Shown here in pieces: positions 1 through 64,000 of a stretch of 64,000 nt of DNA. Each line of letters starts with the position of its first letter. Position 1 is the stretch's first letter. Origin of the DNA: Promethearchaeia archaeon (GTDB lineage: Archaea > Asgardarchaeota > Lokiarchaeia > Sigyniarchaeales > SOKP01); NCBI GenBank assembly GCA_029856045.1, contig JAHQWG010000016.1, positions 124,001 to 188,000 of the forward strand. The letters run 5' to 3'. The notes below the pieces were generated by a model. The model was not told the origin of the DNA. It did not search any database and saw only the letters and a list, made by a program, of their open reading frames with translations. The translations under genes and the position numbers were made by a program.

Positions 1-111
1 ATAAAACGAATTAACTCCCGATTTTATTATAAATTCATCTGTTGATAATATTTTCTCAGGTTTTTGTTTTTCTACGGTTTCTTTTTCGGGAATTTTTTTA
101 TATTTTGACGT
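1..111 (-). other. Open frame continuing after the stop of the first gene
   Basis: On the minus strand the reading frame of the gene at 112-948 stays open after its TAA (112-114) for 37 further codons, right up to the window edge. The translation is lysine-rich, then ends with LSTDEFIIKSGVNSFY, which reads like ordinary coding sequence rather than random AT-rich DNA. It may be the cytoplasmic tail of the same protein cut off by an in-frame stop, or the start of a separate downstream gene whose start codon is not visible here. Confidence 0.45.
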
Positions 112-948
112 TTATCTACTCCTCCTTTTATGTTTGCTTTTAGTTTTAAAGATATAAAAACCAAAATAACTATAAATAATCCCTGCACTAATAAAAAAAA
201 TTATTGTAAAAACATTTATTGTTAATTCTAATAGATCTAAAGGTAATTCTTCAGATTCTTCGAACAAACCAATCGTTATTTTTAGAGTTGCAGATTCTTT
301 TAAAATAGAGCTTGAGCTATTATAATTGGGATTATCTCCATATATGAATTTAATTGCATAAGTTTGTGAGACATTCAATAAAACATCCTGCTTATCTGTA
401 TTATTTTCATTGAATTTTATTTCAAATTCATATTTAGTCTTCTTCTCATCAAGCTTACAGGAGCCATTTCCATTTATATTAGTATCTAGAATATAATTGG
501 TCCCACTAACTATATTAAAATCAAAAAATGACGTATTATGAAGTGATAAACTGTCCAAATTATAGTTTTGAACAATTTTCGCGTCTAAAAATTCTGTTTC
601 ATTTTCATCTGAAGAATTGCAAAGAATTATTCCTAAAAATTCATTGGAAGGATGGATTTCTAACTCAATACTAATTGCTATATATAGTGATGAATTAGAT
701 TTATTATGACAAACCCAAATTTCAATAGGAAGATCATCAATAACTCCTTCTGTACTATTTGCATTCATCCATTCATTTTCTTTAGATGAAAAATTTCCAT
801 CAATAATTGGTGGCATTGTTTCAATTGAGGTTAAAATATCATCATTAAAACCAGCTCCAACAAATTTTGGATAAGAATTTAGAGAATAACTAATTAAGAC
901 AAGAATAATAAATGCAAGAAATATTTTTACACTATTAATTTTCTTCAC
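112..948 (-). CDS. Surface protein with N-terminal signal and C-terminal membrane anchor
   Basis: I do not recognise a named family. The 278-residue product starts with a signal peptide (about residues 8-27), continues with an extracellular part rich in Asn and Ser with many N-glycosylation sequons, and ends with one membrane helix near residues 245-265 followed by a basic tail (KTKSKHKRRSR). The segment PPIIDGNFSSKENEW resembles the opening of DOMON/CBM9-like sugar-binding domains, so a cell-surface binding role is possible; this is inference. The frame remains open after the TAA to the window edge, so the protein may originally have had a longer cytoplasmic tail. It is the only gene on this side of a 168-base gap and is transcribed leftward. 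Confidence 0.7.
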   Translation of the reverse strand: MKKINSVKIFLAFIILVLISYSLNSYPKFVGAGFNDDILTSIETMPPIIDGNFSSKENEWMNANSTEGVIDDLPIEIWVCHNKSNSSLYIAISIELEIHPSNEFLGIILCNSSDENETEFLDAKIVQNYNLDSLSLHNTSFFDFNIVSGTNYILDTNINGNGSCKLDEKKTKYEFEIKFNENNTDKQDVLLNVSQTYAIKFIYGDNPNYNSSSSILKESATLKITIGLFEESEELPLDLLELTINVFTIIFFISAGIIYSYFGFYIFKTKSKHKRRSR

Positions 949-1116
949 AAGAGTCGAACCAATTTATTTCAACATTATTAAATATAATATTAGATTATAG
1001 TGAAAAATACATTTTAAATAGATACTAAAGTAGTAAAAATCAACATCACTCACTATGATAAAGATTTTTTAGTTAAAATATATAAGAGAATATAAGAAAA
1101 GAGAAAAACCTTCTTT

Positions 1117-1560
1117 TTAAAGAAAATTTGGGAGCAGAACTAGATTTGCCCACTTGCTAGGGTACGCTATAAAGTAATTTAATAATTTCTTAATAGTTTT
1201 ATCTGATTCCTTTCTAGAATTTAGATAGTTTGCAAATTGTTTTGGACCTATTGCAACCAGTAATCCATCTAGATTTTTTTCTCTTTTAAACAAGAGCCAA
1301 ATTGGTTTTTGATTTTCCAATTCTTTTATTAATAAAAAAAGCCATGGATTGTTTGTCCAATCAGATCCATCTGGTCCAGAAACTTTATTAATTGCTTTCC
1401 CCGTAATATATTTTGGGTTATCTTTTATTTGTTTAATTAATTCATTAAAATACTTTCGTTTGATGGTTATATATTCATTGAATATTGATGCGCAATCATA
1501 TAAATCTAACTGATCATTGGTTCCATCAGAAAAATTAATCCCAATTTTCCATATCTTCAT
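1117..1560 (-). CDS. Hypothetical protein, 147 aa
   Basis: I do not recognise this protein. It is a soluble 147-residue product without signal peptide or membrane helix, starting MKIWKIGINFSDG. A hydrophobic run around residues 73-79 (PWLFLLI) and a central segment KPIWLLFKREKNLDGLLVAIG look like strands of a small globular domain. It lies 41 bases downstream of the start of the ribonuclease P gene cluster's last member and is read in the same direction, so it could be the tail of that operon. The start ATG at 1560 is the only good candidate in frame. Confidence 0.6.
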   Translation of the reverse strand: MKIWKIGINFSDGTNDQLDLYDCASIFNEYITIKRKYFNELIKQIKDNPKYITGKAINKVSGPDGSDWTNNPWLFLLIKELENQKPIWLLFKREKNLDGLLVAIGPKQFANYLNSRKESDKTIKKLLNYFIAYPSKWANLVLLPNFL

Positions 1561-1600
1561 TAAAGTTTATTTATTCTGATTAAATTTTTTTTATACATTT

Positions 1601-2017
1601 TTAGTAATTTATTTTCTCAATTAATAATTTATAAATTCCTTCTATGTCTTTAATTTCTTTTTCCAAAATACTTTGATCAATTTCTTTAGGGTTTAAATAT
1701 ATTTCTTGAATTATTTCATCTTTTTTTAATGATACTCCGGAGGTATGAATAATATTAAATTTTTTGAGAATTTCAAATATTTTTAATGTGTTTTCACTGG
1801 AAAAGTTAATTCCATAAGTTGTTATTTTTATGACAGTATCATTTTGGACTGGATAAACCATATATTTTATAAATTTTTTTGAAATAGTTCGTATTATTAA
1901 AATACTACTTTTATTTTTTAAACTTTGCAAGGTGGATTTTGAAATATCGATTTTTAATGAAAAATCATCATTAATTTTCTTCAAAAATGCGGTAGTTAAT
2001 TGTTTTTTTTCATTCAT
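1601..2017 (-). CDS. Hypothetical protein, last member of the RNase P/L15e cluster, possibly ACT-like
   Basis: The 138-residue product is not assigned to a family. Its middle part (about residues 45-105) alternates beta strands and helices in a pattern (IRTISKKFIKYMVYP, then DTVIKITTYGINF) that resembles an ACT-like regulatory fold; this is a shape argument only. Its start overlaps the end of the Pop5 gene by 8 bases, so the two are translationally coupled. In archaea the genes downstream of Rpp30 and Pop5 often belong to RNA processing or proteasome/exosome clusters, which makes an RNA-related role plausible but unproven. Confidence 0.6.
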   Translation of the reverse strand: MNEKKQLTTAFLKKINDDFSLKIDISKSTLQSLKNKSSILIIRTISKKFIKYMVYPVQNDTVIKITTYGINFSSENTLKIFEILKKFNIIHTSGVSLKKDEIIQEIYLNPKEIDQSILEKEIKDIEGIYKLLIEKINY

Positions 2018-2369
2018 ATTTTAAAGAAGCATTTTTTTCTAAGTGAAAGTTTTTTAAAATTTTTCTTAATTTTTTTATTGTTCCGCTTGTTTTTATTGGA
2101 TAAATAGATATTCGAGAATTCTGAAAATATCGTATCATTCCTAATGAAGTGATTACAATTTCTTTTGATGTATGAGCAAATCTTAAGATACCCCATCGTT
2201 CTTCTAAATTAAATTTAACTAGCCATAATCCGATTTTACTTGTCTCTTTTACGCCAAAATATCTAAATAAATTATTCCAAATGAGATTGATAATAGATTT
2301 TCCATCAATTGTTAGATCTTTTTCAATAATATAATAAAATAAAATATATCGCTGTCTTTCAAATTTCAA
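2010..2369 (-). CDS. rnp2: Ribonuclease P protein component 2 (Pop5)
   Basis: Pop5 pairs with Rpp30 and helps the RNase P RNA cut the 5' leader from pre-tRNA. The 119 residues show the family pattern: an opening RQRYILFYYI strand, the GLWLVKF strand, GILRFAHTSKEIV, and the closing TSGTIKKLRKILK helix. The reading frame begins with TTG at 2369; an ATG a few bases upstream is in another frame and stops at once, so TTG is the likely start. It follows the Rpp30 gene by 22 bases and overlaps the next gene by 8 bases, forming one operon with L15e upstream. The order L15e, Rpp30, Pop5 is common in archaea and supports the call. Confidence 0.85.
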   Translation of the reverse strand: MKFERQRYILFYYIIEKDLTIDGKSIINLIWNNLFRYFGVKETSKIGLWLVKFNLEERWGILRFAHTSKEIVITSLGMIRYFQNSRISIYPIKTSGTIKKLRKILKNFHLEKNASLKYE

Positions 2370-2391
2370 TTTTCATTTAACTCCAAATTAC

Positions 2392-3105
2392 TTATTTTAT
2401 TATTTTAACTCCATTTTCAACTATGTTTGGATCAATTTTTTTATTCAATTTTTGTATTAATTTGGATGGATTATCTTTTAAAGCTAATTTAGCGTTAGTA
2501 AAACTCATATCTAAAAGTGTCTGGCAAATACTTATTAATACTCTTGGGGATTTGTAATCAAGAAAACTTAAAAAATTTCCACTAATGAAATAATTGACTT
2601 TTTTAACTAAGGTCATTCGCAATGCAGAGAAAATAATACGAATATTTTTAGATTGAGTATATTTATTTTCATTAAAAATCGGAGCAAAAGAAAATTCAAT
2701 AAAAGAATTATACTGCTTGGAAAGGGATAATACCCCAGGAGTTAATGTTTTTGCAATAATTGGATTAGAGAAAGAAACAACATCAATTCTAGTATCTCTT
2801 GCACAAAAAATTTGTATCTCTTTATTTTCAGATTCCACTGATAAAATATGTGAAAAATTATTATACTTTTTGATTAATTTTTTTAACTCTGTAATATTTT
2901 TTGGTTTAAGATTTATTCTGAAATAGACATTAAGATCGATTGCTTTTCTTATTTTTTCTAATAATTTTTTTGGCAATTTTTCAATATTATTTACTGGTTC
3001 TATGATAACATTTTTAAAATCCAATTCTCCAAGAAATTTGAGTCTATTTATGATATCATCATATTTTTCAATGTCTACCGGGACTCTTGATTCAAAAAAC
3101 CCCAT
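2392..3105 (-). CDS. rnp3: Ribonuclease P protein component 3 (Rpp30)
   Basis: Rpp30 is a PHP-like TIM-barrel subunit of archaeal and eukaryotic RNase P. The 237-residue length is usual for the family. Visible features are the early strand KNVIIEPVNN, the repeated alternation of strand and helix, CARDTRIDVVSFSN (the segment that in the family lies near the barrel mouth), FIEFSFAPIF, and the late ISGNFLSFLDYKSPRVLISI segment matching the family's closing region. As in other Rpp30 proteins the metal-binding histidines of true PHP phosphoesterases are absent, so a structural role is expected. It sits between the L15e and Pop5 genes on the same strand. Confidence 0.85.
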   Translation of the reverse strand: MGFFESRVPVDIEKYDDIINRLKFLGELDFKNVIIEPVNNIEKLPKKLLEKIRKAIDLNVYFRINLKPKNITELKKLIKKYNNFSHILSVESENKEIQIFCARDTRIDVVSFSNPIIAKTLTPGVLSLSKQYNSFIEFSFAPIFNENKYTQSKNIRIIFSALRMTLVKKVNYFISGNFLSFLDYKSPRVLISICQTLLDMSFTNAKLALKDNPSKLIQKLNKKIDPNIVENGVKIIK

Positions 3106-3328
3106 TTATTATTAAACTCCTTTATTATGAAACATCTTCTAAAAATTTAATATTATTTTCAAAATTTTTATTTTATGTGATAAATTTTGTTATTGAGCTT
3201 GATTAATATATAATTCGTAAAAAGATAGGTCGATATATAAATTCACTTTAAATTATGCATCAATAATTATAGATTATAAACATAAGGATTTAAAAGATTA
3301 AAACTAAATGAATGATACTTAAAGTAAT

Positions 3329-3913
3329 TTATTTTCCACGTCCTTTATTTGCTCTGATGCTTGGGCGGGTTTTTTCAGAACCCCATCCTTTCTTATGCAA
3401 ACCTCTACCCCGTTTTCCTGCAGAAGTCAATCCTCTAAAGACTCTCTTCTTATGTTGTTGATGTACAATCCAATTTATATTTGGATCTAAGATAATCCTT
3501 GGATGAAGTGGATCAACAAATATCACTTCATAATACCACGATTTTCCGTCATCATACACTTTATATGAATTTAAGACTTCAAGATTTGGATATTTTTTCT
3601 GTGCTCTTTCTTCGGCAATTCTTTGTAAGTTTTTCCCAGGAGTAATTTTTGAGACACCCATAGCCCTTGGTTTTCGGCCCATTTTTGGTCTAGATTTACG
3701 TCTACTACCCTTTCGGATTCTCGAGCGAACGATACAATATCCTTGTTTTGCTTTATAACCTAATTCCCTCGCCCTATATAATTTAGTTGGTTTTTCTATG
3801 CGTTCGACTGATCTACCCTTTCTATATTTTATACCTCTATGCCAATAGTCCGTATCATGTCCAGTTTCGATATTCTGAAAAGTCTCCTTAATGAATCTAT
3901 ATCCTGACTTCAA
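3329..3913 (-). CDS. rpl15e: Large-subunit ribosomal protein eL15
   Basis: A highly basic 194-residue protein of the 60S/50S subunit. The start MKSGYRFIKETFQNIE, the RARELGYKAKQGY segment, the basic run RSRIRKGSRRKSRPKMGRKP, LEVLNSYKVYDDGKSWYYEVI and the terminal GLHKKGWGSEKTRPS with GRGK are diagnostic of eL15. The frame opens with TTG at 3913; an ATG five bases upstream is in a different frame. It probably heads the transcription unit that continues with Rpp30 and Pop5, although 223 bases separate it from Rpp30, so that gene may have its own promoter. Confidence 0.95.
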   Translation of the reverse strand: MKSGYRFIKETFQNIETGHDTDYWHRGIKYRKGRSVERIEKPTKLYRARELGYKAKQGYCIVRSRIRKGSRRKSRPKMGRKPRAMGVSKITPGKNLQRIAEERAQKKYPNLEVLNSYKVYDDGKSWYYEVIFVDPLHPRIILDPNINWIVHQQHKKRVFRGLTSAGKRGRGLHKKGWGSEKTRPSIRANKGRGK

Positions 3914-4128
3914 ACATGTTTCACTTAATTCTAATGTAATTGTTAAAAAATTTCATAAGTTAAAAATTTTGTTTCTCAAAAAATTAAGGTAAATGATCAA
4001 GTTTAACATTAAAGGTTTTTTATAGAAAAAATTCCTTATAGTCATTTATAATGATTTATACTATTTTGATTTGATTATCTAGATAATTTTTTAACTTTAC
4101 CAAAAAATATTTTATTAAAATAAATTTA

Positions 4129-4548
4129 TTGATTTTTTCAAAAATGGGGAAAAAAAATAAAGAAAGTAGTTTAAAAAAAGCAGTTATTAAAAATAATAAG
4201 GGTATTTCAATATCTTATGATAGAGAAGAGATTAAGAAAAATCTTCCTCATCTTTTTAATGAATTAAAAAAAAGTAATCAAAAAATTAGAATAAATGGAA
4301 TTACAGATTCTAATGAAATTATAGAAAGATCGGACGAAATCTTTAATCCTGGGGTAGAGGACTTTATAAGACGTTGTAGTAGTCAAGAAGAAGCTTACGA
4401 TATTTTAGATTATCTCCTTAAAAGAGAAAAAATATCTGAAAAGGAATATAATACCTTAAAGAAACGAGTAAAAAATGAGGGGATAGAAAGTTTTGGAGAA
4501 AAAAAGACATGGGGTTATTATGAGAGAAAATATAGAGCTAGAAAGTAA
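4129..4548 (+). CDS. DUF2095-like conserved archaeal protein
   Basis: The family is known only as a conserved archaeal protein of unknown function (DUF2095-like, recognised from memory). The central part carries its hallmarks: a stretch of predicted strand KIRINGI, then GVEDFIRRCSSQEEAYDILDYL, KREKISEKEYNTLKKRV and the terminal GIESFGEKKTWGYYERKYR. It is basic and soluble. The frame begins with TTG at 4129, but the ATG at 4144 (giving MGKKNKESS, 134 residues) is an equally good or better start. It is transcribed away from the L15e gene, with a shared 215-base promoter region between them. Confidence 0.75.
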   Translation: MIFSKMGKKNKESSLKKAVIKNNKGISISYDREEIKKNLPHLFNELKKSNQKIRINGITDSNEIIERSDEIFNPGVEDFIRRCSSQEEAYDILDYLLKREKISEKEYNTLKKRVKNEGIESFGEKKTWGYYERKYRARK

Positions 4549-4631
4549 ATATTTTGATTTTAAAATTTAAATAAATCTATAAATTAATATTAGATATTTT
4601 ATCAAATGAGATCTTTTTAAGGGGAAATAAT

Positions 4632-4846
4632 ATTAAAAAAATAATATTTGCAATTGCTGGAATAGGAAATGTTGGATCTGCATTAATTTAAGGAATAAAA
4701 TATTATTAAAAAATTGATGAAAATAATTTATACACTCATGGTTTAATGAATACCAAGAGTGGTAACCTCCTCCAATTCAAGCCCCTTCTGATGTATTAGC
4801 CAAACATTGGGTTCAAGAATTTATTGAAGGAAAAAGAGAAAGATAA
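4632..4846 (+). pseudogene. Remnant of a myo-inositol-1-phosphate synthase gene with large internal deletion
   Basis: Translating the plus strand from 4632 gives IKKIIFAIAGIGNVGSALI, a TAA stop at 4689, then GIKYY, another stop, and KIDENNLYTHGLMN. This matches the Rossmann start of the actinobacterial/archaeal type of inositol-1-phosphate synthase (VAIAGVGNCASALVQG, then the THGLM region). After 4766 the same frame reads PPPIQAPSDVLAKHW, then VQEFIEGKRER and TAA at 4844, which resembles the extreme C-terminus of that enzyme (a SPP-Q motif followed by EEFI-GKR). About 300 residues of the middle are missing. Several stop codons confirm it is dead. In archaea this enzyme supplies inositol phosphate for phosphatidylinositol-type lipids. 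The family match is from memory and is firmer for the N-terminal piece. Confidence 0.6.
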
Positions 4847-4953
4847 ATTGATAGGTGCATTCAGTTTGGGGCGACAAAATCATTGCCAAGAGCATTAGCT
4901 CAGATTGTCACTGAGTACATCATCATGCATATTTACTTAATTTAAAATCTTTA

Positions 4954-5223
4954 TTAAATTTTATTTTTAAATTCTACTCGCTTTTTAAATTCGATTCCTC
5001 TTTCAGTTATGTGAAATTCTTCATTAATTTTACTTATTAAATTAAGATCAATCAAAACGGGTAGTCTTCCATTAATGCATTCCATCGGGACTCCAGAAAA
5101 TAATTTAATAGTGTCTTTTTTCCTTGCCCCTTTTTCAATAGCAAGGAGAATCTCAAACCCCATATCTCCTATTAAATATTTCAAGTTATTATTATTTTTT
5201 GGTTTTCTTTTCTTAGCAGACAT
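4954..5223 (-). CDS. Small winged-helix DNA-binding protein
   Basis: An 89-residue product with a basic, Asn-rich start (KKRKPKNNNN), then a helix GDMGFEILLAIEKGARKKDTIKLFSG, a recognition-type helix ECINGRLPVLIDLNLISKI, and a beta wing EEFHITERGIEFKKRVEF. This is the usual plan of a short archaeal winged helix-turn-helix regulator. No ligand domain is present. It follows the longin-like gene on the same strand, 49 bases downstream, so they may share a transcript. The exact target is unknown. Confidence 0.6.
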   Translation of the reverse strand: MSAKKRKPKNNNNLKYLIGDMGFEILLAIEKGARKKDTIKLFSGVPMECINGRLPVLIDLNLISKINEEFHITERGIEFKKRVEFKNKI

Positions 5224-5272
5224 TATATCCTAAAACCGATATTTTCGATTAAAAAATTAAGGGGGATTATTC

Positions 5273-6505
5273 TTATTTTTTCTTTTTTTTCTTAGATACT
5301 TTTTTTTTCTTATCCACTTTATTCTTATATGTAGATTTTGAAGATAAATCATCAAGAAAATTTTTTATATCAAATTCTTTTTTTACAGGTGGTTCATATT
5401 TATCAGCAATAACCGCTTTAGATTCTCTTGGTAATAATTTCCTGAGATATTTAGGAAACAAAGTAGTTATTTGAATATCAGTTTTTAAAATAACGTAAAT
5501 ATCCCCTTCATATTTGAATTCATCAATAATTTCAATTTTTTTTAAAGTGTCGAGAATTTCGAAATAAGATGCTAAAGCTTTTTCTGAGATGAGTTTTGGG
5601 AGAACACTTTTTAAAATAGGACCAGCTCTAAGTTTCGAAAGCACATTGTAAATTTTAGAGTCCGAAATCAATTGAAATAATTGAAATGAATCTTCTTTGG
5701 TTGGTTTATATACATCAAAAAATTGTGTTACTTTTTTAATAACTAGATCAATTAGCATTGGTTTTTCATCAAAATATTCAATAACACTTTTTGGTGGCAT
5801 TCGTATTGATTCAACTTCTTTTACAAGAAGAATATATCTTTCATAACCAATTTCATTTATGTGAATAAAATCTTGATTTATTAATGTTTTTATTAAATCC
5901 TCAAATAATGATTTTTTGAAAGTTTCATTGAACCATTTTTGTAAATCTTCATATGTAATTGGTCCATTAGAAAGTTTTTCTAGTGTATAAAAAATTTCTT
6001 TATCTTTTAGTAAAATTGAAATTTGTTCTTCTTCAGTTTTTTCACGAATTTCATCTAATGAGACCCAATATAATTCCTTTAGCCATAATTTAATTAATTC
6101 TTGATTTTCTTCTATTTTTTTCCGTTCAATTTCATCATAGCTATTTTTTTCATTTATATAAAATGCTTTATGTACTTCTTCATTAGATTGTAGCTTTTCT
6201 GCAAATTCAATACACGATGAAAGAATATTTTGTTCTATTTCTGGAGTCATAGATTGATCAATAATCACTGATAGCATTAACATTTCCTTGCCTCCTCGAG
6301 CTTTTTCTGAATAAATTTCAAAATAATAATTCATAGAGTTAAGATCTTCAATACTATGAGTAAAAAAGCCCTCTTCAATAGCTTGATCCATAATATTTGC
6401 AATTCTAACATATAATCTAGTATCTAAAGCATTTTCTGGAAATGAATAATATACTAATGGTCCAATCTTACGATGAAAATAACTAAGAGAAACGATGGGC
6501 TTCAT
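5273..6505 (-). CDS. Longin/roadblock-like domain protein with C-terminal helical region and lysine tail
   Basis: The first 120 residues begin VSLSYFHRKIGPLVYYSF, continue with a long helix (YVRIANIMDQAIEEGFF), and two strands (NYYFEIYSEKARGG, EMLMLSVIID) and a final helix. This beta-beta-alpha-type arrangement with GPLVYY near the start is the signature of the longin/roadblock superfamily that binds small GTPases in eukaryotes and is expanded in Asgard archaea. The remaining 270 residues are helical with segments that look like winged-helix units (DLQKWFNETFKKSLFEDLIKTL), and the protein ends in a run of about twenty mostly lysine residues, an unusual basic tail that may bind membrane lipid or nucleic acid. 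It could act as a GTPase partner; that is inference. It has 410 residues and no membrane helix. Confidence 0.65.
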   Translation of the reverse strand: MKPIVSLSYFHRKIGPLVYYSFPENALDTRLYVRIANIMDQAIEEGFFTHSIEDLNSMNYYFEIYSEKARGGKEMLMLSVIIDQSMTPEIEQNILSSCIEFAEKLQSNEEVHKAFYINEKNSYDEIERKKIEENQELIKLWLKELYWVSLDEIREKTEEEQISILLKDKEIFYTLEKLSNGPITYEDLQKWFNETFKKSLFEDLIKTLINQDFIHINEIGYERYILLVKEVESIRMPPKSVIEYFDEKPMLIDLVIKKVTQFFDVYKPTKEDSFQLFQLISDSKIYNVLSKLRAGPILKSVLPKLISEKALASYFEILDTLKKIEIIDEFKYEGDIYVILKTDIQITTLFPKYLRKLLPRESKAVIADKYEPPVKKEFDIKNFLDDLSSKSTYKNKVDKKKKVSKKKKKK

Positions 6506-6788
6506 ATTTTACTTCATATAGTTTTTTCTTTAATGAAATCCAAGATTGAAGGTCTTTTTTTTAGTTAGTTTTTTTTTTATTATTTTTTATATATTTTAAA
6601 GATTGAAAAATATTCTAATGTGACTCTCTCTAAACCATTAAAAAACAAAATAGGATTTTATTACGTATATCAATATTAATTAATATCTGCCGATTAAATA
6701 TATAAAGATTTATTTTAATTAATTTTTATAAATTTCCTTAAGTTAAAAAAATATTTTCATTCATTTTTTTTTATGGTCTTACAGATAA

Positions 6789-7538
6789 GTGAAAAAAGTG
6801 GTAATTAAAGTAATAGCATTCGATTTAGACGATACACTTTATAATGCGACAGAATTAGCGAGAGAAGCTAGAATTAGTGGTTTAAAAGCTATGATTAAAA
6901 AGGGTTTAAAAATTGATTTAAAAAATGCAATTTCAATTTTAGATGAGATTGTTAAAGAATATGGCACAAATAATTCTCATCATTATGATATATTCATTCT
7001 ACGTATTAATAGATTTGAACCTCAAATTGATTTTATTAAAACAGATCAAAAAAATAAATATGTATCTGCTGCTGTTATGGCATATCACGAACAAAAAATT
7101 GAATTAATTAAGCCTTTTAATGATGTTATTCCTTGTTTGAAGCAAATTAGGAATTTAGATATAAAAACCGCAATAATTTCTGATGGAATACCAATTAAAC
7201 AATATGAAAAAATATTAAGATTAGGAATTGATGATTTAATTGATTTAATTGTAATTTCGGATGAGATTGGAATCAGAAAACCAAATCCTAAGCTATTTGA
7301 ATATTGTTTGAAAAAATTTAGGATTATAGGAGAAGAATCAATTTATGTGGGTGATAATCCAGAGAGAGATCTCGTTCCAGCTCGTATGAATGGAATGAAC
7401 AGTGTATATATTCATAGAGGTGGAAAATATAATAACATAACCACGGGAGAGAAAATTCTTAATGGAAAAAAACCTGAGTATGAAATAAATACTCTTCTAG
7501 AATTAAACAAAATTATTAAAGAAATTAATTCTAAATAA
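6789..7538 (+). CDS. HAD-family phosphohydrolase
   Basis: A HAD superfamily hydrolase with all four motifs: motif I FDLDDTLY with the nucleophile Asp12 and general acid Asp14, motif II IISDG, motif III lysine in IGIRKPNPKLFEY, and motif IV YVGDNPERDLVPA. Between motifs I and II lies a helical cap of about 90 residues, the layout of the HAD-IA (phosphatase/dehalogenase) group. Likely activity is dephosphorylation of a small phosphorylated metabolite; the substrate cannot be told. The start is GTG at 6789. The next gene, a nitrilase, begins within about 20 bases on the same strand, so the two are probably co-transcribed. Confidence 0.85.
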   Translation: MKKVVIKVIAFDLDDTLYNATELAREARISGLKAMIKKGLKIDLKNAISILDEIVKEYGTNNSHHYDIFILRINRFEPQIDFIKTDQKNKYVSAAVMAYHEQKIELIKPFNDVIPCLKQIRNLDIKTAIISDGIPIKQYEKILRLGIDDLIDLIVISDEIGIRKPNPKLFEYCLKKFRIIGEESIYVGDNPERDLVPARMNGMNSVYIHRGGKYNNITTGEKILNGKKPEYEINTLLELNKIIKEINSK

Positions 7539-7543
7539 ACGGA

Positions 7544-8359
7544 TTGGGTGTTAATTTGAAACTAATCTTAATTCAATCGGAAATGTTTGATAAAGACAAG
7601 GAATGTTTTATTGAAATTCAAAATCTCATAAATAGCATTCCATCTATAGAAGAAAATTGTGATTTAGTTTGTTTGCCAGAAAGATGGATTAAGATGAATC
7701 CAAATCTTGAAAAAAATATTCAAGAAGAGAGGGGGTCTCATTATCAATTCATTAAGAAAATTGCAAAAAAATATCATATTAACATCCTTTCAGGAGGTAT
7801 TTGGGAAAAAAGAGAAAATTCAAACAAAAATTATGTAACATGTTATTTTTTTAATAAAGATGGTGAAGAAATTGGACGTCAAGATAAAATTCACCTATAT
7901 CGTTATGAAAAATTTTTCTTTGAACCTGGAGATACTTTAAATTTATTTAATCTAAATGGACACCTATTTTCAATTTTAATTTGTTTTGATATGGTGTTTG
8001 AAACGCCCCGTTTTGCAGTTAGGAATGGTGCTGAATTTTTAATATCTCCTACATTAATTAGAGAAGAGGGAATGGAGAATTGGGGTGTTTATTTAAGGGC
8101 GAAGTCTCTAGAAAACAGAGTTCCAATCGCAGCGTGCAACTCCTTTGGAATTTTAAAAGACCGAATATTTCCCGGCAATAGTAAAATAATTTCTTTTGTA
8201 AAAGGTTTTTATTCACCATCTAAATTAAAAGTTCTTGAAGCTCCATTTAATAAACATGCTATTTTATTTGATAATATTGATTTAAGATTTCCAAATAAAC
8301 TTAGAAAGAAAAGATTAAAAGAAGCAATAAGTTTGGAGGAAATTAAATTAAAAAAGTAA
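7544..8359 (+). CDS. Nitrilase-superfamily carbon-nitrogen hydrolase
   Basis: An amidase/omega-amidase-type enzyme of the nitrilase superfamily that hydrolyses a C-N bond. The catalytic triad is visible: Glu46 in VCLPERW, Lys115 in RQDKIHLYRYEKFFFEPGD, and Cys147 in SILICFDMVFE, with the spacing expected for the family, and the late KSLENRVPIAACNSFG segment. The longest frame opens with TTG at 7544, but a second TTG at 7556 has GGGTG six bases upstream and gives MKLILIQSEMF, closer to the family's usual N-terminus; I prefer 7556. Substrate is unknown. It follows the HAD gene directly, suggesting a shared small-molecule pathway or repair task. Confidence 0.8.
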   Translation: MGVNLKLILIQSEMFDKDKECFIEIQNLINSIPSIEENCDLVCLPERWIKMNPNLEKNIQEERGSHYQFIKKIAKKYHINILSGGIWEKRENSNKNYVTCYFFNKDGEEIGRQDKIHLYRYEKFFFEPGDTLNLFNLNGHLFSILICFDMVFETPRFAVRNGAEFLISPTLIREEGMENWGVYLRAKSLENRVPIAACNSFGILKDRIFPGNSKIISFVKGFYSPSKLKVLEAPFNKHAILFDNIDLRFPNKLRKKRLKEAISLEEIKLKK

Positions 8360-8409
8360 AACTAAGGTTTATTAGCCGAAAAATTTGGAAATATTATTAG
8401 AAACTTTCA

Positions 8410-9153
8410 ATGAAATGTAAAAAACATAATTTATCCTATAAATATGTATGCCCGGAATGCTTCCAACCGTATTTAGAGGAGACACCCTTTTCGAGTTTAG
8501 AAGAAATCAGAAAATATCAAAAATTAAATTCTAAAAGAATTAAGACAACAAATCTAAATAATAAAATTAATTTAATTGCTTGTCTGAAAATTAAATATTA
8601 TAATAATGTTGCTTACGCTGGATCAATACTTTATAATATTAAAAACCAGAAATACAAAAATTTTAAGATAAGAAAGTATAAACAAATCATTCCTTATTTC
8701 CCTACTCTTTTATTTTTGAGAGATCTGGAAATTTATTTGAATTTAGCTGAACAGATTAAGTTTAATCCGGATTGTTATATATTAAATGCAAGTGGTCAAT
8801 TGCATCCTTTTCTATTTGGAGTTGCATCTGATTTTGGTGTAAAGTTAAAAGAAGAGATTCCAGTTATTGGAGTATCTAAGAATAATCTTTGTAAGAGTAG
8901 TATACCTATTAATTTAAAAGAATTAAATAAATCTAAGATTGTAGGAGACATAGTATTTAAAAACAAATTAGTAGGTAAATATTTATTAATTAAAAATCTA
9001 AAAAATGGCATTTATATTTCTGTTGGTAATAATATTAGTTTAAATTTCGCTATGATAATTATATCAAATTTATTAAAATATCGAATCCCTGAACCTATAA
9101 GACTATTAAACATTGAATTAAATAAAACTATTAAAAATGAAATTGAAAGATAG
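8410..9153 (+). CDS. Endonuclease V-like protein with zinc-ribbon and altered catalytic residues
   Basis: Endonuclease V cuts DNA or RNA next to deaminated adenine (inosine). Here the fold is recognisable by YFPTLLFLRD, NASGQLHPFLFGVASDFG, IPVIGVSKNNL and RIPEPIRLLNI. Compared with Thermotoga endonuclease V (from memory), each catalytic position differs: the Asp43 position is Lys60, Glu89 is Asp105, Asp110 is Asn126, and His214 is Asn234. The protein adds an N-terminal Cys/His finger (CKKHNLSYKYVCPEC, residues 3-17) not found in the enzyme. It is therefore probably a non-cleaving binder of modified nucleic acid, an inference. It begins 50 bases after the nitrilase gene. Other Asgard genomes may carry an active paralogue elsewhere; none is in this window. 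Confidence 0.7.
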   Translation: MKCKKHNLSYKYVCPECFQPYLEETPFSSLEEIRKYQKLNSKRIKTTNLNNKINLIACLKIKYYNNVAYAGSILYNIKNQKYKNFKIRKYKQIIPYFPTLLFLRDLEIYLNLAEQIKFNPDCYILNASGQLHPFLFGVASDFGVKLKEEIPVIGVSKNNLCKSSIPINLKELNKSKIVGDIVFKNKLVGKYLLIKNLKNGIYISVGNNISLNFAMIIISNLLKYRIPEPIRLLNIELNKTIKNEIER

Positions 9154-9426
9154 ATACTTATTATTAAATTTACTTTCGTAATATTTACTTCTTAAAATAG
9201 AAATATTAAGATATATCTTAGAATGTTTAATCAAATTCCATATATCTCAGAATAATTTGATTATTTTATAAAAAATAATCCAAGAATATAAAGATTAACA
9301 AACTAATTCAGATGGAGCTTAGGTTTATTTTTAAAAAAAAAAGGGGACTTTATAAAGACAGAGAGTAAATTAAAAGTAAAAAATACAGAGAGAGAGAGTA
9401 AATAAAAAATAAAAGAGTAAAAAAAA
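9154..9426 (+). promoter_or_regulatory. AT-rich upstream region with a purine-rich GAGAGTAAA repeat tract
   Basis: The 273 bases before the Orc1-like gene end in an almost pure purine stretch from about 9336 to 9428 in which GAGAGTAAA or close variants occur three times, including a GAGAGAGAGAG run near 9390. No typical archaeal origin recognition box (with its G-string) is apparent to me. The tract may serve as promoter, binding site of the neighbouring AAA protein, or be simple low-complexity DNA. Confidence 0.3.
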
Positions 9427-10596
9427 ATGGCATCTCAAATAAAACCTATCTATTTTGGCCCTAAAGCTATATTTGATCCATATTTTATACCTCCTGAATT
9501 ATTGCATAGAAAATCTGAGGAAGAAATGCTTAGTACAATTTTAAAAGACTCATTTTTAGATAACTTTGGGGCTAATATTTTAATTAAAGGAATAAAAGGG
9601 GTTGGGAAAACTGTTCTAATAAATAAAGCGATATCAGATTTAAAAATAAAAAGTAAAGATAACGGCAAAGATATTTTAAAATTATTTGTAAATTGTGAAG
9701 GGAAAAATCTAGAAGAAATAATAATTTCATTGATTTTAAACTTAGAAAAGACAGAAGAAATGAAATTAGATATTAATTTCTTGGTAAATTTGACTATTCC
9801 AAGACTATGGAATATTTTAAAACTTGCTTGTAAAAAATGTAATACTTTTAAATTTCTTGTATTTCATAATATAGAGGAAATAGAGCCCAAGATTTTTAAA
9901 AAATTTTTAAGATTTGGTAAAGAGATGAAAATTTCAATAATATCAACAATTAACAAGATTTCCATCAATCCAGAATTAAACTTTCTTTCTGAATTTGATG
10001 TTAAGAAAAGGATTGATTTATATAATCCATCACAATTATCTGATATAATTAAACAAAGATTTGCTTTAACTTACCCCTTTAATATCGATGATTCTCTTTC
10101 AAATTTAATAGTTGATTTAGTTGCGGAATATGATTACTTAAGACCAGGCAAATGCATAGAATTGATGAGAGAAATTTACCCTATCATTAAAAAAAAAAAT
10201 GGATCAATTACATCTGATCACCTACGAGAACAATGTTTACTGCAATTTGATTCTTTTTCCTTAGACGAATTTGAGATAATTTCATATCTAACGGAAGCAG
10301 ATATTTTAATAGACATTTTTCTGGATAATTTGGCAAATTACTTTTCAAATGAATATAATTATTACATTGATTTAGTTAAATTAAAAGAATTATATGAAAT
10401 ATCATGTGAGACATTAGAATTTGAAAAAAAATCTAGTGAATTTAATCGAATACTCCAAAAGCTATTAGATTTAGAAATTTTAAAAGAATCAAAATTTGCC
10501 AGAAAATACCCCAATAATATAAGATTTTTTTATTCAATAATGCAGACATCTCAATTAAAAACAATGATTGATGTTATATTTGGAGAAATAAAATAA
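9427..10596 (+). CDS. Orc1/Cdc6-like AAA+ protein with degenerate Walker B
   Basis: A 389-residue AAA+ protein built like Orc1/Cdc6: N-terminal segment naming FDPYFIPPELLHR (the family's usual lead-in), Walker A GIKGVGKT near residues 55-62, then AAA core, lid and a C-terminal winged-helix region (about 290-389). The Walker B acidic pair is missing: the strand reads FLVFHNIEE instead of hhhhDE, and the sensor-2 GDxR is replaced by YLRPGK. ATP may be bound but hydrolysis is unlikely. A second, intact-looking Orc1/Cdc6 is encoded at 35963-37195. This copy could be a replication regulator or a relic paralogue. An alternative is another STAND/AAA regulator, but the lead-in and C-terminal winged helix favour Orc1. 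Confidence 0.65.
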   Translation: MASQIKPIYFGPKAIFDPYFIPPELLHRKSEEEMLSTILKDSFLDNFGANILIKGIKGVGKTVLINKAISDLKIKSKDNGKDILKLFVNCEGKNLEEIIISLILNLEKTEEMKLDINFLVNLTIPRLWNILKLACKKCNTFKFLVFHNIEEIEPKIFKKFLRFGKEMKISIISTINKISINPELNFLSEFDVKKRIDLYNPSQLSDIIKQRFALTYPFNIDDSLSNLIVDLVAEYDYLRPGKCIELMREIYPIIKKKNGSITSDHLREQCLLQFDSFSLDEFEIISYLTEADILIDIFLDNLANYFSNEYNYYIDLVKLKELYEISCETLEFEKKSSEFNRILQKLLDLEILKESKFARKYPNNIRFFYSIMQTSQLKTMIDVIFGEIK

Positions 10597-10889
10597 TTTA
10601 AATGAATTTAAAATCGATTTAATTAATCCTTATAAAATTCTTAAAAAATTTGAAAACGAAACATTTAAATAGTTAAAGGGAAATATTTAAGTTTACAATA
10701 GAGAGATCGGTAACATATAGAATACTACTAAGCATTATTTACGCTTTAATTTAATTACGCTTATAAGGGATTCACTGACAAAATCATTATAATATAAATT
10801 TACGATTTTTTGGGGATTTGGGTTAGGAAATAGGTTCTGATGTATTTATAGTATTATTTATAAATTAAAAAAAAATGAAATAAAAAAAA

Positions 10890-11795
10890 ATGGATGATAT
10901 TAAAAATTTGATCAGTAAGAAAGAAATTAAGTTTTCAAATCAATGTCCCGAATGTGGAAGTGAGATTATTTCACAACCAAAAAGAGGAGAATTGGTTTGT
11001 GAAGGATGTGGTTTAGTAATAAGTGAACATATAATTGATACTGCTCATAATGGGAAAAGAGCCTTTACTCAACAAGAGAAAGAAAAACGAGAGAGTACTG
11101 GGTCTCCAATTACTTTATTATTGCCAGATATGGGATTAAGTACTGTAATAGATAAAAAGAATTTAAATGATCCCAATCTTAAAAGGGCTGCAAAATGGAA
11201 TACTCGGATGACTTGGGACAAGCGGAATATGTTACTAGCCACAACGGAATTAAAAAGAATTGCAAGTAATTTAAATTTACCTAATCATGTTAAAGAATTA
11301 GCTATAAAAATATATAAAAACGCTTTTAATAAAAAATTATTACGAGGTAGATCCATCAATGGGATGGTATCAGCAGGGTTATATTATTCCTGTAGAAAGG
11401 AAAAAATTCCCAGAACACTTCAAGAAATTATTGATCAAACCAATGTAAAGCCAAGAGATGTTAGAAGATGCTATAGAACTCTTGTTAGAGAATTAAATCT
11501 TAAAGTTCCTTCAACAAACCCAATTTTATTAATTCCACGATACGTTACAGATCTTGGACTTTCACAAGAAGTTGAGAAAGATACAATCGAATTATTAAAA
11601 AAATTTATTAAAAATTTCTCAACAAGTGGAAAAGATCCTAAGGGATTATGTGCAGGGGCAATATATTTAATATGTAAATTAAAAAATATAAAGGTCTCAC
11701 AAAAGAAAATTGCAACAATCATTGGTGTCACAGAGGTTACACTACGTTCCAGATATAAAGAACTTTCAAATAAGCTTAATTACAATAAACAATAA
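10890..11795 (+). CDS. tfb: Transcription initiation factor TFB
   Basis: The archaeal TFIIB orthologue that bridges TBP-bound promoter and RNA polymerase. The 301 residues comprise a zinc ribbon (CPECGSEI and CEGCGLVI, about residues 22-45), the B-reader/linker (REST, TGSPITLLLPDMGLSTVID) and two cyclin repeats (about 105-200 and 205-300), the second ending RSRYKEL. Length and motifs are those of a full canonical TFB. A TATA-like ATTTATAAATTA lies about 30 bases before the ATG at 10890, so the message is nearly leaderless. A second, far more divergent TFB is encoded at 31268-32398. Confidence 0.95.
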   Translation: MDDIKNLISKKEIKFSNQCPECGSEIISQPKRGELVCEGCGLVISEHIIDTAHNGKRAFTQQEKEKRESTGSPITLLLPDMGLSTVIDKKNLNDPNLKRAAKWNTRMTWDKRNMLLATTELKRIASNLNLPNHVKELAIKIYKNAFNKKLLRGRSINGMVSAGLYYSCRKEKIPRTLQEIIDQTNVKPRDVRRCYRTLVRELNLKVPSTNPILLIPRYVTDLGLSQEVEKDTIELLKKFIKNFSTSGKDPKGLCAGAIYLICKLKNIKVSQKKIATIIGVTEVTLRSRYKELSNKLNYNKQ

Positions 11796-11874
11796 TAATT
11801 GAAGAAAAGATTAAGAAGTTACCAAAAACCAATGTTTTTGGAAAAATATTTTTTTTTTATTTATGATTAATTTG

Positions 11875-12465
11875 TTATTTTATTTTATCGATTAATATTT
11901 TCATAAAATCAGATAATGTTAATACATAACTCTGAATATTTGGTAATTGATTTTTTATTTTAATAAACATTTGTGAGTAATGTTCTGCACGTTCTTTTAC
12001 CTTTAGTAAATCATTTCTACTTTGTTCTCTTATTTTTTCTACAGGTATTCCTTTCATTATTGCTCTCTCTTGAATCGTTAAGCCAGAAGGAACTTGACTA
12101 TTTTCAAGGATAATGACACCTTCACCTATAGAAGCTCCTTCATAAATAATTGTTCCGGCTAACACTTGAATATAATCTGCGAAAACACATCCAAAAATTA
12201 ATACTCCAGTTTCAATTATACAGAAATTACCTATGATTATTGGAGATTGGTGCGTCCTAGTAATCAAAGCCACATTATTAAAAATTGTTGAATATTGGCC
12301 GATTCTTATTTGGGCATTTTCTGCTCTGATATACGAGCCGGGCCAGATTACAGCATTGTCCTGCACCTCGATATCGCCGATTAGAACACTATTTGGAGAG
12401 ACATAAGCATTTTCGCTTATTTGGGGTTTTTTACCATTATATTCAATTATTGGCATAATCATCAA
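11875..12465 (-). CDS. Left-handed beta-helix (gamma carbonic anhydrase-like) protein lacking zinc ligands
   Basis: The first 140 residues are hexapeptide repeats of the left-handed beta-helix type, as in gamma carbonic anhydrase/YrdA, followed by an amphipathic C-terminal helix (KVKERAEHYSQMFIKI). In enzymes three histidines bind zinc; here the corresponding places read NNVALITR and IIETGVLIFGC, with no histidine at any of the three, so catalysis by zinc is not expected. Trimer formation or a scaffold role is more likely; dynactin p25/p27 belong to the same fold class, but I see no specific link. Three possible starts (ATG at 12465, 12462, 12456) exist; MPIIEYNGKKP from 12456 fits the family best. 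Confidence 0.75.
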   Translation of the reverse strand: MMIMPIIEYNGKKPQISENAYVSPNSVLIGDIEVQDNAVIWPGSYIRAENAQIRIGQYSTIFNNVALITRTHQSPIIIGNFCIIETGVLIFGCVFADYIQVLAGTIIYEGASIGEGVIILENSQVPSGLTIQERAIMKGIPVEKIREQSRNDLLKVKERAEHYSQMFIKIKNQLPNIQSYVLTLSDFMKILIDKIK

Positions 12466-12576
12466 TTATATTTCTTAAAAATAATTATTAGAATTCTTAT
12501 ATATTATATTTTTCTTTATATCTTTTTAATATTTATTCTTAAAATTAGGGTCTTTAAAATTAAAAAAATGAAAACC

Positions 12577-13386
12577 TTAGATTGCATAAGAAAAGGGATC
12601 ATTTGAATCAAAAAAAATAAAAGACTCTCGGGGAAATTCAATTGAAAGAATTTTATATAGCTCTTTCATTCCAATAATCTCGCTATTAAAATGAGGGGTT
12701 ATAATTAGATCTAAATTTAAATCTCTAGCGATTAATGCTGTTTCATATTGGATATCTCTTGTTAGCATACAATCACAATTAAGTTTTAATGCATTTAATA
12801 GTGAATTCTTAGAAACTTTTTCAATTATACAAATTTTACTTATCTCATCATTTATTTTACCGATGTATTTTATATATCTCAAATTCAGATTTTTTTTAAT
12901 TCGATTTATCAAATCTTCCAGCAAGAAAGGTTTAGTATTATTAAAAAACTTTTTAGGTGTACAAATTCGGCCTAAAGGGATTTTTTTACCAGATTTATCT
13001 TGTAATTCAAATAAATTTTCGATTTTTAATGACAACCGATTTGCAATAATTTCCAAAATACCATTTTGAGCGACTTCAAATGCTATATTAATAACAAAAA
13101 GAATAATATGGGCGCTTGATAATAAGTAAAATTTTTTGATAAGATTTTCGTGAAAATATTTTGTGGGAGTGTGAATTAAACCATGATGGGAGATAATCAA
13201 TGAAACTTTTTGTTTTACACCTTCTATTATTGCATCTAGAGAAGGATCTAAGGTAAGCATAATTTTTTTTATATTTCTATCCTCAAATTTTGGCCCAAAT
13301 TGAATTCCATAAATATCATTTTTAAAAGCAAAATGTTTTGGTGCAATTTTTTTCTCTAGAAAATCAGTTATTTGACTTAAAAGCAT
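12577..13386 (-). CDS. NIF3-family dinuclear-metal protein
   Basis: A NIF3/YbgI-type protein (sometimes annotated GTP cyclohydrolase 1 type 2). Diagnostic parts are the N-terminal DFLEKKIAPKHFAF, NDIYGIQFG, LTLDPSLDAIIEGV, the metal-binding SLIISHHGLIHTP (two adjacent His), the C-terminal DCMLTRDIQYETALIARD and NLDLIITPHFNSE. Members bind two divalent metals in a toroid; the biological reaction is not settled. At 269 residues it is family-typical. It is transcribed leftward next to the beta-helix gene and divergently from the HIT gene. Confidence 0.8.
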   Translation of the reverse strand: MLLSQITDFLEKKIAPKHFAFKNDIYGIQFGPKFEDRNIKKIMLTLDPSLDAIIEGVKQKVSLIISHHGLIHTPTKYFHENLIKKFYLLSSAHIILFVINIAFEVAQNGILEIIANRLSLKIENLFELQDKSGKKIPLGRICTPKKFFNNTKPFLLEDLINRIKKNLNLRYIKYIGKINDEISKICIIEKVSKNSLLNALKLNCDCMLTRDIQYETALIARDLNLDLIITPHFNSEIIGMKELYKILSIEFPRESFIFFDSNDPFSYAI

Positions 13387-13566
13387 AATTATACGAGAAT
13401 TTCTTAGTTTTTTTAAATTTTAATAGGCTCAAAGTTTATAGGAATACAAAAAGGAAATGGTATGAAAAAAAGGATAACAAAAAAAATAAATACTTATTAA
13501 AATTTATAATTACTATTTTCTGATATTTTTCATAATAAATAAAAAATATAAATGTGATAAAGATAA

Positions 13567-13983
13567 ATGGCATCGAATCAAAACTGTATTTTCTGTAAAA
13601 TTATAATGGGGGATATACCTTCTAAAAAAGTATTTGAAAATGATAAAATTTTAGCTTTTCTGGATATTTTTCCAATATCTCTTGGTCATACAATAGTGGT
13701 CCCTAAATCACACGTAAATTATTTTGAAGATGTTGATAAAACTGAAGTTTGTGAAATTTTCAATATAGTCCAAGATTTAGCTAATGAATATTTAAAAAAA
13801 TTAAATATAGATGGATATAACATACTGGTTAATAGCCATTCAGCAGCAGGTCAAGAAATAAAACATTTTCACGTACATATTATTCCTAGAAAATTAGATG
13901 ATGGAGTAATTAGACATAAAATTCCTAAAAATCAAGCAACATCGGAAGAACTTGAAAAAATTTTGAAAGAAATATCTTCTTAA
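13567..13983 (+). CDS. HIT-family nucleotide hydrolase/transferase
   Basis: A 138-residue histidine-triad protein. The N-terminal CIFCKIIMGDIPSKKVFE, the central AFLDIFPISLGHTIVVPKSH and the catalytic HFHVHIIPR (His100, His102, His104) are all present, with conserved SAAGQEIKH just before. HIT proteins hydrolyse nucleoside phosphoramidates or dinucleoside polyphosphates. The two cysteines (residues 7 and 10) may bind zinc with the later His, as in many HINT proteins. The gene is monocistronic by appearance, with the divergent NIF3 gene upstream. Confidence 0.9.
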   Translation: MASNQNCIFCKIIMGDIPSKKVFENDKILAFLDIFPISLGHTIVVPKSHVNYFEDVDKTEVCEIFNIVQDLANEYLKKLNIDGYNILVNSHSAAGQEIKHFHVHIIPRKLDDGVIRHKIPKNQATSEELEKILKEISS

Positions 13984-14130
13984 AAAACTCTTATTTTCTT
14001 TATTTTTAATTTTTAATAAAAATAATTAGTTTTAATTTTAGAAAAATTAGAGAATTTTATATAGTTTTATATAAAAAAAAAATCGGTTTTAACAAGATTA
14101 AATATTTATAATAGCTAAAAGGATACAAAT

Positions 14131-14715
14131 ATGAAATTTGACAAAAAAAATAAAATAATTGATGTAAAAATCGTTTTTTATGGTCCTGCACTAAGTGGAA
14201 AGACTACAACTTTAAAATATCTATTTCAAAAATTTGGGAAGTTAGATAAAATTAAATCCATTAATACTACCACTGGAAGAACTTTATTTTTTGATTTTGG
14301 TATAATAAAGTTAAAAGGGATTAAGTGGGATGTTAAATTTTTGATATATTCCACAACAGGTCAAGATTTTTATTATATAACTCGTCCAATGACCTTGAAA
14401 GGAGCAGATGGTATAATTTTTGTAGCAGATTCATCGGTAGAAAGTTTTGATAGAAATTTAAATTCATGGAAAGAATTAGCAAGTTTATATAATGAAAAAT
14501 TATTGAAAATGCCTATTGTATGCAATTTTAATAAGCAAGATTTGTCAAGGAAATTTAATTATTTAGATTTTTTGGAGAAAATATATTTTAAAAAATATAA
14601 ATCATTTGCGTTTTTTAAAACAATAGCTCTTGTAGGAGATGGTATTGTAACCTCTTTTAAAAAAATAATTGAACTAATATTTCCAGGATTAATAATTAGT
14701 CAAATATCAACCTAA
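14131..14715 (+). CDS. MglA-like small GTPase
   Basis: A 194-residue Ras-superfamily G domain of the MglA/Rup type. G1 is GPALSGKTT (about residues 18-26), the switch I region carries TTTGRTLFFDF, and G3 reads YSTTGQDFY, with Ser/Thr instead of the Asp of classic Ras (a known feature of MglA relatives). G4 is NKQD and there is no lipid-modification cysteine at the C-terminus. It probably acts as a molecular switch near the membrane with roadblock-domain partners. It is about 40 percent or so similar by eye to the GTPase at 49381-49959 (same TGRTLFFDFG and GQDFY motifs), so these two are close paralogues. Confidence 0.85.
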   Translation: MKFDKKNKIIDVKIVFYGPALSGKTTTLKYLFQKFGKLDKIKSINTTTGRTLFFDFGIIKLKGIKWDVKFLIYSTTGQDFYYITRPMTLKGADGIIFVADSSVESFDRNLNSWKELASLYNEKLLKMPIVCNFNKQDLSRKFNYLDFLEKIYFKKYKSFAFFKTIALVGDGIVTSFKKIIELIFPGLIISQIST

Positions 14716-14770
14716 AATCAAAATTTCCAAAAGAAATAGGAAATTCATATTTATTAATAAAATAGATTTT

Positions 14771-17700
14771 TCATAAAATTTCTGGAATATCTCTTCCACA
14801 AAATTTACAAATTTTATCATTAATAATTATTTTTTGGCCACAGTAGGGACAGAATTTAAATTCTTTTAATCCAATATCATGCTCAAATTTATAATTATTA
14901 ATCTCGTAATTATTTTCATAATAATCCTCATAAGTTTTATTTAAATCACGTGTTTTTCGAGATAATAAAAGAAATGTTATGATAATTGTACCTATTACAC
15001 CTATAATTATTAGAATTATGACTATTAAATAAGGATCAATTCGATCATCACTTATATTCATAAGAATATAGAAAGTATCAAATCCCCCTTCAGAATCTTG
15101 AACAGTTATATAAAATAGACCATAATAGCTACTATACGATGCTACAGATTTTTGGATTACTCCATTATCTGAAGTATAATTTATAAATTCCGGAATTAAA
15201 AATGCACCTAGGAAATTTTTAGAATCCGTATTATAACTTAACTCCAAGAACACAAAATTTGAGGAGAATAAAAGGCTAACAACACCATCAGTTGAGGAAG
15301 TGACTATAAAAAAATTTATAAAAACTCTCAATTCATCTTGATTATCCTCATAGTCAACTAACTCACCCGTTTTTATTTGGAAATTATAGTTTGTTAGAAG
15401 AAAAGTATCTTGAATAGTTAAACTTTCATTAATTATAGTTTCATTGAAATATATATATGATCCGTAAAAAGATTCAGTTAAATTAATAATAGGGTCATTA
15501 TTTTCGATATTAAAGAATAAACGATTAGAATAGGGATTAGAGTAATTTTTAGAGGATTTTGGGATTAAATAAAAAAAAGCATAACCTGCCGTATCTTCAA
15601 TGTTAGGAATGAAAGTGTATTTATATTTATTTGAACTTTCTTCTTCAAAATTTAAAGTTTTATTAATTGTATTTCTTGAATTAAAGAAGGAACTAGGATG
15701 AATTCCCATATAAGCAGTTAAATTAATATTAGATTTATCTAAATTAACAATTATTTGATTATATATCCCACTTTCCCGAGTTATGCTAGAGTATTCTATT
15801 GAATAATTAATGATTTCTGGGATTTTAGATTTATTAGGGTGAAGTAATTTAATCTTCTTTTCAAAAATTTCATTATTAATTTTTACAGAGATACTAATTA
15901 TATAATTTTCATAACTAAAATTTGGTAATTTTATTGAATCGTTATAATAGACACCATCTCCCAAATTTAGTAATGTAATGTTAATATCTTTTTTTGTTAC
16001 CGGATTTTCGATCGATGTATTAAGACTGGTTCCAATAATTAAATTAGAAATTCCCATTTCAGTAGTCTGATTTTTAATAAATACAGATAAAGATGTAGTA
16101 TTTGTGAAAACCCTTTCTGATTTTAATCCGAGATTGATAGCTAAATCATCTTCAGGAAGTAAAAATTTAATGGCATTCTGTAATAACATGGAGTGATCTG
16201 ATGAATAAGAAATATCATCATAAAATTCATCTAATAGCCAATTCAAATCTCCAAACGCTAAGAATTTGCCTTTGCCTTCATCTGATTTATCACAACTTGC
16301 TACAACCGACGAATTATATAATTCTGCTTGGGATACTCCATTTCCATAAACATCAAAGGCACAACCGGTTAACCAATAAAATTTAGAGACTCCTTTAAAT
16401 ATTGAAGAATTTTCTAAAAAATCTTTTACTTCATTAGAATCTAATATCGCGCCAATTCCTACATGAGTTGAATTTTCAATATTTTCTCCTTTTATTTGAA
16501 TTCCAACATTTAATTGATCAAATAAAGAATTAATATTTTCTGTGCATATTTCTTGATATCTTGCTCCCAGAAATAGAATATTACCTCCCGTTTCAAAGTA
16601 TTCTTTTAAAGCTTTTACTTCTGATTGACTATAAGGTAAAATTGGGTTTTGCAAAATAATTAAGTCATAAAAACTTAATTTTTCTGAACTTAGAATAGAG
16701 TTATTTAAGGACGAATTATATTTAGGTATCCATTTATCCATAAAGTATATAGGGGAACAATTTAGATTTGAAAGATCTTTCATTGATCTATAAAAATCAA
16801 TTTGTTTGAAAGAATATTCCGGAAACCAATCATTTAAACCATGAAATGACTCATATAATATTTTAAATTCGGGTATTTTTTTTTCAATTTCTATTTGTAT
16901 CTGATCTATTATTTCTCCTGTAATATCATCAGACATGTTTATCGTGATTTTTTCAACTCCTGGAGTAGCATTAAAAAGAATTTCAACATAAATTGATAAA
17001 AAATCAACTCCGTGAGAGTTAAAATTTATTTTTTCCTTATCTAATTCTATCCTAATATCAAGAACTTGATCAGATATTTGAAATGTAATATTTCTTGTGA
17101 TTCCTGATAAAACCGTTAGGTTAAAAATTTGTTTATCGCCTGGATAATTAAGAAGATCAAATGGTTGTATTGGAAGTTTATTGGGATAAATAGTTGTAAT
17201 ATTGTTTACATCTTTAGTCGAAGAATTAATATCATGTAATAAATTAATAGATTTTGATATATTGATAATTCCGGCACCGATTTTCAGGGTTTCATGGTTA
17301 TTCGTTTTATATGCTCCTTTCAATAATGCAATTTTTGCTGCTTCTGGATTTAAATCAGGAAATGCTTGTAATAACAAAGCTAAAGCACCCGAGACCATTG
17401 GACATGACATAGAAGTTCCACTGAGTGGATAATAATCATAAGAACCGGGATAATTAATATAATCTCCAAGATATTTCTTTTCATTGGAGATTATAGAATT
17501 AATTGCTTCTGTAGAGATAATATTTTCTCCTGGAGCGCATATACTTGGGTAATATTGATAAGTATTTGTTGGACCCCTGCTACTAAATATAGATAAATTT
17601 CCATTTTTATCAACCGAACCTACAGCGATGGCATTTACACTTGTTGCGGGGATTCCGCCAGAATAATAACTGGGTCCATCATTTCCTGCTGATACAACAC

Positions 17701-18736
17701 ATAAAACACCTTGATTAGTCGCATTTGTTATGGCTAATGTAATTGGATCATATACTTCTGGATATGAAGTTCCAAAGCTCATACTAATTATTTGAGCACT
17801 ACTTTCTACAGACCATTCAATAGCTTTTAGAATATCAGTATCTTTTAGACTTCCTGATGAATTACCAGCTTTAACATTCATAAGATTTACATTTGGAGCC
17901 ACTCCTCGATATTTTCCTGAGGAGATTTCTCCATCTCCTCCTATAATTCCTGCAACATGTGTTCCATGTCCATTTCTATCTATAAAATCAGAATTATCTG
18001 TTTCTTCTCCCTTAGAAGCGAAATTTGTTTGCTTTATTATTCTTGTTTGAAAATCGGGATGAGGGTAAATTCCAGTATCAATAATAGATACATTAATTCC
18101 TGTACCGTCATATGTTAAATTTTCAGCACCAATTGATTGTAGCCACCAATTATTCCAGTCCACTGGATTTAAACTATTTTCTTGAATTTTCATGTTATTT
18201 GGGATTGTATAAATATTTTCCTTAAAGATTTTTATGATTTCATTGGATTCTTCAATTAAAGTTTTTAATTGTAGTAATTCTGAACTCTGACATTCCAAAT
18301 ATATCCCAGGAATAATATTAAATTCATAAATTATGTTAAAATTGCTAAAAAGCTTTGTTATTTCTCCTAATCTTTCTTTCTTTGACAATTCTTCATTAAA
18401 AATGATTATTACTGGAACTTTTTCATCATATAATTTATTTTTATTATTAAGTAAGGATTTTTGTAGATTAATACTATATTTTGATAACCTTTCCAACTCT
18501 AATTGATTATATTCTTTACTTCTGATGTAATTTTTATAAATATTATCATTGAATTCATTTGATTGCGAAAAAAAATCATTAACTGCATCTTCTGCAATAT
18601 TATAATCAAATTCTTTCTGGTTAATATTTAATTGATTATGTGACAGATCTAAAAAAAAGATATTTGTAAATAAAAACAAATAGATAAATGATATATAGGC
18701 AATATTATAATAATATTTTACCAAAATTGAATTCAC
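14771..18736 (-). CDS. Giant membrane-anchored subtilisin-like protease, site-1-protease-like architecture
   Basis: A 1321-residue S8 protease. After an N-terminal hydrophobic segment (about 10-30) and propeptide-like part come the catalytic motifs VSIIDTG (Asp near 219), NGHGTHVAG (His near 257) and GTSMSCPMVSG (Ser near 442). Residues roughly 615-870 form a GATase/ThuA-like domain (YDLIILQNP, EYFETGGNILFLGAR, KGKFLAFGDLNWL). Then follow extracellular beta domains, one membrane helix near 1230-1255 and a cytoplasmic double-cysteine zinc ribbon (FCPYCGQ, CKFCG). Subtilase followed by a GATase-like domain and a late membrane helix is the layout of eukaryotic site-1 protease (MBTPS1). The active site would face outside. 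Convergent with the GTPase gene upstream. Confidence 0.85.
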   Translation of the reverse strand: MNSILVKYYYNIAYISFIYLFLFTNIFFLDLSHNQLNINQKEFDYNIAEDAVNDFFSQSNEFNDNIYKNYIRSKEYNQLELERLSKYSINLQKSLLNNKNKLYDEKVPVIIIFNEELSKKERLGEITKLFSNFNIIYEFNIIPGIYLECQSSELLQLKTLIEESNEIIKIFKENIYTIPNNMKIQENSLNPVDWNNWWLQSIGAENLTYDGTGINVSIIDTGIYPHPDFQTRIIKQTNFASKGEETDNSDFIDRNGHGTHVAGIIGGDGEISSGKYRGVAPNVNLMNVKAGNSSGSLKDTDILKAIEWSVESSAQIISMSFGTSYPEVYDPITLAITNATNQGVLCVVSAGNDGPSYYSGGIPATSVNAIAVGSVDKNGNLSIFSSRGPTNTYQYYPSICAPGENIISTEAINSIISNEKKYLGDYINYPGSYDYYPLSGTSMSCPMVSGALALLLQAFPDLNPEAAKIALLKGAYKTNNHETLKIGAGIINISKSINLLHDINSSTKDVNNITTIYPNKLPIQPFDLLNYPGDKQIFNLTVLSGITRNITFQISDQVLDIRIELDKEKINFNSHGVDFLSIYVEILFNATPGVEKITINMSDDITGEIIDQIQIEIEKKIPEFKILYESFHGLNDWFPEYSFKQIDFYRSMKDLSNLNCSPIYFMDKWIPKYNSSLNNSILSSEKLSFYDLIILQNPILPYSQSEVKALKEYFETGGNILFLGARYQEICTENINSLFDQLNVGIQIKGENIENSTHVGIGAILDSNEVKDFLENSSIFKGVSKFYWLTGCAFDVYGNGVSQAELYNSSVVASCDKSDEGKGKFLAFGDLNWLLDEFYDDISYSSDHSMLLQNAIKFLLPEDDLAINLGLKSERVFTNTTSLSVFIKNQTTEMGISNLIIGTSLNTSIENPVTKKDINITLLNLGDGVYYNDSIKLPNFSYENYIISISVKINNEIFEKKIKLLHPNKSKIPEIINYSIEYSSITRESGIYNQIIVNLDKSNINLTAYMGIHPSSFFNSRNTINKTLNFEEESSNKYKYTFIPNIEDTAGYAFFYLIPKSSKNYSNPYSNRLFFNIENNDPIINLTESFYGSYIYFNETIINESLTIQDTFLLTNYNFQIKTGELVDYEDNQDELRVFINFFIVTSSTDGVVSLLFSSNFVFLELSYNTDSKNFLGAFLIPEFINYTSDNGVIQKSVASYSSYYGLFYITVQDSEGGFDTFYILMNISDDRIDPYLIVIILIIIGVIGTIIITFLLLSRKTRDLNKTYEDYYENNYEINNYKFEHDIGLKEFKFCPYCGQKIIINDKICKFCGRDIPEIL

Positions 18737-18889
18737 ATAAAGGTTATGATTTTTTTTTATTATAAGATCTCAATAATATATTTTAATATAAATCTAATGT
18801 TAAACATTTAAAAATCTAAATAAAACTCACCAATTACTGTAAAGTTCTAAAAAGTTTAATATTAAAAGAAGAATATTATAATAGCAACT

Positions 18890-19780
18890 ATGTTTAAGAA
18901 ATATGGATTTAAAACTACAAAAGAATTAGAAGTAAAAGCTGCTAAGGAGAATTATGCTGTAGGAGCCTTTAATTTTAATAATCTTGAACAAATTTTAGGA
19001 ATAATTAAGGCAGCATCAGAATTGAATAGTCCGGTTATTTTAGCCGCTAGTCATGGTGCAACGAAATATGCAGGGACTATCTTTTTAGTTCACTTAGCAA
19101 TTGCTGCAAAAAAAAAGTTCCCTAATATAGAAATGGCATTACATTTGGATCATGGATTGGATTTTAATAAATGTAAGGAATGCATTGATTTAGGTTTTTC
19201 TTCTGTAATGATAGACGCAAGTAAATATCCATTAAAAGAAAATATAAAGAAATGTAAAGAAGTAGTAGGATATGCACACAAATTTGGAGTATCTGTTGAA
19301 GGAGAGCTTGGTCGTTTATATGGAGTAGAAGATGAGATTAATGTATCTGAAGCTGAATCGGCTATGACAGATCCTAAAGAAGCTGCAGTTTTTAGTGAAG
19401 AATCAGATATTGATTCTTTGGCCATTTCAATTGGAAATTCTCATGGATTATATAAAACTGATAATCCATTCATTGATTTTGAGAGATTAAAGGAAATAAA
19501 GGATTACGTATCAATACCATTAGTATTGCATGGTGCATCTGGAATTCCTGAAGATTCGATTCGCAAAGCTTGCAAAATTGGTATTTCAAAAGTGAATATT
19601 GATACTGAGTGCAGGTTAGCTTTTCGACGAGAGATTGATAAATTTATTTATTCTAATCCATTTGATGATCATAAATCAATAACTTATGATCCAAGAAAAA
19701 TTTTAACTCCTGCACTTGAATCTATTACCGAAGTAATAAAAATGAAAATAAACTGGTTTGGATCAAGAAATAAATTATAA
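18890..19780 (+). CDS. fba: Class II fructose-bisphosphate aldolase
   Basis: Zinc-dependent aldolase that splits fructose-1,6-bisphosphate or works in reverse in gluconeogenesis. Of 296 residues, the motifs are VGAFNFNNLEQI, ALHLDHG (Asp87 and zinc His88), VEGELGRLYG, SIGNSHGLYK (zinc His), LVLHGASGIPED (zinc His) and the phosphate-binding KVNIDTECRLAF. This is the bacterial-type class II enzyme, unlike the class I or bifunctional FBP aldolase/phosphatase typical of archaea, so acquisition from bacteria is likely in the past. It stands alone between the subtilase and a 365-base gap. Confidence 0.9.
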   Translation: MFKKYGFKTTKELEVKAAKENYAVGAFNFNNLEQILGIIKAASELNSPVILAASHGATKYAGTIFLVHLAIAAKKKFPNIEMALHLDHGLDFNKCKECIDLGFSSVMIDASKYPLKENIKKCKEVVGYAHKFGVSVEGELGRLYGVEDEINVSEAESAMTDPKEAAVFSEESDIDSLAISIGNSHGLYKTDNPFIDFERLKEIKDYVSIPLVLHGASGIPEDSIRKACKIGISKVNIDTECRLAFRREIDKFIYSNPFDDHKSITYDPRKILTPALESITEVIKMKINWFGSRNKL

Positions 19781-20145
19781 TTTTTTAAAATTTTTAAATC
19801 AAATAAATAAGATATTTACTTATACCCCAAGATTTCCACTGTAAAATTAGTATAATTTCTTTTTGGTTTTTTATCAATTTAATATGAAATTATTTAGATG
19901 ATAATATTGAATTGTTTTTTAATTATTAAAAAAACTTAATTGATAAATAAAAAATTATTTATATTATGAAAATAAGAATCTATGGGGGGTATATTTAATT
20001 AATTAATTTAAATATATTATTAGGTGTATATTTAAAAAAATTTCAATGGAAATATAGGAGTCTTTGTTCATTTTTATTTGTCGAAGAATTAATTAAAATA
20101 ATAATTTATTTAAAAAAGATATAAATTAATTTTTCATGTTCACTC
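19781..20145. other. Intergenic region with AT palindrome-like repeats
   Basis: Apart from transcription signals I see no gene. Two related blocks, GGGTATATTTAATTAATT near 19987 and GGTGTATATTTAAA near 20022, flank an almost palindromic TTAATTAATTTAAATATA segment. They resemble promoter or operator elements but no transcript points at them clearly. Confidence 0.3.
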
Positions 20146-20430
20146 TTATTCGATATTTAATTTCCAGAAAATTTGAGGTCTACCACGTTCTCCATTATTT
20201 CTTGCAAATTTAGAAACTATATTATTCCTTTGCAATTTTGATAAATTATCAAAAATAGTGGTTCTAGCTTTATCTAATTTTTTCACTAAATCTCGTCTTG
20301 TTAATGGTCCATTTTTATATAGTTCTATTATTATATTATGTTGAAGAGGAGATCCATTTTCTCGTAAATTAAATCTATTTGTTAATAAAGAATTTTTAAA
20401 CATTTTTTTCTTCACTTTTAGAAAATACAA
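20146..20430 (-). CDS. Winged-helix transcriptional regulator
   Basis: A 94-residue MarR/ArsR-like winged helix. The plan is visible: helix SPLQHNIIIELYKN, GPLTRRDLVKKL, the recognition helix DKARTTIFDNLSKLQRNNIV and the wing RNNGERGRPQIFWKL. The basic N-terminus (MYFLKVKKKMFKNSLL) may be an over-extension; the Met at residue 10 (20403) is a good alternative start. It is divergent from the ribbon-helix-helix gene at 20619 over a 188-base promoter region, suggesting that each could act on that region. Confidence 0.7.
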   Translation of the reverse strand: MYFLKVKKKMFKNSLLTNRFNLRENGSPLQHNIIIELYKNGPLTRRDLVKKLDKARTTIFDNLSKLQRNNIVSKFARNNGERGRPQIFWKLNIE

Positions 20431-20618
20431 AAGAAATTTTTTATTCTAAATATATTAAAAATTGTTTAGTATTTAAATGATGCTTATTTACATATAAATA
20501 ACATACTTTTATCATCTCTTCACCATAAGATTTTTAAATGTCGATTTTTGTCTTATTATTAAAAATATAAAATTTAAAAATACAGATTGAAAGAAATTTA
20601 TGTGGTTTTAAATAATTA

Positions 20619-20984
20619 ATGACAGATACTGAAAGAACAACCATAACACTAAGTAATTACCATATGAATATTATCAAAAGTTTAATAGGTATTAAAGGTA
20701 ATACTGCAGCTTCAGTTATAGCCGGAGTTATTGCTTCTTGGATAGATCAAAATTTACAGGAAATTAAAGAACATCTTCAAATGAAAAAGTTAATGTTACC
20801 TCCTTCTGAAGAGGAAATTAATAAGAAATTGAAATTAATTATGGAAAATTTTGAAAAATTAAAAATAGATGATCTCGCAAAGCTATGTAAAATTGATAGA
20901 CAATTAATTATTGAAAATATTGCTTACTGGAGTAAAAAATATAATATTATAATTAGTGGAGATTTTGTAATTAAAAAGAAATAA
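20619..20984 (+). CDS. Ribbon-helix-helix/winged-helix regulator
   Basis: A 121-residue DNA-binding protein. The first 45 residues (TERTTITLSNYHMNIIKSLIG then TAASVIAGVIASWID) have the beta-strand plus two helices of an archaeal ribbon-helix-helix regulator. The C-terminal 60 residues (DDLAKLCKIDRQLIIENIAYWSKKYNIII and a final strand) look like a small winged helix. Such two-part regulators are widespread in archaea; target and signal are not known. The upstream TTTTTAAATG element near 20530 is a plausible TATA box. Confidence 0.65.
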   Translation: MTDTERTTITLSNYHMNIIKSLIGIKGNTAASVIAGVIASWIDQNLQEIKEHLQMKKLMLPPSEEEINKKLKLIMENFEKLKIDDLAKLCKIDRQLIIENIAYWSKKYNIIISGDFVIKKK

Positions 20985-21111
20985 AATGTCTTAAATTATG
21001 TTTTCTATCCTGATAAATTTCAAAATCTTCCCAACCACCACTAAAATCTTTTTTTAGAAGAGAAATAAGAATTAAATCATAAGTTTATATAGATAGATAT
21101 AAAAAATTATT

Positions 21112-22950
21112 GTGCCTAATCTTAAAAGAAAATCAAAAATAATTCTAATTTTGTTTTTTTTAGCACAATTTACTATAATTATTCCAAATGTAATTGCAGT
21201 ACTTCAAATAAATATTTTAAATTTTAATACTGATAAAAATGAATATTTTACAGATGAGGATATAATAATAGAAGCTTCTTGGATTTTAAATTACAATCCA
21301 ATTGAAGAATGGGCCTATGTTCAAATACAACTCTATAATAATCTTGATCAATTGTTATGGTGTTCCGAACAAAATGATAGTATGGGGATTATTAATAAAA
21401 CTTGGAATGTTAATATTTTAGATTTGAATTTTAGTTTTTCTGAAAATCCTATCAATTTTAGTGTTATTTTTTATCTTTTTCATATGGTTGGTGAGGAAAT
21501 TTTTAGTTCAGGTCCCATTGCTACAAAATCTATTCAAATTTCGAAAAAATTAATTTCTTGTTCTTTATTTAATTATAAAGAAAGAATTAATTACGGAGAG
21601 CCTATAGATTTTCAAGCTCTATTCTATAATATCACCGATACTATAACTTATTATCCCGATAATCTTTCAATCACCTTAGAACTGTATAAAGCAAATGAAT
21701 CGGTTTTTAGTCAAAACTATAATACTGTAAATGGATGGATCAATGTTAATATCTCAACTACAACATTTTTAATCGTTGGTAAAATAGAATTAAGATTAAT
21801 TGCATCTGAGAATTCTTTTTATTTTGGCAATGTTTTTAATTATGATTTAGAAGTTGAGCAATTAAATTTATTTTGCTCTCTCTATAATTATATAGAGAAA
21901 ATTAACTATGGTGAGCCTATAGATTTTCAAGCTTTATTCTATAATATCACCGACACTATAACTTATTATCCCGATAATCTTTCAATCACCTTAGAATTGT
22001 ATAAAGCAAATGAATCGGTTTTTAGTCAAAACTATAATACTGTAAATGGATGGATCAATGTTAATATCTCAACTACAACATTTTTAATTGTAGGTGAAAT
22101 AGAATTAAGATTAATTGCATCTGAGAATTCTTTTTATTTTGGCAATGTTTTTAATTATGATTTAGAAGTTGGGCAATTAGATTTATTTTGCTCTCTCTAT
22201 AATTATATAGAGAAAATTAACTATGGTGAGCCTATAGATTTTCAAGCTTTATTCTATAATATCACCGACACTATAACTTATTATCCCGATAATCTTTCAA
22301 TCACCTTAGAATTGTATAAAGCAAATGAATCGGTTTTTAGTCAAAACTATAATACTGTAAATGGATGGATCAATGTTAATATCTCAACTACAACATTTTT
22401 AATTGTAGGTGAAATAGAATTAAGATTAATTGCATCTGAGAATTCTTTTTATTTTGACAATATTTTTAGCTACAGTTTGAAAGTTCAAAAGTTGGGATTA
22501 AACTATTATATTAATGAATATGATAAAAATATAAAATATCAAGAAGATATCCCAATCATCATAAGATTTTTCAATCGTAGTAATGGTCAAATTCGATATC
22601 TAGAAATTTTTAATATTAGCATGAAAATTTTTTCAAATAATATTATGATTTACAATAATTTTTATAATAGTGATAAAAATGGGACTCTCATTATAGTAAT
22701 TCCTAGTGAAATATTTGAAGAGAATGGAGAAATATCAATTAACATCAACATTTTCAATAATTCATACTACAAAGATCTATCAATTAAATTAATATTAAAT
22801 GACCAAAATGAAAATAATTTGATCTTCAATTTGAATAATCTAATCTTAATTTTAGTTGTTAGTATTTTTAGTGGTGCAGGAACTTTTTTTATTTTCCTAA
22901 GAAAGAGAAAAATTAATAAAAATTTATTTGAGATAACATTCAAACATTAA
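21112..22950 (+). CDS. Surface protein with three near-identical 105-residue repeats
   Basis: The 612-residue product has a signal peptide (about residues 8-27), an N-terminal beta domain of about 120 residues, three repeats of 105 residues (about 147-461), a fourth divergent copy (462-565) and a C-terminal membrane helix (about 572-592) with a short basic tail. Each repeat contains INYGEPIDFQALFYNITD, LELYKANESVFSQNYN and VGEIELRLIASENSFYF, with many N-glycosylation sequons, in the style of Ig-like surface domains. GTG at 21112 is the start. The DNA copies are nearly identical, implying recent duplication or gene conversion. Likely an adhesin or S-layer-associated protein; that function is inferred only from form. 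Confidence 0.8.
   Translation: MPNLKRKSKIILILFFLAQFTIIIPNVIAVLQINILNFNTDKNEYFTDEDIIIEASWILNYNPIEEWAYVQIQLYNNLDQLLWCSEQNDSMGIINKTWNVNILDLNFSFSENPINFSVIFYLFHMVGEEIFSSGPIATKSIQISKKLISCSLFNYKERINYGEPIDFQALFYNITDTITYYPDNLSITLELYKANESVFSQNYNTVNGWINVNISTTTFLIVGKIELRLIASENSFYFGNVFNYDLEVEQLNLFCSLYNYIEKINYGEPIDFQALFYNITDTITYYPDNLSITLELYKANESVFSQNYNTVNGWINVNISTTTFLIVGEIELRLIASENSFYFGNVFNYDLEVGQLDLFCSLYNYIEKINYGEPIDFQALFYNITDTITYYPDNLSITLELYKANESVFSQNYNTVNGWINVNISTTTFLIVGEIELRLIASENSFYFDNIFSYSLKVQKLGLNYYINEYDKNIKYQEDIPIIIRFFNRSNGQIRYLEIFNISMKIFSNNIMIYNNFYNSDKNGTLIIVIPSEIFEENGEISININIFNNSYYKDLSIKLILNDQNENNLIFNLNNLILILVVSIFSGAGTFFIFLRKRKINKNLFEITFKH
21550..22494 (+). repeat. Three tandem 315-bp repeats
   Basis: Units at about 21550-21864, 21865-22179 and 22180-22494. 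The landmark GAGCCTATAGATTTTCAAGC recurs at 21598, 21913 and 22228, exactly 315 bases apart. Units 2 and 3 differ at only a few positions; unit 1 is somewhat more diverged at its start. They keep the reading frame, adding 105 residues each, so copy number could vary without breaking the gene. Confidence 0.95.
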
Positions 22951-22986
22951 AAAAATTTAAAAAAATCAAATTAATTAATCTAAAAT

Positions 22987-24789
22987 TTATGAGACATAAT
23001 AAAATTCATTTATTTTTTTCTGATATTCATCTTTTGTACTTCCTGGTTTATTAACTCTAGGTCGTTTTGTCAAATTATCTCGTCTAAATGTAATATCCAT
23101 AATTTTAAGAAATTTATTAAAACCATCTCTTAAATCCAATGGAACTGAAGCAACTCCTTTTATTCCTGGAATCCCCTCAAAAATCAAAATTGAATCTGCA
23201 ATGAAATCTTGTGTAACTATATCATGTTCGACAACAAAAGCTGCTTTTTTCAGCTCTTCAATAACTTTTCTAATTAATTGAGCTACATTTAATCTCATTT
23301 CAACATCTAAAAAAGCACAGGGTTCGTCTATTAAAAAAAGATCTGCTTCTTCAGCCAAACATTTTGCTATTTCAACACGTTGTAACTCACCTCCACTTAA
23401 TTCAGTAATTTTTCTTTGTTCAATATTTCGTAAATTGAGATTATTGATTAAACGTTTTATTATAGGTGGAGATAAATGAGGTTTTGATATAATATTAGAT
23501 ATTATATTTTTAACCGTTAGATCTTGTTCTGGTTTAATATATTGTGGTTTTATTGATATTAAAAGTTCGTTAGATTCTTTTTGAGAAATATTTTTTTTAA
23601 AATTCCCTTGATTGGCTATAAGATTAATGAAAGTAGTCTTCCCAATTGCGTTTGGCCCCAAAATCCCAATAACCTCACCTAAATGTATCTCACTACCCGA
23701 TACCTTTAAATGAAATTCGCCCATGTGTGTTTCTGAATCATTATACGAAAAAAGAACTTCTCCTTTATCAAAGGAAGAAATTTGTGGAGGACGGACATGG
23801 AAAATTATCGGTAATTCTCTAATACGCATATTTTCATCTTTGATATATCCTTGTAGATAAATGTTTATTCCATTACGTACACTTTGAGGGTGTGAAACTA
23901 TTCCATACACTCCAGGTTTTCCGTAAAAAATTGAAACGTAGTCACTTAAATAATCTAAGATAGCTAGGTCATGCTCAACAACTACGATTGTTTTTCCATT
24001 TTCTGCTAAAGATCTAATAATTCTTGCTACTTTTATTCGTTCACTTACGTCTAAATATGATGTTGGCTCGTCTATTAAATAAACATCTCCATCTCTTAAA
24101 AATGCAACTGCTATTAATATTCTCTGTAATTCTCCTCCGGACAAAACGGAAATTTCCCTATCTAAAATTTTTCCTAAATTTAATTTTTTAATAATTTCAT
24201 CTAAATAATTACTATTACTTATTCCTTTCAAGATATCTTCTACTTTTCCTGAAATCCTTTTGGGAATATCAGTAATATTTTGGGGTTTATGAATTATCTT
24301 AATATTTTTTTCCCTTAAATCAGTAAAATATCCTTGTAATTCTGAACCTTTAAACTGATTTATAATTTTATTCCAATCTGGAGCATCATTATCGAATTTG
24401 CCTAAATTAAGAATTATTTCTCCAGCTAAAATTTTTAACATAGTACTTTTTCCACAACCATTTGGTCCAATTAAACCCAAAACACTTCCCTTCTTAGGTA
24501 TTGCCATACGAAAAAGAGCAAAACCATCTGTAGCATACCTATAAGATATTTCATTTTTCAATGGATCAGGTAAATTTATTATGCTGATACTATTAAACGG
24601 ACACTTTTTAACACAAATTCCGCATCCTGAGCACAAATTTTCAAAAATCTCAATTTTTTTCTCATTTAATAGAATTATTGTTTTAACACCCGTTCTCACC
24701 ATAGGACAATATTTTATACAGGGTTTTTGACCAAATGGACTACATTTATGTGGTTTGCATGTCTCTCTATTAAGAACGGCTATTCGCAT
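22987..24789 (-). CDS. abce1: ABCE1/Rli1 ribosome-recycling ATPase
   Basis: ABCE1 splits ribosomes after termination. The 600 residues open with two [4Fe-4S] ferredoxin-like motifs (CKPHKCSPFGQKPCIKYCP, then CSGCGICVKKCP), followed by two ABC domains: Walker A GPNGCGKST and signature LSGGELQR in the first, and GPNAIGKTT with LSGGELQR in the second, each with the Walker B LIDEP. The hinge region RELPIIFHVRPP lies near the domain border. Complete and typical. It is divergent from the class I lysyl-tRNA synthetase gene over about 100 bases, coupling two translation genes. Confidence 0.97.
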   Translation of the reverse strand: MRIAVLNRETCKPHKCSPFGQKPCIKYCPMVRTGVKTIILLNEKKIEIFENLCSGCGICVKKCPFNSISIINLPDPLKNEISYRYATDGFALFRMAIPKKGSVLGLIGPNGCGKSTMLKILAGEIILNLGKFDNDAPDWNKIINQFKGSELQGYFTDLREKNIKIIHKPQNITDIPKRISGKVEDILKGISNSNYLDEIIKKLNLGKILDREISVLSGGELQRILIAVAFLRDGDVYLIDEPTSYLDVSERIKVARIIRSLAENGKTIVVVEHDLAILDYLSDYVSIFYGKPGVYGIVSHPQSVRNGINIYLQGYIKDENMRIRELPIIFHVRPPQISSFDKGEVLFSYNDSETHMGEFHLKVSGSEIHLGEVIGILGPNAIGKTTFINLIANQGNFKKNISQKESNELLISIKPQYIKPEQDLTVKNIISNIISKPHLSPPIIKRLINNLNLRNIEQRKITELSGGELQRVEIAKCLAEEADLFLIDEPCAFLDVEMRLNVAQLIRKVIEELKKAAFVVEHDIVTQDFIADSILIFEGIPGIKGVASVPLDLRDGFNKFLKIMDITFRRDNLTKRPRVNKPGSTKDEYQKKINEFYYVS

Positions 24790-24892
24790 ATTAAATTACC
24801 CTTTAATTATACTTAAAAACTAAAAATTAAATTTGTCTAAAAACTTTTATCTTTATATTAATAAAGAATTTATAAATTATAATTAAAATTCA

Positions 24893-26611
24893 TTGAGGAT
24901 TTTGCATAAAGAGTACCCTATTCACTGGCTTGAAGAAATTATCAATAAAATTCAGGACAAAAATTTATTAGAAATTACTTTAGCTACTGGCAAAACCCCC
25001 TCTGGACATATTCATATGGGGATTTTAAGAGAACTAATAATATGTGATTCAATTCGTAGAAAATTAGAGGAAAATAGAAAAAAGGTAAATTTTTTCTTAT
25101 TTATTGATAGTTTAGATGCTGCTAAACGATTTCCTGAATATATTGATAAAACTTTTACTAAAAAATATTTAGGAAAACCATTCTCGAAAATTCCGTGTCC
25201 AGTAGATGAAACAGGTTATAATAGCTATGCTGATTATTTTGGAACAGAACTCCTCTCGACCTTTAAACAATTTGGAATAAAAGCTGATGTAATTTGGACT
25301 CATGAATTATATCAAGATACAATAATGAAGGAGAAGATAAGAATCTCATTAAACAATACTGATAAAATCAAAGAGATAGTTAGAAAAAATATTTTACCAA
25401 CTTTAGACGAAAGAAATAGAAAATTATTTATAGATACTCAAAAGAATTGGTTTCCAGCAATGGTTATTTGCGAAAAATGCGGCAAAATGCAAAAAATAGA
25501 TGATGATAATTCAATAAAACCTAATCGTGTTTTATCTTATGATAAAAATAAAGATACTGTTACCTATTATTGCACATCATGCGGTAATAGCGGAGAAATT
25601 CCAATTAATATAGGAGAATTAAAATTAAATTGGCGGGTTGATTGGCCTGCTAAATGGGCAATATTTGAAACTACTTGTGAACCTGCAGGGAAAGACCACA
25701 GTGTAAAAGGAGGATCTTATGACACGGGTTTGGAAATATGTAAAGCTATTTTCAATTATGATGGACCAATCAAATTAAGTTATGAATGGTTAAGATTGGG
25801 CGATCAGGATATGAAAACATCAAAGGGAATAATCTTTACACCAAAAAAATACCTTGAAATAGCTGATCCCGAAATTTTACGTATGGTATTTTTAAGAACT
25901 CCTCCAAATAAACACATTTCATTTAGAATTGAAGAATTATATCAACTTTACGACTCTTATGAAAAAATGGAAAACGTTTATTATAATTTAGAACCTGCTA
26001 ATTCAGAAACAGAAGAAAAAGTTCTAAAATACATTTATCCACTTTGTCAAATAAATAGTATTTCAGCGAAAAAACCTCTTAGATTACCTTTTAAATATTT
26101 AACTACTATAGTACAATTAAAAAACATACTTAAAATCGAGGAAATCTATGAAAAAGCAAAAAATATTTTAAGATATAAAGGTTTTAATGAGAATCTTCCT
26201 TTTAATGACTTTAAAATACAATTAAATAGGGCAGAAAAATGGATAAACGAAATTAAAGATATTTTTAAAAATGAAAAAAATGAATCCATTAAAAAAAAAA
26301 TATTGAAAAAAGTAACAATATTTGAAGTCCCTGATACCGTTACAGAAGATATCAAAAATAATTTAAGTCCCACTCAAAAATTAGGAATAAAATTATTAAA
26401 GATGTTTTTAATCTCAAATAAGGATTTAAGTGATGAAGTAATTCAAAATAAAATTTTTGATATAGCTAAAAATGAATTAAAAATTAAACCCCAGAAGTTA
26501 TTTAAAGCAATTTATTTAATAATAATAGGAAAAGAATTTGGTCCAAGATTAGGCCCATTTCTTCTAATGTTAGATAAACATTGGTTAATAAATCGTTTAT
26601 CTATTGAATGA
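24893..26611 (+). CDS. lysS: Lysyl-tRNA synthetase, class I
   Basis: Class I LysRS charges tRNA-Lys with lysine; this form is common in archaea. The Rossmann fold shows the HIGH motif as TPSGHIHMG (about residue 38) and the KMSKS motif as MKTSKG. Between them are zinc-binding pairs CEKCGKM and CTSCG typical for the class I enzyme, and KWAIFETTCEPAGKDH. The C-terminal helical anticodon-binding domain covers about residues 380-572. TTG at 24893 (MRILHKEYPIHWLEE) is the start. The promoter has a TTTATAAATTATAA element about 30 bases upstream. Confidence 0.95.
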   Translation: MRILHKEYPIHWLEEIINKIQDKNLLEITLATGKTPSGHIHMGILRELIICDSIRRKLEENRKKVNFFLFIDSLDAAKRFPEYIDKTFTKKYLGKPFSKIPCPVDETGYNSYADYFGTELLSTFKQFGIKADVIWTHELYQDTIMKEKIRISLNNTDKIKEIVRKNILPTLDERNRKLFIDTQKNWFPAMVICEKCGKMQKIDDDNSIKPNRVLSYDKNKDTVTYYCTSCGNSGEIPINIGELKLNWRVDWPAKWAIFETTCEPAGKDHSVKGGSYDTGLEICKAIFNYDGPIKLSYEWLRLGDQDMKTSKGIIFTPKKYLEIADPEILRMVFLRTPPNKHISFRIEELYQLYDSYEKMENVYYNLEPANSETEEKVLKYIYPLCQINSISAKKPLRLPFKYLTTIVQLKNILKIEEIYEKAKNILRYKGFNENLPFNDFKIQLNRAEKWINEIKDIFKNEKNESIKKKILKKVTIFEVPDTVTEDIKNNLSPTQKLGIKLLKMFLISNKDLSDEVIQNKIFDIAKNELKIKPQKLFKAIYLIIIGKEFGPRLGPFLLMLDKHWLINRLSIE

Positions 26612-26661
26612 AAAGTTTTTTTACAGATTCATTTTTTGTTGTGCTTTTTCTGTTATTTTTT

Positions 26662-26859
26662 TTAAACTTTCTTTCTAATTTTATTCTTAAATCGTTTAAA
26701 TATTGATCCTTTCATTTCTTTTTCTTCTTTTTCTTGCTTGATTTTTTGGGAGCATTTATCACAATATTCTTTGGTTTCTGAAATCATCGTGTTGCATTTT
26801 AGGCAATGCTTATGTGGATAGATCCATTCATTTTTTTTATACTTTTCAAACTTACTCAA
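26662..26859 (-). CDS. Small zinc-ribbon protein (DUF2116-like)
   Basis: A 65-residue protein with KHCLKCNTMISETKEYCDKCS, a four-cysteine zinc ribbon followed by a charged helix and a basic C-terminus (FKRFKNKIRKKV). This fits the archaeal DUF2116 zinc-ribbon family, recognised from memory. Such proteins often end in a membrane helix; this one does not. It is convergent with LysRS and lies 79 bases from the signal peptidase gene, which runs the other way. Confidence 0.65.
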   Translation of the reverse strand: MSKFEKYKKNEWIYPHKHCLKCNTMISETKEYCDKCSQKIKQEKEEKEMKGSIFKRFKNKIRKKV

Positions 26860-26938
26860 AACAGATTCACCTTATCATAAAATAATTTAGCTAATTAAAA
26901 AAATTATTGACTTTTTAAAGGATTTATTAAAATAATGA

Positions 26939-27565
26939 TTGATGATTGAAAAAAAAATATTTAAGGAAATCTTATTTTCTTTTAAATTAATTTTAATTTT
27001 AATAATTATATTAATGCCTTTTTTGCTTTTTAAAGAAAATTTATATGTAATTACTTCAAATTCAATGTATCCTAATCTAAACATTGGAGACCTTATTTAT
27101 GTAGAAAAAAAAAATAGCTCAAATATAAAAGTTGGATTTAATGAGGGAGACATCTTAGTTATCCAAGGTCCTGATTATTATTATGAAAATGGTTTAAATC
27201 CTATTTTTTTTAACAATTTATTGAATAATACTCCAATCATTCATCGAGTAGTGGGGAAAATACAAAAAAATGAAAAATATTATTTTTTATTAAAAGGAGA
27301 TAATAATCTTTTAGTTGATGGAGCCTATAAATTAATTAATAGTTCTGAAGATTATAGTTATTTTTTCATTGAATATAACAAATCAGATGCTATATATGTT
27401 AGCGAAGATGAAGTTTTAGGAGTGTTTATATTCAAAATTCCTTATATTGGGTATTTAAAAATATTTTTTCCGTATATTTTGATTTTTGTTATCTCTATAA
27501 TCATAATATTAATCTGGTTAAAATTAACTGGTTATAAAATTAAAATAATTAAAACCAAATCTTAA
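26939..27565 (+). CDS. Signal peptidase I of the Sec11 (archaeal/ER) type
   Basis: Cleaves signal peptides on the outer membrane face. The 208-residue protein has an N-terminal membrane helix (about 13-31), the catalytic Ser42 in SNSMYP followed by NIGDLI, the Sec11-type histidine His102 in IIHRVVG (bacterial enzymes have Lys here), and Asp121/Asp127 in KGDNNLLVDG. A second membrane helix closes the protein (about 172-196). Both ATG codons at 26939 and 26942 could serve. Its substrates would include the signal-peptide proteins found in this window. Confidence 0.85.
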   Translation: MMIEKKIFKEILFSFKLILILIIILMPFLLFKENLYVITSNSMYPNLNIGDLIYVEKKNSSNIKVGFNEGDILVIQGPDYYYENGLNPIFFNNLLNNTPIIHRVVGKIQKNEKYYFLLKGDNNLLVDGAYKLINSSEDYSYFFIEYNKSDAIYVSEDEVLGVFIFKIPYIGYLKIFFPYILIFVISIIIILIWLKLTGYKIKIIKTKS

Positions 27566-27623
27566 TTAAAATCACGAAATTCTTCGGAATTTAAAATATT
27601 CTTTCTAAATTGAATATAGAATA

Positions 27624-28808
27624 ATGATAAAAAAAGGAAAATATAATCTTTTCTCTTTTTCTATAGAAAATGAAATGATTATATATTATAGTAAAAACAG
27701 AATGAAAAAATTGGTTATTTTTAATCTTCTGAAAACAAATAACTTAGAAAAGATGATTCCGCTTTTAAACACCTTATTAAAGAAGGGTTTGATAAAATAT
27801 TATTCCATTCAATTTTTAAATAAAAATCATCTAAAAACTTTTATTTTATTAAATTACCAAAATAAGACAAAAGAGAATATTTTAAAGTCTATAAATAAAA
27901 TTAAGGAAGAAATAAAAGAATATACAATAAAAAAACCTTTACATATAGAATTTTTAACTGATAATGAATTGAAGAGAGAGTTTATCAATATCATTCTTGA
28001 AGAGGATTTAGATAAAACTCTAAAAATAAATATTAGAAAAAAATTCTGTGTTATAAGAAATAATAAAAATATTCAATCTATTAAATTATATTCATTATAT
28101 TTTATTCAGGATACGCTAATTGAGTCTATTTTAAATATATTTTTCAACCTTATTACTGATTTAGGAATAAAAGGAAATTTAATTTTAAATTTTAAATTAA
28201 AAAATGGAAATATCATTTTTTCCTCATTTTTTGTTAAATATTCTTATAATAAAGAGATAGCCTCTAAAAATGTTGAAACTGTAAATGAATTTATTTCTAA
28301 TGAATTATACATAAAGGAGCAGAAAATTAAAATAAATATGATTGGATATATATTATGGAGATTAAATTTTACTAAAAATTATTCAGATTATGATAAAAAT
28401 AAAGGCTTAGTATTCTCTTTATGTAGTGTTATTAATCAAAATGAAAAACCATCGGTCTTAAATGGACAAAAAAGATCATTATCGCCAATAAGTAAAAATT
28501 TTATGACTCTTCTCATAGAATTTCTAAAAAGAAATAATATTGAGTTTAATAAAAAAGATTCCCACCTAATAGAAATAAAGAATCAATATATAATTTTATC
28601 AATTGATGATTTTAATCCATTAATAATCAATGATATCTTCCAAAAATATTATCAAAATCGAATTATTTATATTATATTGCATGATTTATTCTTTTTCAAA
28701 AAGTTAGTATTAGAAACAAAAATCACTAATCTTTTAGGAGTTAAAATATTCAATCCAATAAGCTTCATTAAATTTTTGAAAAAAGCAAATTCATTAATGA
28801 TTTATTAA
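27624..28808 (+). CDS. Hypothetical protein, 394 aa
   Basis: I do not recognise it. The product is soluble, lysine- and isoleucine-rich, with an N-terminal part in which NEMIIYYSKNRMKKLVIFNLL and LIKYYSIQFLNKNHLKTFILLNY suggest a mixed alpha/beta fold, a central region with paired helices, and a C-terminal third (about residues 285-394) with KRNNIEFNKKDSHLIEIKNQYIILSID, which could be a small nuclease-like alpha/beta domain, though I cannot identify active residues. It begins 58 bases after the signal peptidase gene on the same strand and ends facing the L23 gene. Confidence 0.5.
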   Translation: MIKKGKYNLFSFSIENEMIIYYSKNRMKKLVIFNLLKTNNLEKMIPLLNTLLKKGLIKYYSIQFLNKNHLKTFILLNYQNKTKENILKSINKIKEEIKEYTIKKPLHIEFLTDNELKREFINIILEEDLDKTLKINIRKKFCVIRNNKNIQSIKLYSLYFIQDTLIESILNIFFNLITDLGIKGNLILNFKLKNGNIIFSSFFVKYSYNKEIASKNVETVNEFISNELYIKEQKIKINMIGYILWRLNFTKNYSDYDKNKGLVFSLCSVINQNEKPSVLNGQKRSLSPISKNFMTLLIEFLKRNNIEFNKKDSHLIEIKNQYIILSIDDFNPLIINDIFQKYYQNRIIYIILHDLFFFKKLVLETKITNLLGVKIFNPISFIKFLKKANSLMIY

Positions 28809-28876
28809 ATTATATGCTTTGTTCAAAACAATCAATATTTTAACTTGAGAAAAGTGATATTAGTAATTAAAAACAA

Positions 28877-29140
28877 CTAAAAAATTCCTAAATCTATAGC
28901 GAGATCAGAGGCTGAGTTATCTGGGTGAAGTTTAATAAACGCTTTTTTTTTCCCATCAGGTGTTATTAGAGTATTTATTTTTACAACTTTAACTTTATGT
29001 ATTCGTTCAATTGCCTTTTTAATTTGATTTTTATTTGCTTTTCTTTCTACATAAAAAACTAGTTTGTTTTCATTTTCTATTAAATCAAATGTATTTTCAG
29101 TTATCAATGGCTTTTTAATAATTTTATAATCATTTTCCAT
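28877..29140 (-). CDS. rpl23: Large-subunit ribosomal protein uL23
   Basis: The 87 residues cover the whole family domain: KKPLITENTFDLIENENKLVFYV, KANKNQIKKAIERIHKVKVVKIN and the final KKAFIKLHPDNSASDLAIDLGIF. It binds near the exit tunnel and docks signal recognition particle. It is the last gene of the L3-L4-L23 unit, four bases after L4. In most archaea L2, S19, L22 and S3 would follow here; instead a convergent unknown gene comes, so the S10-type cluster ends at L23. Confidence 0.95.
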   Translation of the reverse strand: MENDYKIIKKPLITENTFDLIENENKLVFYVERKANKNQIKKAIERIHKVKVVKINTLITPDGKKKAFIKLHPDNSASDLAIDLGIF

Positions 29141-29144
29141 AAAA

Positions 29145-29933
29145 TTACACCAATATTTTTAATTGATTTAAATCATTGAAAGCATTTTGTGCCCATAATA
29201 CTAGTCTCCCTGGAATTCCACCAGGGGCAAAATCAATAGTTGATACATTATTTATATTTTTAATATCTACTCCAGGAATATTTCTTGCGGCTTTATATAT
29301 CCCAAAATCTTCTTTTATGATGATCAAAATACCTTTTTTATTTTTATATTTCCTACCTCTCCTTTTACCTTTACCAGCTCTAATTTTTTTTCCTTTTTTA
29401 AAACGTTTAATCTCATTCTCTAATCCTAATTTTGTAAAGATTTCCATTATTTTTTTAGTATTTTTTATAGTTTGAATTTTATCATCTATAACTAACGGAA
29501 TTTCAGGGATATTTTCAATAGAATACCCTCTTTTTTTGACCCAATTTATATCACCAGAGGCAGAAATTGATGATATTAATGCAATTGATTTTTCTTTTTT
29601 ATTTATTTTTTTAACTATTTTTTTTATGGGTTTTGGAGCATGTGCTAATCTCCCTCCTTTTGCGGAAGGAATAAATCCTGCATTTCTTGAAGTTAAAAAT
29701 CCTGAACCTTGAATCCTGGGCACTCTAGCCATCCCAAACCCAGTTCCCCAGCTACGAGCAGTATTTCTTTTACCAGCAAGGGGATCTTTTCCTTGTTTTT
29801 GTTTACTTTGACTAAAATGGGCATTTATTGCTCTTTGAATCAAATATAACTTTGGTTTTTCCTTAAATATCTGTGGTATCGAAATTGATTCTTTAGGTTT
29901 TCCATTTAAATTGTAAATATTTATTTTTTCCAT
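29145..29933 (-). CDS. rpl4: Large-subunit ribosomal protein uL4
   Basis: Structural protein of the exit tunnel. The 262-residue archaeal-length form is identified by IPQIFKEKPKLYLIQRA, KQGKDPLAGKRNTARSWGTG and GMARVPRIQGSGFLTSRNAG (the long tunnel loop), GGRLAHAPKP, KRFKKGKKIRAGKGKRRGRKYK and NTVSTIDFAPGG-like NVSTIDFAPGGIPGRLVLW near the end. It follows L3 by 13 bases. Full length with no oddities. Confidence 0.97.
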   Translation of the reverse strand: MEKINIYNLNGKPKESISIPQIFKEKPKLYLIQRAINAHFSQSKQKQGKDPLAGKRNTARSWGTGFGMARVPRIQGSGFLTSRNAGFIPSAKGGRLAHAPKPIKKIVKKINKKEKSIALISSISASGDINWVKKRGYSIENIPEIPLVIDDKIQTIKNTKKIMEIFTKLGLENEIKRFKKGKKIRAGKGKRRGRKYKNKKGILIIIKEDFGIYKAARNIPGVDIKNINNVSTIDFAPGGIPGRLVLWAQNAFNDLNQLKILV

Positions 29934-29946
29934 AATGCATCAATTC

Positions 29947-30978
29947 TTATTTTAATTGTTGGCTTTCTCGATTAACATATGTAATTTCTACTTGTGAATC
30001 AATAAATTTTTGAGCGCCTCTATTGGTCTTTCTAAATTGTATTAATCTTTTTTTGGGTCCGGGTACAGAACCTAAAAGCATGATGTAGTCACCCTTTACA
30101 ATGCCATATCTAATAAATCCACCTTTTGGATTAATTTCTTCGCCGTTCTCACCAATTTGCATAATTCTTTTATGGTATTCCGTTCTTTGGTGAAAACCCA
30201 TTTGTCCTGCTCTTGGAACTGTATATAAAACTCTAGCGGGATGCCATGGACCGATGCAAGCAACCACTCTCCTAGCTTTACTATTTTTTCTAGATAAAAT
30301 AGTAATTCCAAATCGTTTAACTGGACCTTGGAAACCTTTACCTTTTGTAATACCAATAACATCAACTAAATCTCCAAGTTTGAAAACATCTCGAACTCTA
30401 ATTTCCTTTCCCAAATTTTTAAAAGCTAAATTTAAAGCTTTCTTTGGATCATTACCATTAGAAATTTTTATTTCAATAATATCTGGTTTTTTCCGTGGTA
30501 ATGAAGCTTTATGAGGTTGAGTTTGAAAAATTCCAAAAATCTCTGCTCCCTCTTGGATTTTTTTTTCAATTTCTTTTTTATCTTCTTCTGGATTAAAATT
30601 TTCTAATTTAATATTTTTAATCTTTCTTTGAAGATATTTATTAATTTCTTTAGTGAAAATATCTCCAATTATATATTTTCCATAGTTATCTTGATTATAT
30701 ATTCTAATTCCAATTAGTATTACTGGAGGAGTATCGATGATAGTAACTGGTTTCATTAATTCTTTACCAAATGTAGAACTATATTTATAATCATCGATAT
30801 ATGTAATATGCGTCATTCCTGCTTTAAATCCACAAAAACCCAAAAAACTTGTTTCTCCCTCATGATATCCCCAATGTTTAATGTGCCCCTTTATTGAAGA
30901 TGCTCGTTTTCTAGGTAAAAATGCAAGAGAGCCATGCCTTGGCGCGTGTTGCTTTCGATGTCCCATTTTGTTTAACAC
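29947..30978 (-). CDS. rpl3: Large-subunit ribosomal protein uL3
   Basis: A 343-residue protein of the peptidyl-transferase region. Family motifs are present: MGHRKQHAPRHGSLAFLPRKRA, GFCGFKAGMTHI, the catalytic-site loop KGKGFQGPVKRFGI, CIGPWHPARVLYTVPRAGQMG and HQRTEYHKRIMQIGENG. The start at 30978 gives MLNKMGHRK; the Met at 30966 (MGHRKQHAP) matches most archaeal L3 proteins better. It heads the L3-L4-L23 unit; the promoter lies in 30979-31200. Confidence 0.97.
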   Translation of the reverse strand: MLNKMGHRKQHAPRHGSLAFLPRKRASSIKGHIKHWGYHEGETSFLGFCGFKAGMTHITYIDDYKYSSTFGKELMKPVTIIDTPPVILIGIRIYNQDNYGKYIIGDIFTKEINKYLQRKIKNIKLENFNPEEDKKEIEKKIQEGAEIFGIFQTQPHKASLPRKKPDIIEIKISNGNDPKKALNLAFKNLGKEIRVRDVFKLGDLVDVIGITKGKGFQGPVKRFGITILSRKNSKARRVVACIGPWHPARVLYTVPRAGQMGFHQRTEYHKRIMQIGENGEEINPKGGFIRYGIVKGDYIMLLGSVPGPKKRLIQFRKTNRGAQKFIDSQVEITYVNRESQQLK

Positions 30979-31267
30979 CTAAATTAAATAGATAAAAGAA
31001 ATAAAATAAATAAATTTTTTGATACAAGAAAAATTAAATAAGATTAAAATAAGATTAAAATAAGAAAATGTTGATAGATTTCTTGAAATTGTTAAAATTA
31101 GAGAAATTTTATCACTTAATTAATTTTTTGATTAATTGTAAAGATTTTAACATTTTTATCTTAAAGCTTAATTTTTTTAAATATTTCTATCTCAATTCAT
31201 TTTTAATTTGTTCCCTCCCTCCCTCCTAGGAATAAACTTCTTTTTAAAGGAAATCTTGTTCTATTAG
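30979..31267. promoter_or_regulatory. Divergent promoter region of uL3 and the TFB paralogue
   Basis: The 289-base region carries a direct repeat of ATTAAATAAGATTAAAATA type between about 31030 and 31065 (three copies of AAATAAGATTA-like units), likely part of the uL3 promoter. On the other side TTTTTAAAGG near 31242 sits about 25 bases before the ATG at 31268, a plausible TATA element for the TFB paralogue. Confidence 0.4.
31213..31228 (-). other. G-run tract, potential quadruplex
   Basis: The minus strand reads AGGAGGGAGGGAGGG: one GG and three GGG runs separated by single A. In this AT-rich sequence it is a clear compositional outlier and could form a G-quadruplex on the minus strand (i-motif on the plus strand). 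It lies 40-55 bases upstream of the TFB paralogue start. Confidence 0.5.
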
Positions 31268-32398
31268 ATGGTAATCTCCTTTTCAAAAAATGAAATAAAA
31301 GATTTAAGTCTTTTTATTAATAAAAAGGGTGTTTTATTTAATTTGTATCATAATTCAAATTTTGAAAGAAAAATCTCTAATAATTTACTTACTTCTTGTC
31401 CAGAATGTGGTTGTAAAATAATTAATTCTGATTTTGAAAGAGTATGCAAAAATTGTGGACTTGTTATCGGTGAAATTTTCAGTGATCATTCATATATAAT
31501 GAATAATACGATTGAATCATATAATTTATCAAATAAGCAATATGTTGCGTTAGGAGAGCGAATTAATTTTATTGGGGGATTGGGAACTTGTATAGATTTT
31601 GAGAATTCTTATTATCTTAAGGATAGAAACGGCAAGTTATTATCTCCAAATAGTCAAAAATTATTTCGTCGTTTAAAAAAAAATTATTCTAAATTTATTA
31701 GAATTAAAAATTTTGAAACAGAATATAGAATTTTAAAAATTTTAAATAATGTTATTTCATATTTAAATTTAAATAATAATATCAGAAATAATGCAGCATA
31801 TTTTTATAGGAAAATAATAAAATCTGCTCCTAGAATAATTAATAATATTTCACTCATCGCTTTTTGTCTATTTTATTCATTAAGACAGAATAATGATTAC
31901 ATTCCACTATCAATAAAAGAGATTTCGGAGATTTTTCAAATAATTGGTCACCGTGTCACACCTCGATTAATAATTCGTGATGGAATCATGTATAAGAAAT
32001 ATCTTGATAAGAAGGATTCCTCCCTTAAAAGTGAAAAATATCTACCAAGATTAATTAATGAAATTGTTGCCCATAAATCTTTAAAAGAACGTTTAATCAA
32101 GAAGGAAATTAAATGGAATCTTAGTAATTATAAGAAGGAATTAACAATAATGTCAGAATATTTGCTAAAGAATCTTAATCAAAAACAAAGAGGTGGAAGA
32201 AATCCATTAATTCTGGCGGGAGCAATAATTTATTGTGCAGATAAGATTTTAGCAATTAAAAATTCTCAAAAAAAGATTTTAACACAAAAATTGATATCGT
32301 TAGCTACAAAAATTGCAGAATATTCAATCAGAGATCACTATGTGTCATTATTAAAACCCATCTTTCTGGCAAAAAATTTAAATAAAATTCCCAAGTAG
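31268..32398 (+). CDS. Divergent TFB paralogue
   Basis: A 376-residue TFIIB-family factor. An N-terminal extension of about 45 residues precedes the zinc ribbon CPECGCKI and CKNCGLVIGE (about residues 47-70). The B-reader region is much changed but the GERINFIGGLGTCIDFEN stretch still resembles the TFB linker. Two cyclin repeats follow (about 150-245 and 255-365; RGGRNPLILAGAIIYCADK marks the second). It shares little sequence with the TFB at 10890-11795, so it may direct a special set of promoters. It overlaps the 3' end of the methylthiotransferase gene (32378-32398), the two running convergently. Confidence 0.8.
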   Translation: MVISFSKNEIKDLSLFINKKGVLFNLYHNSNFERKISNNLLTSCPECGCKIINSDFERVCKNCGLVIGEIFSDHSYIMNNTIESYNLSNKQYVALGERINFIGGLGTCIDFENSYYLKDRNGKLLSPNSQKLFRRLKKNYSKFIRIKNFETEYRILKILNNVISYLNLNNNIRNNAAYFYRKIIKSAPRIINNISLIAFCLFYSLRQNNDYIPLSIKEISEIFQIIGHRVTPRLIIRDGIMYKKYLDKKDSSLKSEKYLPRLINEIVAHKSLKERLIKKEIKWNLSNYKKELTIMSEYLLKNLNQKQRGGRNPLILAGAIIYCADKILAIKNSQKKILTQKLISLATKIAEYSIRDHYVSLLKPIFLAKNLNKIPK

Positions 32399-33682
32399 AT
32401 AAGATCCTTCTATTTTTTCAATTTTAATATTAATAAAACTTCCAATTTTTCCTTCATTGATATAAATTGGAACATAATAAATATTTTTTCCAAAGAATAA
32501 ATTTTTTCTTATCTTTTTTGTAATTAAAATTTCACCCTTCCAATTTATCCACTTTCTAAAATGCTCCAACTTTGTTCGATTATAAAGATTACTCAGTTCT
32601 CTCGTTCTTAGTTTAATAATTTCACTTTTAATCTGTGGTTTCTTTTTTGCAAGAGTTCCAGGCCGAGGTGAGAATTTTGAAATATTAAGAATTTCTGGGT
32701 TTAACCATTTAATAAACGAAAGAGTTTCTATAAATTCCCTTTGATTTTCCTCTGGAAATCCACAAATAATATCTGTTTCTATAGTTAATCCAGGAATTTC
32801 TTTTTTTAAATTTTTTAATTTTTCTTTTAATGTCTGAATTTCATAATTTCTACCCATTTTTTTTATTATCTCATCACTTCCAGATTGAATTGGAATATGT
32901 AGGAATTTGTATAATTTCTCATTTTGATAAAATTTGATAAAATCATCAGAAAAATCAATGAAAAATGCTGGATTTATCATTCCTATTCGTAAATAAAATC
33001 TCTGATTCAAAGTTAAAATCTCTCTTAGTAAATCTATAAAATTTAATCCATTATAATAATAACAACTACAATCCTGAGCCGTTAAGAAAATCTCTTTTTT
33101 TTCACCTCTTAATTGATATTTTACTTGATTTAAAATGCTCTCTAAATCAAAACTATATGATATTCCTCTACTATTTTTAACACAACAGTAAGTACAACTC
33201 CCCAAACAACCCTCAGATATGGGGATTATTGCTGTAGTATTATTTTGTGGATAATTTAAAAGAAATTTGGATTTATCAATTCTTTTTTCAGATTTTATAA
33301 TTATATTTGTTTTTCCTTTTAATATCTCTTCTAAGATTAAATTAATTTTATGAATACTGTCAACATCAATTATTGCTGAAAATGATGGAACTAAGTTAAC
33401 AATTTTCTTTAAAGTACTATTAGTGATTTGAGGCAAACAACCTGTAATAATTATTTTTTTTTTTAAAAATTTTTGAGAGAGAATTTTCAATTGATGCATG
33501 ATTTTATTCTCAGTCACTCCCTTGACTGCACATGTATTAATTATAATAAAATAAGAGTTTTGGATTGAAGTTTCAGTAAAATTATTCTTCTTAAGGATTT
33601 CTCGTATTATTTGAGAATCTACTTTATTATAGGCACATCCATAGGTTTGTAAGTAGAAAGTTTTTTTTTTCACAAAATTCAC
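32378..33682 (-). CDS. tRNA t6A37 methylthiotransferase (CDKAL1/MtaB-like)
   Basis: A radical-SAM methylthiotransferase that adds a methylthio group to t6A in tRNAs decoding ANN. The 434 residues contain the N-terminal UPF0004 domain (FYLQTYGCAYNKVDSQ, IINTCAVKGVTENK, IITGCLPQ with its three cluster cysteines), the radical-SAM motif CLGSCTYC, IFLTAQDCSCYYYNG, HIPIQSGSDEIIKKMGR and IICGFPEE, and a C-terminal TRAM-like strand domain. The QDCSCY motif points to the eukaryotic/archaeal MtaB group rather than MiaB or RimO. Convergent with the divergent TFB, with 21 bases overlap. Confidence 0.9.
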   Translation of the reverse strand: MNFVKKKTFYLQTYGCAYNKVDSQIIREILKKNNFTETSIQNSYFIIINTCAVKGVTENKIMHQLKILSQKFLKKKIIITGCLPQITNSTLKKIVNLVPSFSAIIDVDSIHKINLILEEILKGKTNIIIKSEKRIDKSKFLLNYPQNNTTAIIPISEGCLGSCTYCCVKNSRGISYSFDLESILNQVKYQLRGEKKEIFLTAQDCSCYYYNGLNFIDLLREILTLNQRFYLRIGMINPAFFIDFSDDFIKFYQNEKLYKFLHIPIQSGSDEIIKKMGRNYEIQTLKEKLKNLKKEIPGLTIETDIICGFPEENQREFIETLSFIKWLNPEILNISKFSPRPGTLAKKKPQIKSEIIKLRTRELSNLYNRTKLEHFRKWINWKGEILITKKIRKNLFFGKNIYYVPIYINEGKIGSFINIKIEKIEGSYLLGNFI

Positions 33683-33816
33683 AAAAAATATTTAAATCGT
33701 ATAAAAATCTTACTAAATTCCATAAATAAGTTTTATTACTTTTAAGGAGGAATCCGATGTATCTGATTTCTTTTTTTCCATTATTTTAATCATCAATACT
33801 TAAACAAATTAAATAA

Positions 33817-33912
33817 TGCTTCTGGGGGGATTTGAACCCCCGTCAGGAGGGTGAGAACCTCCGATGCGTTACCCTAAATTTTATTAGTTTGACCGAGCTA
33901 CACTACAGAAGC
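33817..33912 (-). tRNA. tRNA-Glu (CTC) with D-arm intron
   Basis: Acceptor stem GCTTCTG pairs with CAGAAGC, discriminator A, no encoded CCA. The anticodon arm is GGAGG, loop TTCTCAC, CCTCC, giving anticodon CTC. The T-arm GGGGGTTCAAATCCCCC is perfect. The D-arm reads GTGTAGCTCGGTCAAA, then a 21-base insertion (about 33867-33887), then CATCGG; removing it restores the D-stem GTGT/ACAT. The insert therefore is an intron in the 3' half of the D-arm; exact ends are ambiguous by a base. Confidence 0.9.
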
Positions 33913-34002
33913 ATAAATGACCTTATCAATAGAATTTTTTCGAAATTAAATATATAAAAAATTTGGTATTGGATTTGAGATTATAATATTCTTATCCTTT
34001 AT

Positions 34003-34407
34003 TTAAAAAGAATTTTTTCTTAGTTTCTCTATTAAATTTAGAAAATTTAATAATGTAAACGAATAAGATTCTAAATTTTTTATTTGATCCTCATCTTCCA
34101 ATTTACTTAATAGCCATTTAAATTTATTAATTAAAATATTCTCTAATTTTTTAGTAACTTCAGTATAATTACTTAATGTTGGCTCTTTTGTATATTTTAA
34201 ATTTTCTACACTGATGTCATTATACTTCTTAATTATTTCTTCTCCTTCTTTAACAATTCTTACTTTCTTATTACAAATTGGGCAGAAAACATCTTCACTC
34301 TTGAATTTAAATAAAGGAGAATTACAAACAGGACAAGCCTTATTTAACATTGTTGAGCCTTTTCTTAAAAGTTCTGCCATTTTTTTAAAATCTTTTTCTT
34401 TAAGCAT
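34003..34407 (-). CDS. UPF0148/SSSCA1-family zinc-ribbon protein
   Basis: The 134-residue protein begins with a helix ending in MAELLRKGSTMLNKACPVCNSPLFKFK, followed by DVFCPICNKKV; the family (autoantigen p27/Zinc-ribbon type) is recognisable by this MAELL-KG-TML--CPVC pattern. The rest (residues 60-134) is helical. The function is not known in archaea. It lies 27 bases downstream of S17e on the same strand, so the pair is probably one operon. Start ATG at 34407; Met10 in the helix is a less likely alternative. Confidence 0.8.
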   Translation of the reverse strand: MLKEKDFKKMAELLRKGSTMLNKACPVCNSPLFKFKSEDVFCPICNKKVRIVKEGEEIIKKYNDISVENLKYTKEPTLSNYTEVTKKLENILINKFKWLLSKLEDEDQIKNLESYSFTLLNFLNLIEKLRKNSF

Positions 34408-34433
34408 TTTCTTTACAATTATACTCTCTTTTT

Positions 34434-34637
34434 CTAATTAGATTCCTTTTTTTCTTTTATATTAAGCAGATTTACAACATATCCGGCTATTCTATTTCTT
34501 AAGTGTTTTGAATCTATCTCCGCATACTTATTCAATAAATCTTTATTTTTATTAAAGTCGGTAGTAAAAATATTCGGATATTTCTCAATTAATTCTTTTG
34601 AAATATTTTTTATTAAAATAGTTCTAATTTTTCCCAT
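34434..34637 (-). CDS. rps17e: Small-subunit ribosomal protein eS17
   Basis: A 67-residue protein. MGKIRTILIKNISKELIEKYP, FTTDFNKNKDLLNKYAEI and KHLRNRIAGYVVNLL match the family's universal pattern (MGKVRT at the start and LRNRIAGY near the end). The length is normal for archaeal eS17. It is the first gene of a two-gene unit with the SSSCA1-like gene, next to the probable RNase P RNA upstream. Confidence 0.95.
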   Translation of the reverse strand: MGKIRTILIKNISKELIEKYPNIFTTDFNKNKDLLNKYAEIDSKHLRNRIAGYVVNLLNIKEKKESN

Positions 34638-34759
34638 TTTTTCTTAAATTCCTCTAATTTCAATAATAATATGAATATTTTATTATAAATCTTAAATTTT
34701 TTGTTTTTAAAATAACATCAATTATTTATTTTAAAATTATATTCTTCTATAAAAAATGT

Positions 34760-35101
34760 TGATGACAAATGAAGAGCATACCCACCCTTTAGTTTTATTT
34801 TTTGTCACCAAAAAAAAATTCGGATATTAAACTAATTCGGCATACCTAAAGTTCAAATCCAAAATTTCATCACTTTTATTTTGCCTTTCTCCAAGATTTT
34901 ATATCGTTTCAACATATCCCTAATAATAAATTTTCCTTGAATTTCTAAACAATCTCAAATCATTAAAATCAAATTATAGGGCTGTTCCGTTTCTATAATT
35001 TATAGATGATTTCTCATCATTTAATTAATCTTGTTTGGATATGAGGGGTGAAGTTCCTCATTGTAGATACAACGTTAATCCGAGCTCTTCATTTGTCATC
35101 A
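34760..35101 (-). ncRNA. rnpB: Probable RNase P RNA
   Basis: A perfect 17-base inverted repeat, GATGACAAATGAAGAGC at 34761 and its complement at 35084-35100, closes a 340-base gene-free region, like stem P1. On the minus strand GAGGAACTTCACCCC follows a small hairpin (TTGTATCTACAA), resembling conserved region I of RNase P RNA (GAGGAAAGTCC plus C run). Near the 3' end AAGGGTGGGTATGC can pair its GGGTG with CACCC of that element, as expected for stem P4. TGAAACG in the middle resembles the J11/12 region. A TATA box stands 27 bases before the 5' end. Assignment is by eye; a covariance search is needed. Confidence 0.6.
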
Positions 35102-35123
35102 TTTAATTAAAGAAAATCATTAT

Positions 35124-35132
35124 TATTAAATA
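35124..35132 (-). promoter_or_regulatory. TATA box of the probable RNase P RNA
   Basis: TATTTAATA on the minus strand, centred about 27 bases before the predicted RNA 5' end, with an AT-rich run on both sides. It is correctly placed for an archaeal TATA box. Confidence 0.45.
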
Positions 35133-35216
35133 TTTTTCATAGCTAGATTCAAAAAATAAGTATTTTTTATCCAAAGAAATTTAAATCAAAGGAATTTAAA
35201 GGTTAGCAATTAATAA

Positions 35217-35546
35217 TTAAATCAAGCTCTTTATTTCAGAAAAAGTCTCATCTCTTAATCTCTCGACATCTTGTAACTGAATTTCATCTGCTTGTTTAGC
35301 AGGAACTTTTAAATTTACAACTGAATTGATAGCTTTTATTTCTTCTGAAGAAATAGTGAATTCTACACCTAATCCCTTTACAATTATTGAAATTTTAATT
35401 GGAAAAAATTGAATTTTGATACTTCTTACGATTCCTACTTTTCTAGCATAGGAATCAATTACTTCAAGACCAATTAATTTTCCTGGTGCAGGAAGTTCAT
35501 ACAATTCTGTTTCGATTGTAGTATTAAGTATTTTATCCAATTTCAT
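35217..35546 (-). CDS. PRC-barrel-like protein
   Basis: The 109-residue protein has the short beta-barrel pattern of archaeal PRC-barrel proteins: GKLIGLEVIDSYARKVGIVRSIKIQ, strands KISIIVKGLGVEFTI and SEEIKAINSVVNLKV, followed by a C-terminal helix. Archaeal single-domain PRC proteins are linked to cell division or RNA metabolism; the role here cannot be told. It is monocistronic next to the probable RNase P RNA, on the same strand. Start ATG at 35546. Confidence 0.65.
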   Translation of the reverse strand: MKLDKILNTTIETELYELPAPGKLIGLEVIDSYARKVGIVRSIKIQFFPIKISIIVKGLGVEFTISSEEIKAINSVVNLKVPAKQADEIQLQDVERLRDETFSEIKSLI

Positions 35547-35962
35547 TATGAATCAATTTCAATTATCAAAAAGAAATAATAATATATCATGTGTATATTA
35601 CAATCACAATGATATAAATTTCTAAAAAAGCTCGAAAATTAGATATAATAATATTATCCTCTAAGGAAATAGAAATCAAATTACGATAAATCAATTTCAA
35701 CATTTAAAAATCTTCTTTAAATAAAAAAGTATAATAATTATTCATTTAAGAAAAATCCACTAAATAAATTCTTCTCCATTAAAAATTTGTTCAATTTAAT
35801 TCGACAAAATCCTGTAAATAATATAAATATAGAATCTTATCTTTCTATTTTTTTGATTAATGCTAAATTATTATTTTTCTGATTTATGTTTTATGAATTT
35901 TTATTTTTATTTAATAATAAATTAAAACTCTGTTTATTATTATTAATCTCATTTTTTTTTAA
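35547..35962. other. AT-rich gap before the Orc1/Cdc6 gene
   Basis: About 415 bases with no gene. Its place beside an Orc1/Cdc6 gene makes it a candidate replication origin, as origins often flank such genes in archaea, but I see no origin recognition boxes with the usual G-rich end. A potential TATA-like AAATAAATATA lies at 35961-35971, directly before the open frame. The upstream T-run (35951-35960) could end any leftward transcript. Confidence 0.3.
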
Positions 35963-37195
35963 ATAAATATACTAAAAGAGTGGGAAAAGATAATTCATAA
36001 TTATATTGAGGATCAACTAAAAAAATCTACTTTATTCATAGATGAAAGCAAATTAGATATAAATTTTATTCCCGAAGATTTACCTCACAGAGATAAAGAA
36101 TTAATTCTTCTCTCGCAATTATTTCTCATATTAATAACACAACCAAATTCAGTTTCGAGAAAAGTTTTAATAACAGGTGGAATTGGTGTCGGGAAGACGG
36201 TTACAATAAAACGATTTGGCCAAATAATTACGAACACAGCAGAAAAAAGAAATATTCCAATTGAATATTTCCATATTAATTGTAGAAAAGAAAGAACAGG
36301 ATATAAAATATTAGTAAAAATTATGAAACATTTTAATAAAAACTTTCCTTCTAGAGGTTTTTCATCTCAAGATTTACTCGATTTGTTGAAGGATAATTTA
36401 AATCGACAAAATAAGCATTTAATTTTGGTTTTAGATGAATTAAGTTATATAATTATGAAAAATGATGACATAATCTATGCATTAACAAGAATTAATGAGG
36501 AGATGTTAAATGCTTCTCAAAGACTATCACTTATCGGAATTATTAAAGATATTTCAACTTTAAACAATTTAGATGAAAGTACATTAAGCACACTTCAAAG
36601 TAACATTATTCATTTTAATAAATATAGTAAAAGTCAAATAATTGATATCCTAAAGTCTAGAGCAAAAATAGCAATAAAACATAATGTAATTGATGATAAT
36701 ATCATTGATATGATCTCTAATTTAGTATATAAAAGGGGAGATATGAGAAAAGCGCTAGATTTATTATGGACAGCTATAAAGATTGCAGAGGAAAGAAATT
36801 TAAAAAAAGTTTCACCAGAATTTGTTCGGTTAGCAAATAATAAAACAATATCAAATTTTTCACAAGATCTTCTAATCTCTATTGAATCTCATAAATTACT
36901 CCTTCTTTTTTCAATCTTAAATCTCTTAGAAAAAAATAAACAATCTTATGTACTTATTTCAAAAATAAAAGAAGAATTTGATCAAATATGCGAATATTTA
37001 AAACTATCAATTATCTCCTATTCACAAATAATGAATTATCTTCATGAACTGGAAAAATATGGGATTATATCGATAAAAATTAAAAGTAAAAATATTAGAG
37101 GAAGACATGCCCAAGTAAGTATAAATGAATTTTCTCTCGAAATATTAAAAAATAAATTACTATCAATTTTTGAAAGTCGAGGGTTAAATATATGA
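35963..37195 (+). CDS. orc1: Orc1/Cdc6 replication initiator, start codon not canonical
   Basis: The frame is open from after TAA (35960-35962) to 37195, 410 codons, the normal length of archaeal Orc1/Cdc6. Motifs in order: STLFIDESKLDINFIPEDLPHRD (lead-in; split here at the family's usual N-terminus), Walker A GGIGVGKT at 36176-36199, Walker B LILVLDELSY, sensor 1 LIGIIKD, sensor 2 YKRGDMRKALDLL, and a C-terminal winged helix. No ATG, GTG or TTG exists in frame before codon 36323, which lies after Walker A, so either a rare start such as ATA or ATT near 35963-36010 is used or the 5' end is damaged. It overlaps the next gene by four bases (ATGA). Confidence 0.8.
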   Translation: MNILKEWEKIIHNYIEDQLKKSTLFIDESKLDINFIPEDLPHRDKELILLSQLFLILITQPNSVSRKVLITGGIGVGKTVTIKRFGQIITNTAEKRNIPIEYFHINCRKERTGYKILVKIMKHFNKNFPSRGFSSQDLLDLLKDNLNRQNKHLILVLDELSYIIMKNDDIIYALTRINEEMLNASQRLSLIGIIKDISTLNNLDESTLSTLQSNIIHFNKYSKSQIIDILKSRAKIAIKHNVIDDNIIDMISNLVYKRGDMRKALDLLWTAIKIAEERNLKKVSPEFVRLANNKTISNFSQDLLISIESHKLLLLFSILNLLEKNKQSYVLISKIKEEFDQICEYLKLSIISYSQIMNYLHELEKYGIISIKIKSKNIRGRHAQVSINEFSLEILKNKLLSIFESRGLNI

Positions 37196-37482
37196 AAAAT
37201 ATAATTCAAAATAATTATACTATTGAAAATCTTTTCTGTTCAAGGGCGAGAGCCAAAATAATAAAAACTTTAGCTCTAAATAATGAACTAAATATATCCA
37301 AAATAATAAAAAATACAAATTTGAATCATTCTAATGTTGTAAATCATTTAAACTTCTTAAAAAAAATTAATTTTATTCAAGAAAAGAATTTTGGCCGAAT
37401 TAAAATTTATAGATATAAAGAAGAAAATTTGAAAGCCCATTGTGTTAAAAAGTTAATAGAATTGATAGAAAATATTGATTAA
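37192..37482 (+). CDS. ArsR-like winged-helix regulator coupled to Orc1/Cdc6
   Basis: A 96-residue winged helix: the helix SRARAKIIKTLALNNELNISKI, recognition helix LNHSNVVNHLNFLKKINFI and the wing EKNFGRIKIYRY are clear. It overlaps the end of the Orc1 gene by four bases, so it is translated with it; a replication-linked regulator is a reasonable guess. The C-terminal helix probably dimerises. No cysteine pair for metal sensing is present. Confidence 0.75.
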   Translation: MKNIIQNNYTIENLFCSRARAKIIKTLALNNELNISKIIKNTNLNHSNVVNHLNFLKKINFIQEKNFGRIKIYRYKEENLKAHCVKKLIELIENID

Positions 37483-37583
37483 CTTTAAATATAAGAATAT
37501 TACTCGAATATAATAAAATTCCTAAAACTAAATCCCTATAAATTATCTAGGTTAAAATATTTTAATATCAACTAATATTTGAA

Positions 37584-38225
37584 ATGATTTTTTTTATAAT
37601 TCTGTTAATAGTTTCTATTTACTTTTCAATTTTAGATCTTCGAAATCGAAGAATTCCAATAAAAAATTATAAAATTTTATTTCTAATCAGTTTATTTTTT
37701 ATTTTTTTTACATTTAATTCTCTTGATTCTGCCTTAATCCTTCTTTTTTTATTACAGATGATTTTTTTGTTTTTTTTTTGTTTTATTTTTTATGTGTTAA
37801 ATTTTATTGGGGGTGGAGATGCAAAATACATCTTTTTTATTTCAATTTATAATTTTTGTTACTCATTTGAAATAGTTAATTTAATCGATTTCTTTTCTAT
37901 TTTCATTTTAATTTATTTTTCATTACTCATACCAAATTTAGCAAAAAATCAATTTTATTCTCGTTCATTATATGAGCAATTTTTAATATTTTTTAATAGA
38001 AAGTGTTTCTTTATAGATTTTTATCTGAAATTGTGTTTCAAATTTTTTCCTTTAAAATCCATAAACAAAATTGATGATATTAAATATAAAATAAAATCAT
38101 TCTTAATTTTATTTGATTTTAAAACGGGTAATTTTTATTTTATTTCTCAGTATAAAATGCCTGTTATAATTGTGTGTTTTTTAGCGTATCTTTTCTATTT
38201 GACTCTGAATTTTTGTGTATTTTAA
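37584..38225 (+). CDS. Prepilin peptidase (A24 family, TadV/EppA-like)
   Basis: Integral membrane aspartyl protease that trims prepilins. About six membrane helices are predicted. The two catalytic aspartates are seen in SILDLRNRRIPIKNY (about residue 18) and GGGDAKYIF (about residue 76). The protein is 213 residues, with a basic soluble loop in the second half. It would process the Flp-like pilin at 45456-45650 and the pilin-like protein at 42784-43185, although those lie 5-8 kb away and are not in the same transcript. Confidence 0.8.
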   Translation: MIFFIILLIVSIYFSILDLRNRRIPIKNYKILFLISLFFIFFTFNSLDSALILLFLLQMIFLFFFCFIFYVLNFIGGGDAKYIFFISIYNFCYSFEIVNLIDFFSIFILIYFSLLIPNLAKNQFYSRSLYEQFLIFFNRKCFFIDFYLKLCFKFFPLKSINKIDDIKYKIKSFLILFDFKTGNFYFISQYKMPVIIVCFLAYLFYLTLNFCVF

Positions 38226-38249
38226 ATAGATCAATTTATAATATAAAAT

Positions 38250-38558
38250 ATGTTATTGAAAAAAAAAACATTAGAAAAAGCTATAGATTTTATTTCCAAT
38301 ATTAATTTTGATGATTCAGAACAATTGAAGATTTTTAATAAAGTTAAAAAAATTATCTTAAATCTAAGGGATCCTGAAATATCAAAAAAAATAGAAGAAT
38401 TAAATGAATTATCTTCAGACTTACCTTTTATTGAGTTATTTAAACAAATTTTGGAGAAATTAACTATCGAACAATTGAATTCAATTTTTAAGCAGTTTAT
38501 AAATAATGAGGATCTCATTGATTATTTACAAGATATGCTTTTAGAAAAGATAATTTAA
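38250..38558 (+). CDS. Hypothetical helical protein, 102 aa
   Basis: I do not recognise it. A soluble, wholly helical and charged protein (LEKAIDFISNINFDDSEQL, IEELNELSSDLPFIELF) of 102 residues. It starts 24 bases after the prepilin peptidase and may be co-transcribed with it, though codon and composition do not show more. ATG at 38250 is the only sensible start. An accessory to the pilus machine or an unrelated small protein are both possible. Confidence 0.5.
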   Translation: MLLKKKTLEKAIDFISNINFDDSEQLKIFNKVKKIILNLRDPEISKKIEELNELSSDLPFIELFKQILEKLTIEQLNSIFKQFINNEDLIDYLQDMLLEKII

Positions 38559-38646
38559 TCTTTTTAGGCAAAGAACTGTCTATCCAAATTATTGTAAGAT
38601 TTATTTTTTCGTTTTTTTTATAAATCATCTAATTTTTATATACATA

Positions 38647-39396
38647 ATGTCCATCTTAATCGATATTATTCTCGTTATGTGTGCATATCTTTATGTTTTA
38701 ACTGTGATATTAATCCCAAAGTATTTAAAAGAAAAGGGAAAGATTTCAAAATTTGCTGCACGCAAAACAGTTCACTTACTTGCTGGTCTTTCAATATTTG
38801 TAACTCCCTTTTTAGAATTTTATTGGTATTCACTTATAATTTCTGGCTCCATGATGCTCCTTACCTATTTAAGTTCTAAAGAGAGTAAAGTGAAACAATT
38901 AAAGAGTTTATTTGACGCAATTGGTGAGGAAGCTGAAGAGAAAGCTGGATATTTACAAGGACCATTTAATTACTGCCTTTCAATTTTTATTCTTATGTTA
39001 TTTTTTTCAATATTTGCTCCAACAATGTTTTATTTTCCAATTTCAGGAATTTTAATTATGATTATATCAGATACTCTTGCGAGTGTGGTAGGGAAAAAAT
39101 ATGGAAAAATTAAAATTAAAATTAAATGGACTCATACAGAAAGGACGATTATTGGCTCATTAACTCTTTTCTTAACAGCTTTTTTCTTATCATTTTTTTC
39201 TTATCTTTTATTCGGTGTCATTATTCCAACTTCTCAGCAGGTTATTAATATTGCTCAAGTTATCATTTTCTCATTTTTAACAAGCATTGTTGCAACAATT
39301 ACAGAACTATTATCACCAAGTACTTATGATGATTTAACTGTACCGATAATTACTACACTAATTATCTTTCTTCTTTCTTCGATTTTAATTGCTTAA
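38647..39396 (+). CDS. Dolichol/phytol-kinase-like CTP transferase membrane protein
   Basis: A polyprenol kinase-like integral membrane protein related to phosphatidate cytidylyltransferase. About seven helices are predicted. Typical segments are FAARKTVHLLAG (N-terminal conserved Lys-His), IGEEAEEKAGYLQGPFNYC, ISDTLASVVGKKYG (Asp for metal/nucleotide) and WTHTERTIIGSLT. It probably phosphorylates a polyprenol or geranylgeraniol using CTP, for lipid or glycosylation-carrier recycling; the substrate is not decidable. Length (249) and order of motifs fit the dolichol/phytol-kinase group. It is followed after 94 bases by an unrelated small gene on the same strand. Confidence 0.75.
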   Translation: MSILIDIILVMCAYLYVLTVILIPKYLKEKGKISKFAARKTVHLLAGLSIFVTPFLEFYWYSLIISGSMMLLTYLSSKESKVKQLKSLFDAIGEEAEEKAGYLQGPFNYCLSIFILMLFFSIFAPTMFYFPISGILIMIISDTLASVVGKKYGKIKIKIKWTHTERTIIGSLTLFLTAFFLSFFSYLLFGVIIPTSQQVINIAQVIIFSFLTSIVATITELLSPSTYDDLTVPIITTLIIFLLSSILIA

Positions 39397-39490
39397 CATA
39401 ACTTTAAATTATTGACTTGTCATTTTAAAATTAAAAGTGATAATTTAATAAAATTTGAAAAAGATAAATTTGATATAACTAGGGATTTAA

Positions 39491-39910
39491 ATGGAAATTG
39501 AAAAAAAAAGAGAAACAGTATGGAAATTAAAACAAAAAGAAAAACAAAAATATATTGAGTTAATTTCAGTTGAGGAATCTGGAGAAGTTAATCAAATTAA
39601 ATTGTCCTTAAAAAAAATGGAAGATGCAATAACAATTGAAATGAATAAAAGTGAATTTAATAATTTTTTATCAATATTATTAGCGTTTAAAGATGTAGTA
39701 ATTGGTTCAGAGATAAGTGTATTAACTCCAGATTTCAAAGATTTTGATGCAATAAAATCTCAAGAAAAAGAAGAATCTGTTTCTATTTCAGAAAAAAATG
39801 AGGTTATAGAAAAAGTTCCAGTACAAGAACTCACGGATGTTCAAGATAACGTTCCAAATGAAAAACTACATGAAGAGGAATTGAATCCTAAGGAATGGGA
39901 TCCCTGGTAA
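39491..39910 (+). CDS. Hypothetical acidic-tailed protein, 139 aa
   Basis: I do not recognise it. The first 75 residues may form an alpha/beta domain (VWKLKQKEKQKYIELISVEE, LSLKKMEDAITIEMNK, NFLSILLAFKDVV); the rest is disordered and acidic, ending EELNPKEWDPW, a tryptophan-containing acidic tail of the sort that acts as a docking peptide. Its stop is directly next to the 3' end of the SRP RNA, which lies on the other strand. Start ATG at 39491. Confidence 0.5.
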   Translation: MEIEKKRETVWKLKQKEKQKYIELISVEESGEVNQIKLSLKKMEDAITIEMNKSEFNNFLSILLAFKDVVIGSEISVLTPDFKDFDAIKSQEKEESVSISEKNEVIEKVPVQELTDVQDNVPNEKLHEEELNPKEWDPW

Positions 39911-39914
39911 TTAG

Positions 39915-40231
39915 AGTGATCTGATCCTTGAAAATAAAAAAGAAATTTTTATAGCATATTTCCATTCTTACCACCCGTCACCAATAAGCGTAAATTTTTT
40001 GATTTACGACTGCTCCATCCCTGACCTGGTCGGGTTCATCATCAATTGAGTATATTTCTCCTACAAGAAATATCTCAAAAATAACTTACCTAATTGGGCG
40101 AATGGATCATTGAAACATTAAATATGTATAAAAATCATTTTTAATTCCTCAGATCATTTCTCAATCCGTTATAGAGCATTTACGGTCCACCCAGTATAGG
40201 GTTTCAGGAATTGCCCTAGATTCCCACGATC
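39915..40231 (-). ncRNA. ffs: Signal recognition particle RNA (7S)
   Basis: The minus strand at 40041-40008 reads GATGAACCCGACCAGGTC then AGGGATGGAGCAGTC: the SRP helix 8 of the S domain (TGAACC...CCAGGTC, GNRA-type loop GGGA, GGAGCAG), nearly as in human 7SL (from memory). The 5' part contains CTAGGGCAATTCC and TGAAACCCTATACTGGGTGG, consistent with the Alu domain. GATCTGAGGAATTAAAAATG near 40150 can pair with the 3' end, which closes with TTTCAAGGATCAGATC (helix 5). Total length about 317 bases, usual for archaea. 5' and 3' ends are approximate. Confidence 0.85.
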
Positions 40232-40251
40232 AATAATAATATTTTTATTAA

Positions 40252-40262
40252 CAAATATAAAG
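40252..40262 (-). promoter_or_regulatory. TATA box of the SRP RNA
   Basis: CTTTATATTTG on the minus strand lies about 26 bases before the expected 5' end of the SRP RNA, as in archaeal promoters. The spacing supports the 5' end near 40231. Confidence 0.5.
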
Positions 40263-40335
40263 CTTATTATAAATGTAAAAAGGTTTTAAATAATTTATTT
40301 TGAAAAATCCAATGATAATCAATTAGAAAATGTAA

Positions 40336-40839
40336 TTAAGTTCTTTTTTTTTCAATTTTGAAAATACAACATCTCTTTTCCTTATCTGTTATCATACATT
40401 CTATCTCTGAAACAGAAGCACGATACAATGCAAATTCTCCAAAACCAGATAATATTCCAGACATGAAATAACAAATATATTTAAAATTATTCTCCATGTA
40501 TGATGAAATATTATGATATAATTTTAAAATTATAAGTTCCTCCGATATTTCTTGAGGTTCAATATTCCCCCATCCCATATTGCTAAACATTTCACAAAAT
40601 AGATCTGTTAAATCTTTAAGAGTTTTAGGTTTTAAATTTTCTTCCCAAATTTCTATTAAAACCCTACCCATTTTTTTACCTAACCATATTAATAAAGGTT
40701 TTACTCCCTCGCCATATATAGATGATAACAAATCTATAATCTGAGGAGGAAAAAACACAAATCTCTGATTAAATAATCTGTATATTCCATCAGAATATTC
40801 TAATCCCTTTAATTTTAAATCTTTCATCTTTTGATACAC
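40336..40839 (-). CDS. V4R/TRAPP-like domain protein
   Basis: The 167-residue protein matches the V4R (4-vinyl reductase) fold, related to eukaryotic TRAPP subunit Bet3. Visible landmarks are an N-terminal helix pair, the GWGNIEP turn, a run of strands (ELIILKLYHN), CYFMSGILSGFGEFALYRASVSEIECM and the terminal KRCCIFKIE. In Asgard archaea such proteins are considered possible relatives of vesicle tethers. Cysteines near the end could bind a ligand, as the fold does in other proteins. It is on the minus strand, between SRP RNA and the pilus genes. The start at 40839 ATG (MYQKM); Met at residue 5 is possible. Confidence 0.7.
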   Translation of the reverse strand: MYQKMKDLKLKGLEYSDGIYRLFNQRFVFFPPQIIDLLSSIYGEGVKPLLIWLGKKMGRVLIEIWEENLKPKTLKDLTDLFCEMFSNMGWGNIEPQEISEELIILKLYHNISSYMENNFKYICYFMSGILSGFGEFALYRASVSEIECMITDKEKRCCIFKIEKKRT

Positions 40840-40915
40840 ATTGAGATCTTCTAAAATAATTAATATGTTTTTAAAATATTTTCACAAGTTTTTATAATTA
40901 TTTATATGATCTTTT

Positions 40916-41212
40916 TTGATTATGTTAAATTATAATCTGTCAATAATTATTGTTTTATTATCTTTTTTGTTTATTATATTTATTTTTTCAATATTTACGA
41001 CTAATATAGATGCATTGTTCATATTTATTTTCTACATGGTCTTAATAATCTATTTGAATCTAATTATTTTACAAAATTATATAGATTTAAAAAGTTCTAA
41101 TGATCTTCTTAATTTTAATTTTTTAACATTTCTGGCAAATCTTTCTTTTATTTGTGAATTTTTTATTGGAATCTTTATTTTAATTCAAGTAATATACAAA
41201 TTCATCACATAA
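40916..41212 (+). CDS. Small membrane protein, three helices
   Basis: I do not recognise it. A 98-residue, very hydrophobic protein with three membrane helices (about residues 7-29, 33-52, 70-94). Start TTG at 40916 (MIMLNYNLS) or ATG at 40922 (MLNYNLS). Its end overlaps the end of the pilus platform gene by eight bases on the opposite strand. It lies in the pilus neighbourhood, so a helper role is possible but not shown. Confidence 0.5.
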   Translation: MIMLNYNLSIIIVLLSFLFIIFIFSIFTTNIDALFIFIFYMVLIIYLNLIILQNYIDLKSSNDLLNFNFLTFLANLSFICEFFIGIFILIQVIYKFIT

Positions 41213-42611
41213 AATTTAAGATATTTACAAAATTTAAACTAATTGAAAGAATAATTATAAAAATTAACACAAAAAATAAATTGGAAGTAAATATAATAAT
41301 TATTTTAGACTCTATGCCGATTATTTTAGAGAAATAATACCCACTTATAATGTTGCTTAATAAAAAGGATCCAAATATGAGTATCAGATCAAATGAATCA
41401 AAATTATTATAAAAAGGAATAGTTGTTGTAAATTCTGGATTATTTAAAAGATTAATATGATAAAAAAAAGATGGAAATACACCAGAAATGACCCCAAGAA
41501 TAAAAGGTAATAAAAAAATAAAGATTAAACTTTTAAATTTTTCACCTTTAATAATGATTCGTTTTCGCTTTTCTAATTTTTGATGCATTGATATTATTTC
41601 TAATAGATCCCAAATTTTATTTGCAGTATGATATGTATCTTCATGGATCATTTTTTTTACTACATTTAAAATCAGTTTGCAACGTGGTGATTTTAGATTA
41701 AAAATAAATGAATCAAGCATCTCTTTTATTGATATTGAATTTTTAATCAATAATGATATGGGATGTTCCAATTTTTTCTGAAAAAAAGTAGGTGTTTTTT
41801 TATACGCATAATATAATGCATCCTCGGGCGACGTTTTCCTTGATAACATAATTGCAAAATTTTTTAAAAATAATAAAAAACCATTAAACTCTCTTCTATT
41901 ATTTTTAGGCTCAGAGCTTAAAATCCCTAATAATTTTATATCCTCATTTAAAAATTTTGATGACAAATATCTAATAATAATGAAATAGAGAGGTATGATA
42001 AAGATTAATGAGAGAGATTTAATTTCTTGAAGTATTATGAGAAAACAGCTTCCTATCGGGAAAAATAAACCTATAAAGAAGATTATACTTAATTTTGATT
42101 CAACGCTTCGTATAAATGTTTCAAATAAATCTTCTGAATAGGAGTATTCATTTATTTTAACCAAATTAGTGTCTTCAAAATTATTAGAGATTAAGTCATT
42201 TACAAAACTTTGAAAATTTTTTGAAATGATATTTAAATTTTCTAACTCATTTTCTGGGTTTTTGCCAAATTGAATTTTTTTTATAATTGATTTAAAAAAA
42301 TTAGAAACTGGATAATTATATTTAGAAATAGATTCAATAAAATTAATACATTTATCGGAAATTGATGTAAAAAGGGAATTAATGAGAGCAAAATCTAAAA
42401 TTATTAATTTTAAGTAAGCATTAATATTTAACTCTTCATTTTTTAATCTTTTGTATAAATATATATTAAATATGTAAGTAATTATTATAGAAGAAATAAA
42501 AGAAAATAGGCAACTTATTTGAATTACAAACTGCATCTCCAAGATTTTAAAAATGATATTAAAATAAATTGAAAAAATAAAAAATAAGAAATAAAAAGTT
42601 AAAAAAACCAT
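41205..42611 (-). CDS. Type II secretion F/TadC-type pilus platform protein
   Basis: Inner-membrane platform of a type IV filament machine. The 468 residues have two membrane helices at the N-terminus (about 4-25, 30-52), helices near 175-215 and a group at 390-466, and a central soluble part in which NFAIMLSRKTSPEDALYYAYKKTP and SISIKEMLDSFIFNLKSPRC match the T2SSF domain. Single long forms like this occur in archaeal Epd/archaellum systems, whereas bacterial Tad uses two shorter ones. It works with the ATPase at 43182-45368; both are on the same strand with the pilin-like gene between. Confidence 0.75.
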   Translation of the reverse strand: MVFLTFYFLFFIFSIYFNIIFKILEMQFVIQISCLFSFISSIIITYIFNIYLYKRLKNEELNINAYLKLIILDFALINSLFTSISDKCINFIESISKYNYPVSNFFKSIIKKIQFGKNPENELENLNIISKNFQSFVNDLISNNFEDTNLVKINEYSYSEDLFETFIRSVESKLSIIFFIGLFFPIGSCFLIILQEIKSLSLIFIIPLYFIIIRYLSSKFLNEDIKLLGILSSEPKNNRREFNGFLLFLKNFAIMLSRKTSPEDALYYAYKKTPTFFQKKLEHPISLLIKNSISIKEMLDSFIFNLKSPRCKLILNVVKKMIHEDTYHTANKIWDLLEIISMHQKLEKRKRIIIKGEKFKSLIFIFLLPFILGVISGVFPSFFYHINLLNNPEFTTTIPFYNNFDSFDLILIFGSFLLSNIISGYYFSKIIGIESKIIIIFTSNLFFVLIFIIILSISLNFVNILNFM

Positions 42612-42783
42612 AGTAGTTGCTTTGTTTATATCGCTAATTAATAGATTATATTTAAGAAAAATTATTTTTGAATATCTTGAACTTGGCTTTTTAATTTTAA
42701 ATTGTGGAATTTTTTTATTTCGGAAGAAAAAACAGAAATTGCAATATAAATCAAGAAAACTAATAAAATAACACCTTTTATTT

Positions 42784-43185
42784 TTATAAAAAATTTAAGA
42801 AAATTACTTCTGAAATTATATATATTTTTAAAATGTGATAACCTGGGTTTTCATAAAAAAAATTTATAAATTGGTAAATAAATTCGTAAGTATATTCATG
42901 TTCAATATTATTTACAATAAATGTATACTTTATTCTATTTCCGGAAGCTAATAAACTAAAATTTTCTGGTATCTCAATAACGCAACTAAAATTTAAAGAG
43001 GGATTTTCAATTGTTCTTGTTATTCCAGAGTTAATAATAGATATACTTGTTAAATTATTTTTAATATCCGACTCAAGATTGTAATTCTCGATAAATTTAA
43101 AAAAGGGAGCAATTATAGAAAGAAAAATAACCAATATTGTAATTCCAAATCCAATCATAAGGGATTTCTCTAAAATTTCTGTCAT
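42784..43185 (-). CDS. Pilin-like (minor pilin/TadE-like) protein
   Basis: A 133-residue protein with a short cytoplasmic lead (MTEILEK), a membrane helix (about residues 8-29) and a beta-rich external part (NSGITRTIENPSLNFSCVIEIP, YTFIVNNIEHEY). This is the plan of class III-type minor pilins, with the segment beginning SLMIGFGITILVIFLSI. No clear prepilin cleavage box of the GxxxE type is visible, so processing is uncertain. Its start overlaps the end of the ATPase gene by four bases, so it is co-translated with the pilus machine. Confidence 0.6.
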   Translation of the reverse strand: MTEILEKSLMIGFGITILVIFLSIIAPFFKFIENYNLESDIKNNLTSISIINSGITRTIENPSLNFSCVIEIPENFSLLASGNRIKYTFIVNNIEHEYTYEFIYQFINFFYENPGYHILKIYIISEVIFLNFL

Positions 43186-45368
43186 AGCATATTTTTATTA
43201 TAATTTTTAAATTTAAAATCCCCTTTTTTTAAATTCTTCTTGATTTTCTCCCAAAATTGAATTAATTCCAAATAATTATTTTTTGATGCCAAAAATCCAA
43301 TAACATTAAAAATTGAAACTAAATCTGAGATTTTATTGGATCTAAATTTGGAAAGGAAATCAAAAATTTCTTTAAATAGGTTTATTATTAGATTAAAATC
43401 TTCTTCCGGTAGATGTTCATACTTTATTATTTTTTTTAATATATTCGTATGATAAAGGTTCTTTTTCCTCATCCAATTATTTGTCATTGGATTATAATCA
43501 AAAATCTTTTCAACAGAAATTCTGTTATTTACACTAATTTCTATAATCGCCACGATTTTTCGACCAATTGGTAATTTTTTCATTAAAATAATTAGATCTA
43601 AATCATTCAAACATATTTTTTCAATTTTAAAATGATATAGGAACCGATTAATTAATGCGGAAATATCTTTTGAATGAATTGTTTGAAACCCTCTTAATCC
43701 TGCGCTTAAACAATGAAATAAAGCTTTACACTCCTCCATTGTAAGAATCTCGCCCAAAAATATAACATCTGGAGTTCTATGTAATAAGGTTTGAATTAAA
43801 TTACTTTTTGTAAATTGAGAATTTTCAGTATTTTCTAATGATTGAGTTTTATATTTTACTTGATGCATATCAAATTTTAATTCATCTAATGATTCAACAG
43901 CATTTTCAACATAAATCTTTCGAAATTCTTTAGGTGTTAATAGATCAAATGCATTAATCAGAGTTGTTTTTCCTGTGTCTGTTTCTCCAGTCACTGTTAA
44001 ATTTATTCTCTTGATAATACAAAAGTATAAGAAGGAAGCAATTTCCGAGGATAAAGTTTGATAAAATATTAAATCAGGAATTGAAAAAATATTTTTATTC
44101 AATTTTCTTATATCTAAACAAAATCCATTCAATTGTAATGGGAAGATATCAATTGAAAATCTACAATAAAAATAATTATTTTTTATAACAGTTTTAACAC
44201 TAGGATGGTTTATATCAAGCCTTTCTCTACTATATAATCTCAAAAAGGTTTTAATTCTCTCAATTTCTTCCAAATCTAAGCTAATTTCTGTACGACATCG
44301 TCCATATATTTGATGATTAAGATAAATTTTATCATTTGGCTGATCTAAAAATATTTCTTCAATATAATCATCAATTAAAAGTGGTAATAATTTTTTAATG
44401 TTAAGTATATTAATAGATGAAAAAAAAGACAATTTATGCTTTTCACTGGTTGATAAATTTGGCATAATTTCATTCAAATAAATTAGTGAATGTTTTAAAA
44501 GTAAATCAACCAATTCTTGGAATGTGAGAATTTTATCAATTTTTAATGATTTTAAATAGCTACTAATTTTATTTATTATTTCTTTATAATAATCTGATTT
44601 ATTAGGATTTTCAAAAAAGATTTCAACTCGATATAATTTCTCAGTATGATATTTCCAATTATAAATTGATATTTGAAAGTATTTGCTTGATCCAATAAAA
44701 TATGTTTTTATAAGAATTTTATTTTCAATCAAATTTTCACAATTGAATAACTTACATTGAGTTTTTGCTTTTTCAGTAAATTTTTCTCTTGAATGATTCA
44801 AATCAAATGTTTTTTGGGTGCTTATTAGATTTTTAATAAGATTCAAAGAATCTAAGAGTAATAAGATTTTTTTAATATTTTCATTTAACTCATAAAACCA
44901 TTTTTGAAAAGAAAGATCATGACTATTTTTCTTTAAATTTAACTTGAGTTGTTTCCTTAATTTCTCATATAAAAAGAAAGGATCAATTTTTCTTAAATTT
45001 ATATCAAAATCTAACTCTAATTCAAAATATCGAAATTTTTTTCTGTCCCTATGGACTAACTTTTGAATCTTTTTAAATATTTTATTCAAATGCTTAAAAT
45101 ATTTAATATAATCTAAAAAATATGAAATATATTCATCTTCAATTATTTTATGATTTTGATGGTCAAATATTGTGCTTATTGTTTTATTTTGATATTTTAT
45201 TAAACAATTTATCAAACAAATACGACATTTACTATTAAATAAATGCGAACAATTATTAAGATGAAAATTAGAGCAGTTTAAACAATTTATTTTAATATTC
45301 CACAGTTTTTCATCATAGCTTTCTGAGAATACTGGGATTAGAAAGCAATTTTTAAGATTTTTATACAT
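43182..45368 (-). CDS. Secretion/pilus assembly ATPase (TadA/GspE type) with N-terminal cysteine cluster
   Basis: A hexameric motor that drives pilin assembly. Of 728 residues, the first ~60 contain a cysteine cluster (CLNCSNFHLNNC, CRICLINC) that probably binds zinc. Residues 315-400 form the N2-type domain, then the motor: Walker A TGETDTGKTT (about 457-466), the Asp-box VENAVE, Walker B DVIFLGEI (glutamate-rich), His-box GFQTIHS and the C-terminal KKLPIGRKIVAIIEI. It heads the minus-strand operon with the pilin-like and platform genes. Relative to archaellum FlaI the N-terminal half is longer and quite different. Confidence 0.85.
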   Translation of the reverse strand: MYKNLKNCFLIPVFSESYDEKLWNIKINCLNCSNFHLNNCSHLFNSKCRICLINCLIKYQNKTISTIFDHQNHKIIEDEYISYFLDYIKYFKHLNKIFKKIQKLVHRDRKKFRYFELELDFDINLRKIDPFFLYEKLRKQLKLNLKKNSHDLSFQKWFYELNENIKKILLLLDSLNLIKNLISTQKTFDLNHSREKFTEKAKTQCKLFNCENLIENKILIKTYFIGSSKYFQISIYNWKYHTEKLYRVEIFFENPNKSDYYKEIINKISSYLKSLKIDKILTFQELVDLLLKHSLIYLNEIMPNLSTSEKHKLSFFSSINILNIKKLLPLLIDDYIEEIFLDQPNDKIYLNHQIYGRCRTEISLDLEEIERIKTFLRLYSRERLDINHPSVKTVIKNNYFYCRFSIDIFPLQLNGFCLDIRKLNKNIFSIPDLIFYQTLSSEIASFLYFCIIKRINLTVTGETDTGKTTLINAFDLLTPKEFRKIYVENAVESLDELKFDMHQVKYKTQSLENTENSQFTKSNLIQTLLHRTPDVIFLGEILTMEECKALFHCLSAGLRGFQTIHSKDISALINRFLYHFKIEKICLNDLDLIILMKKLPIGRKIVAIIEISVNNRISVEKIFDYNPMTNNWMRKKNLYHTNILKKIIKYEHLPEEDFNLIINLFKEIFDFLSKFRSNKISDLVSIFNVIGFLASKNNYLELIQFWEKIKKNLKKGDFKFKNYNKNML

Positions 45369-45455
45369 ATTAGAGTTTTCTACAAAAAATAATTTAAATT
45401 TCTACTTTTTTCGGAGTTTTTAAGTTTAAAATTTAAACAAAAAATGTGATATAAA
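45369..45455. promoter_or_regulatory. Divergent promoter between pilus ATPase and pilin
   Basis: The 87-base space separates the leftward motor operon from the rightward pilin gene. It is strongly AT-rich, with TTTAAAATTTAAAC near 45425 that could serve as a TATA element for the pilin and GAAAAAAGTAGAAATTTAAA for the other side. Opposing genes of one machine sharing a promoter region suggest joint control. Confidence 0.4.
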
Positions 45456-45650
45456 ATGAAAATACAAATCAGAAATATAATTCTTAGATTGAAAAATTTT
45501 TTAAAAGATGAAAGCGCTGGCTCTCTATTAGAATATGGATTATTAATTGGATTTAGTATCTTAATTTTCATTATTATTATTGAAATAATCTTTTCAATGT
45601 TTGAATGGACAGGCACGCAGATCTCACAATTTTTTGATGTTATAGGATAA
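45456..45650 (+). CDS. Flp/Tad-like major pilin
   Basis: The 64-residue product has LKDESAGSLLEYGLLIGFS, the same plan as bacterial Flp pilins (KDE-G-ATAIEYGLI): a short basic lead of about 24 residues, a processing site, Glu and Tyr, then one long hydrophobic helix (to about residue 50) and a short tail. If cleavage falls after Ala, the Glu and Tyr take positions 5 and 6 as in Flp pilins; a glycine precedes. It likely forms the main filament and is cut by the peptidase at 37584-38225. It is divergent from the motor genes. Confidence 0.75.
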   Translation: MKIQIRNIILRLKNFLKDESAGSLLEYGLLIGFSILIFIIIIEIIFSMFEWTGTQISQFFDVIG

Positions 45651-45688
45651 TTTGAGGTGCCAATCTTATTTCACAAAACTTAAAATCT

Positions 45689-45883
45689 ATGAATTTAGAT
45701 AAAAATCTTTTGGATGAAATAATAAATCGAATTAAAAATAAATTAGCAAATAAAAGGCAAATAATGTATTGTGATGTTATCAACTATATAGTTAGATCCA
45801 AATTAAAAGGGAAATCTTATGATAAGATAATAATTTGGTGTACTTATAATATCCGATTAGGACATTTATATATAAATTTTTAA
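45689..45883 (+). CDS. Small hypothetical protein after the pilin
   Basis: A 64-residue soluble protein (MNLDKNLLDEIINRIKNKL, MYCDVINYIVRSKLKG). It is 38 bases after the pilin on the same strand, so may be co-transcribed. I cannot recognise a family. The final segment RLGHLYINF is hydrophobic but too short for a membrane helix. Confidence 0.4.
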   Translation: MNLDKNLLDEIINRIKNKLANKRQIMYCDVINYIVRSKLKGKSYDKIIIWCTYNIRLGHLYINF

Positions 45884-46168
45884 AATCCTCATTATCAATG
45901 TATCACATATCAGATTTCTGATTCTCTATTGTTTTTTTAAAAAAATTTTATAGTTAGATTTGAAACTACTTTTGCAATGATTACAATCTAAACGAAATGA
46001 AGTTTAAACAAAAATTTAAAAAGTGAAAAACAATTCTTTTATTAATATCTAATCCATAATGAAATTATTGATAAAAAAATTAATATTAATGATTATATTT
46101 TTGTAATTTGATTAGAATTAGTTATTAACAAATATTTTGAGAAAACCTTTATTTTTGGCAGATATTAT

Positions 46169-46822
46169 ATGGTGAGAGTTACAGCAGATCATCGCATATA
46201 TATAAAAATTTTATACTGGGGAATGGCTAGCTCGGGTAAAACTACTATAGTGGATACTTTATATCGTCTTACAAAAGAACAAAAAAAAGACATAGAACCT
46301 ACAGGAAATTTAACGAAAATTGCTATGGCAAGTGGCTCTACTCTCTATTTTGATAGAGGAATTTTTCAATCTACAAAAGAACGAAAAGTCTATTATCATG
46401 TTTATACAGTTGCTGGACAAAGTCGATTTTCTCCTTTAAGAAAAAAAATATTTAAAGGAACAGATGGAGCAATATTTGTTGTAGATTCTCAAACTCATCT
46501 TTTCGAAGATAATATTGAATCATTAAAAGAATTAAAAAAAGTAGCTAAAGGGTCATTAATGAAAGAAATTCCTCTGTTGGTAATGTTAAATAAGAAAGAT
46601 TTAACAGAAACGATAAATGCAAGTGAATTTGAACAAATTTTAAAGGAAGAAGAATTATGGTATGAGGCACCTCATAAATTAACGCTCTGGAATCCTATAA
46701 TTTACGAATCTTGTGCATTATATAATAAAAAAAGAGAAGTATATCGAAGTTTTTATGAATGTGCTAGGAGAACAGCATTGTATCATATATATGGAAATGG
46801 AACAGCTCCATTAGATAATTAA
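46169..46822 (+). CDS. MglA-like small GTPase (second type)
   Basis: A 217-residue G domain. G1 GMASSGKTT (about residues 17-25), G3 TVAGQSRFS with Thr in place of the Ras Asp, and G4 LNKKDL. Between G1 and switch I is EPTGNLTKIAMASGSTLYFDRGIF, which parallels the TGRTLFFDFG of the two other GTPases here but differs in detail, so it forms a separate group. C-terminal extension includes YRSFYECARRTALYH, with no lipidation cysteine at the end. It is monocistronic by position, with a C/D-box guide RNA just downstream on the other strand. Roadblock-type partners nearby are candidates for its regulators. Confidence 0.85.
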   Translation: MVRVTADHRIYIKILYWGMASSGKTTIVDTLYRLTKEQKKDIEPTGNLTKIAMASGSTLYFDRGIFQSTKERKVYYHVYTVAGQSRFSPLRKKIFKGTDGAIFVVDSQTHLFEDNIESLKELKKVAKGSLMKEIPLLVMLNKKDLTETINASEFEQILKEEELWYEAPHKLTLWNPIIYESCALYNKKREVYRSFYECARRTALYHIYGNGTAPLDN

Positions 46823-47480
46823 TCTTAAAAAAATAATGAGTAAACCTATCTTTTTTTCTCACGATTAAATTTTCTATGTTTTAAATTCATTATTTGATCA
46901 TAATTCCTTTAAAAATTACTCTAATTAAATTTAAAGCAACACATTTATTATCTCTCATAATCTGAACTACTCAATTTTTGCTTTAATTAAAAAATTTTAA
47001 TTTAATTTGTATTTTAATTAAAAATTATTTATGAAATCTTAATTTATTTTTTCAAGATTTTTTAAACTAATCTTTTAAGAAAAGATATCTAATTCTCAGC
47101 GTAACTATTAACTCATCACTCGTCCAATGACATCAGATTTGTCTAGTTTCATCATAGAATTATAAATAAATAAATTAATACAACTTAATAAAAAACTAGA
47201 ATTTCTAATAGTAATTGAAAATATCATCTTCAATTCTAAGATTTTACTAAAGGCTTAAAAAAAATAATTATTTTTTTAACAAAAAAAAGTTATCTTTTAA
47301 TTTCATTTAAAAATAAAATTACTTTTAATCAATTTGGGTTTTTTTTTTGATTCGGATAGGGAAAAAATTTCAATTTGCTATAATGAAATTGGGATCGCAA
47401 ATAACAATAACTTAAATATTAAAATAATTATAAATAAAATTAATTTGTTAAATATTGATAAAAATTATGTGATCTAATTT
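46823..47480. other. 658-base gap with a guide RNA and AT-rich spacer
   Basis: Besides the C/D-box RNA at 47091-47161 there are only long A/T runs, including one at 47256-47290, and an AT-rich promoter region for the coiled-coil gene with TATA-like AATTATAAATAAA near 47427. I see no other gene on either strand. Confidence 0.5.
47091..47161 (-). ncRNA. C/D-box guide sRNA
   Basis: Minus-strand sequence, 71 bases, opens and closes with AATTC...GAATT (terminal stem). Boxes in order: C ATGATGA, D' CTGA, C' GTGATGA, D CTGA. Twelve bases (AACTAGACAAAT) lie between C and D', and thirteen (GTTAATAGTTACG) between C' and D, the usual spacing for archaeal 2'-O-methylation guides. The second guide is largely complementary to the universal 23S sequence CCGTAACTATAACGG (helix 69 region, from memory) with one bulged A. 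Box spacing and terminal stem make the assignment strong. Confidence 0.8.
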
Positions 47481-49073
47481 ATGGAAAAAATTATACCATT
47501 TATGATGGGAGATATAAAATATGTCCCCTCTAAAACTAGGAGAACATTTATTGAAGAAATAGCTTTGTCTTTATGTGTCTTATTTGAAGAAAATGGTAGT
47601 ATCATAAAAAAATGGGGTACAATTGAAACAATTTCCTTATGCTTTTGGCCGGTGAGATTAATCCCTTTGAGTGAAAATCGTACTTGTATAACTAGTTATT
47701 TATTTCAAAATGCTCCTAAAGTTCCTGTTGGTCCTTTTAAAAAAATTCCATTAAATCCTGAAGCAGTTATTAAGGCTTCTGATCCTGAATCTTTTGTTAA
47801 ATCTTTAATCTCATATGATTCTAAATATCTTTCTAGTAAGGCAAATTTTTCACGAAAAATAATTATTCAAGAAGCTTTATTTGGTATTGAAGAAATCAAT
47901 TTTTTTAAACCCTTTTTCAATAATAAATTTGATTTAAAGTCATTTGAAGAGAAGAATTTTATTCTGTCTGGAGATCCCATAACAAAGAGTGTCAATCAAA
48001 TCAATATTCGTAAAGAAATTTATGATTTTATAAATTTTACAGAAGTTAAAATATTAGATCAATATAATGAAAAAATCAATAAATTGTGTGACAAATGGAT
48101 TGAAAAAACTTCAAAAGATGTTGATAATTATAAAATTAAAACAATAGATCACCAAAAGGAAGAAGAACAGTTAGAAAGATTGAATAAAGAATTAAGGGAA
48201 GAAAAAGAGAGAGACCTGCATGATTCTGATGAAGAGTTATTAAATTCAGGAAAATTTAAGATTAATGATACTTCATCTGTTATAATTAATGAAATTGAAT
48301 CATTAAAAAAAGAAATATTAAAACTAGGTCAGTCAGCAAAAGGAAAAAATCTACTTCTAATTAAAGAAAACATTAAAAACTCATATAGAGAGTGTAAAAA
48401 AGTTGAAAATTCCATAACACAATTTGATAACGAATTAACTATATTAAAAAGAAACTTAATAAAAGAAAGAAATAATATTCAAAAAAACCATAACTCAATA
48501 ATTTCTAGTATAGAATCCAATATTAATTCAATACAAGCAAAAATGAACTCTGATGAGAAAGATTATAATAAAGAATTTGTAGATCTTCAAGATATATTAA
48601 AACAAATTCAAAAATTAAAACAAAAAGTCAATAATAATTTTTTAATCATTAAAGAAATGGAGTTGGATCAAGTACAAAAATTTTTACATGAATATACTCT
48701 AGAGATCAAAACAGAAAATGTGATTGTTGGAATACCAATCTTTATTTTCAATTTTCGAAGTCAAAAGGCGGAAAAAGTAGATAAATACATGCCTGTATTA
48801 CCTATTTTAATTAGTGAAGGGAAAAAAAAGGGGAATGTTGCAAATGTAAAATCTAAAATAAAAACAATTTTTACAGATCGTTTCATTAAAATATTTAATA
48901 AATATAAGGCAATGAAAGATTTAATCTCGGTAGAAAGTAAGAATAATAATATATTAGAAATTAATAATTTAACATCTTTATTATTAGAATCTATAGATGA
49001 GCTTAGAATGAAGGAGCTAATCTCAAATAAAATTGCAACAAATGTAAAAGATCTAATTGAATCTATAATTTAA
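47481..49073 (+). CDS. Large coiled-coil protein, unknown function
   Basis: A 530-residue protein with no membrane helix. The first 180 residues form a globular part (MGDIKYVPSKTRRTFIEE, ISLCFWPVRLIPLSENRT, FLNPEAV-like KIPLNPEAVIKASDPES). Residues about 200-390 are a long coiled coil with heavy charge (RLNKELREEKERD, YNKEFVDLQDILKQIQKLKQ). The last third resumes globular structure (IVGIPIFIFNFRSQKAEKVDKYMPVLPIL). Such globular-coil-globular proteins often bridge partners or sense mechanical state. It is followed after 69 bases by a small winged-helix-like protein. I cannot name a family. Confidence 0.6.
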   Translation: MEKIIPFMMGDIKYVPSKTRRTFIEEIALSLCVLFEENGSIIKKWGTIETISLCFWPVRLIPLSENRTCITSYLFQNAPKVPVGPFKKIPLNPEAVIKASDPESFVKSLISYDSKYLSSKANFSRKIIIQEALFGIEEINFFKPFFNNKFDLKSFEEKNFILSGDPITKSVNQINIRKEIYDFINFTEVKILDQYNEKINKLCDKWIEKTSKDVDNYKIKTIDHQKEEEQLERLNKELREEKERDLHDSDEELLNSGKFKINDTSSVIINEIESLKKEILKLGQSAKGKNLLLIKENIKNSYRECKKVENSITQFDNELTILKRNLIKERNNIQKNHNSIISSIESNINSIQAKMNSDEKDYNKEFVDLQDILKQIQKLKQKVNNNFLIIKEMELDQVQKFLHEYTLEIKTENVIVGIPIFIFNFRSQKAEKVDKYMPVLPILISEGKKKGNVANVKSKIKTIFTDRFIKIFNKYKAMKDLISVESKNNNILEINNLTSLLLESIDELRMKELISNKIATNVKDLIESII

Positions 49074-49142
49074 CATATTCAAAAAAATATTTAACTAATC
49101 ATTAATTCTTTTATTTAATTAAGTTGATAGATCGCACTAATT

Positions 49143-49328
49143 ATGGGTCTTTATAGTAAGGTTAAAGAGAATATATCTGAAAAATTTTCAATTTTTCAGT
49201 TAATGTCTTTATTAGAGATGGATGAATCAGATATAAGAGAGTGTAGAAACATTTTGAAACAATGGTATTTACTGGGTTACATCAAAAGAATCTCTAAAAA
49301 TATGTATCAGAAAATAAAAAAATCTTAA
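49143..49328 (+). CDS. Small winged-helix-like protein
   Basis: A 61-residue protein, MGLYSKVKENISEKFSIFQ, with helix LMSLLEMDESDIRECRNILKQWYLLGYIKRI and a final strand. It resembles a minimal winged helix but lacks a full recognition segment, so the DNA-binding role is uncertain. It lies just downstream of the coiled-coil gene on the same strand. Confidence 0.45.
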   Translation: MGLYSKVKENISEKFSIFQLMSLLEMDESDIRECRNILKQWYLLGYIKRISKNMYQKIKKS

Positions 49329-49380
49329 AAACATTATTCTCTATTTTAATTATTCCTTTTTGCTATATTAAAAAAAATAA

Positions 49381-49959
49381 TTAATTGATTACAATATTTA
49401 TTTGCGGAAAGATGAAATTAAGCATTTTTTTAAAAGACTCAAAAATTCCAATACCATCTGTTGCAATGGTATTAAGAATATCAACTTTTTCAAAAAGATT
49501 GAAATTAATTTCATTTAAAAATTCTGATTTTTCTATTTTATTTTGCAAATCCCATTTATTTAAACAAATAATAATAGGCATATCATAAAATTTATTTGAG
49601 AAAAAGGTATATAATTCATTCCAAGACCTCAAATTCTGTTTTATACATGTATTTTGTGAATCTACAATAAAAATTATTCCATCAACTCCTATTAATGTTG
49701 CTGGTCGTGTACTTGCATAAAAATCTTGCCCCGTAGCTGAATATAATAGCAATTTAATATTCCATTCAAAACCTTGAAAATTCAATACTCCAAAATCGAA
49801 AAATAATGTTCTTCCAGTTGTACTTTCTATTGATTTTAATATTTCTTGTTTTCCAAAATATTTAAATAAGCTTTTTAATGATGTAGTTTTTCCTGACATT
49901 GCAGGACCATAATATACAATTTTAATTTGAATTGTTTTGTTACAATAGTCAAATAGCAA
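49381..49959 (-). CDS. MglA-like small GTPase of the GTPase-roadblock operon
   Basis: A 192-residue G domain with G1 GPAMSGKTT, switch I ESTTGRTLFFDFG, G3 YSATGQDFY (Ser/Thr-type MglA variant) and G4 LNKWD. Close to the GTPase at 14131-14715. It is the last gene of a minus-strand operon: roadblock-type protein (50887-51921), unknown 299-residue protein (49964-50863) and this GTPase, with only 4 bases between it and the unknown gene. MglA GTPases in bacteria are controlled by roadblock proteins such as MglB, so the grouping suggests a local switch with its regulator. Confidence 0.85.
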   Translation of the reverse strand: MLFDYCNKTIQIKIVYYGPAMSGKTTSLKSLFKYFGKQEILKSIESTTGRTLFFDFGVLNFQGFEWNIKLLLYSATGQDFYASTRPATLIGVDGIIFIVDSQNTCIKQNLRSWNELYTFFSNKFYDMPIIICLNKWDLQNKIEKSEFLNEINFNLFEKVDILNTIATDGIGIFESFKKMLNFIFPQINIVIN

Positions 49960-49963
49960 AATA

Positions 49964-50863
49964 TTACCCCCATAAGGATTCTAAATGATCTCCAATTTTT
50001 ACATGCTTCCCATTTTTTAATAATGGATCAAACCCTTCACCCCATTCATAATATATAAATGAAAGTATCCTTTCTATTGGCGCGATTTGATAATCTATTG
50101 TATTTAAAAGGATTTTTCCACTAATTGTTGCATCTAAACCTAAAGTTGATAGTAAATTTAAACGATTTAAAATGAAAAAAGCTCTTTTTGATGCAGAAAA
50201 GAAATTTTGGATCTCTTTTTTAAAAATATTTTTTTGGATCTCTTCTTTTTCTATAGAAAAATCCAAAAGGCTAATCATTGTACCATCATCAATATTTGTT
50301 GTGTTTGTTTTTTGGGATAAAATCCTCTTCATTCTTATTATGGAATTTTCAGTATCTTGTGAACTTTTTCTAAGAATTCTCCTTTCTAATTTTAGATTAA
50401 TATCACTTGAGTTATCACCTTCTAACTGTACTGATATCGAGTTATTTATTAGCATAATAGAAAGAAATAGAAAATATTTTTCACGCATCAATTTTTTTAT
50501 TATTTTAATTTTCTGTTGATTTTTTATTTGGATCTCTATTCCAATAACCCAAGATTTAAAATTTTTAATATTATTTAAAGCTTTTAAAACAACACTTGAA
50601 GGGCATCTAATAATAATTCTTTGAGAATTATAATCAATTTCCTCATTTTTACATAGGTTTTGATATTCAATTTCTGATACAAAATCTGTATAATAGATTA
50701 ATTCTTTTCTAAAATGCATCAGATCACATAATTCTGCCGAATAATTATCAACATCAATTTCATTTTCTCCAAATATCATTATCGGTATTCTATTAAGAAG
50801 ACTATATAAGATAAGGGATATTTTTTTTTCACCTATCTTATCTATTGAATGAATAATTTGCAA
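49964..50863 (-). CDS. Hypothetical protein of the GTPase-roadblock operon
   Basis: I do not recognise the family. The 299-residue soluble protein begins MQIIHSIDKIGEKKISLILYSLLNRIPIMIFGENEID, where a strand-turn RIPIMIFGE resembles the beginning of a nucleotide-binding fold, followed by VDNYSAELCDLMHFRKELIYYTDFVSE and RIIIRCPSSVVLKALNNIKNF. A charged linker precedes a C-terminal part with helix FFSASKRAFFILNRLNLLS and NTIDYQIAPIERIL. Position between a roadblock protein and a GTPase (gap 23 bases upstream, 4 downstream) suggests it belongs to the same complex, possibly as effector or membrane adaptor; this is inference. Confidence 0.6.
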   Translation of the reverse strand: MQIIHSIDKIGEKKISLILYSLLNRIPIMIFGENEIDVDNYSAELCDLMHFRKELIYYTDFVSEIEYQNLCKNEEIDYNSQRIIIRCPSSVVLKALNNIKNFKSWVIGIEIQIKNQQKIKIIKKLMREKYFLFLSIMLINNSISVQLEGDNSSDINLKLERRILRKSSQDTENSIIRMKRILSQKTNTTNIDDGTMISLLDFSIEKEEIQKNIFKKEIQNFFSASKRAFFILNRLNLLSTLGLDATISGKILLNTIDYQIAPIERILSFIYYEWGEGFDPLLKNGKHVKIGDHLESLWG

Positions 50864-50886
50864 GTTCCTAATCCCTCCTTAATTAT

Positions 50887-51921
50887 TTACTTTATAATTA
50901 ACTCTCCTAAAAGCTTTTTAATATCAAAATGTTTTTTGTAATCTTCAATAACTAATGCTTTTTTAATAATTTGGTTTAATTTATTTGCATACTGAGGTAT
51001 TATCAACCTGAGTAGGCCTAATTTATATTTTCCTTTATCAATAAGAGAACTAAAAATTCCTTTATCAAGACCATAAATAAATTGAAAATTGGTTTCACAA
51101 TCTAAAAGAATTGTATTAATTTGCATTTTCTTCAACAACCAAGCGCATCTATTTGATGTTTGAAATAATGAGGAACTCATAGCTGCAGTTGTTTCAAGTG
51201 GATTATACCGAAAAATTTCTTTTTTTATAATTTTTGAAGCGATAAAACCTCCTTCCAGCGTTAGAAAAGAACATCTTAAATCAGGTATCGAAAAAGAAAA
51301 AGTTTTTAAAATTTCATCTAATTGATAAGAATCCTTTTCAGAAAACCCTAATGAATAGGCTGATAATTTAAAATTTCTTGAAAAATCTTCTTTTACATCG
51401 AATTCTTCCATCATCTTCTTTATTTGTTCGTTGTTAAACTCAATCAAAGGTGGTTTGAAAGATTCACCTGATGTAATCAATGTTCGTTTAATTTTCATAA
51501 GACTATCTCCTGTTTGTAAAAAAATACTTCCAAGATTTACTGTTGGGAGTGTAGTAATTGCTATAAAAAACTCATTATCATTTTCAAAAATACCTTGTTC
51601 TTCTAAAATTTTATTAAGTGGAGAATCATATGAGTTTTTAAGTGGAGCGATTAAAATTTTTGCCTTTTTCCCCTCAATTAATATATATTTTAGTTCTTTT
51701 GGATGTAAATGAATACCGATATTATAAATTGCACTTGTGGCTGCAGAAACACCAAAGATTTCATCTTTTGAAAACCAAACCCCACTTGATTGAATGGGAT
51801 TACCATCTCTCTGAGTTAAGACAACATTTTCTACTCCTTTTAGATTTTTAATTTGATCCAAATGTTTTCCTATTCTTTCTCTAATTGTCATTAAATAACC
51901 TAAAAATTGGAATTTAACCAT
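50887..51921 (-). CDS. Roadblock/LC7-type protein, duplicated domain
   Basis: The 344-residue protein contains two roadblock-like halves: residues about 20-130 (LKGVENVVLTQRDGNPIQSSG, GVSAATSAIYNI, KELKYILIEGKKAKILIAPL) and 200-330 (PDLRCSFLTLEGGFIASK, AMSSSLFQTSNRCA, INTILLDCETNFQFIYGL). The sequences VENVVLTQRDGNPI are the usual roadblock opening. Likely works as the GAP or co-regulator of the GTPase two genes downstream. The frame begins at 51921 with ATG, but MTIRERIGKHL (Met11) looks the better start. It is separated from the 16S leader by a divergent region. Confidence 0.75.
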   Translation of the reverse strand: MVKFQFLGYLMTIRERIGKHLDQIKNLKGVENVVLTQRDGNPIQSSGVWFSKDEIFGVSAATSAIYNIGIHLHPKELKYILIEGKKAKILIAPLKNSYDSPLNKILEEQGIFENDNEFFIAITTLPTVNLGSIFLQTGDSLMKIKRTLITSGESFKPPLIEFNNEQIKKMMEEFDVKEDFSRNFKLSAYSLGFSEKDSYQLDEILKTFSFSIPDLRCSFLTLEGGFIASKIIKKEIFRYNPLETTAAMSSSLFQTSNRCAWLLKKMQINTILLDCETNFQFIYGLDKGIFSSLIDKGKYKLGLLRLIIPQYANKLNQIIKKALVIEDYKKHFDIKKLLGELIIK

Positions 51922-53738
<1,817 letters not shown>

Positions 53739-53865
53739 TTAACTTTTCTTAATTTTTTTTATATTCTTTTAGAGAAATTTAATTCAAATTTTCTTGTTAA
53801 AATAAAAAAACTCTTTAAAATTAATTTTAAATAATAAAAACATTTTAATATAATATGAAATATAT

Positions 53866-54003
53866 GGGCCTGTAGATCAGTGGAAGATCATTGGGTTCGG
53901 TCTCGTATCCAAACTTAGGCTTGACTTGCACACCAGCTTGATTGATTTTCATTCAAGAGGTCAAGAGTTCAAGAGGTCACGGGTTCAATTCCCGTCAGGT
54001 CCA
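53866..54003 (+). tRNA. tRNA-Ala (TGC) with two introns
   Basis: Acceptor GGGCCTG pairs with CAGGTCC, with the G3-U70 wobble pair that is the alanine identity element, and discriminator A. D-stem GATC/GATC, anticodon stem CTTGA/TCAAG, loop CTTGCAT with anticodon TGC, T-arm ACGGGTTCAATTCCCGT. Two inserts must be removed: about 29 bases (53891-53919) between D-stem and anticodon stem, and about 37 bases (53931-53967) at the canonical position after base 37. The mature form is 72 bases. It sits 128 bases downstream of the 16S gene. Exact splice sites are approximate. Confidence 0.85.
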
Positions 54004-54397
54004 TTTTTTTTATTGAATTTATATAAAATAGATCTTTTATTTTTTTGATTATATTTTCTGCTTTAATCATACATTTCCTGCTTGAGAATCCTTTCGGAAA
54101 CTCAATCCAAACAATATATTTTTCAACATTAATGTTTAAAGGAAGTATTATTGAATACAGATTATTCGTTTGAATTATTAATTTTTTCAATAAATATAAT
54201 TGTTTATAGTTAATAGAATAAAAAATATCTAAAATTTTTTTAAAAGATGCAATTAATTTTTCTCCCGTTTTTATGTTTGAAAAAAAAATTAAACCTTCCT
54301 CTGTTCCTAAAATAATTTTAAATTTTGTGCTTTGAGGGTTAAATAAATGTTCTAAAATTTTATAAATTTCATCATAATTTGTGATTTTATTATACAT
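53969..54397 (-). CDS. Roadblock-like small protein overlapping tRNA-Ala
   Basis: The 142-residue product has the strand/helix order of a single roadblock/LC7 domain (NYDEIYKILEHLF, KFKIILGTEEGLIFFSN, LIASFKKILDIFYSI, LYSIILPLNI, YIVWIEFP, and a C-terminal helix). The last residues MDLTGIEPVTS are the known false tail produced when an ORF reads antisense through a tRNA T-arm; the stop at 53969 lies inside the tRNA-Ala gene. The true gene thus probably runs to about the codon before and simply uses tRNA sequence as its last 11 codons, a 35-base antisense overlap. Start ATG at 54397. Confidence 0.6.
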   Translation of the reverse strand: MYNKITNYDEIYKILEHLFNPQSTKFKIILGTEEGLIFFSNIKTGEKLIASFKKILDIFYSINYKQLYLLKKLIIQTNNLYSIILPLNINVEKYIVWIEFPKGFSSRKCMIKAENIIKKIKDLFYINSIKKMDLTGIEPVTS

Positions 54398-54554
54398 TTT
54401 TTGTTAAACACCATTTTCCAAATAAGAGTTGTTAGAAAAATGTTATTTTTCTTTTCTATTAAATTAAAATAGAAATATATAAACTTCACTTAAAAAGATT
54501 TTAATAAAATATAACATTAAAATTATAAATTGTATTAGAATTTGGCATTATATT

Positions 54555-54674
54555 ATGTTAATTCAAATTCCTGGGATCGATGGAACTAATTATGAATTCA
54601 TTATAAATCTAATAGGTGTTATTTTATTAATTTTTATTTTAATATACATTGCCTTAACATCTCGTTCAGAATAG
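54555..54674 (+). CDS. Small single-pass membrane protein, 39 aa
   Basis: ATG at 54555 to TAG at 54672-54674 encodes MLIQIPGIDGTNYEFI, then a hydrophobic helix (INLIGVILLIFILIYIALT) and a short polar end. TATA-like AAAATTATAAATTG lies about 30 bases upstream. A sequence of this kind is unlikely to be random, since the codons fit a tidy signal-anchor layout, and the gene fits between the two flanking genes without overlap. Function unknown. Confidence 0.55.
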   Translation: MLIQIPGIDGTNYEFIINLIGVILLIFILIYIALTSRSE

Positions 54675-54683
54675 ATATTCTAA

Positions 54684-55877
54684 TCATTTTGCTGAAAAAA
54701 TTTTTATCACATCATTATCTTTTAAAATATAATTCTCTCCTAATTTCATTTTCGATTTTACCTCCATCCCGTAAATAAAATGTTTTGCTAAGTCAGTGTG
54801 AATTTTTTCTCTAATAAATTCCCGTAATTTTGTTCCTTTTCTAATTAAAAAAACATCAGGGAGTACATTTCCATCTTTATCTGTTAAAGTATTTAAATTT
54901 GCAACAGGATATACAGTAATTTGGTCTAATAAAGAATATACTGCGTAATTTAATGTTTTTTGAACTCCTGTACCTCCAATTCCTCGTAATAATTTTTCTC
55001 TAACCTTTTCTAGAGCTTCCAATTCATTTTTTTTTAGATTCTCTTTTTTTATTATAATAAAATCAGTATCACCAGGCATATATTTGATAATACCTTCCTT
55101 ACTATATTCCCTAAGAATGAATTCTGCTAAGGCACTGCATGGAATAATTTTCTTCTTATATTTTTTCTTTAATTCATCCAGTTTTCTCATACCAATCTCT
55201 TTATCAATTTTATTAGCAATTATTATTATCGGTTTAGAGATTTCTCTTAGGTTTTTTGAAAAAAAATTTAGTTCTGCTTTATCCCATTTTGATATTGGCT
55301 TTCCATCTAAATTGGATTTTTCAATTGATTTCTCTATATCGTCCTTTTTAATTGATAATCCTGATAATCTTTGATATAATGCTTCAATAAGCTCATTCCC
55401 CCCCTTAATAACTCTCATTGAAAATTTTCTCCAATCCTCTCTTTCAATAATTCCTTTAAACCATAAATTTATTTCATCTTCTAAAAACATTATATCTTCG
55501 TAAGGATCATGGGACCCTGACTCTACTGTATTTCCATTTGCATCCAAAGAACCTGTAATATCAATAATATGTAATAGTACATCTGCTCGGCTTAAATCAC
55601 TCAAAAATCTATTCCCAAGCCCCTTCCCCTCATGAGCTCCCGGTACTAAACCAGCTACATCTAATAATTGAATAGGAATAAAACGAATTTGTTCTATACA
55701 TTTTGAATTCTTAGGATTATCCTTAACATTCAATTCTTTACATACGCACGGTTTTTTAACATATGCTATTCCTTTATTGGGATCGATAGTTGTAAAGGGA
55801 TAATCTCCAACTTTAGCATGAGTTAAACAAGCACTATTTAAGAATGTACTTTTACCGGAAGAAGGTTTAGGGTTAAA
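54684..55877 (-). CDS. Obg/OLA1-type GTPase with damaged or noncanonical start
   Basis: The product is the archaeal Obg-family GTPase (YchF/OLA1/Drg group): P-loop PSSGKSTFLNSA, switch region AKVGDYPFTTIDPNKG, G3 DVAGLVPGAHEGKG, G4 NKID, and a C-terminal TGS domain (LNTLTDKDGNVLPDVFLIRKGTKL). The TTG usually taken as start (55733) would remove the P-loop, which is encoded upstream in the same open frame to 55877, where TAA (55878-55880) stops it. No ATG, GTG or TTG precedes the P-loop. A deletion of one T in ATTTAAC would restore IKILINPKPSSGKS, like MKIGLIGKPSSGKS in relatives, starting at ATA. TATA-like TTTATATATAAAG lies just upstream. Confidence 0.75.
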   Translation of the reverse strand, partial: FNPKPSSGKSTFLNSACLTHAKVGDYPFTTIDPNKGIAYVKKPCVCKELNVKDNPKNSKCIEQIRFIPIQLLDVAGLVPGAHEGKGLGNRFLSDLSRADVLLHIIDITGSLDANGNTVESGSHDPYEDIMFLEDEINLWFKGIIEREDWRKFSMRVIKGGNELIEALYQRLSGLSIKKDDIEKSIEKSNLDGKPISKWDKAELNFFSKNLREISKPIIIIANKIDKEIGMRKLDELKKKYKKKIIPCSALAEFILREYSKEGIIKYMPGDTDFIIIKKENLKKNELEALEKVREKLLRGIGGTGVQKTLNYAVYSLLDQITVYPVANLNTLTDKDGNVLPDVFLIRKGTKLREFIREKIHTDLAKHFIYGMEVKSKMKLGENYILKDNDVIKIFSAK

Positions 55878-55880
55878 TTA

Positions 55881-56241
55881 GAATCTTTATATATAAATAA
55901 TCTAAAATAATTTCCCTACCACACCGATTAGCACATATTTTCACTTATAACTTAATTTATTTATATTTAATTTATTGCATTTTAGTTAATTTAAAAAAAT
56001 ATAATTATTAAAGTTCTATTTTTCTTTTTAATAAGATTGCATGATAATAACATTTTAATGAATTTATTAAAATTAATTTTTTCTTAATAATTTAAATTTT
56101 TTTAGTTATCATTATTTATGTTTTAATGACCATTTATTATAATCTATTCAGTTCTTAATAAAATATTGATACCCAAATTTCTTGAAATCGTTTTTTCTTC
56201 GTTTTAAAGAAATATTAGTAAAGAAATTAAAGAATCTTATT
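55881..56241. other. AT-rich gap without a recognised gene
   Basis: About 360 bases between the Obg-type GTPase and the membrane ATPase genes. It holds the likely promoter of the GTPase (TTTATATATAAAG at about 55885-55897, minus strand) and otherwise only A/T runs. I see no ORF or RNA structure. Confidence 0.4.
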
Positions 56242-59001
56242 TTAAGAAACTATTTTTTCTTTAGTTAAAGTATTTTGGTTTTTTGGGTTAATTAAATTTT
56301 CAATTAATTGCTTTAAAAGTTGAAAATCTTGTTCCTTTTTGGAAGAAAATTCAAGATTTTTAAATGATATAAAAAAGGATTTTATTTTTTTGTCTAATTT
56401 AATAAAAATTTTTTTTAGAATTTTATAATTTTCAAGTATTTCCTTTTGATTAACTGATATTTTGGAAAAATAACTCGTTCTGTTTTGAAAATAAAACCCT
56501 TTAAAAATCAGTTTAATTTTTTTAATCTCTTTAATTGAAGCCTTTAATATATTAAAAATTTTTGCATCATCAACTTCTTTTGAAATTTCTGTTTCTTTAA
56601 AGATTAAAGATAATAATAAATTCTCTTTAAATTCTCTACTCCATTTAGATGAGATTTGAAATAATTGATTATAGATATTATATCCTTCTTGAGCAAAAAT
56701 CTTACTTTCAATATTGTTATTAAAAGAAGAAAAGATAATTGACTGAAGTTTATCTGGTAATTTCAAAGTTGAAATTTTCAAGAACAGATTAGGTCCTTTT
56801 GTGCTGTCAAAAATTGACAATAATAATATATAATTTGGAATTTTTTTTTTATCTGTTTCTCCTTTCATCTCAACGTTGATAAGTTCATTTGAATCGATGT
56901 TCTCTATTAATTCTTTAAAATAATATTCATGCGCATTATGAAATTTTTTGCTTTTACTATTAAAGTTTTTTCTTAAATTATTTAATTTTAAAAATACTCT
57001 TTTGGTATATTTTAAAAGGAGATTCGCATCCTCTGCAGAAATTTTTCCTGTAGAATCGGTTATTTCAATAATTTTACTGAGTTTCTTCAATTCTGAATAT
57101 ATAATAAAACTCTTTTGTAATTGATTTTTTTCAATATTCGCTAGAAAATCATTAATATTATAGAATTTGAAATTTAGTCGACATGCTATTTGTTCTAAAA
57201 GCTCCTCAATGATGTTTTTACATTCTAGTCTACAATATTCAAAAGATTTACTCAAATAATATTTTTGAGCACTTTTAATTCGCTCTTTTAAATTTTTAAT
57301 TGTTATTTTCCTTTTCTCATAAAAATTTTTCATATTTTTTTTTTCAGCGTTATTTGAAAACTTATCCTCCGTATCTTTTTTAAACTCAACTAAATTTTTA
57401 TTATTCCTATTAAAGGGTTTCAAAACATCTTTTTTATTATTTCTAAATGACTTTTTAAAATTAATTGATTTGAATTTTAATCTTTGTTTTCTCGAATTTA
57501 ATACTTTTTTCATTGGGTTGATCCTATTTTTCAATAAAATAGAATTACGATTTTCTAGCTTTGATTCTAATTTTCTTTTTTTTTCTGCCATAAAAGGAAT
57601 TTGAAGAACAAATGGGTCTTTAATTGAATTCACTCTTACAATACATTGACCTTCATTCAAATAAGATAAATAATCATAATGATCTTTTGGTAATGACAAT
57701 AATTCTCCTAATATTTCCTTTTCATAATAATTTTTAAAACTTACAACGACACCTGAATTTGCTAAAATCTCTTCACTTATATCAGGTCGAGTTGCAATAC
57801 ATATAAGACATTCACCAGTTCCCCTTTGTAATAAGGCAATATCCTCTAAATATGTACTTAATTTACTTTTTTTAACTATACTTCTTGGTACAAAATATTG
57901 TGCGTCTTCTATAATAGTGATGTGTTTAATCCCTTGATGTTCTCCAGATTCTAAGTTATAATCCCATAAATATTTAAGTATAACATTTAAAAAGAAAAAT
58001 AAATCCTCTTTATCCCCACCAAGACGAATAATCGAACTTAAATCCAAAATACAATCTCTTTGTAAAATTTCTTTTATTGAAATTGATGTATTATTTTCAA
58101 AAACTTTTTTTAAAGGTCCTTCAGAAAACCTTCGAATCCTATTCTTTATACTTATTATCGTTTGTTTTAATTGAGGGATTTGATTTTCATATTTCAGTAA
58201 ATATTCTTCACAAAAGTTATGAAAACTTTGCCAACTTCTTGTATTTTCTTTATAACAAACATTTGTCATGATCTCTACCAAAACTTTTTCCATCTGTGGT
58301 GTGTATTCAACATTAGATTCGAGAAATTGAGAGCTTTTTAAGATCTCAAATATTCTTTCAGCATGAATAGATGGATTTGTAAATTCCGGATTGAAAATAT
58401 TAATTGAAAAATTTTCTCCAGGGGATAAAAGTAAAATATTCTTTAACCTTTTACATAGAAACTTATATTCTCCCTTAAATTCTACTAAAAAAAATGGAAT
58501 ATTTTCTCTTTTTTTAAAATTTATTAAAAAATTTTGTACAAAATTGCTTTTACCTGTTCCCGTAAATCCACAAATAAATATGTGTCTTTCTAAGTCTTTT
58601 TTTGTTAAATAAAAATTAAATTTTTTCCTCCTTTTTCTGACCAACCGACCAATTTTTATTTTACCTTTTTTTGAATCCTTTCTGGCAGGAATCGGTAAAT
58701 CTATAATTTTACTATTAGCTGGATAAAAAGATGACAAAATTAGTAATGTAAATGAAAGAATTATACCAATTAATATAAGAGAAATAAATAAATTTAGCGA
58801 AATTGATTCAGATTTTATATTATTTTGAAATATAAAATAAAGAATTAAAAAAAATATATTGGCTGCATTAAGAATTATTATCGATTTCTTATGGTTGGGC
58901 ATGCTAAATCCTTTTTTTCTTAAAAGGAAAAATAAAAAATTAATGAAAATTAGAAAAAAAAAAAATCCGTAATAAAGTAAATGCCAAAAAATATTAACCA
59001 T
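56242..59001 (-). CDS. Membrane-anchored HerA/VirD4-like ATPase
   Basis: A 919-residue protein. Three to four N-terminal membrane helices (about 6-28, 45-62, 70-92) precede the motor domain: Walker A GFTGTGKSNF (about 145-153), RENIPFFLVEFKGEY, Walker B THIIEDAQ-like ITIIEDAQYF, and ATRPDISEEILANSGVVVSF, the sequence of HerA/VirB4/VirD4-type translocation ATPases. The last 430 residues are lysine-rich and helical, with no known domain to me. It may move DNA or protein across the membrane, or serve a conjugation-like machine. No relaxase or other conjugation gene lies nearby. Start ATG at 59001. Confidence 0.8.
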   Translation of the reverse strand: MVNIFWHLLYYGFFFFLIFINFLFFLLRKKGFSMPNHKKSIIILNAANIFFLILYFIFQNNIKSESISLNLFISLILIGIILSFTLLILSSFYPANSKIIDLPIPARKDSKKGKIKIGRLVRKRRKKFNFYLTKKDLERHIFICGFTGTGKSNFVQNFLINFKKRENIPFFLVEFKGEYKFLCKRLKNILLLSPGENFSINIFNPEFTNPSIHAERIFEILKSSQFLESNVEYTPQMEKVLVEIMTNVCYKENTRSWQSFHNFCEEYLLKYENQIPQLKQTIISIKNRIRRFSEGPLKKVFENNTSISIKEILQRDCILDLSSIIRLGGDKEDLFFFLNVILKYLWDYNLESGEHQGIKHITIIEDAQYFVPRSIVKKSKLSTYLEDIALLQRGTGECLICIATRPDISEEILANSGVVVSFKNYYEKEILGELLSLPKDHYDYLSYLNEGQCIVRVNSIKDPFVLQIPFMAEKKRKLESKLENRNSILLKNRINPMKKVLNSRKQRLKFKSINFKKSFRNNKKDVLKPFNRNNKNLVEFKKDTEDKFSNNAEKKNMKNFYEKRKITIKNLKERIKSAQKYYLSKSFEYCRLECKNIIEELLEQIACRLNFKFYNINDFLANIEKNQLQKSFIIYSELKKLSKIIEITDSTGKISAEDANLLLKYTKRVFLKLNNLRKNFNSKSKKFHNAHEYYFKELIENIDSNELINVEMKGETDKKKIPNYILLLSIFDSTKGPNLFLKISTLKLPDKLQSIIFSSFNNNIESKIFAQEGYNIYNQLFQISSKWSREFKENLLLSLIFKETEISKEVDDAKIFNILKASIKEIKKIKLIFKGFYFQNRTSYFSKISVNQKEILENYKILKKIFIKLDKKIKSFFISFKNLEFSSKKEQDFQLLKQLIENLINPKNQNTLTKEKIVS

Positions 59002-59427
59002 TTCAAGAAAAAATTTGGATATTACATTTAAATACTAAACCATAAATTCTAATATCTTTTAATTTAACCTTGCCTTAGAAAAACTATAATTTTCTATTTT
59101 TATTTCGTCTTTGAACTTTTACAACTGGATTACTAATCATTTAAAATCTTTTTTTTAAAAAGACTTATCTTTTAATTAGTAGAGATGCGTCAGAACTGAT
59201 TCTTCTTTAAGACCAATCCTAAATAGATTAAAGAATGATAAGTTAATGTTAAATCAATCAAAAATTTTGATTAATTACCGCAAAAACATTTTTATAACAT
59301 TGCTTTTATAAAATTTTCTAAATAATCTCACAAACATTTTAAAATCTTTAAAAAAAGGAAATATTTTTATGACATAGAGTTCTATAAATATAAAATATCA
59401 AAATTAATACTTTTAAAGGGAAAAAAA
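59002..59427. other. 426-base promoter region of the thermosome gene
   Basis: Contains no recognised gene. At its right end lie TATA-like TCTATAAATATAAAAT (59381-59396) and the ribosome-binding AAAGGG at 59415-59420. The rest is AT-rich with a few GC islands (GATGCGTCAG near 59184) that I could not assign. Confidence 0.5.
59382..59395 (+). promoter_or_regulatory. TATA box of thermosome gene
   Basis: CTATAAATATAAAA, about 35-45 bases before the ATG at 59428, with a following AAAGGG ribosome-binding site seven bases before the start. Heat-shock regulation is probable for a chaperonin but no specific operator is identified. Confidence 0.5.
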
Positions 59428-61059
59428 ATGGTACAATTCTCAGGAGTTCCAGTAATTGTTTTAAAAGAAGGTACTGAAAGAAAACAGGGAAGAAATGCAC
59501 AGAAGAATAACATAACTGCTTCTATAGCTGTATCTGAAGCAATAAGAACGACATTAGGTCCAAAGGGAATGGATAAAATGTTAGTTGATTCTTTAGGAGA
59601 TGTAACAATCACTAATGATGGGGCTACCATACTCAATGAAATAGATGTTCAGCATCCAGCAGCTAAAATGATGATAGAAATTGCAAAAACTCAAGATTTA
59701 AGAGTCGGAGATGGAACAACAACAAGTGTTATAATAGGAGGATCACTTTTAAAATCAGCACAAGAATTGATTGATCAATCCGTTCATCCAACAATTATTT
59801 TGAGAGGATATAGAAAAGCTCTAATCAAAAGTAAAGATATTTTAAAAGAAATTGCTGAGAAAGTAGATAGTTCCGATAAAAAAATATTAAAACAGGCTGC
59901 AATAACAGCGATGAATAGTAAATCAATAGCGGGGATGAGGGAGCATTTTGCAGAAATTGCTGTGGAATCCATACTCCAAATTACTGATCTTAGAGGAGAT
60001 TTAAAAATAATTGACATAGACCAAATTCAAATAATTAAAAAAGAAGGGGGAAGTCTGTCAGATACTGAATTAATCAATGGATTGATCATTGATAAAGAAA
60101 TAGTACACCCAATGATGCCTAAGATCTTAAAAAATGTAAAAATAGCTCTAATCGATGCTCCTTTAGAAATTGAAAAGACTGAGTTCGATGCTGAAATTAA
60201 AATTCAATCACCAGATCAAATAACTCGTTTTCTTGAGGAAGAAGAAAATATGTTAAAAAGAAAAACTTCTGCAATTATTAATTCAGGAGCAAAGGCAATC
60301 TTTTGTCAAAAAGGAATTGATGATAAAGCTCAGAATCTTTTGGCAAGAGAAAATATAATCGCAATTAGAAGAGTAAAACGTTCAGATATGGAAAAATTAT
60401 CAAGAGCTACAAAAGCTAAGATTATAACCAATCTTGTTGAACTTACTCCCGAAGATCTTGGAACATCTGGATTGGTAGAAGAAAAAAAAGTTGGTACTGA
60501 CAATATGATTTTTGTTTCAGAATGTTCAGATCCAAAAGCTGTAAGCATCTTGATTCGAGGTGGTGTTGAACATGTTGTGGATGAAGCAGAAAGAACATTA
60601 AATGATGCCTTATGCGTTGTAAGAAATATAGTAGATAATCCATATATTTTAGGAGGTGGTGGATCTTCAGAAATAGAATTATCAAAACAATTAAAAGATT
60701 TTGCCACAACTATTGGTGGTCGAGAGCAATTAGCAATAGAAGCATATGCTTATTCTCTAGAGGTTGTTCCAACTACTTTAGCAGAAAATGCAGGATTTGA
60801 TCCAGTTGATTTATTAGTCGAATTAAGGGCGAAACATGATACCCCTGATGGTAAAGCAATAGGTATAAATATTCAAACTGGAAAACCAAGCAATATGATC
60901 CAAGAAGGTGTAATTGAACCTTTAGTGGTTTTAATGCAAGCTATCCAATCTGCGACAGAAGTCTCATCAATGATTTTAAAAATAGATGATGTAATAGCTG
61001 CCTCAGGTGGAATGAAAGCAGGAGCAGGTGGTCCACAAATGCCACCGGATATGGATTAA
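59428..61059 (+). CDS. thsA: Thermosome (group II chaperonin) subunit
   Basis: Subunit of the archaeal CCT-like chaperonin. The 543 residues contain [42 protein letters not shown], the [19 protein letters not shown] region, [28 protein letters not shown] and the flexible C-terminus ending [12 protein letters not shown]. All are typical. It has a TATA box and ribosome-binding site directly upstream. The following gene Tsr3 is 57 bases downstream on the same strand. Confidence 0.97.
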
Positions 61060-61115
61060 ATATATTTTTTTAATTTTTTATTTTTTTATAATAAAAATCT
61101 CAACTTTTTTTACAT

Positions 61116-61571
61116 ATGAACAAAATCAAACTCTTTGCATTACATTTTAATGAATGCGACCCCACAAAATGTACTTCAATAAAATTGAAAAAGTTCAATT
61201 TGATAACAGTCTCAAATAAAATTCTGAATAAAATGAAAAATACTATTCTTTTAGACCCCTTTACAGAAAAATTATTATCAGAAAAAGATACTAATTTGGC
61301 GATTAAATATGGAATTACAGTAATTGATTGCTCCTGGAAAAATATTTTAAATATTGCAAATTTAAAATTTAAAAATAAAAGAAAACTACCCCCGCAAATC
61401 GCAACAAATCCGGTAAATTATGGTAAATGGGAGAAATTGAGTTCTGTTGAAGCATTAGCTGCAGCTTTATACATTATGGGATTTAAACCATTCGCAAAAT
61501 TACTTCTCTCGAAATTTTCTTGGGGAACTGAATTTTTGAAATTAAATTTTGAAGGTATAACTAAAAATTAA
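61116..61571 (+). CDS. tsr3: rRNA aminocarboxypropyltransferase Tsr3
   Basis: Tsr3 transfers the acp group to the hypermodified pseudouridine of the small-subunit rRNA. Family segments: HFNECDPTKCTSIKLKKF, LLDPFTEKLLS, TVIDCSWKN, RKLPPQIATNPVNYGKW, LSSVEALAAALYIMGF, FKPFAKLLLSKFSWGTEFLKLN. The 151 residues cover the whole core, slightly shorter than many homologues at the C-terminus. It is convergent with the roadblock-like gene (two bases between them). It shares function with 16S processing, though the rRNA gene lies 8 kb away. Confidence 0.85.
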   Translation: MNKIKLFALHFNECDPTKCTSIKLKKFNLITVSNKILNKMKNTILLDPFTEKLLSEKDTNLAIKYGITVIDCSWKNILNIANLKFKNKRKLPPQIATNPVNYGKWEKLSSVEALAAALYIMGFKPFAKLLLSKFSWGTEFLKLNFEGITKN

Positions 61572-61573
61572 GT

Positions 61574-62587
61574 TTATTCGAATTTTGAGCCTGTAATGAT
61601 ATTTATAGAATTTATTAATTGTTCTGTGATATCATTAGTTCCTATTATTTCTAATATCGAAAATATTATGTTTCGTGCTTCCCCCATTGCTGGAATTCCA
61701 CCAAATGTTAAAGGAAATAAAGCAACAAAAGAAATATTTTGCATATTTGATTCTTTTGTAATTTCATTAGAAAACTGTAATGTTCCTGAATGACATGCTA
61801 AAATTCCGTAAAAAGATTCAGAATCTTGACCAGAAATACATATATATGATAAAAGGCGTCCCAAAGCAATATTTTGAGCTTCCTCTAACATTTTTTGGAA
61901 ACCAACATTTGCATTTGCTGAGAAAGCTTCCATTGTTAAGGGTAAAGATTGGTCAGATACATCTCTTGCATCTAAAGTTAAACCAGAAAGATTCACCAAA
62001 CAGTATCTAGAAAAAACCGGATTTTTAATTGAATCTAAAATCTTTCCAATTGCTTGTAACTTCTCTAAGTCCTTGTAATTATCACTATTATATGAAGTAA
62101 AAGAGATTTCTGTTCCCATTGAAAATAAATAAATTGCACTGCGCACTTTATTAGAAAATTCTTCTAAATCCTTTTCTGAATTGGGATATCCGCCAAAAAA
62201 ATTCCCAATTTCTCTTTTTAAGTGATAAGTACTACTTGCAAGATTATCAGGATCTAAAGGCCATTCGCCTTTATAATTATGCACTATAGTTAATAGTGTT
62301 TGATTTATTCTAATTGTAATTAAACAAACTTTTTCAAAAAAAGAAAAGGAAATTATCTGGTCTTTAATTCTCAAATCATTCCAATTTTCTTCACTTGCAG
62401 AAAAAGCTATTGAAGCAAGTCCAGTAATTATATTAGTATCTAAATTAAGGTCACTTTTTCTGCCTATGTGTGCGATTGATAATCCATTTTCATCACACAA
62501 TATTACCATTAAAGTCTCTTTTGAAGATCTTAAAATCGCAGTTAAATATTTAATAAATGACTCCCTAATACTCATTAATATAACCAC
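61574..62587 (-). CDS. Roadblock-like protein, 337 aa
   Basis: Two roadblock/longin-like halves are seen: ETLMVILCDENGLSIAHIGRKSD, GLASIAFSASEENW, CLITIRINQTLLTIVHN in the first and STGTEISFTSY-like MGTEISFTSYNSDNY, IKNPVFSRYCLVNLSGLTLDARDV, FYGILACHSGTLQFS in the second. It resembles the regulator of the operon at 50887-51921. Start: ATG at 62587 or the internal MSIRESFIKYL (Met5, 62575); the latter fits a typical roadblock opening better. It is separate from any GTPase gene in the window. Confidence 0.65.
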   Translation of the reverse strand: MVILMSIRESFIKYLTAILRSSKETLMVILCDENGLSIAHIGRKSDLNLDTNIITGLASIAFSASEENWNDLRIKDQIISFSFFEKVCLITIRINQTLLTIVHNYKGEWPLDPDNLASSTYHLKREIGNFFGGYPNSEKDLEEFSNKVRSAIYLFSMGTEISFTSYNSDNYKDLEKLQAIGKILDSIKNPVFSRYCLVNLSGLTLDARDVSDQSLPLTMEAFSANANVGFQKMLEEAQNIALGRLLSYICISGQDSESFYGILACHSGTLQFSNEITKESNMQNISFVALFPLTFGGIPAMGEARNIIFSILEIIGTNDITEQLINSINIITGSKFE

Positions 62588-62721
62588 ACAAACTATTTCT
62601 CTGTTTTTTTAATTCTCGTGGATTATTTTATTAAAATTATATTGATTTTTATAAAATTTAAAGTTATTTTAATTTCAATAATGCTTTTAGATAAATCTTT
62701 GCAATACTTCTTTCCTTAATT

Positions 62722-62823
62722 TGCAGGGAGGGGGATTTGAACCCCCGTACTCCTATGAGAGTGAATCCTAAGTCCACCGCCTTTAATCAATACTATTTTT
62801 TGACCGGGCTTGGCGATCCCTGC
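62722..62823 (-). tRNA. tRNA-Leu (TAG) with D-arm intron
   Basis: Acceptor GCAGGGA pairs with TCCCTGC, discriminator A. Class II: the variable arm (TCTCATAGGAGTAC region) is extended. Anticodon stem GTGGA/TTCAC with loop CTTAGGA gives anticodon TAG. T-arm GGGGGTTCAAATCCCCC. The D-arm GCCAAGCCCGGTCAAA is followed by an extra 17 bases (about 62782-62798) before GGC; removing them restores the D-stem GCC/GGC. Same insertion site as in the two tRNA-Glu genes. Confidence 0.85.
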
Positions 62824-62999
62824 ATTTTTCAAATTATTATTATCCTCCTATGATATTATATAGAAAATAATTTTTTCATTAAAATATTAATATTATAATA
62901 ATTTTTATTCTATTTTTTTTTATTTAAGAAAAAACCTCATGAATAAATTTTAATTTTATTATTAATATTTCTCAATAAATTAATTTAAAAAAAAAATTT

Positions 63000-63093
63000 G
63001 CTCTCGTAGTGTAGCTCGGCCAAACTTTAAAATTGAGGCTAAGCATGCTAGGCTTTCACCCTGGTGACCCGGGTTCGAATCCCGGCGAGAGCA
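63000..63093 (+). tRNA. tRNA-Glu (TTC) with D-arm intron
   Basis: Acceptor GCTCTCG pairs with CGAGAGC, discriminator A. Anticodon stem CTAGG/CCTGG, loop CTTTCAC, anticodon TTC. T-arm CCCGGGTTCGAATCCCGG. In the D-arm, GTGTAGCTCGGCCAAA is followed by 19 extra bases (63025-63043) and then CATGC; removing them restores D-stem GTGT/ACAT. The intron lies at the same place as in tRNA-Glu(CTC) at 33817-33912. Confidence 0.9.
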
Positions 63094-63366
63094 TAAAAAT
63101 ATTATTTTTTAATCCTTATTATTTAAAAAAATCGAAAAATATTGCAGCTTTTGGGTACTTACAAATGTTAGTGATATAATTTTGATTTTATCAAAGAACT
63201 ATGGAGATTCTTTATTTAAAGTTATAACTTAATTAAAAAATTATTTTCTATCATTGAATTTTGTACCCAACCCTCTTTTTTCATTTAAATAGTTTCAATT
63301 TATAATTTTTTTAATTCAAGTTATTCAATAAAATAAAATTTGTAAAAATTGACATATTGAAGTAAA
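63094..63366. other. Spacer before the right-edge gene
   Basis: 273 bases without a gene. TTCATTTAAATAG near 63281 and TTTATAATTTTTTTAATTC near 63300 are possible promoter elements for the gene starting at 63367. Confidence 0.35.
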
Positions 63367-64000
63367 ATGAGTGAAATTAGCGGAAATATATTTAGAGATA
63401 CTAAAAGTGATAAAAAACGTGAAAAAAAATCAGACACTTTGAAAGAAGTTAGTGATAACTATGTTTCATATGAGGAATTTATGAAAACCGTTAAAAAAAC
63501 GAGAATTTTGCCTTACTCTTATAAAAAGTTTCCACATTTTGATGAAAGATCTCCAGAACAACTAATAGAAGATATAGAAGCAGGTAAAAAGAAAGTTGAG
63601 ATTGAAACTGAGCAGATTTTTGATAGGCACTCTGGTGTTCTTAATGTAGATAAGGCTGAAGAAAGTAACAAACACGTTTCTTATGAGGATTTTTTAAGAA
63701 GGGTTAAAAAAACCAGAGTCACACCTCTCTCTACAGGAAGTTTGCCAAATTTTGAAATGAAACCTCAAGAACAAACCATAAAAGATAGTACTGGTGCTAA
63801 AAAGAAAGTTGAAGATGATAACGAAAATATATTGGTATTTAAATCTAAAAATGATTCAGAAAAAATTGATAAGACCTCAGAAAAAGTAGAAAATAAAACA
63901 AAAAAAGAGCCTATTAAAAATAGTGATGTAAAAGTAAAAGTGGAAAAATCAAAAGTTGAAGAGGAGAAGAGAAAAGAGACTTCAAAATCTTCAGAAGAAA
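63367..64000 (+). CDS. Lysine/glutamate-rich protein, 5' part only
   Basis: The frame opens with ATG at 63367 (MSEISGNIFRDTKSDKKRE) and is open to the window end, 211 codons without a stop, so the gene continues beyond. The sequence is highly charged and probably disordered. It carries an internal duplication of about 34 residues: YVSYEEFMKTVKKTRILPYS near residue 34 and HVSYEDFLRRVKKTRVTPLS near residue 103, each followed by a short FPHFDERSPEQ or LPNFEMKPQEQ element. These look like two short linear motifs for a repeated binding partner. No domain is recognised; a coiled-coil or a nucleoid-like role is possible. Confidence 0.6.
   Translation, partial: MSEISGNIFRDTKSDKKREKKSDTLKEVSDNYVSYEEFMKTVKKTRILPYSYKKFPHFDERSPEQLIEDIEAGKKKVEIETEQIFDRHSGVLNVDKAEESNKHVSYEDFLRRVKKTRVTPLSTGSLPNFEMKPQEQTIKDSTGAKKKVEDDNENILVFKSKNDSEKIDKTSEKVENKTKKEPIKNSDVKVKVEKSKVEEEKRKETSKSSEE

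Follow-up and report, generated by a model that had tools for sequence, protein, structure and literature searches.

Background

The closest described relatives of the gene analysed here are the endonuclease V proteins (EndoV or Nfi; PF04493), among them those of T. maritima (PDB 2W35, 6OZF and 6OZG) and E. coli (4XPU) and the human and mouse ENDOV. Several forms of these enzymes that do not cut are known to retain their grip on the substrate. Mouse EndoV carrying the D52A change loses all cutting, yet its binding of inosine RNA is stronger than that of the wild type (PMC4842958), the T. maritima D110N and E89Q proteins have been crystallised with inosine DNA (PDB entry titles 6ozf and 6ozg), and EndoV in Ca2+ binds and captures inosine RNA without cutting it (PMC11995373). 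Binding is not confined to inosine, since the E. coli enzyme can, in the absence of metal, bind single strands that carry no damage (PMC4650699). The EndoV-like protein Endo_dU (DUF99) is able to cut DNA although its DEDD tetrad is incomplete (PMC11585767).

The present work concerns a window of 64,000 nucleotides (positions 124,001 to 188,000 of contig JAHQWG010000016.1, assembly GCA_029856045.1) from a Lokiarchaeal genome, which carries at 8410..9153 on the forward strand a degenerate endonuclease V gene with an N-terminal CHCC motif, referred to here as pEndoV. We know of no natural EndoV pseudoenzyme, and no description of one was found in the open-access literature. An earlier, sequence-only reading of the window described the gene as an EndoV relative in which all catalytic positions are changed and a zinc finger is added, and interpreted it as a binding protein made from a repair enzyme; the observation as a whole is confirmed by the analysis below, and the interpretation is partly supported. 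Judged from the alignments and a structural model together, pEndoV is probably (at a rough probability of 0.6) an EndoV gene turned pseudoenzyme, which would encode a metal-free, non-cutting, nucleic-acid-binding protein.

Family membership and fold

The gene, delimited by its open reading frame and by profile and structure comparison, begins with ATG and encodes 247 amino acids. Residues 39-232 (8524..9105, forward strand) match the Endonuclease_5 profile, PF04493, with an E-value of 7.7e-32 and 111 bits against a curated cut-off of 23.4. The NCBIfam equivalog models for EndoV score 92-94 bits, far under their cut-offs of 230 and 300, which is expected if pEndoV is a divergent member of the family. 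The AlphaFold model, for which 11 sequences were the input, has a mean pLDDT of 88.2 and a pTM of 0.88, and its 35 top matches in the PDB are all EndoV, with TM-scores normalized by target of up to 0.85; an orthologue of 41% identity was modelled equally well (pLDDT 88.4, pTM 0.87). The profile match, the model and the exclusively EndoV character of the top structural matches together bear out the EndoV fold proposed from sequence. By descent and fold pEndoV thus belongs to the EndoV family, but it lacks the catalytic residues that define an EndoV.

Two other family assignments were considered and rejected. Membership of the DUF99/Endo_dU family is ruled out by the absence of any match to the PF01949 profile at E-values up to 1, and the Endo_dU structure 2QH9 is a weak fold match to the pEndoV model (TM-score by target 0.62). 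A family check likewise ruled out membership of a PADLOC defence family.

Replacement of the catalytic residues

The catalytic positions were paired by PDB alignment to T. maritima EndoV, in the chain numbering D43, E89, D110 and H214 (the last in 'RLAH214IY'). In this alignment the four residues pair with Lys60 (8587..8589), Asp105 (8722..8724), Asn126 (8785..8787) and Asn234 (9109..9111) of pEndoV, all on the forward strand, as the sequence-only reading had paired them; Asp43, Glu89, Asp110 and the His214 or Asp of an active EndoV are all absent. The first of these positions, Asp43, is the D52 of the mouse enzyme in the established family numbering. Every alignment made shows the changes in the true orthologues as well, so that the catalytic residues are not recovered in homologues by aligning them differently.

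Position 60 is Lys in all nine pEndoVs and Asp in all 106 other Asgard EndoVs; position 105 is Asp in four pEndoVs, Gln in four and His in one (Gln and His occurring outside the window's genus), and Glu in 106 of 106; position 126 is Asn in nine of nine, against 97 Asp and nine Asn among the 106. The near-fixation of Asp, Glu and Asp across the 106 proteins excludes chance as the source of the changes. The individual replacements nevertheless differ in what they imply. On the alignment, the change from Glu89 to Asp105 is a conservative one in the window protein. Asn126 need not by itself mean a dead enzyme, since nine EndoVs, from nine genomes belonging to several Asgard families, have Asn only at the place of Asp110 and keep the other acids intact. 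Asn234 alone is weak evidence because the fourth position varies even among active enzymes: it is Asp210 in E. coli EndoV (PMC4650699), it is His in 53, Asp in 51 and Asn in two of the 106 Asgard proteins, and in the pEndoV group it is Asn except for Ser and Lys in two members.

Other residues around the former site have been newly fixed. The residue at Asp141 (8830..8832, forward strand) is acidic in 14 of 14 degenerate EndoVs and in none of the 106 others, and Asn207-Asn208 (9028..9033, forward strand), which occupy the place of the 'SPGH' histidine and its neighbour, are invariant in the pEndoV group. It is conceivable that Lys60, Asn126, Asp141 and Asn207/208 constitute a new active site, that of a metal-independent nuclease, a base hydrolase or a lyase. 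The former catalytic positions have indeed been fixed on new residues instead of drifting, both degenerate groups invariably have an acid at 141, and Endo_dU, which cuts without the full DEDD tetrad (PMC11585767), demonstrates that loss of the acidic tetrad is no proof of lost cleavage and that residual or metal-independent chemistry is possible. On the other hand, Asp141 is the sole acidic residue newly fixed near a former site motif, the place of Glu89 is taken by Asp, Gln or His according to genus, so that there is no conserved acid pair for a metal site, and no known hydrolase signature is matched. An enzyme of altered chemistry is on balance unlikely, though still a serious competitor of the pseudoenzyme.

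Substrate-binding features and the N-terminal motif

Much of the machinery with which EndoV grips its substrate is retained. The strand-separating wedge, Tyr80-Ile81-Pro82 in T. maritima (PMC4650699), corresponds to Tyr96-Phe97-Pro98 (8695..8703, forward strand), and the wider Pro-Tyr-x-Pro pattern is present as Pro95-Tyr96-Phe97-Pro98, of which Pro95 is not invariant among the orthologues. Tyr96, Pro98, Leu101, Gly129, His132-Pro133 and Gly137 are invariant in the nine pEndoVs, and eight of the nine keep Lys157, which corresponds to T. maritima K139, the lysine that holds the phosphate (PMC4650699). The C-terminal RIPEPIRL is kept in the window's genus only, and RIPEP has been lost in the orthologues of the three other genera, so substrate contacts may differ between them. 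The earlier claim that the DNA-binding fold is kept therefore stands for the wedge and the invariant residues listed above, but not for RIPEPIRL, which is genus-specific.

The four pocket glycines of T. maritima (G83, G111, G113 and G121) correspond to Thr99, Ala127, Gly129 and Gly137, the first two being Ser and Ser in relatives. Intact Asgard EndoVs, however, have Thr at the G83 place in 44 of 106 cases and Ala or Ser at the G111 place in 34 of 106, so Thr99 and Ala127 are neutral with respect to inosine binding. By these counts the altered glycines reflect the Asgard background and do not indicate that base recognition was lost, and their loss was dropped as an argument against inosine binding.

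These features bear directly on the suggestion of the sequence-only reading that pEndoV may be a reader of inosine, whether in RNA or in DNA; the zinc motif of such a reader would serve to recruit or to shield. In its favour are the invariance of Tyr96/Pro98 of the wedge and of Leu101, Gly129, Gly137 and His132-Pro133, and the persistence of inosine binding in EndoVs disabled for catalysis (PMC4842958; 6ozf and 6ozg titles; PMC11995373). The substitution of two of the four pocket glycines by Thr/Ser and Ala/Ser, being common to intact Asgard EndoVs, does not weigh on the matter. What does weigh against it is the metal-free binding of undamaged single strands by E. coli EndoV (PMC4650699), owing to which inosine specificity need not persist, and the genes nearby (those for hydrogenase maturation in five of the genomes, HAD and nitrilase genes in the other four), which indicate no inosine pathway. 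We therefore regard inosine reading as possible, though well short of probable.

Ahead of the domain lies the motif Cys3-x2-His6-x7-Cys14-x2-Cys17 (8416..8460, forward strand). Its four ligands are invariant in all nine orthologues, and the motif is absent from all 32 canonical Lokiarchaeal EndoVs aligned. In the model the region forms a short beta hairpin and then a helix (residues 15-22) that starts near Cys14-Cys17, and from this predicted secondary structure it looks treble-clef-like; among the Pfam finger families there were only sub-threshold matches, with E-values of 0.02 or worse, and none above cut-off. Four conserved ligands in finger spacing in nine of nine orthologues uphold the Cys/His finger that had been read from the sequence, and the motif would be expected to bind zinc and so to add a contact.

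Distribution and selection

In the window's GTDB family PF04493 is matched in 49 of 65 genomes, once in each, and 40 of these matches have normal catalytic residues while nine are degenerate. The nine are the pEndoVs, which are distributed over nine Lokiarchaeal genomes of four genera: four genomes belong to the window's genus (G000, the window's own, with G001, G002 and G004; 86-95% identity) and five to three other genera (G010, G015, G016, G019 and G023; 36-41% identity). A scan of 84,980 prokaryote species, which may not have included the record of the window itself, returned eight loci, all named Lokiarchaeota or Lokiarchaeia, and no pEndoV was found in the viral contigs scanned with the pEndoV profile. 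Two EndoVs from viral contigs were seen to have Asp, Glu and Asp intact and Asn in the SPGH position.

Across this range of identities (36-95%) Lys60, Asn126, Asp141, Asn207 and Asn208 are invariant, as are the four ligands of the CHCC motif. Pairwise dN/dS is 0.16-0.32 for pEndoV, which does not exceed the 0.22-0.53 of normal EndoV pairs. Invariant positions in pEndoV include eight of the 16 functional positions chosen beforehand from T. maritima, as compared with 37 of the 200 other positions of the domain (one-sided Fisher p 0.007). The low dN/dS and the enrichment of invariant columns together imply that pEndoV is maintained and that the former groove is what is being maintained. By the same alignments, the catalytic replacements are themselves frozen by purifying selection.

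These results settle the question of whether the gene is merely decaying or is an artefact of metagenome assembly. The genomes are metagenome-assembled, and several orthologues have no in-frame ATG, GTG or TTG start; in G016, G019 and G023 none occurs before the CHCC motif, and translation may there begin at ATT or ATA. However, the frame is open in nine independent assemblies, dN/dS lies well below 1 and the identical substitutions occur in all nine. Decay or artefact is thus extremely improbable, and as a candidate it was ruled out on the nine assemblies and the dN/dS values.

The conservation pattern likewise bears on a scaffold role, in which the fold would serve protein-protein contact alone and nucleic-acid binding would be gone. 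Zinc motifs of the size of CHCC often bind proteins, which favours such a role, as does the loss of the C-terminal RIPEP in three genera. The most conserved residues, however, are those of the former substrate groove, and the predicted pI is about 9.7 for the window protein and 8.9-9.7 across the pEndoV group. A pure scaffold is for these reasons distinctly unlikely.

Genomic context and origin

The sequence-only reading proposed to check whether the genome encodes an active EndoV at another place. No other EndoV is present in the window's genome, which is 100% complete by estimate, nor in any of the other eight pEndoV genomes, and this rules out pEndoV as an extra paralogue beside an active enzyme. 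A second EndoV-search match in G019 is weak (E 8e-4) and lies inside a 676-aa frame. Endo_dU (PF01949) is full-length in eight of the nine genomes and a fragment in G002, and matches to the EndoQ family, a name that is provisional because they fall below the NCBIfam cut-off, are full-length in eight and a fragment in G001. With both kinds of match in all nine genomes, the EndoV nuclease is probably dispensable.

In G010, G015, G016, G019 and G023, pEndoV lies between a divergent CooC-like ATPase gene and a small convergent gene, and the ATPase gene adjoins HypC and hydrogenase/Hdr genes (HypC-CooC-EndoV). A normal EndoV stands at exactly the same CooC locus in many members of three genera (g6, g7 and g9) and in G044 of a fourth (g8). 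Normal and degenerate EndoV are therefore positional equivalents and, as such, never co-occur. Given this shared locus in five of the nine genomes and the absence of a normal EndoV, pEndoV looks like an alternative, degenerate form of EndoV instead of an additional copy. In the window's genus it occupies a different site, behind a carbon-nitrogen hydrolase gene of the nitrilase family (7544..8359, forward strand, 50 bp upstream) and, further upstream in the same-strand run, a HAD hydrolase gene (6789..7538, forward strand), and the CooC locus of this genus is without EndoV. Both neighbours are found in the four genomes of the genus only, and no joint function with the nitrilase-family gene is claimed. 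Elsewhere in the window, the putative surface protein encoded by ORF 21112-22950 contains, in frame, 2.9 copies of a 315-bp tandem repeat that match at 97% (positions 21570-22468).

A second degenerate group occurs in five genomes of another Asgard family, f15. Its four catalytic positions are occupied by Ala/Ser/Tyr, Asn/Tyr, Glu/Pro and Lys, it has no finger, and an alpha/beta hydrolase gene adjoins it in all five; other members of the same genus have an intact EndoV. The tree joins pEndoV to this group with support of 100/96, and of 100/99 when the catalytic columns are removed, but a tree in which pEndoV is forced to join the normal Lokiarchaeal EndoV passes the AU test (p 0.10, and 0.33 with the f15 group left out), and since both lineages are long branches a common origin is uncertain. 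The degenerate EndoVs may have had a single or a double origin. The CooC tree, which has weak support, does not unite the pEndoV genomes, and the two forms of EndoV may go back to a change in place, to allelic exchange or to a tandem pair. Among other Asgard EndoVs, seven genomes of families f21, f23 and f24 encode the domain in frames of 362-433 residues, which implies an extra domain.

Discussion

How a metal-free, non-cutting pEndoV might work can be outlined as follows. Without Asp43 and Asp110 no catalytic Mg2+ would be held, and the amino group of Lys60 may sit at the former place of the metal near the phosphate, replacing its positive charge. The protein would then clamp a nucleic-acid strand through the wedge Tyr96, Lys157 and a basic surface, without cutting it, and the zinc motif could give a second contact, made with either nucleic acid or a partner protein. 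Inosine could still be what is bound, or else a flipped-out or single-stranded base, and EndoQ-family and Endo_dU proteins of the same genomes would take over the nuclease task that was lost. The notion of a binding protein derived from a repair enzyme is favoured by the fold, the lost metal ligands, the Cys/His motif and the gripping residues; residue loss alone is no proof of lost cleavage. A fuller version, in which pEndoV is devoted to binding inosine, or some other modified or flipped base, without cutting, while the lysine stands in for the metal, the zinc module provides an effector contact and the whole is an alternative form at the EndoV locus, is more tentative still, and somewhat less likely than inosine reading as such.

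If pEndoV does bind without cutting, it would be nature's equivalent of the dead EndoVs with which laboratories capture inosine RNA, and the reading of deaminated bases in Asgard archaea, as opposed to their repair alone, would become testable. The gene also shows how selection has fixed anew a degraded repair enzyme, among close relatives of the eukaryotes and at a locus that holds the active form in sister species.

Set beside the known systems, pEndoV shares with EndoV the fold, the core length, the Tyr-x-Pro wedge, the HP motif, the lysine of GxxS/TK and the SxG motif, and differs from it in the changes of Asp43 to Lys, Asp110 to Asn, Glu89 to Asp, Gln or His and His214 to Asn (Ser and Lys in two), and in the added CHCC motif. 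The f15 group resembles it in having all catalytic positions changed, in the acidic residue at 141 and in its place in the tree, but has other replacement residues, lacks the finger and has the alpha/beta hydrolase neighbour. Endo_dU (DUF99, PF01949; PDB 2QH9) has in common with it an EndoV-like RNase H fold and an incomplete DEDD tetrad (PMC11585767), whereas pEndoV has no PF01949 match and the same genomes encode a separate Endo_dU. In the EndoVs disabled in the laboratory (mouse D52A; T. maritima D110N and E89Q) and in Ca2+-loaded EndoV, the same active-site positions are put out of action and binding is retained (PMC4842958, PMC11995373). The laboratory proteins, however, carry single changes made by hand, whereas in pEndoV all of the positions have been changed by natural evolution and a zinc motif has been added.

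What the first reader, a model, noticed from the sequence alone, without database searches (positions are those of the whole stretch)
33867..63043. Introns in the 3' half of the D-arm in three tRNAs
tRNA-Glu(CTC), tRNA-Leu(TAG) and tRNA-Glu(TTC) each carry a 17-21 base insert directly after the D-loop CAAA, at 33867-33887, 62782-62798 and 63025-63043. The position is noncanonical and shared by different tRNAs, and the introns are not sequence-identical. Archaeal splicing of such sites requires a flexible endonuclease. The shared point suggests a lineage-specific habit.
Basis: partly seen in the sequence, partly recalled or inferred. Interest (0 to 1): 0.7.

Follow-up and report, generated by a model that had tools for sequence, protein, structure and literature searches.

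The report
D-arm introns in Lokiarchaeal tRNAs
Three transfer-RNA genes of a Lokiarchaeon (an Asgard archaeon) are interrupted at the same spot by short introns that fold into the usual archaeal splice signal; this is a real but already known kind of feature, here shown to recur across the Lokiarchaeia.

Summary
The inserts are real. tRNA-Glu(CTC), tRNA-Leu(TAG) and tRNA-Glu(TTC) carry 21, 17 and 19 extra bases between D-loop position 21 and the 3' D-stem (site 21/22). With the insert ARAGORN misses two genes and calls the third tRNA-Ser; without it, it calls Glu, Leu and Glu.

They are best read as bulge-helix-bulge (BHB) introns. The conserved D-loop GGYC pairs with the intron's 3' tail (GGCT, GATT; one mismatch in Glu(CTC)). 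Of 48 distinct archaeal tRNA-Glu D-arms with an insert, 36 keep all four central pairs (shuffled mean 0.55, maximum 4). Exon base 20 (C/T) covaries with its intron partner (G/A), once within the window's own genus. Uninterrupted orthologues exist.

The genome encodes catalytic and structural splicing endonuclease subunits, with a loop like the Crenarchaea-specific loop that confers broad specificity, plus an RtcB ligase.

Glu introns are spread through the family and occur sporadically in other archaea; the Leu introns were found only in this genus.

D-arm introns in both tRNA-Glu are experimentally proven in Sulfolobus tokodaii, and non-canonical introns are reported in other Asgard classes. 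New member of a known kind. No RNA evidence from this organism was available.

The parts
33818..33912 (-). tRNA-Glu(CTC) gene, interrupted
   Evidence: acceptor, T-arm and anticodon arm intact; ARAGORN finds nothing unspliced, tRNA-Glu(ctc) when spliced
33868..33888 (-). 21-base intron at 21/22 of tRNA-Glu(CTC); relaxed BHB (GGTC/GGTA, 3 of 4 central pairs; inner helix CTAA/TTAG)
   Evidence: same site in orthologues of all four congeners
62723..62823 (-). tRNA-Leu(TAG) gene, interrupted
   Evidence: ARAGORN: none unspliced, tRNA-Leu(tag) spliced
62783..62799 (-). 17-base intron at 21/22 of tRNA-Leu(TAG); central helix GGTC/GATT (4 of 4)
   Evidence: same in four congeners, uninterrupted in G032 and G036 of the same family
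63000..63092 (+). tRNA-Glu(TTC) gene, interrupted; ARAGORN miscalls it tRNA-Ser(tga)
63024..63042 (+). 19-base intron at 21/22 of tRNA-Glu(TTC); central helix GGCC/GGCT (4 of 4), bulges AA|A and AA|G
   Evidence: compensatory change C20/G to T20/A in congener G016
53866..54002 (+). tRNA-Ala(TGC) gene after the 16S rRNA, apparently with two introns (about 25/26 and 37/38); not D-loop, same splicing system
   Evidence: Rfam RF00005 match; removing 29 and 37 bases gives tRNA-Ala(tgc) in ARAGORN

Best explanation
The three inserts are archaeal pre-tRNA introns at a non-canonical D-arm position (21/22). In the precursor, D-loop bases G18 G19 Y20 C20a pair with the last bases of the intron, forming the 4-bp central helix of a bulge-helix-bulge motif. 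A20b and A21 lie in the 5' bulge, where the first cut falls. The splicing endonuclease, predicted to be an alpha-beta heterotetramer with a loop like the Crenarchaea-specific loop, would cut both bulges, and RtcB would join the exons to restore a normal D-arm. Shown by sequence: the inserts, the pairing, the covariation, the uninterrupted orthologues, and the genes for both enzymes. Inferred: the actual cutting, the subunit assembly, and the ligation.
For: Removing the insert gives the expected tRNA identity in each case. 36 of 48 distinct tRNA-Glu D-arms with inserts have 4 of 4 central pairs (shuffled mean 0.55, max 4) and 38 of 48 have an inner helix of at least 3 bp (mean 2.8, max 9). Exon base 20 pairs Watson-Crick with its own intron in 38 of 48 genes, against 216 of 1080 when introns are swapped between C20 and T20 genes. 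Within the window's genus G016 shows the compensatory change GGCC/GGCT to GGTC/GACT. Uninterrupted orthologues: Glu in G013, G075, G117, G138, G188, G190, G212; Leu(TAG) in G032, G036. Two tRNA_int_endo genes: alpha closest to Aeropyrum pernix EndA, with Tyr, His and Lys at the catalytic positions and the lysine that aligns with K44; beta lacks the His. RtcB present. At least 13 other tRNA genes in the genome also carry inserts.
Against: No RNA data. Glu(CTC) has only 3 of 4 central pairs, and its unspliced form folds into an alternative extended D-stem. ARAGORN recovers the tRNA after any deletion of the right length in the D-arm, so it does not fix the site. In Glu(TTC) a shifted cut (start 21) also has 4 central pairs. 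The covariation counts are not corrected for shared ancestry.
Confidence: 0.95

Rival explanations
1. The extra bases stay in the mature tRNA as an enlarged D-loop.
For: No RNA evidence excludes it; unspliced Glu(CTC) has a stable predicted D-arm extension.
Against: Insert length and sequence vary freely (11-32 bases) while the BHB pairs covary; uninterrupted orthologues have a standard D-loop; the extension of Glu(CTC) is not kept in congeners; the same genome has inserts at other positions too.
Confidence: 0.03
2. The interrupted genes are pseudogenes or assembly errors.
For: The genome is a multi-contig assembly (55 contigs).
Against: They are the only Glu(TTC), Glu(CTC) and Leu(TAG) genes found in a genome rated 100% complete; stems are intact; the same interruptions appear in independently assembled congeners.
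Confidence: 0.02
3. The shared site reflects recent copying of one intron between Leu and Glu genes, guided by the common D-loop GGYCAA (a refinement of the best explanation, not an alternative to it).
For: Leu introns are found only in this genus while Glu introns are widespread; both exons supply the same GGYCAA; in G016 the Leu intron tail (AAAATTGGCTAG) resembles Glu tails (AAAATTGAGGCTAA) of congeners. Large-scale intron transposition has been proposed for Thermoproteales (PMC4090602).
Against: Introns are short and A+T-rich, so similarity is weak evidence; Gln(CTG) has the identical junction GGCCAAGCAT but no intron.
Confidence: 0.2

Closest known systems
D-arm introns of tRNA-Glu(UUC) and tRNA-Glu(CUC) of Sulfolobus tokodaii (PMC4307357)
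   Same: Both Glu isoacceptors, D-arm, after a CAA trinucleotide; BHB-like structure; cut in vitro by the organism's EndA
   Different: Sulfolobales (TACK); here Lokiarchaeia, and no experiment
Non-canonical and multiple tRNA introns of Atabeyarchaeia and Freyarchaeia (PMC11291895)
   Same: Asgard archaea, introns at non-canonical positions, several per gene
   Different: Other Asgard classes; I read no statement there about a shared D-arm site or about Lokiarchaeia
Thermoproteales non-canonical tRNA introns (Sugahara et al. 2008, as reviewed in PMC4090602)
   Same: Positions 20/21, 22/23, 25/26, 53/54 and others; several introns per tRNA
   Different: Site 21/22 is not in the list quoted in that review, though 20/21 is next to it and borders are often ambiguous by a base
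(alpha-beta)2 splicing endonuclease of Aeropyrum pernix with Crenarchaea-specific loop (PMC6379350)
   Same: alpha matches at E 1.8e-38, with the loop motif and the lysine that aligns with K44; separate beta without the catalytic His
   Different: Assembly and activity of the Lokiarchaeial enzyme are not tested

Membership tests
Archaeal BHB tRNA intron | 4-bp central helix between the 5' exon end and the intron 3' end | tested here: met
   4/4 in Glu(TTC), Leu(TAG), Leu(GAG); 3/4 in Glu(CTC), i.e. relaxed
Archaeal BHB tRNA intron | 3-base bulges with cuts inside them, product a normal tRNA | tested here: met
   bulges AA|A and AA|G, AA|A and AA|A, AA|A and AC|G by this assignment; spliced product recognised. 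For Leu(TAG) the minimum-energy fold pairs part of the bulge
Archaeal BHB tRNA intron | pairing maintained by compensatory change | tested here: met
   within genus in G016
Archaeal BHB tRNA intron | removed from the RNA in the cell | not testable with these tools
   no RNA reads available
(alpha-beta)2-type splicing endonuclease with CSL | separate catalytic alpha and non-catalytic beta genes | tested here: met
   two genes in most genomes of the class
(alpha-beta)2-type splicing endonuclease with CSL | loop with conserved lysine (K44 in A. pernix) | tested here: met
   motif [FY][FY]G[SA]PLGIxKPR in alpha of this genome and of seven further Lokiarchaeia loci; an eighth (L146) was not readable there; identity as CSL by sequence alignment only
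(alpha-beta)2-type splicing endonuclease with CSL | heterotetramer that cuts relaxed BHB substrates | not testable with these tools
   biochemistry needed

The most novel reading that the evidence does not exclude
The D-loop GGYCAA acts as a reusable landing site: introns have moved from tRNA-Glu into tRNA-Leu genes within this Lokiarchaeial genus, so a class-wide intron family with a sequence-defined target is still spreading in Asgard archaea.
Probability: 0.2. Interest if true: 0.5.

Novelty: new member of a known kind. Interest (0 to 1): 0.27.

Why it matters
It extends experimentally established D-arm tRNA introns to the Lokiarchaeia, with strong covariation support, and links them to an endonuclease whose catalytic subunit carries the 'Crenarchaea-specific' loop. 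Practically, standard gene finders miss or misname such tRNAs (here Glu is called Ser). The recent Leu insertions, with uninterrupted relatives, give a small system for studying intron gain.

Tried and rejected
Several T-arm pattern hits proved not to be tRNAs. ARAGORN as proof of the exact splice site was rejected after the deletion control. Minimum-energy folds of the precursors support the central helix for Glu(TTC) and Leu(TAG) but give a different helix for Glu(CTC). Pseudogene, assembly error and retained-large-D-loop readings were considered and rejected. The paper on Methanopyrus endonuclease (Kaneta et al. 2018) was not held, so whether it already reports the loop in Lokiarchaeota is unknown.

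Full report
Setting. The window is part of a 3.34 Mb archaeal genome, G+C about 25%, with an archaeal 16S rRNA at 52242-53736. Matches with identical coordinates and lengths link the congeners G015, G016, G017 and G014 to named MAGs of 'Candidatus Lokiarchaeota/Lokiarchaeia' (2R3_4, WORB4, CSMAG_2237, 6H3_1), so the window is Lokiarchaeial. The link by coordinates is my inference.

Observation. Glu(CTC) 33818-33912 (-), Leu(TAG) 62723-62823 (-) and Glu(TTC) 63000-63092 (+) have intact acceptor, anticodon and T arms, with 21, 17 and 19 extra bases at the 3' end of the D-loop. ARAGORN finds only one tRNA in the window and calls it Ser(tga). With the inserts removed it calls Glu(ctc), Leu(tag) and Glu(ttc). 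A control shows it does so for any deletion of that length in the D-arm, so this test proves the surplus, not the junction.

Junction. In uninterrupted orthologues the sequence reads GGCCAAGCAT (Glu; G013, G075, G188, G190, G212) or GGTCAAAGGC (Leu; G032, G036). Position numbers follow standard tRNA numbering applied by me.

BHB evidence. A collection-wide pattern scan for a tRNA-Glu D-arm with 4-34 extra bases found 50 stretches: 42 named Lokiarchaeota or Lokiarchaeia, and 8 others (Sigynarchaeota 1, Woesearchaeota 2, Methanocellales 2, Hadesarchaea 2, one unnamed archaeon). For 48 distinct sequences, G18 G19 Y20 C20a pairs completely with the intron tail in 36 (shuffled introns: mean 0.55, max 4), and both central and inner helices are present in 27 (mean 0.025, max 2). 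Base 20 and its intron partner are C/G in 26 and T/A in 12; swapping introns between C20 and T20 genes lowers Watson-Crick pairing from 38/48 to 216/1080. Inside the window's genus, G016 has GGTC/GACT where the others have GGCC/GGCT. Sequences are related, so these counts are not independent events. Glu(CTC) of the window's genus has a weakened central helix (3 of 4; 2 of 4 in G014).

Distribution. In 83 genomes of the class, 45 Glu genes fit the pattern: 43 interrupted, 2 not. In the rest of the phylum 6 fitting genes in 5 genomes are all uninterrupted. The pattern is strict, so genomes without a match are uninformative. Leu(TAG) is interrupted in all five genomes of the genus, and Leu(GAG) in four of them (the fifth, G016, is 69% complete and showed no Leu(GAG) match); every fitting Leu gene outside the genus is uninterrupted. 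So Glu introns look older, and Leu introns look like recent gains.

Genome context. About 34 tRNA genes were found; at least 16 besides the three have been examined as interrupted or possibly so, at the anticodon loop and elsewhere, including Leu(GAG) at 21/22, Asp(GTC) probably 20/21, Pro(TGG) 25/26, Thr(CGT) about 32/33, Arg(TCG) in the T-arm, and Ala(TGC) in the window with two introns. Assignments outside the three are from my own scoring and are provisional. Gln(CTG) has the junction GGCCAAGCAT without an intron.

Enzymes. Two tRNA_int_endo genes. Alpha (L141, 197 aa) is closest to Aeropyrum pernix EndA (E 1.8e-38) and has the lysine aligned with K44 of the Crenarchaea-specific loop; the same motif is in seven further Lokiarchaeial alpha genes. 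Beta (L142, 203 aa) lacks the catalytic His. Most genomes of the class have two such genes. RtcB ligase is present. According to PMC6379350, (alpha-beta)2 enzymes with this loop cut relaxed BHB motifs, and archaea with such loops have more tRNA introns.

Known or new. D-arm introns of both tRNA-Glu were shown by in vitro cutting in Sulfolobus tokodaii (PMC4307357). Non-canonical positions 20/21, 22/23, 25/26 and others are listed in PMC4090602. Asgard Atabeyarchaeia and Freyarchaeia have introns in 92-95% of tRNA genes, often non-canonical (PMC11291895). I found no paper on a shared D-arm site in Lokiarchaeia, but the library holds only open-licence papers. I therefore class this as a new member of a known kind.

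Noticed in passing
window 53866-54002 (+): tRNA-Ala(TGC) after the 16S rRNA seems to hold two introns (29 bases near 25/26 and 37 bases at 37/38); spliced it is called tRNA-Ala(tgc).
   Followed up: partly
L023 (G000:C43:5386-5488): tRNA-Arg(TCG) with a 30-base insert in the 5' strand of the T-stem, with a strong predicted BHB.
   Followed up: partly
L141 and L143-L150: The 'Crenarchaea-specific' loop motif of EndA alpha, lysine included, is present in Lokiarchaeia, so the loop is not restricted to Crenarchaeota.
   Followed up: partly
L012 (C27:267519-267610): ARAGORN calls this gene tRNA-Asn(att); with a 20-base insert removed it reads as tRNA-Thr(CGT).
   Followed up: partly
L099, L102, L109, L113, L120 and others: Many Lokiarchaeial tRNA-Glu(TTC) genes have a second insert right after GGTGAC in the variable region, besides the D-arm intron.
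   Followed up: no
L118 (Sigynarchaeota SQRJ_179): tRNA-Glu(TTC) with only an 11-base D-arm insert (ATGATGGCTAA), possibly a minimal bulge-helix-loop intron.
   Followed up: no
L025 (C1:2268-2355): A tRNA for selenocysteine (anticodon TCA) is present and uninterrupted.
   Followed up: no
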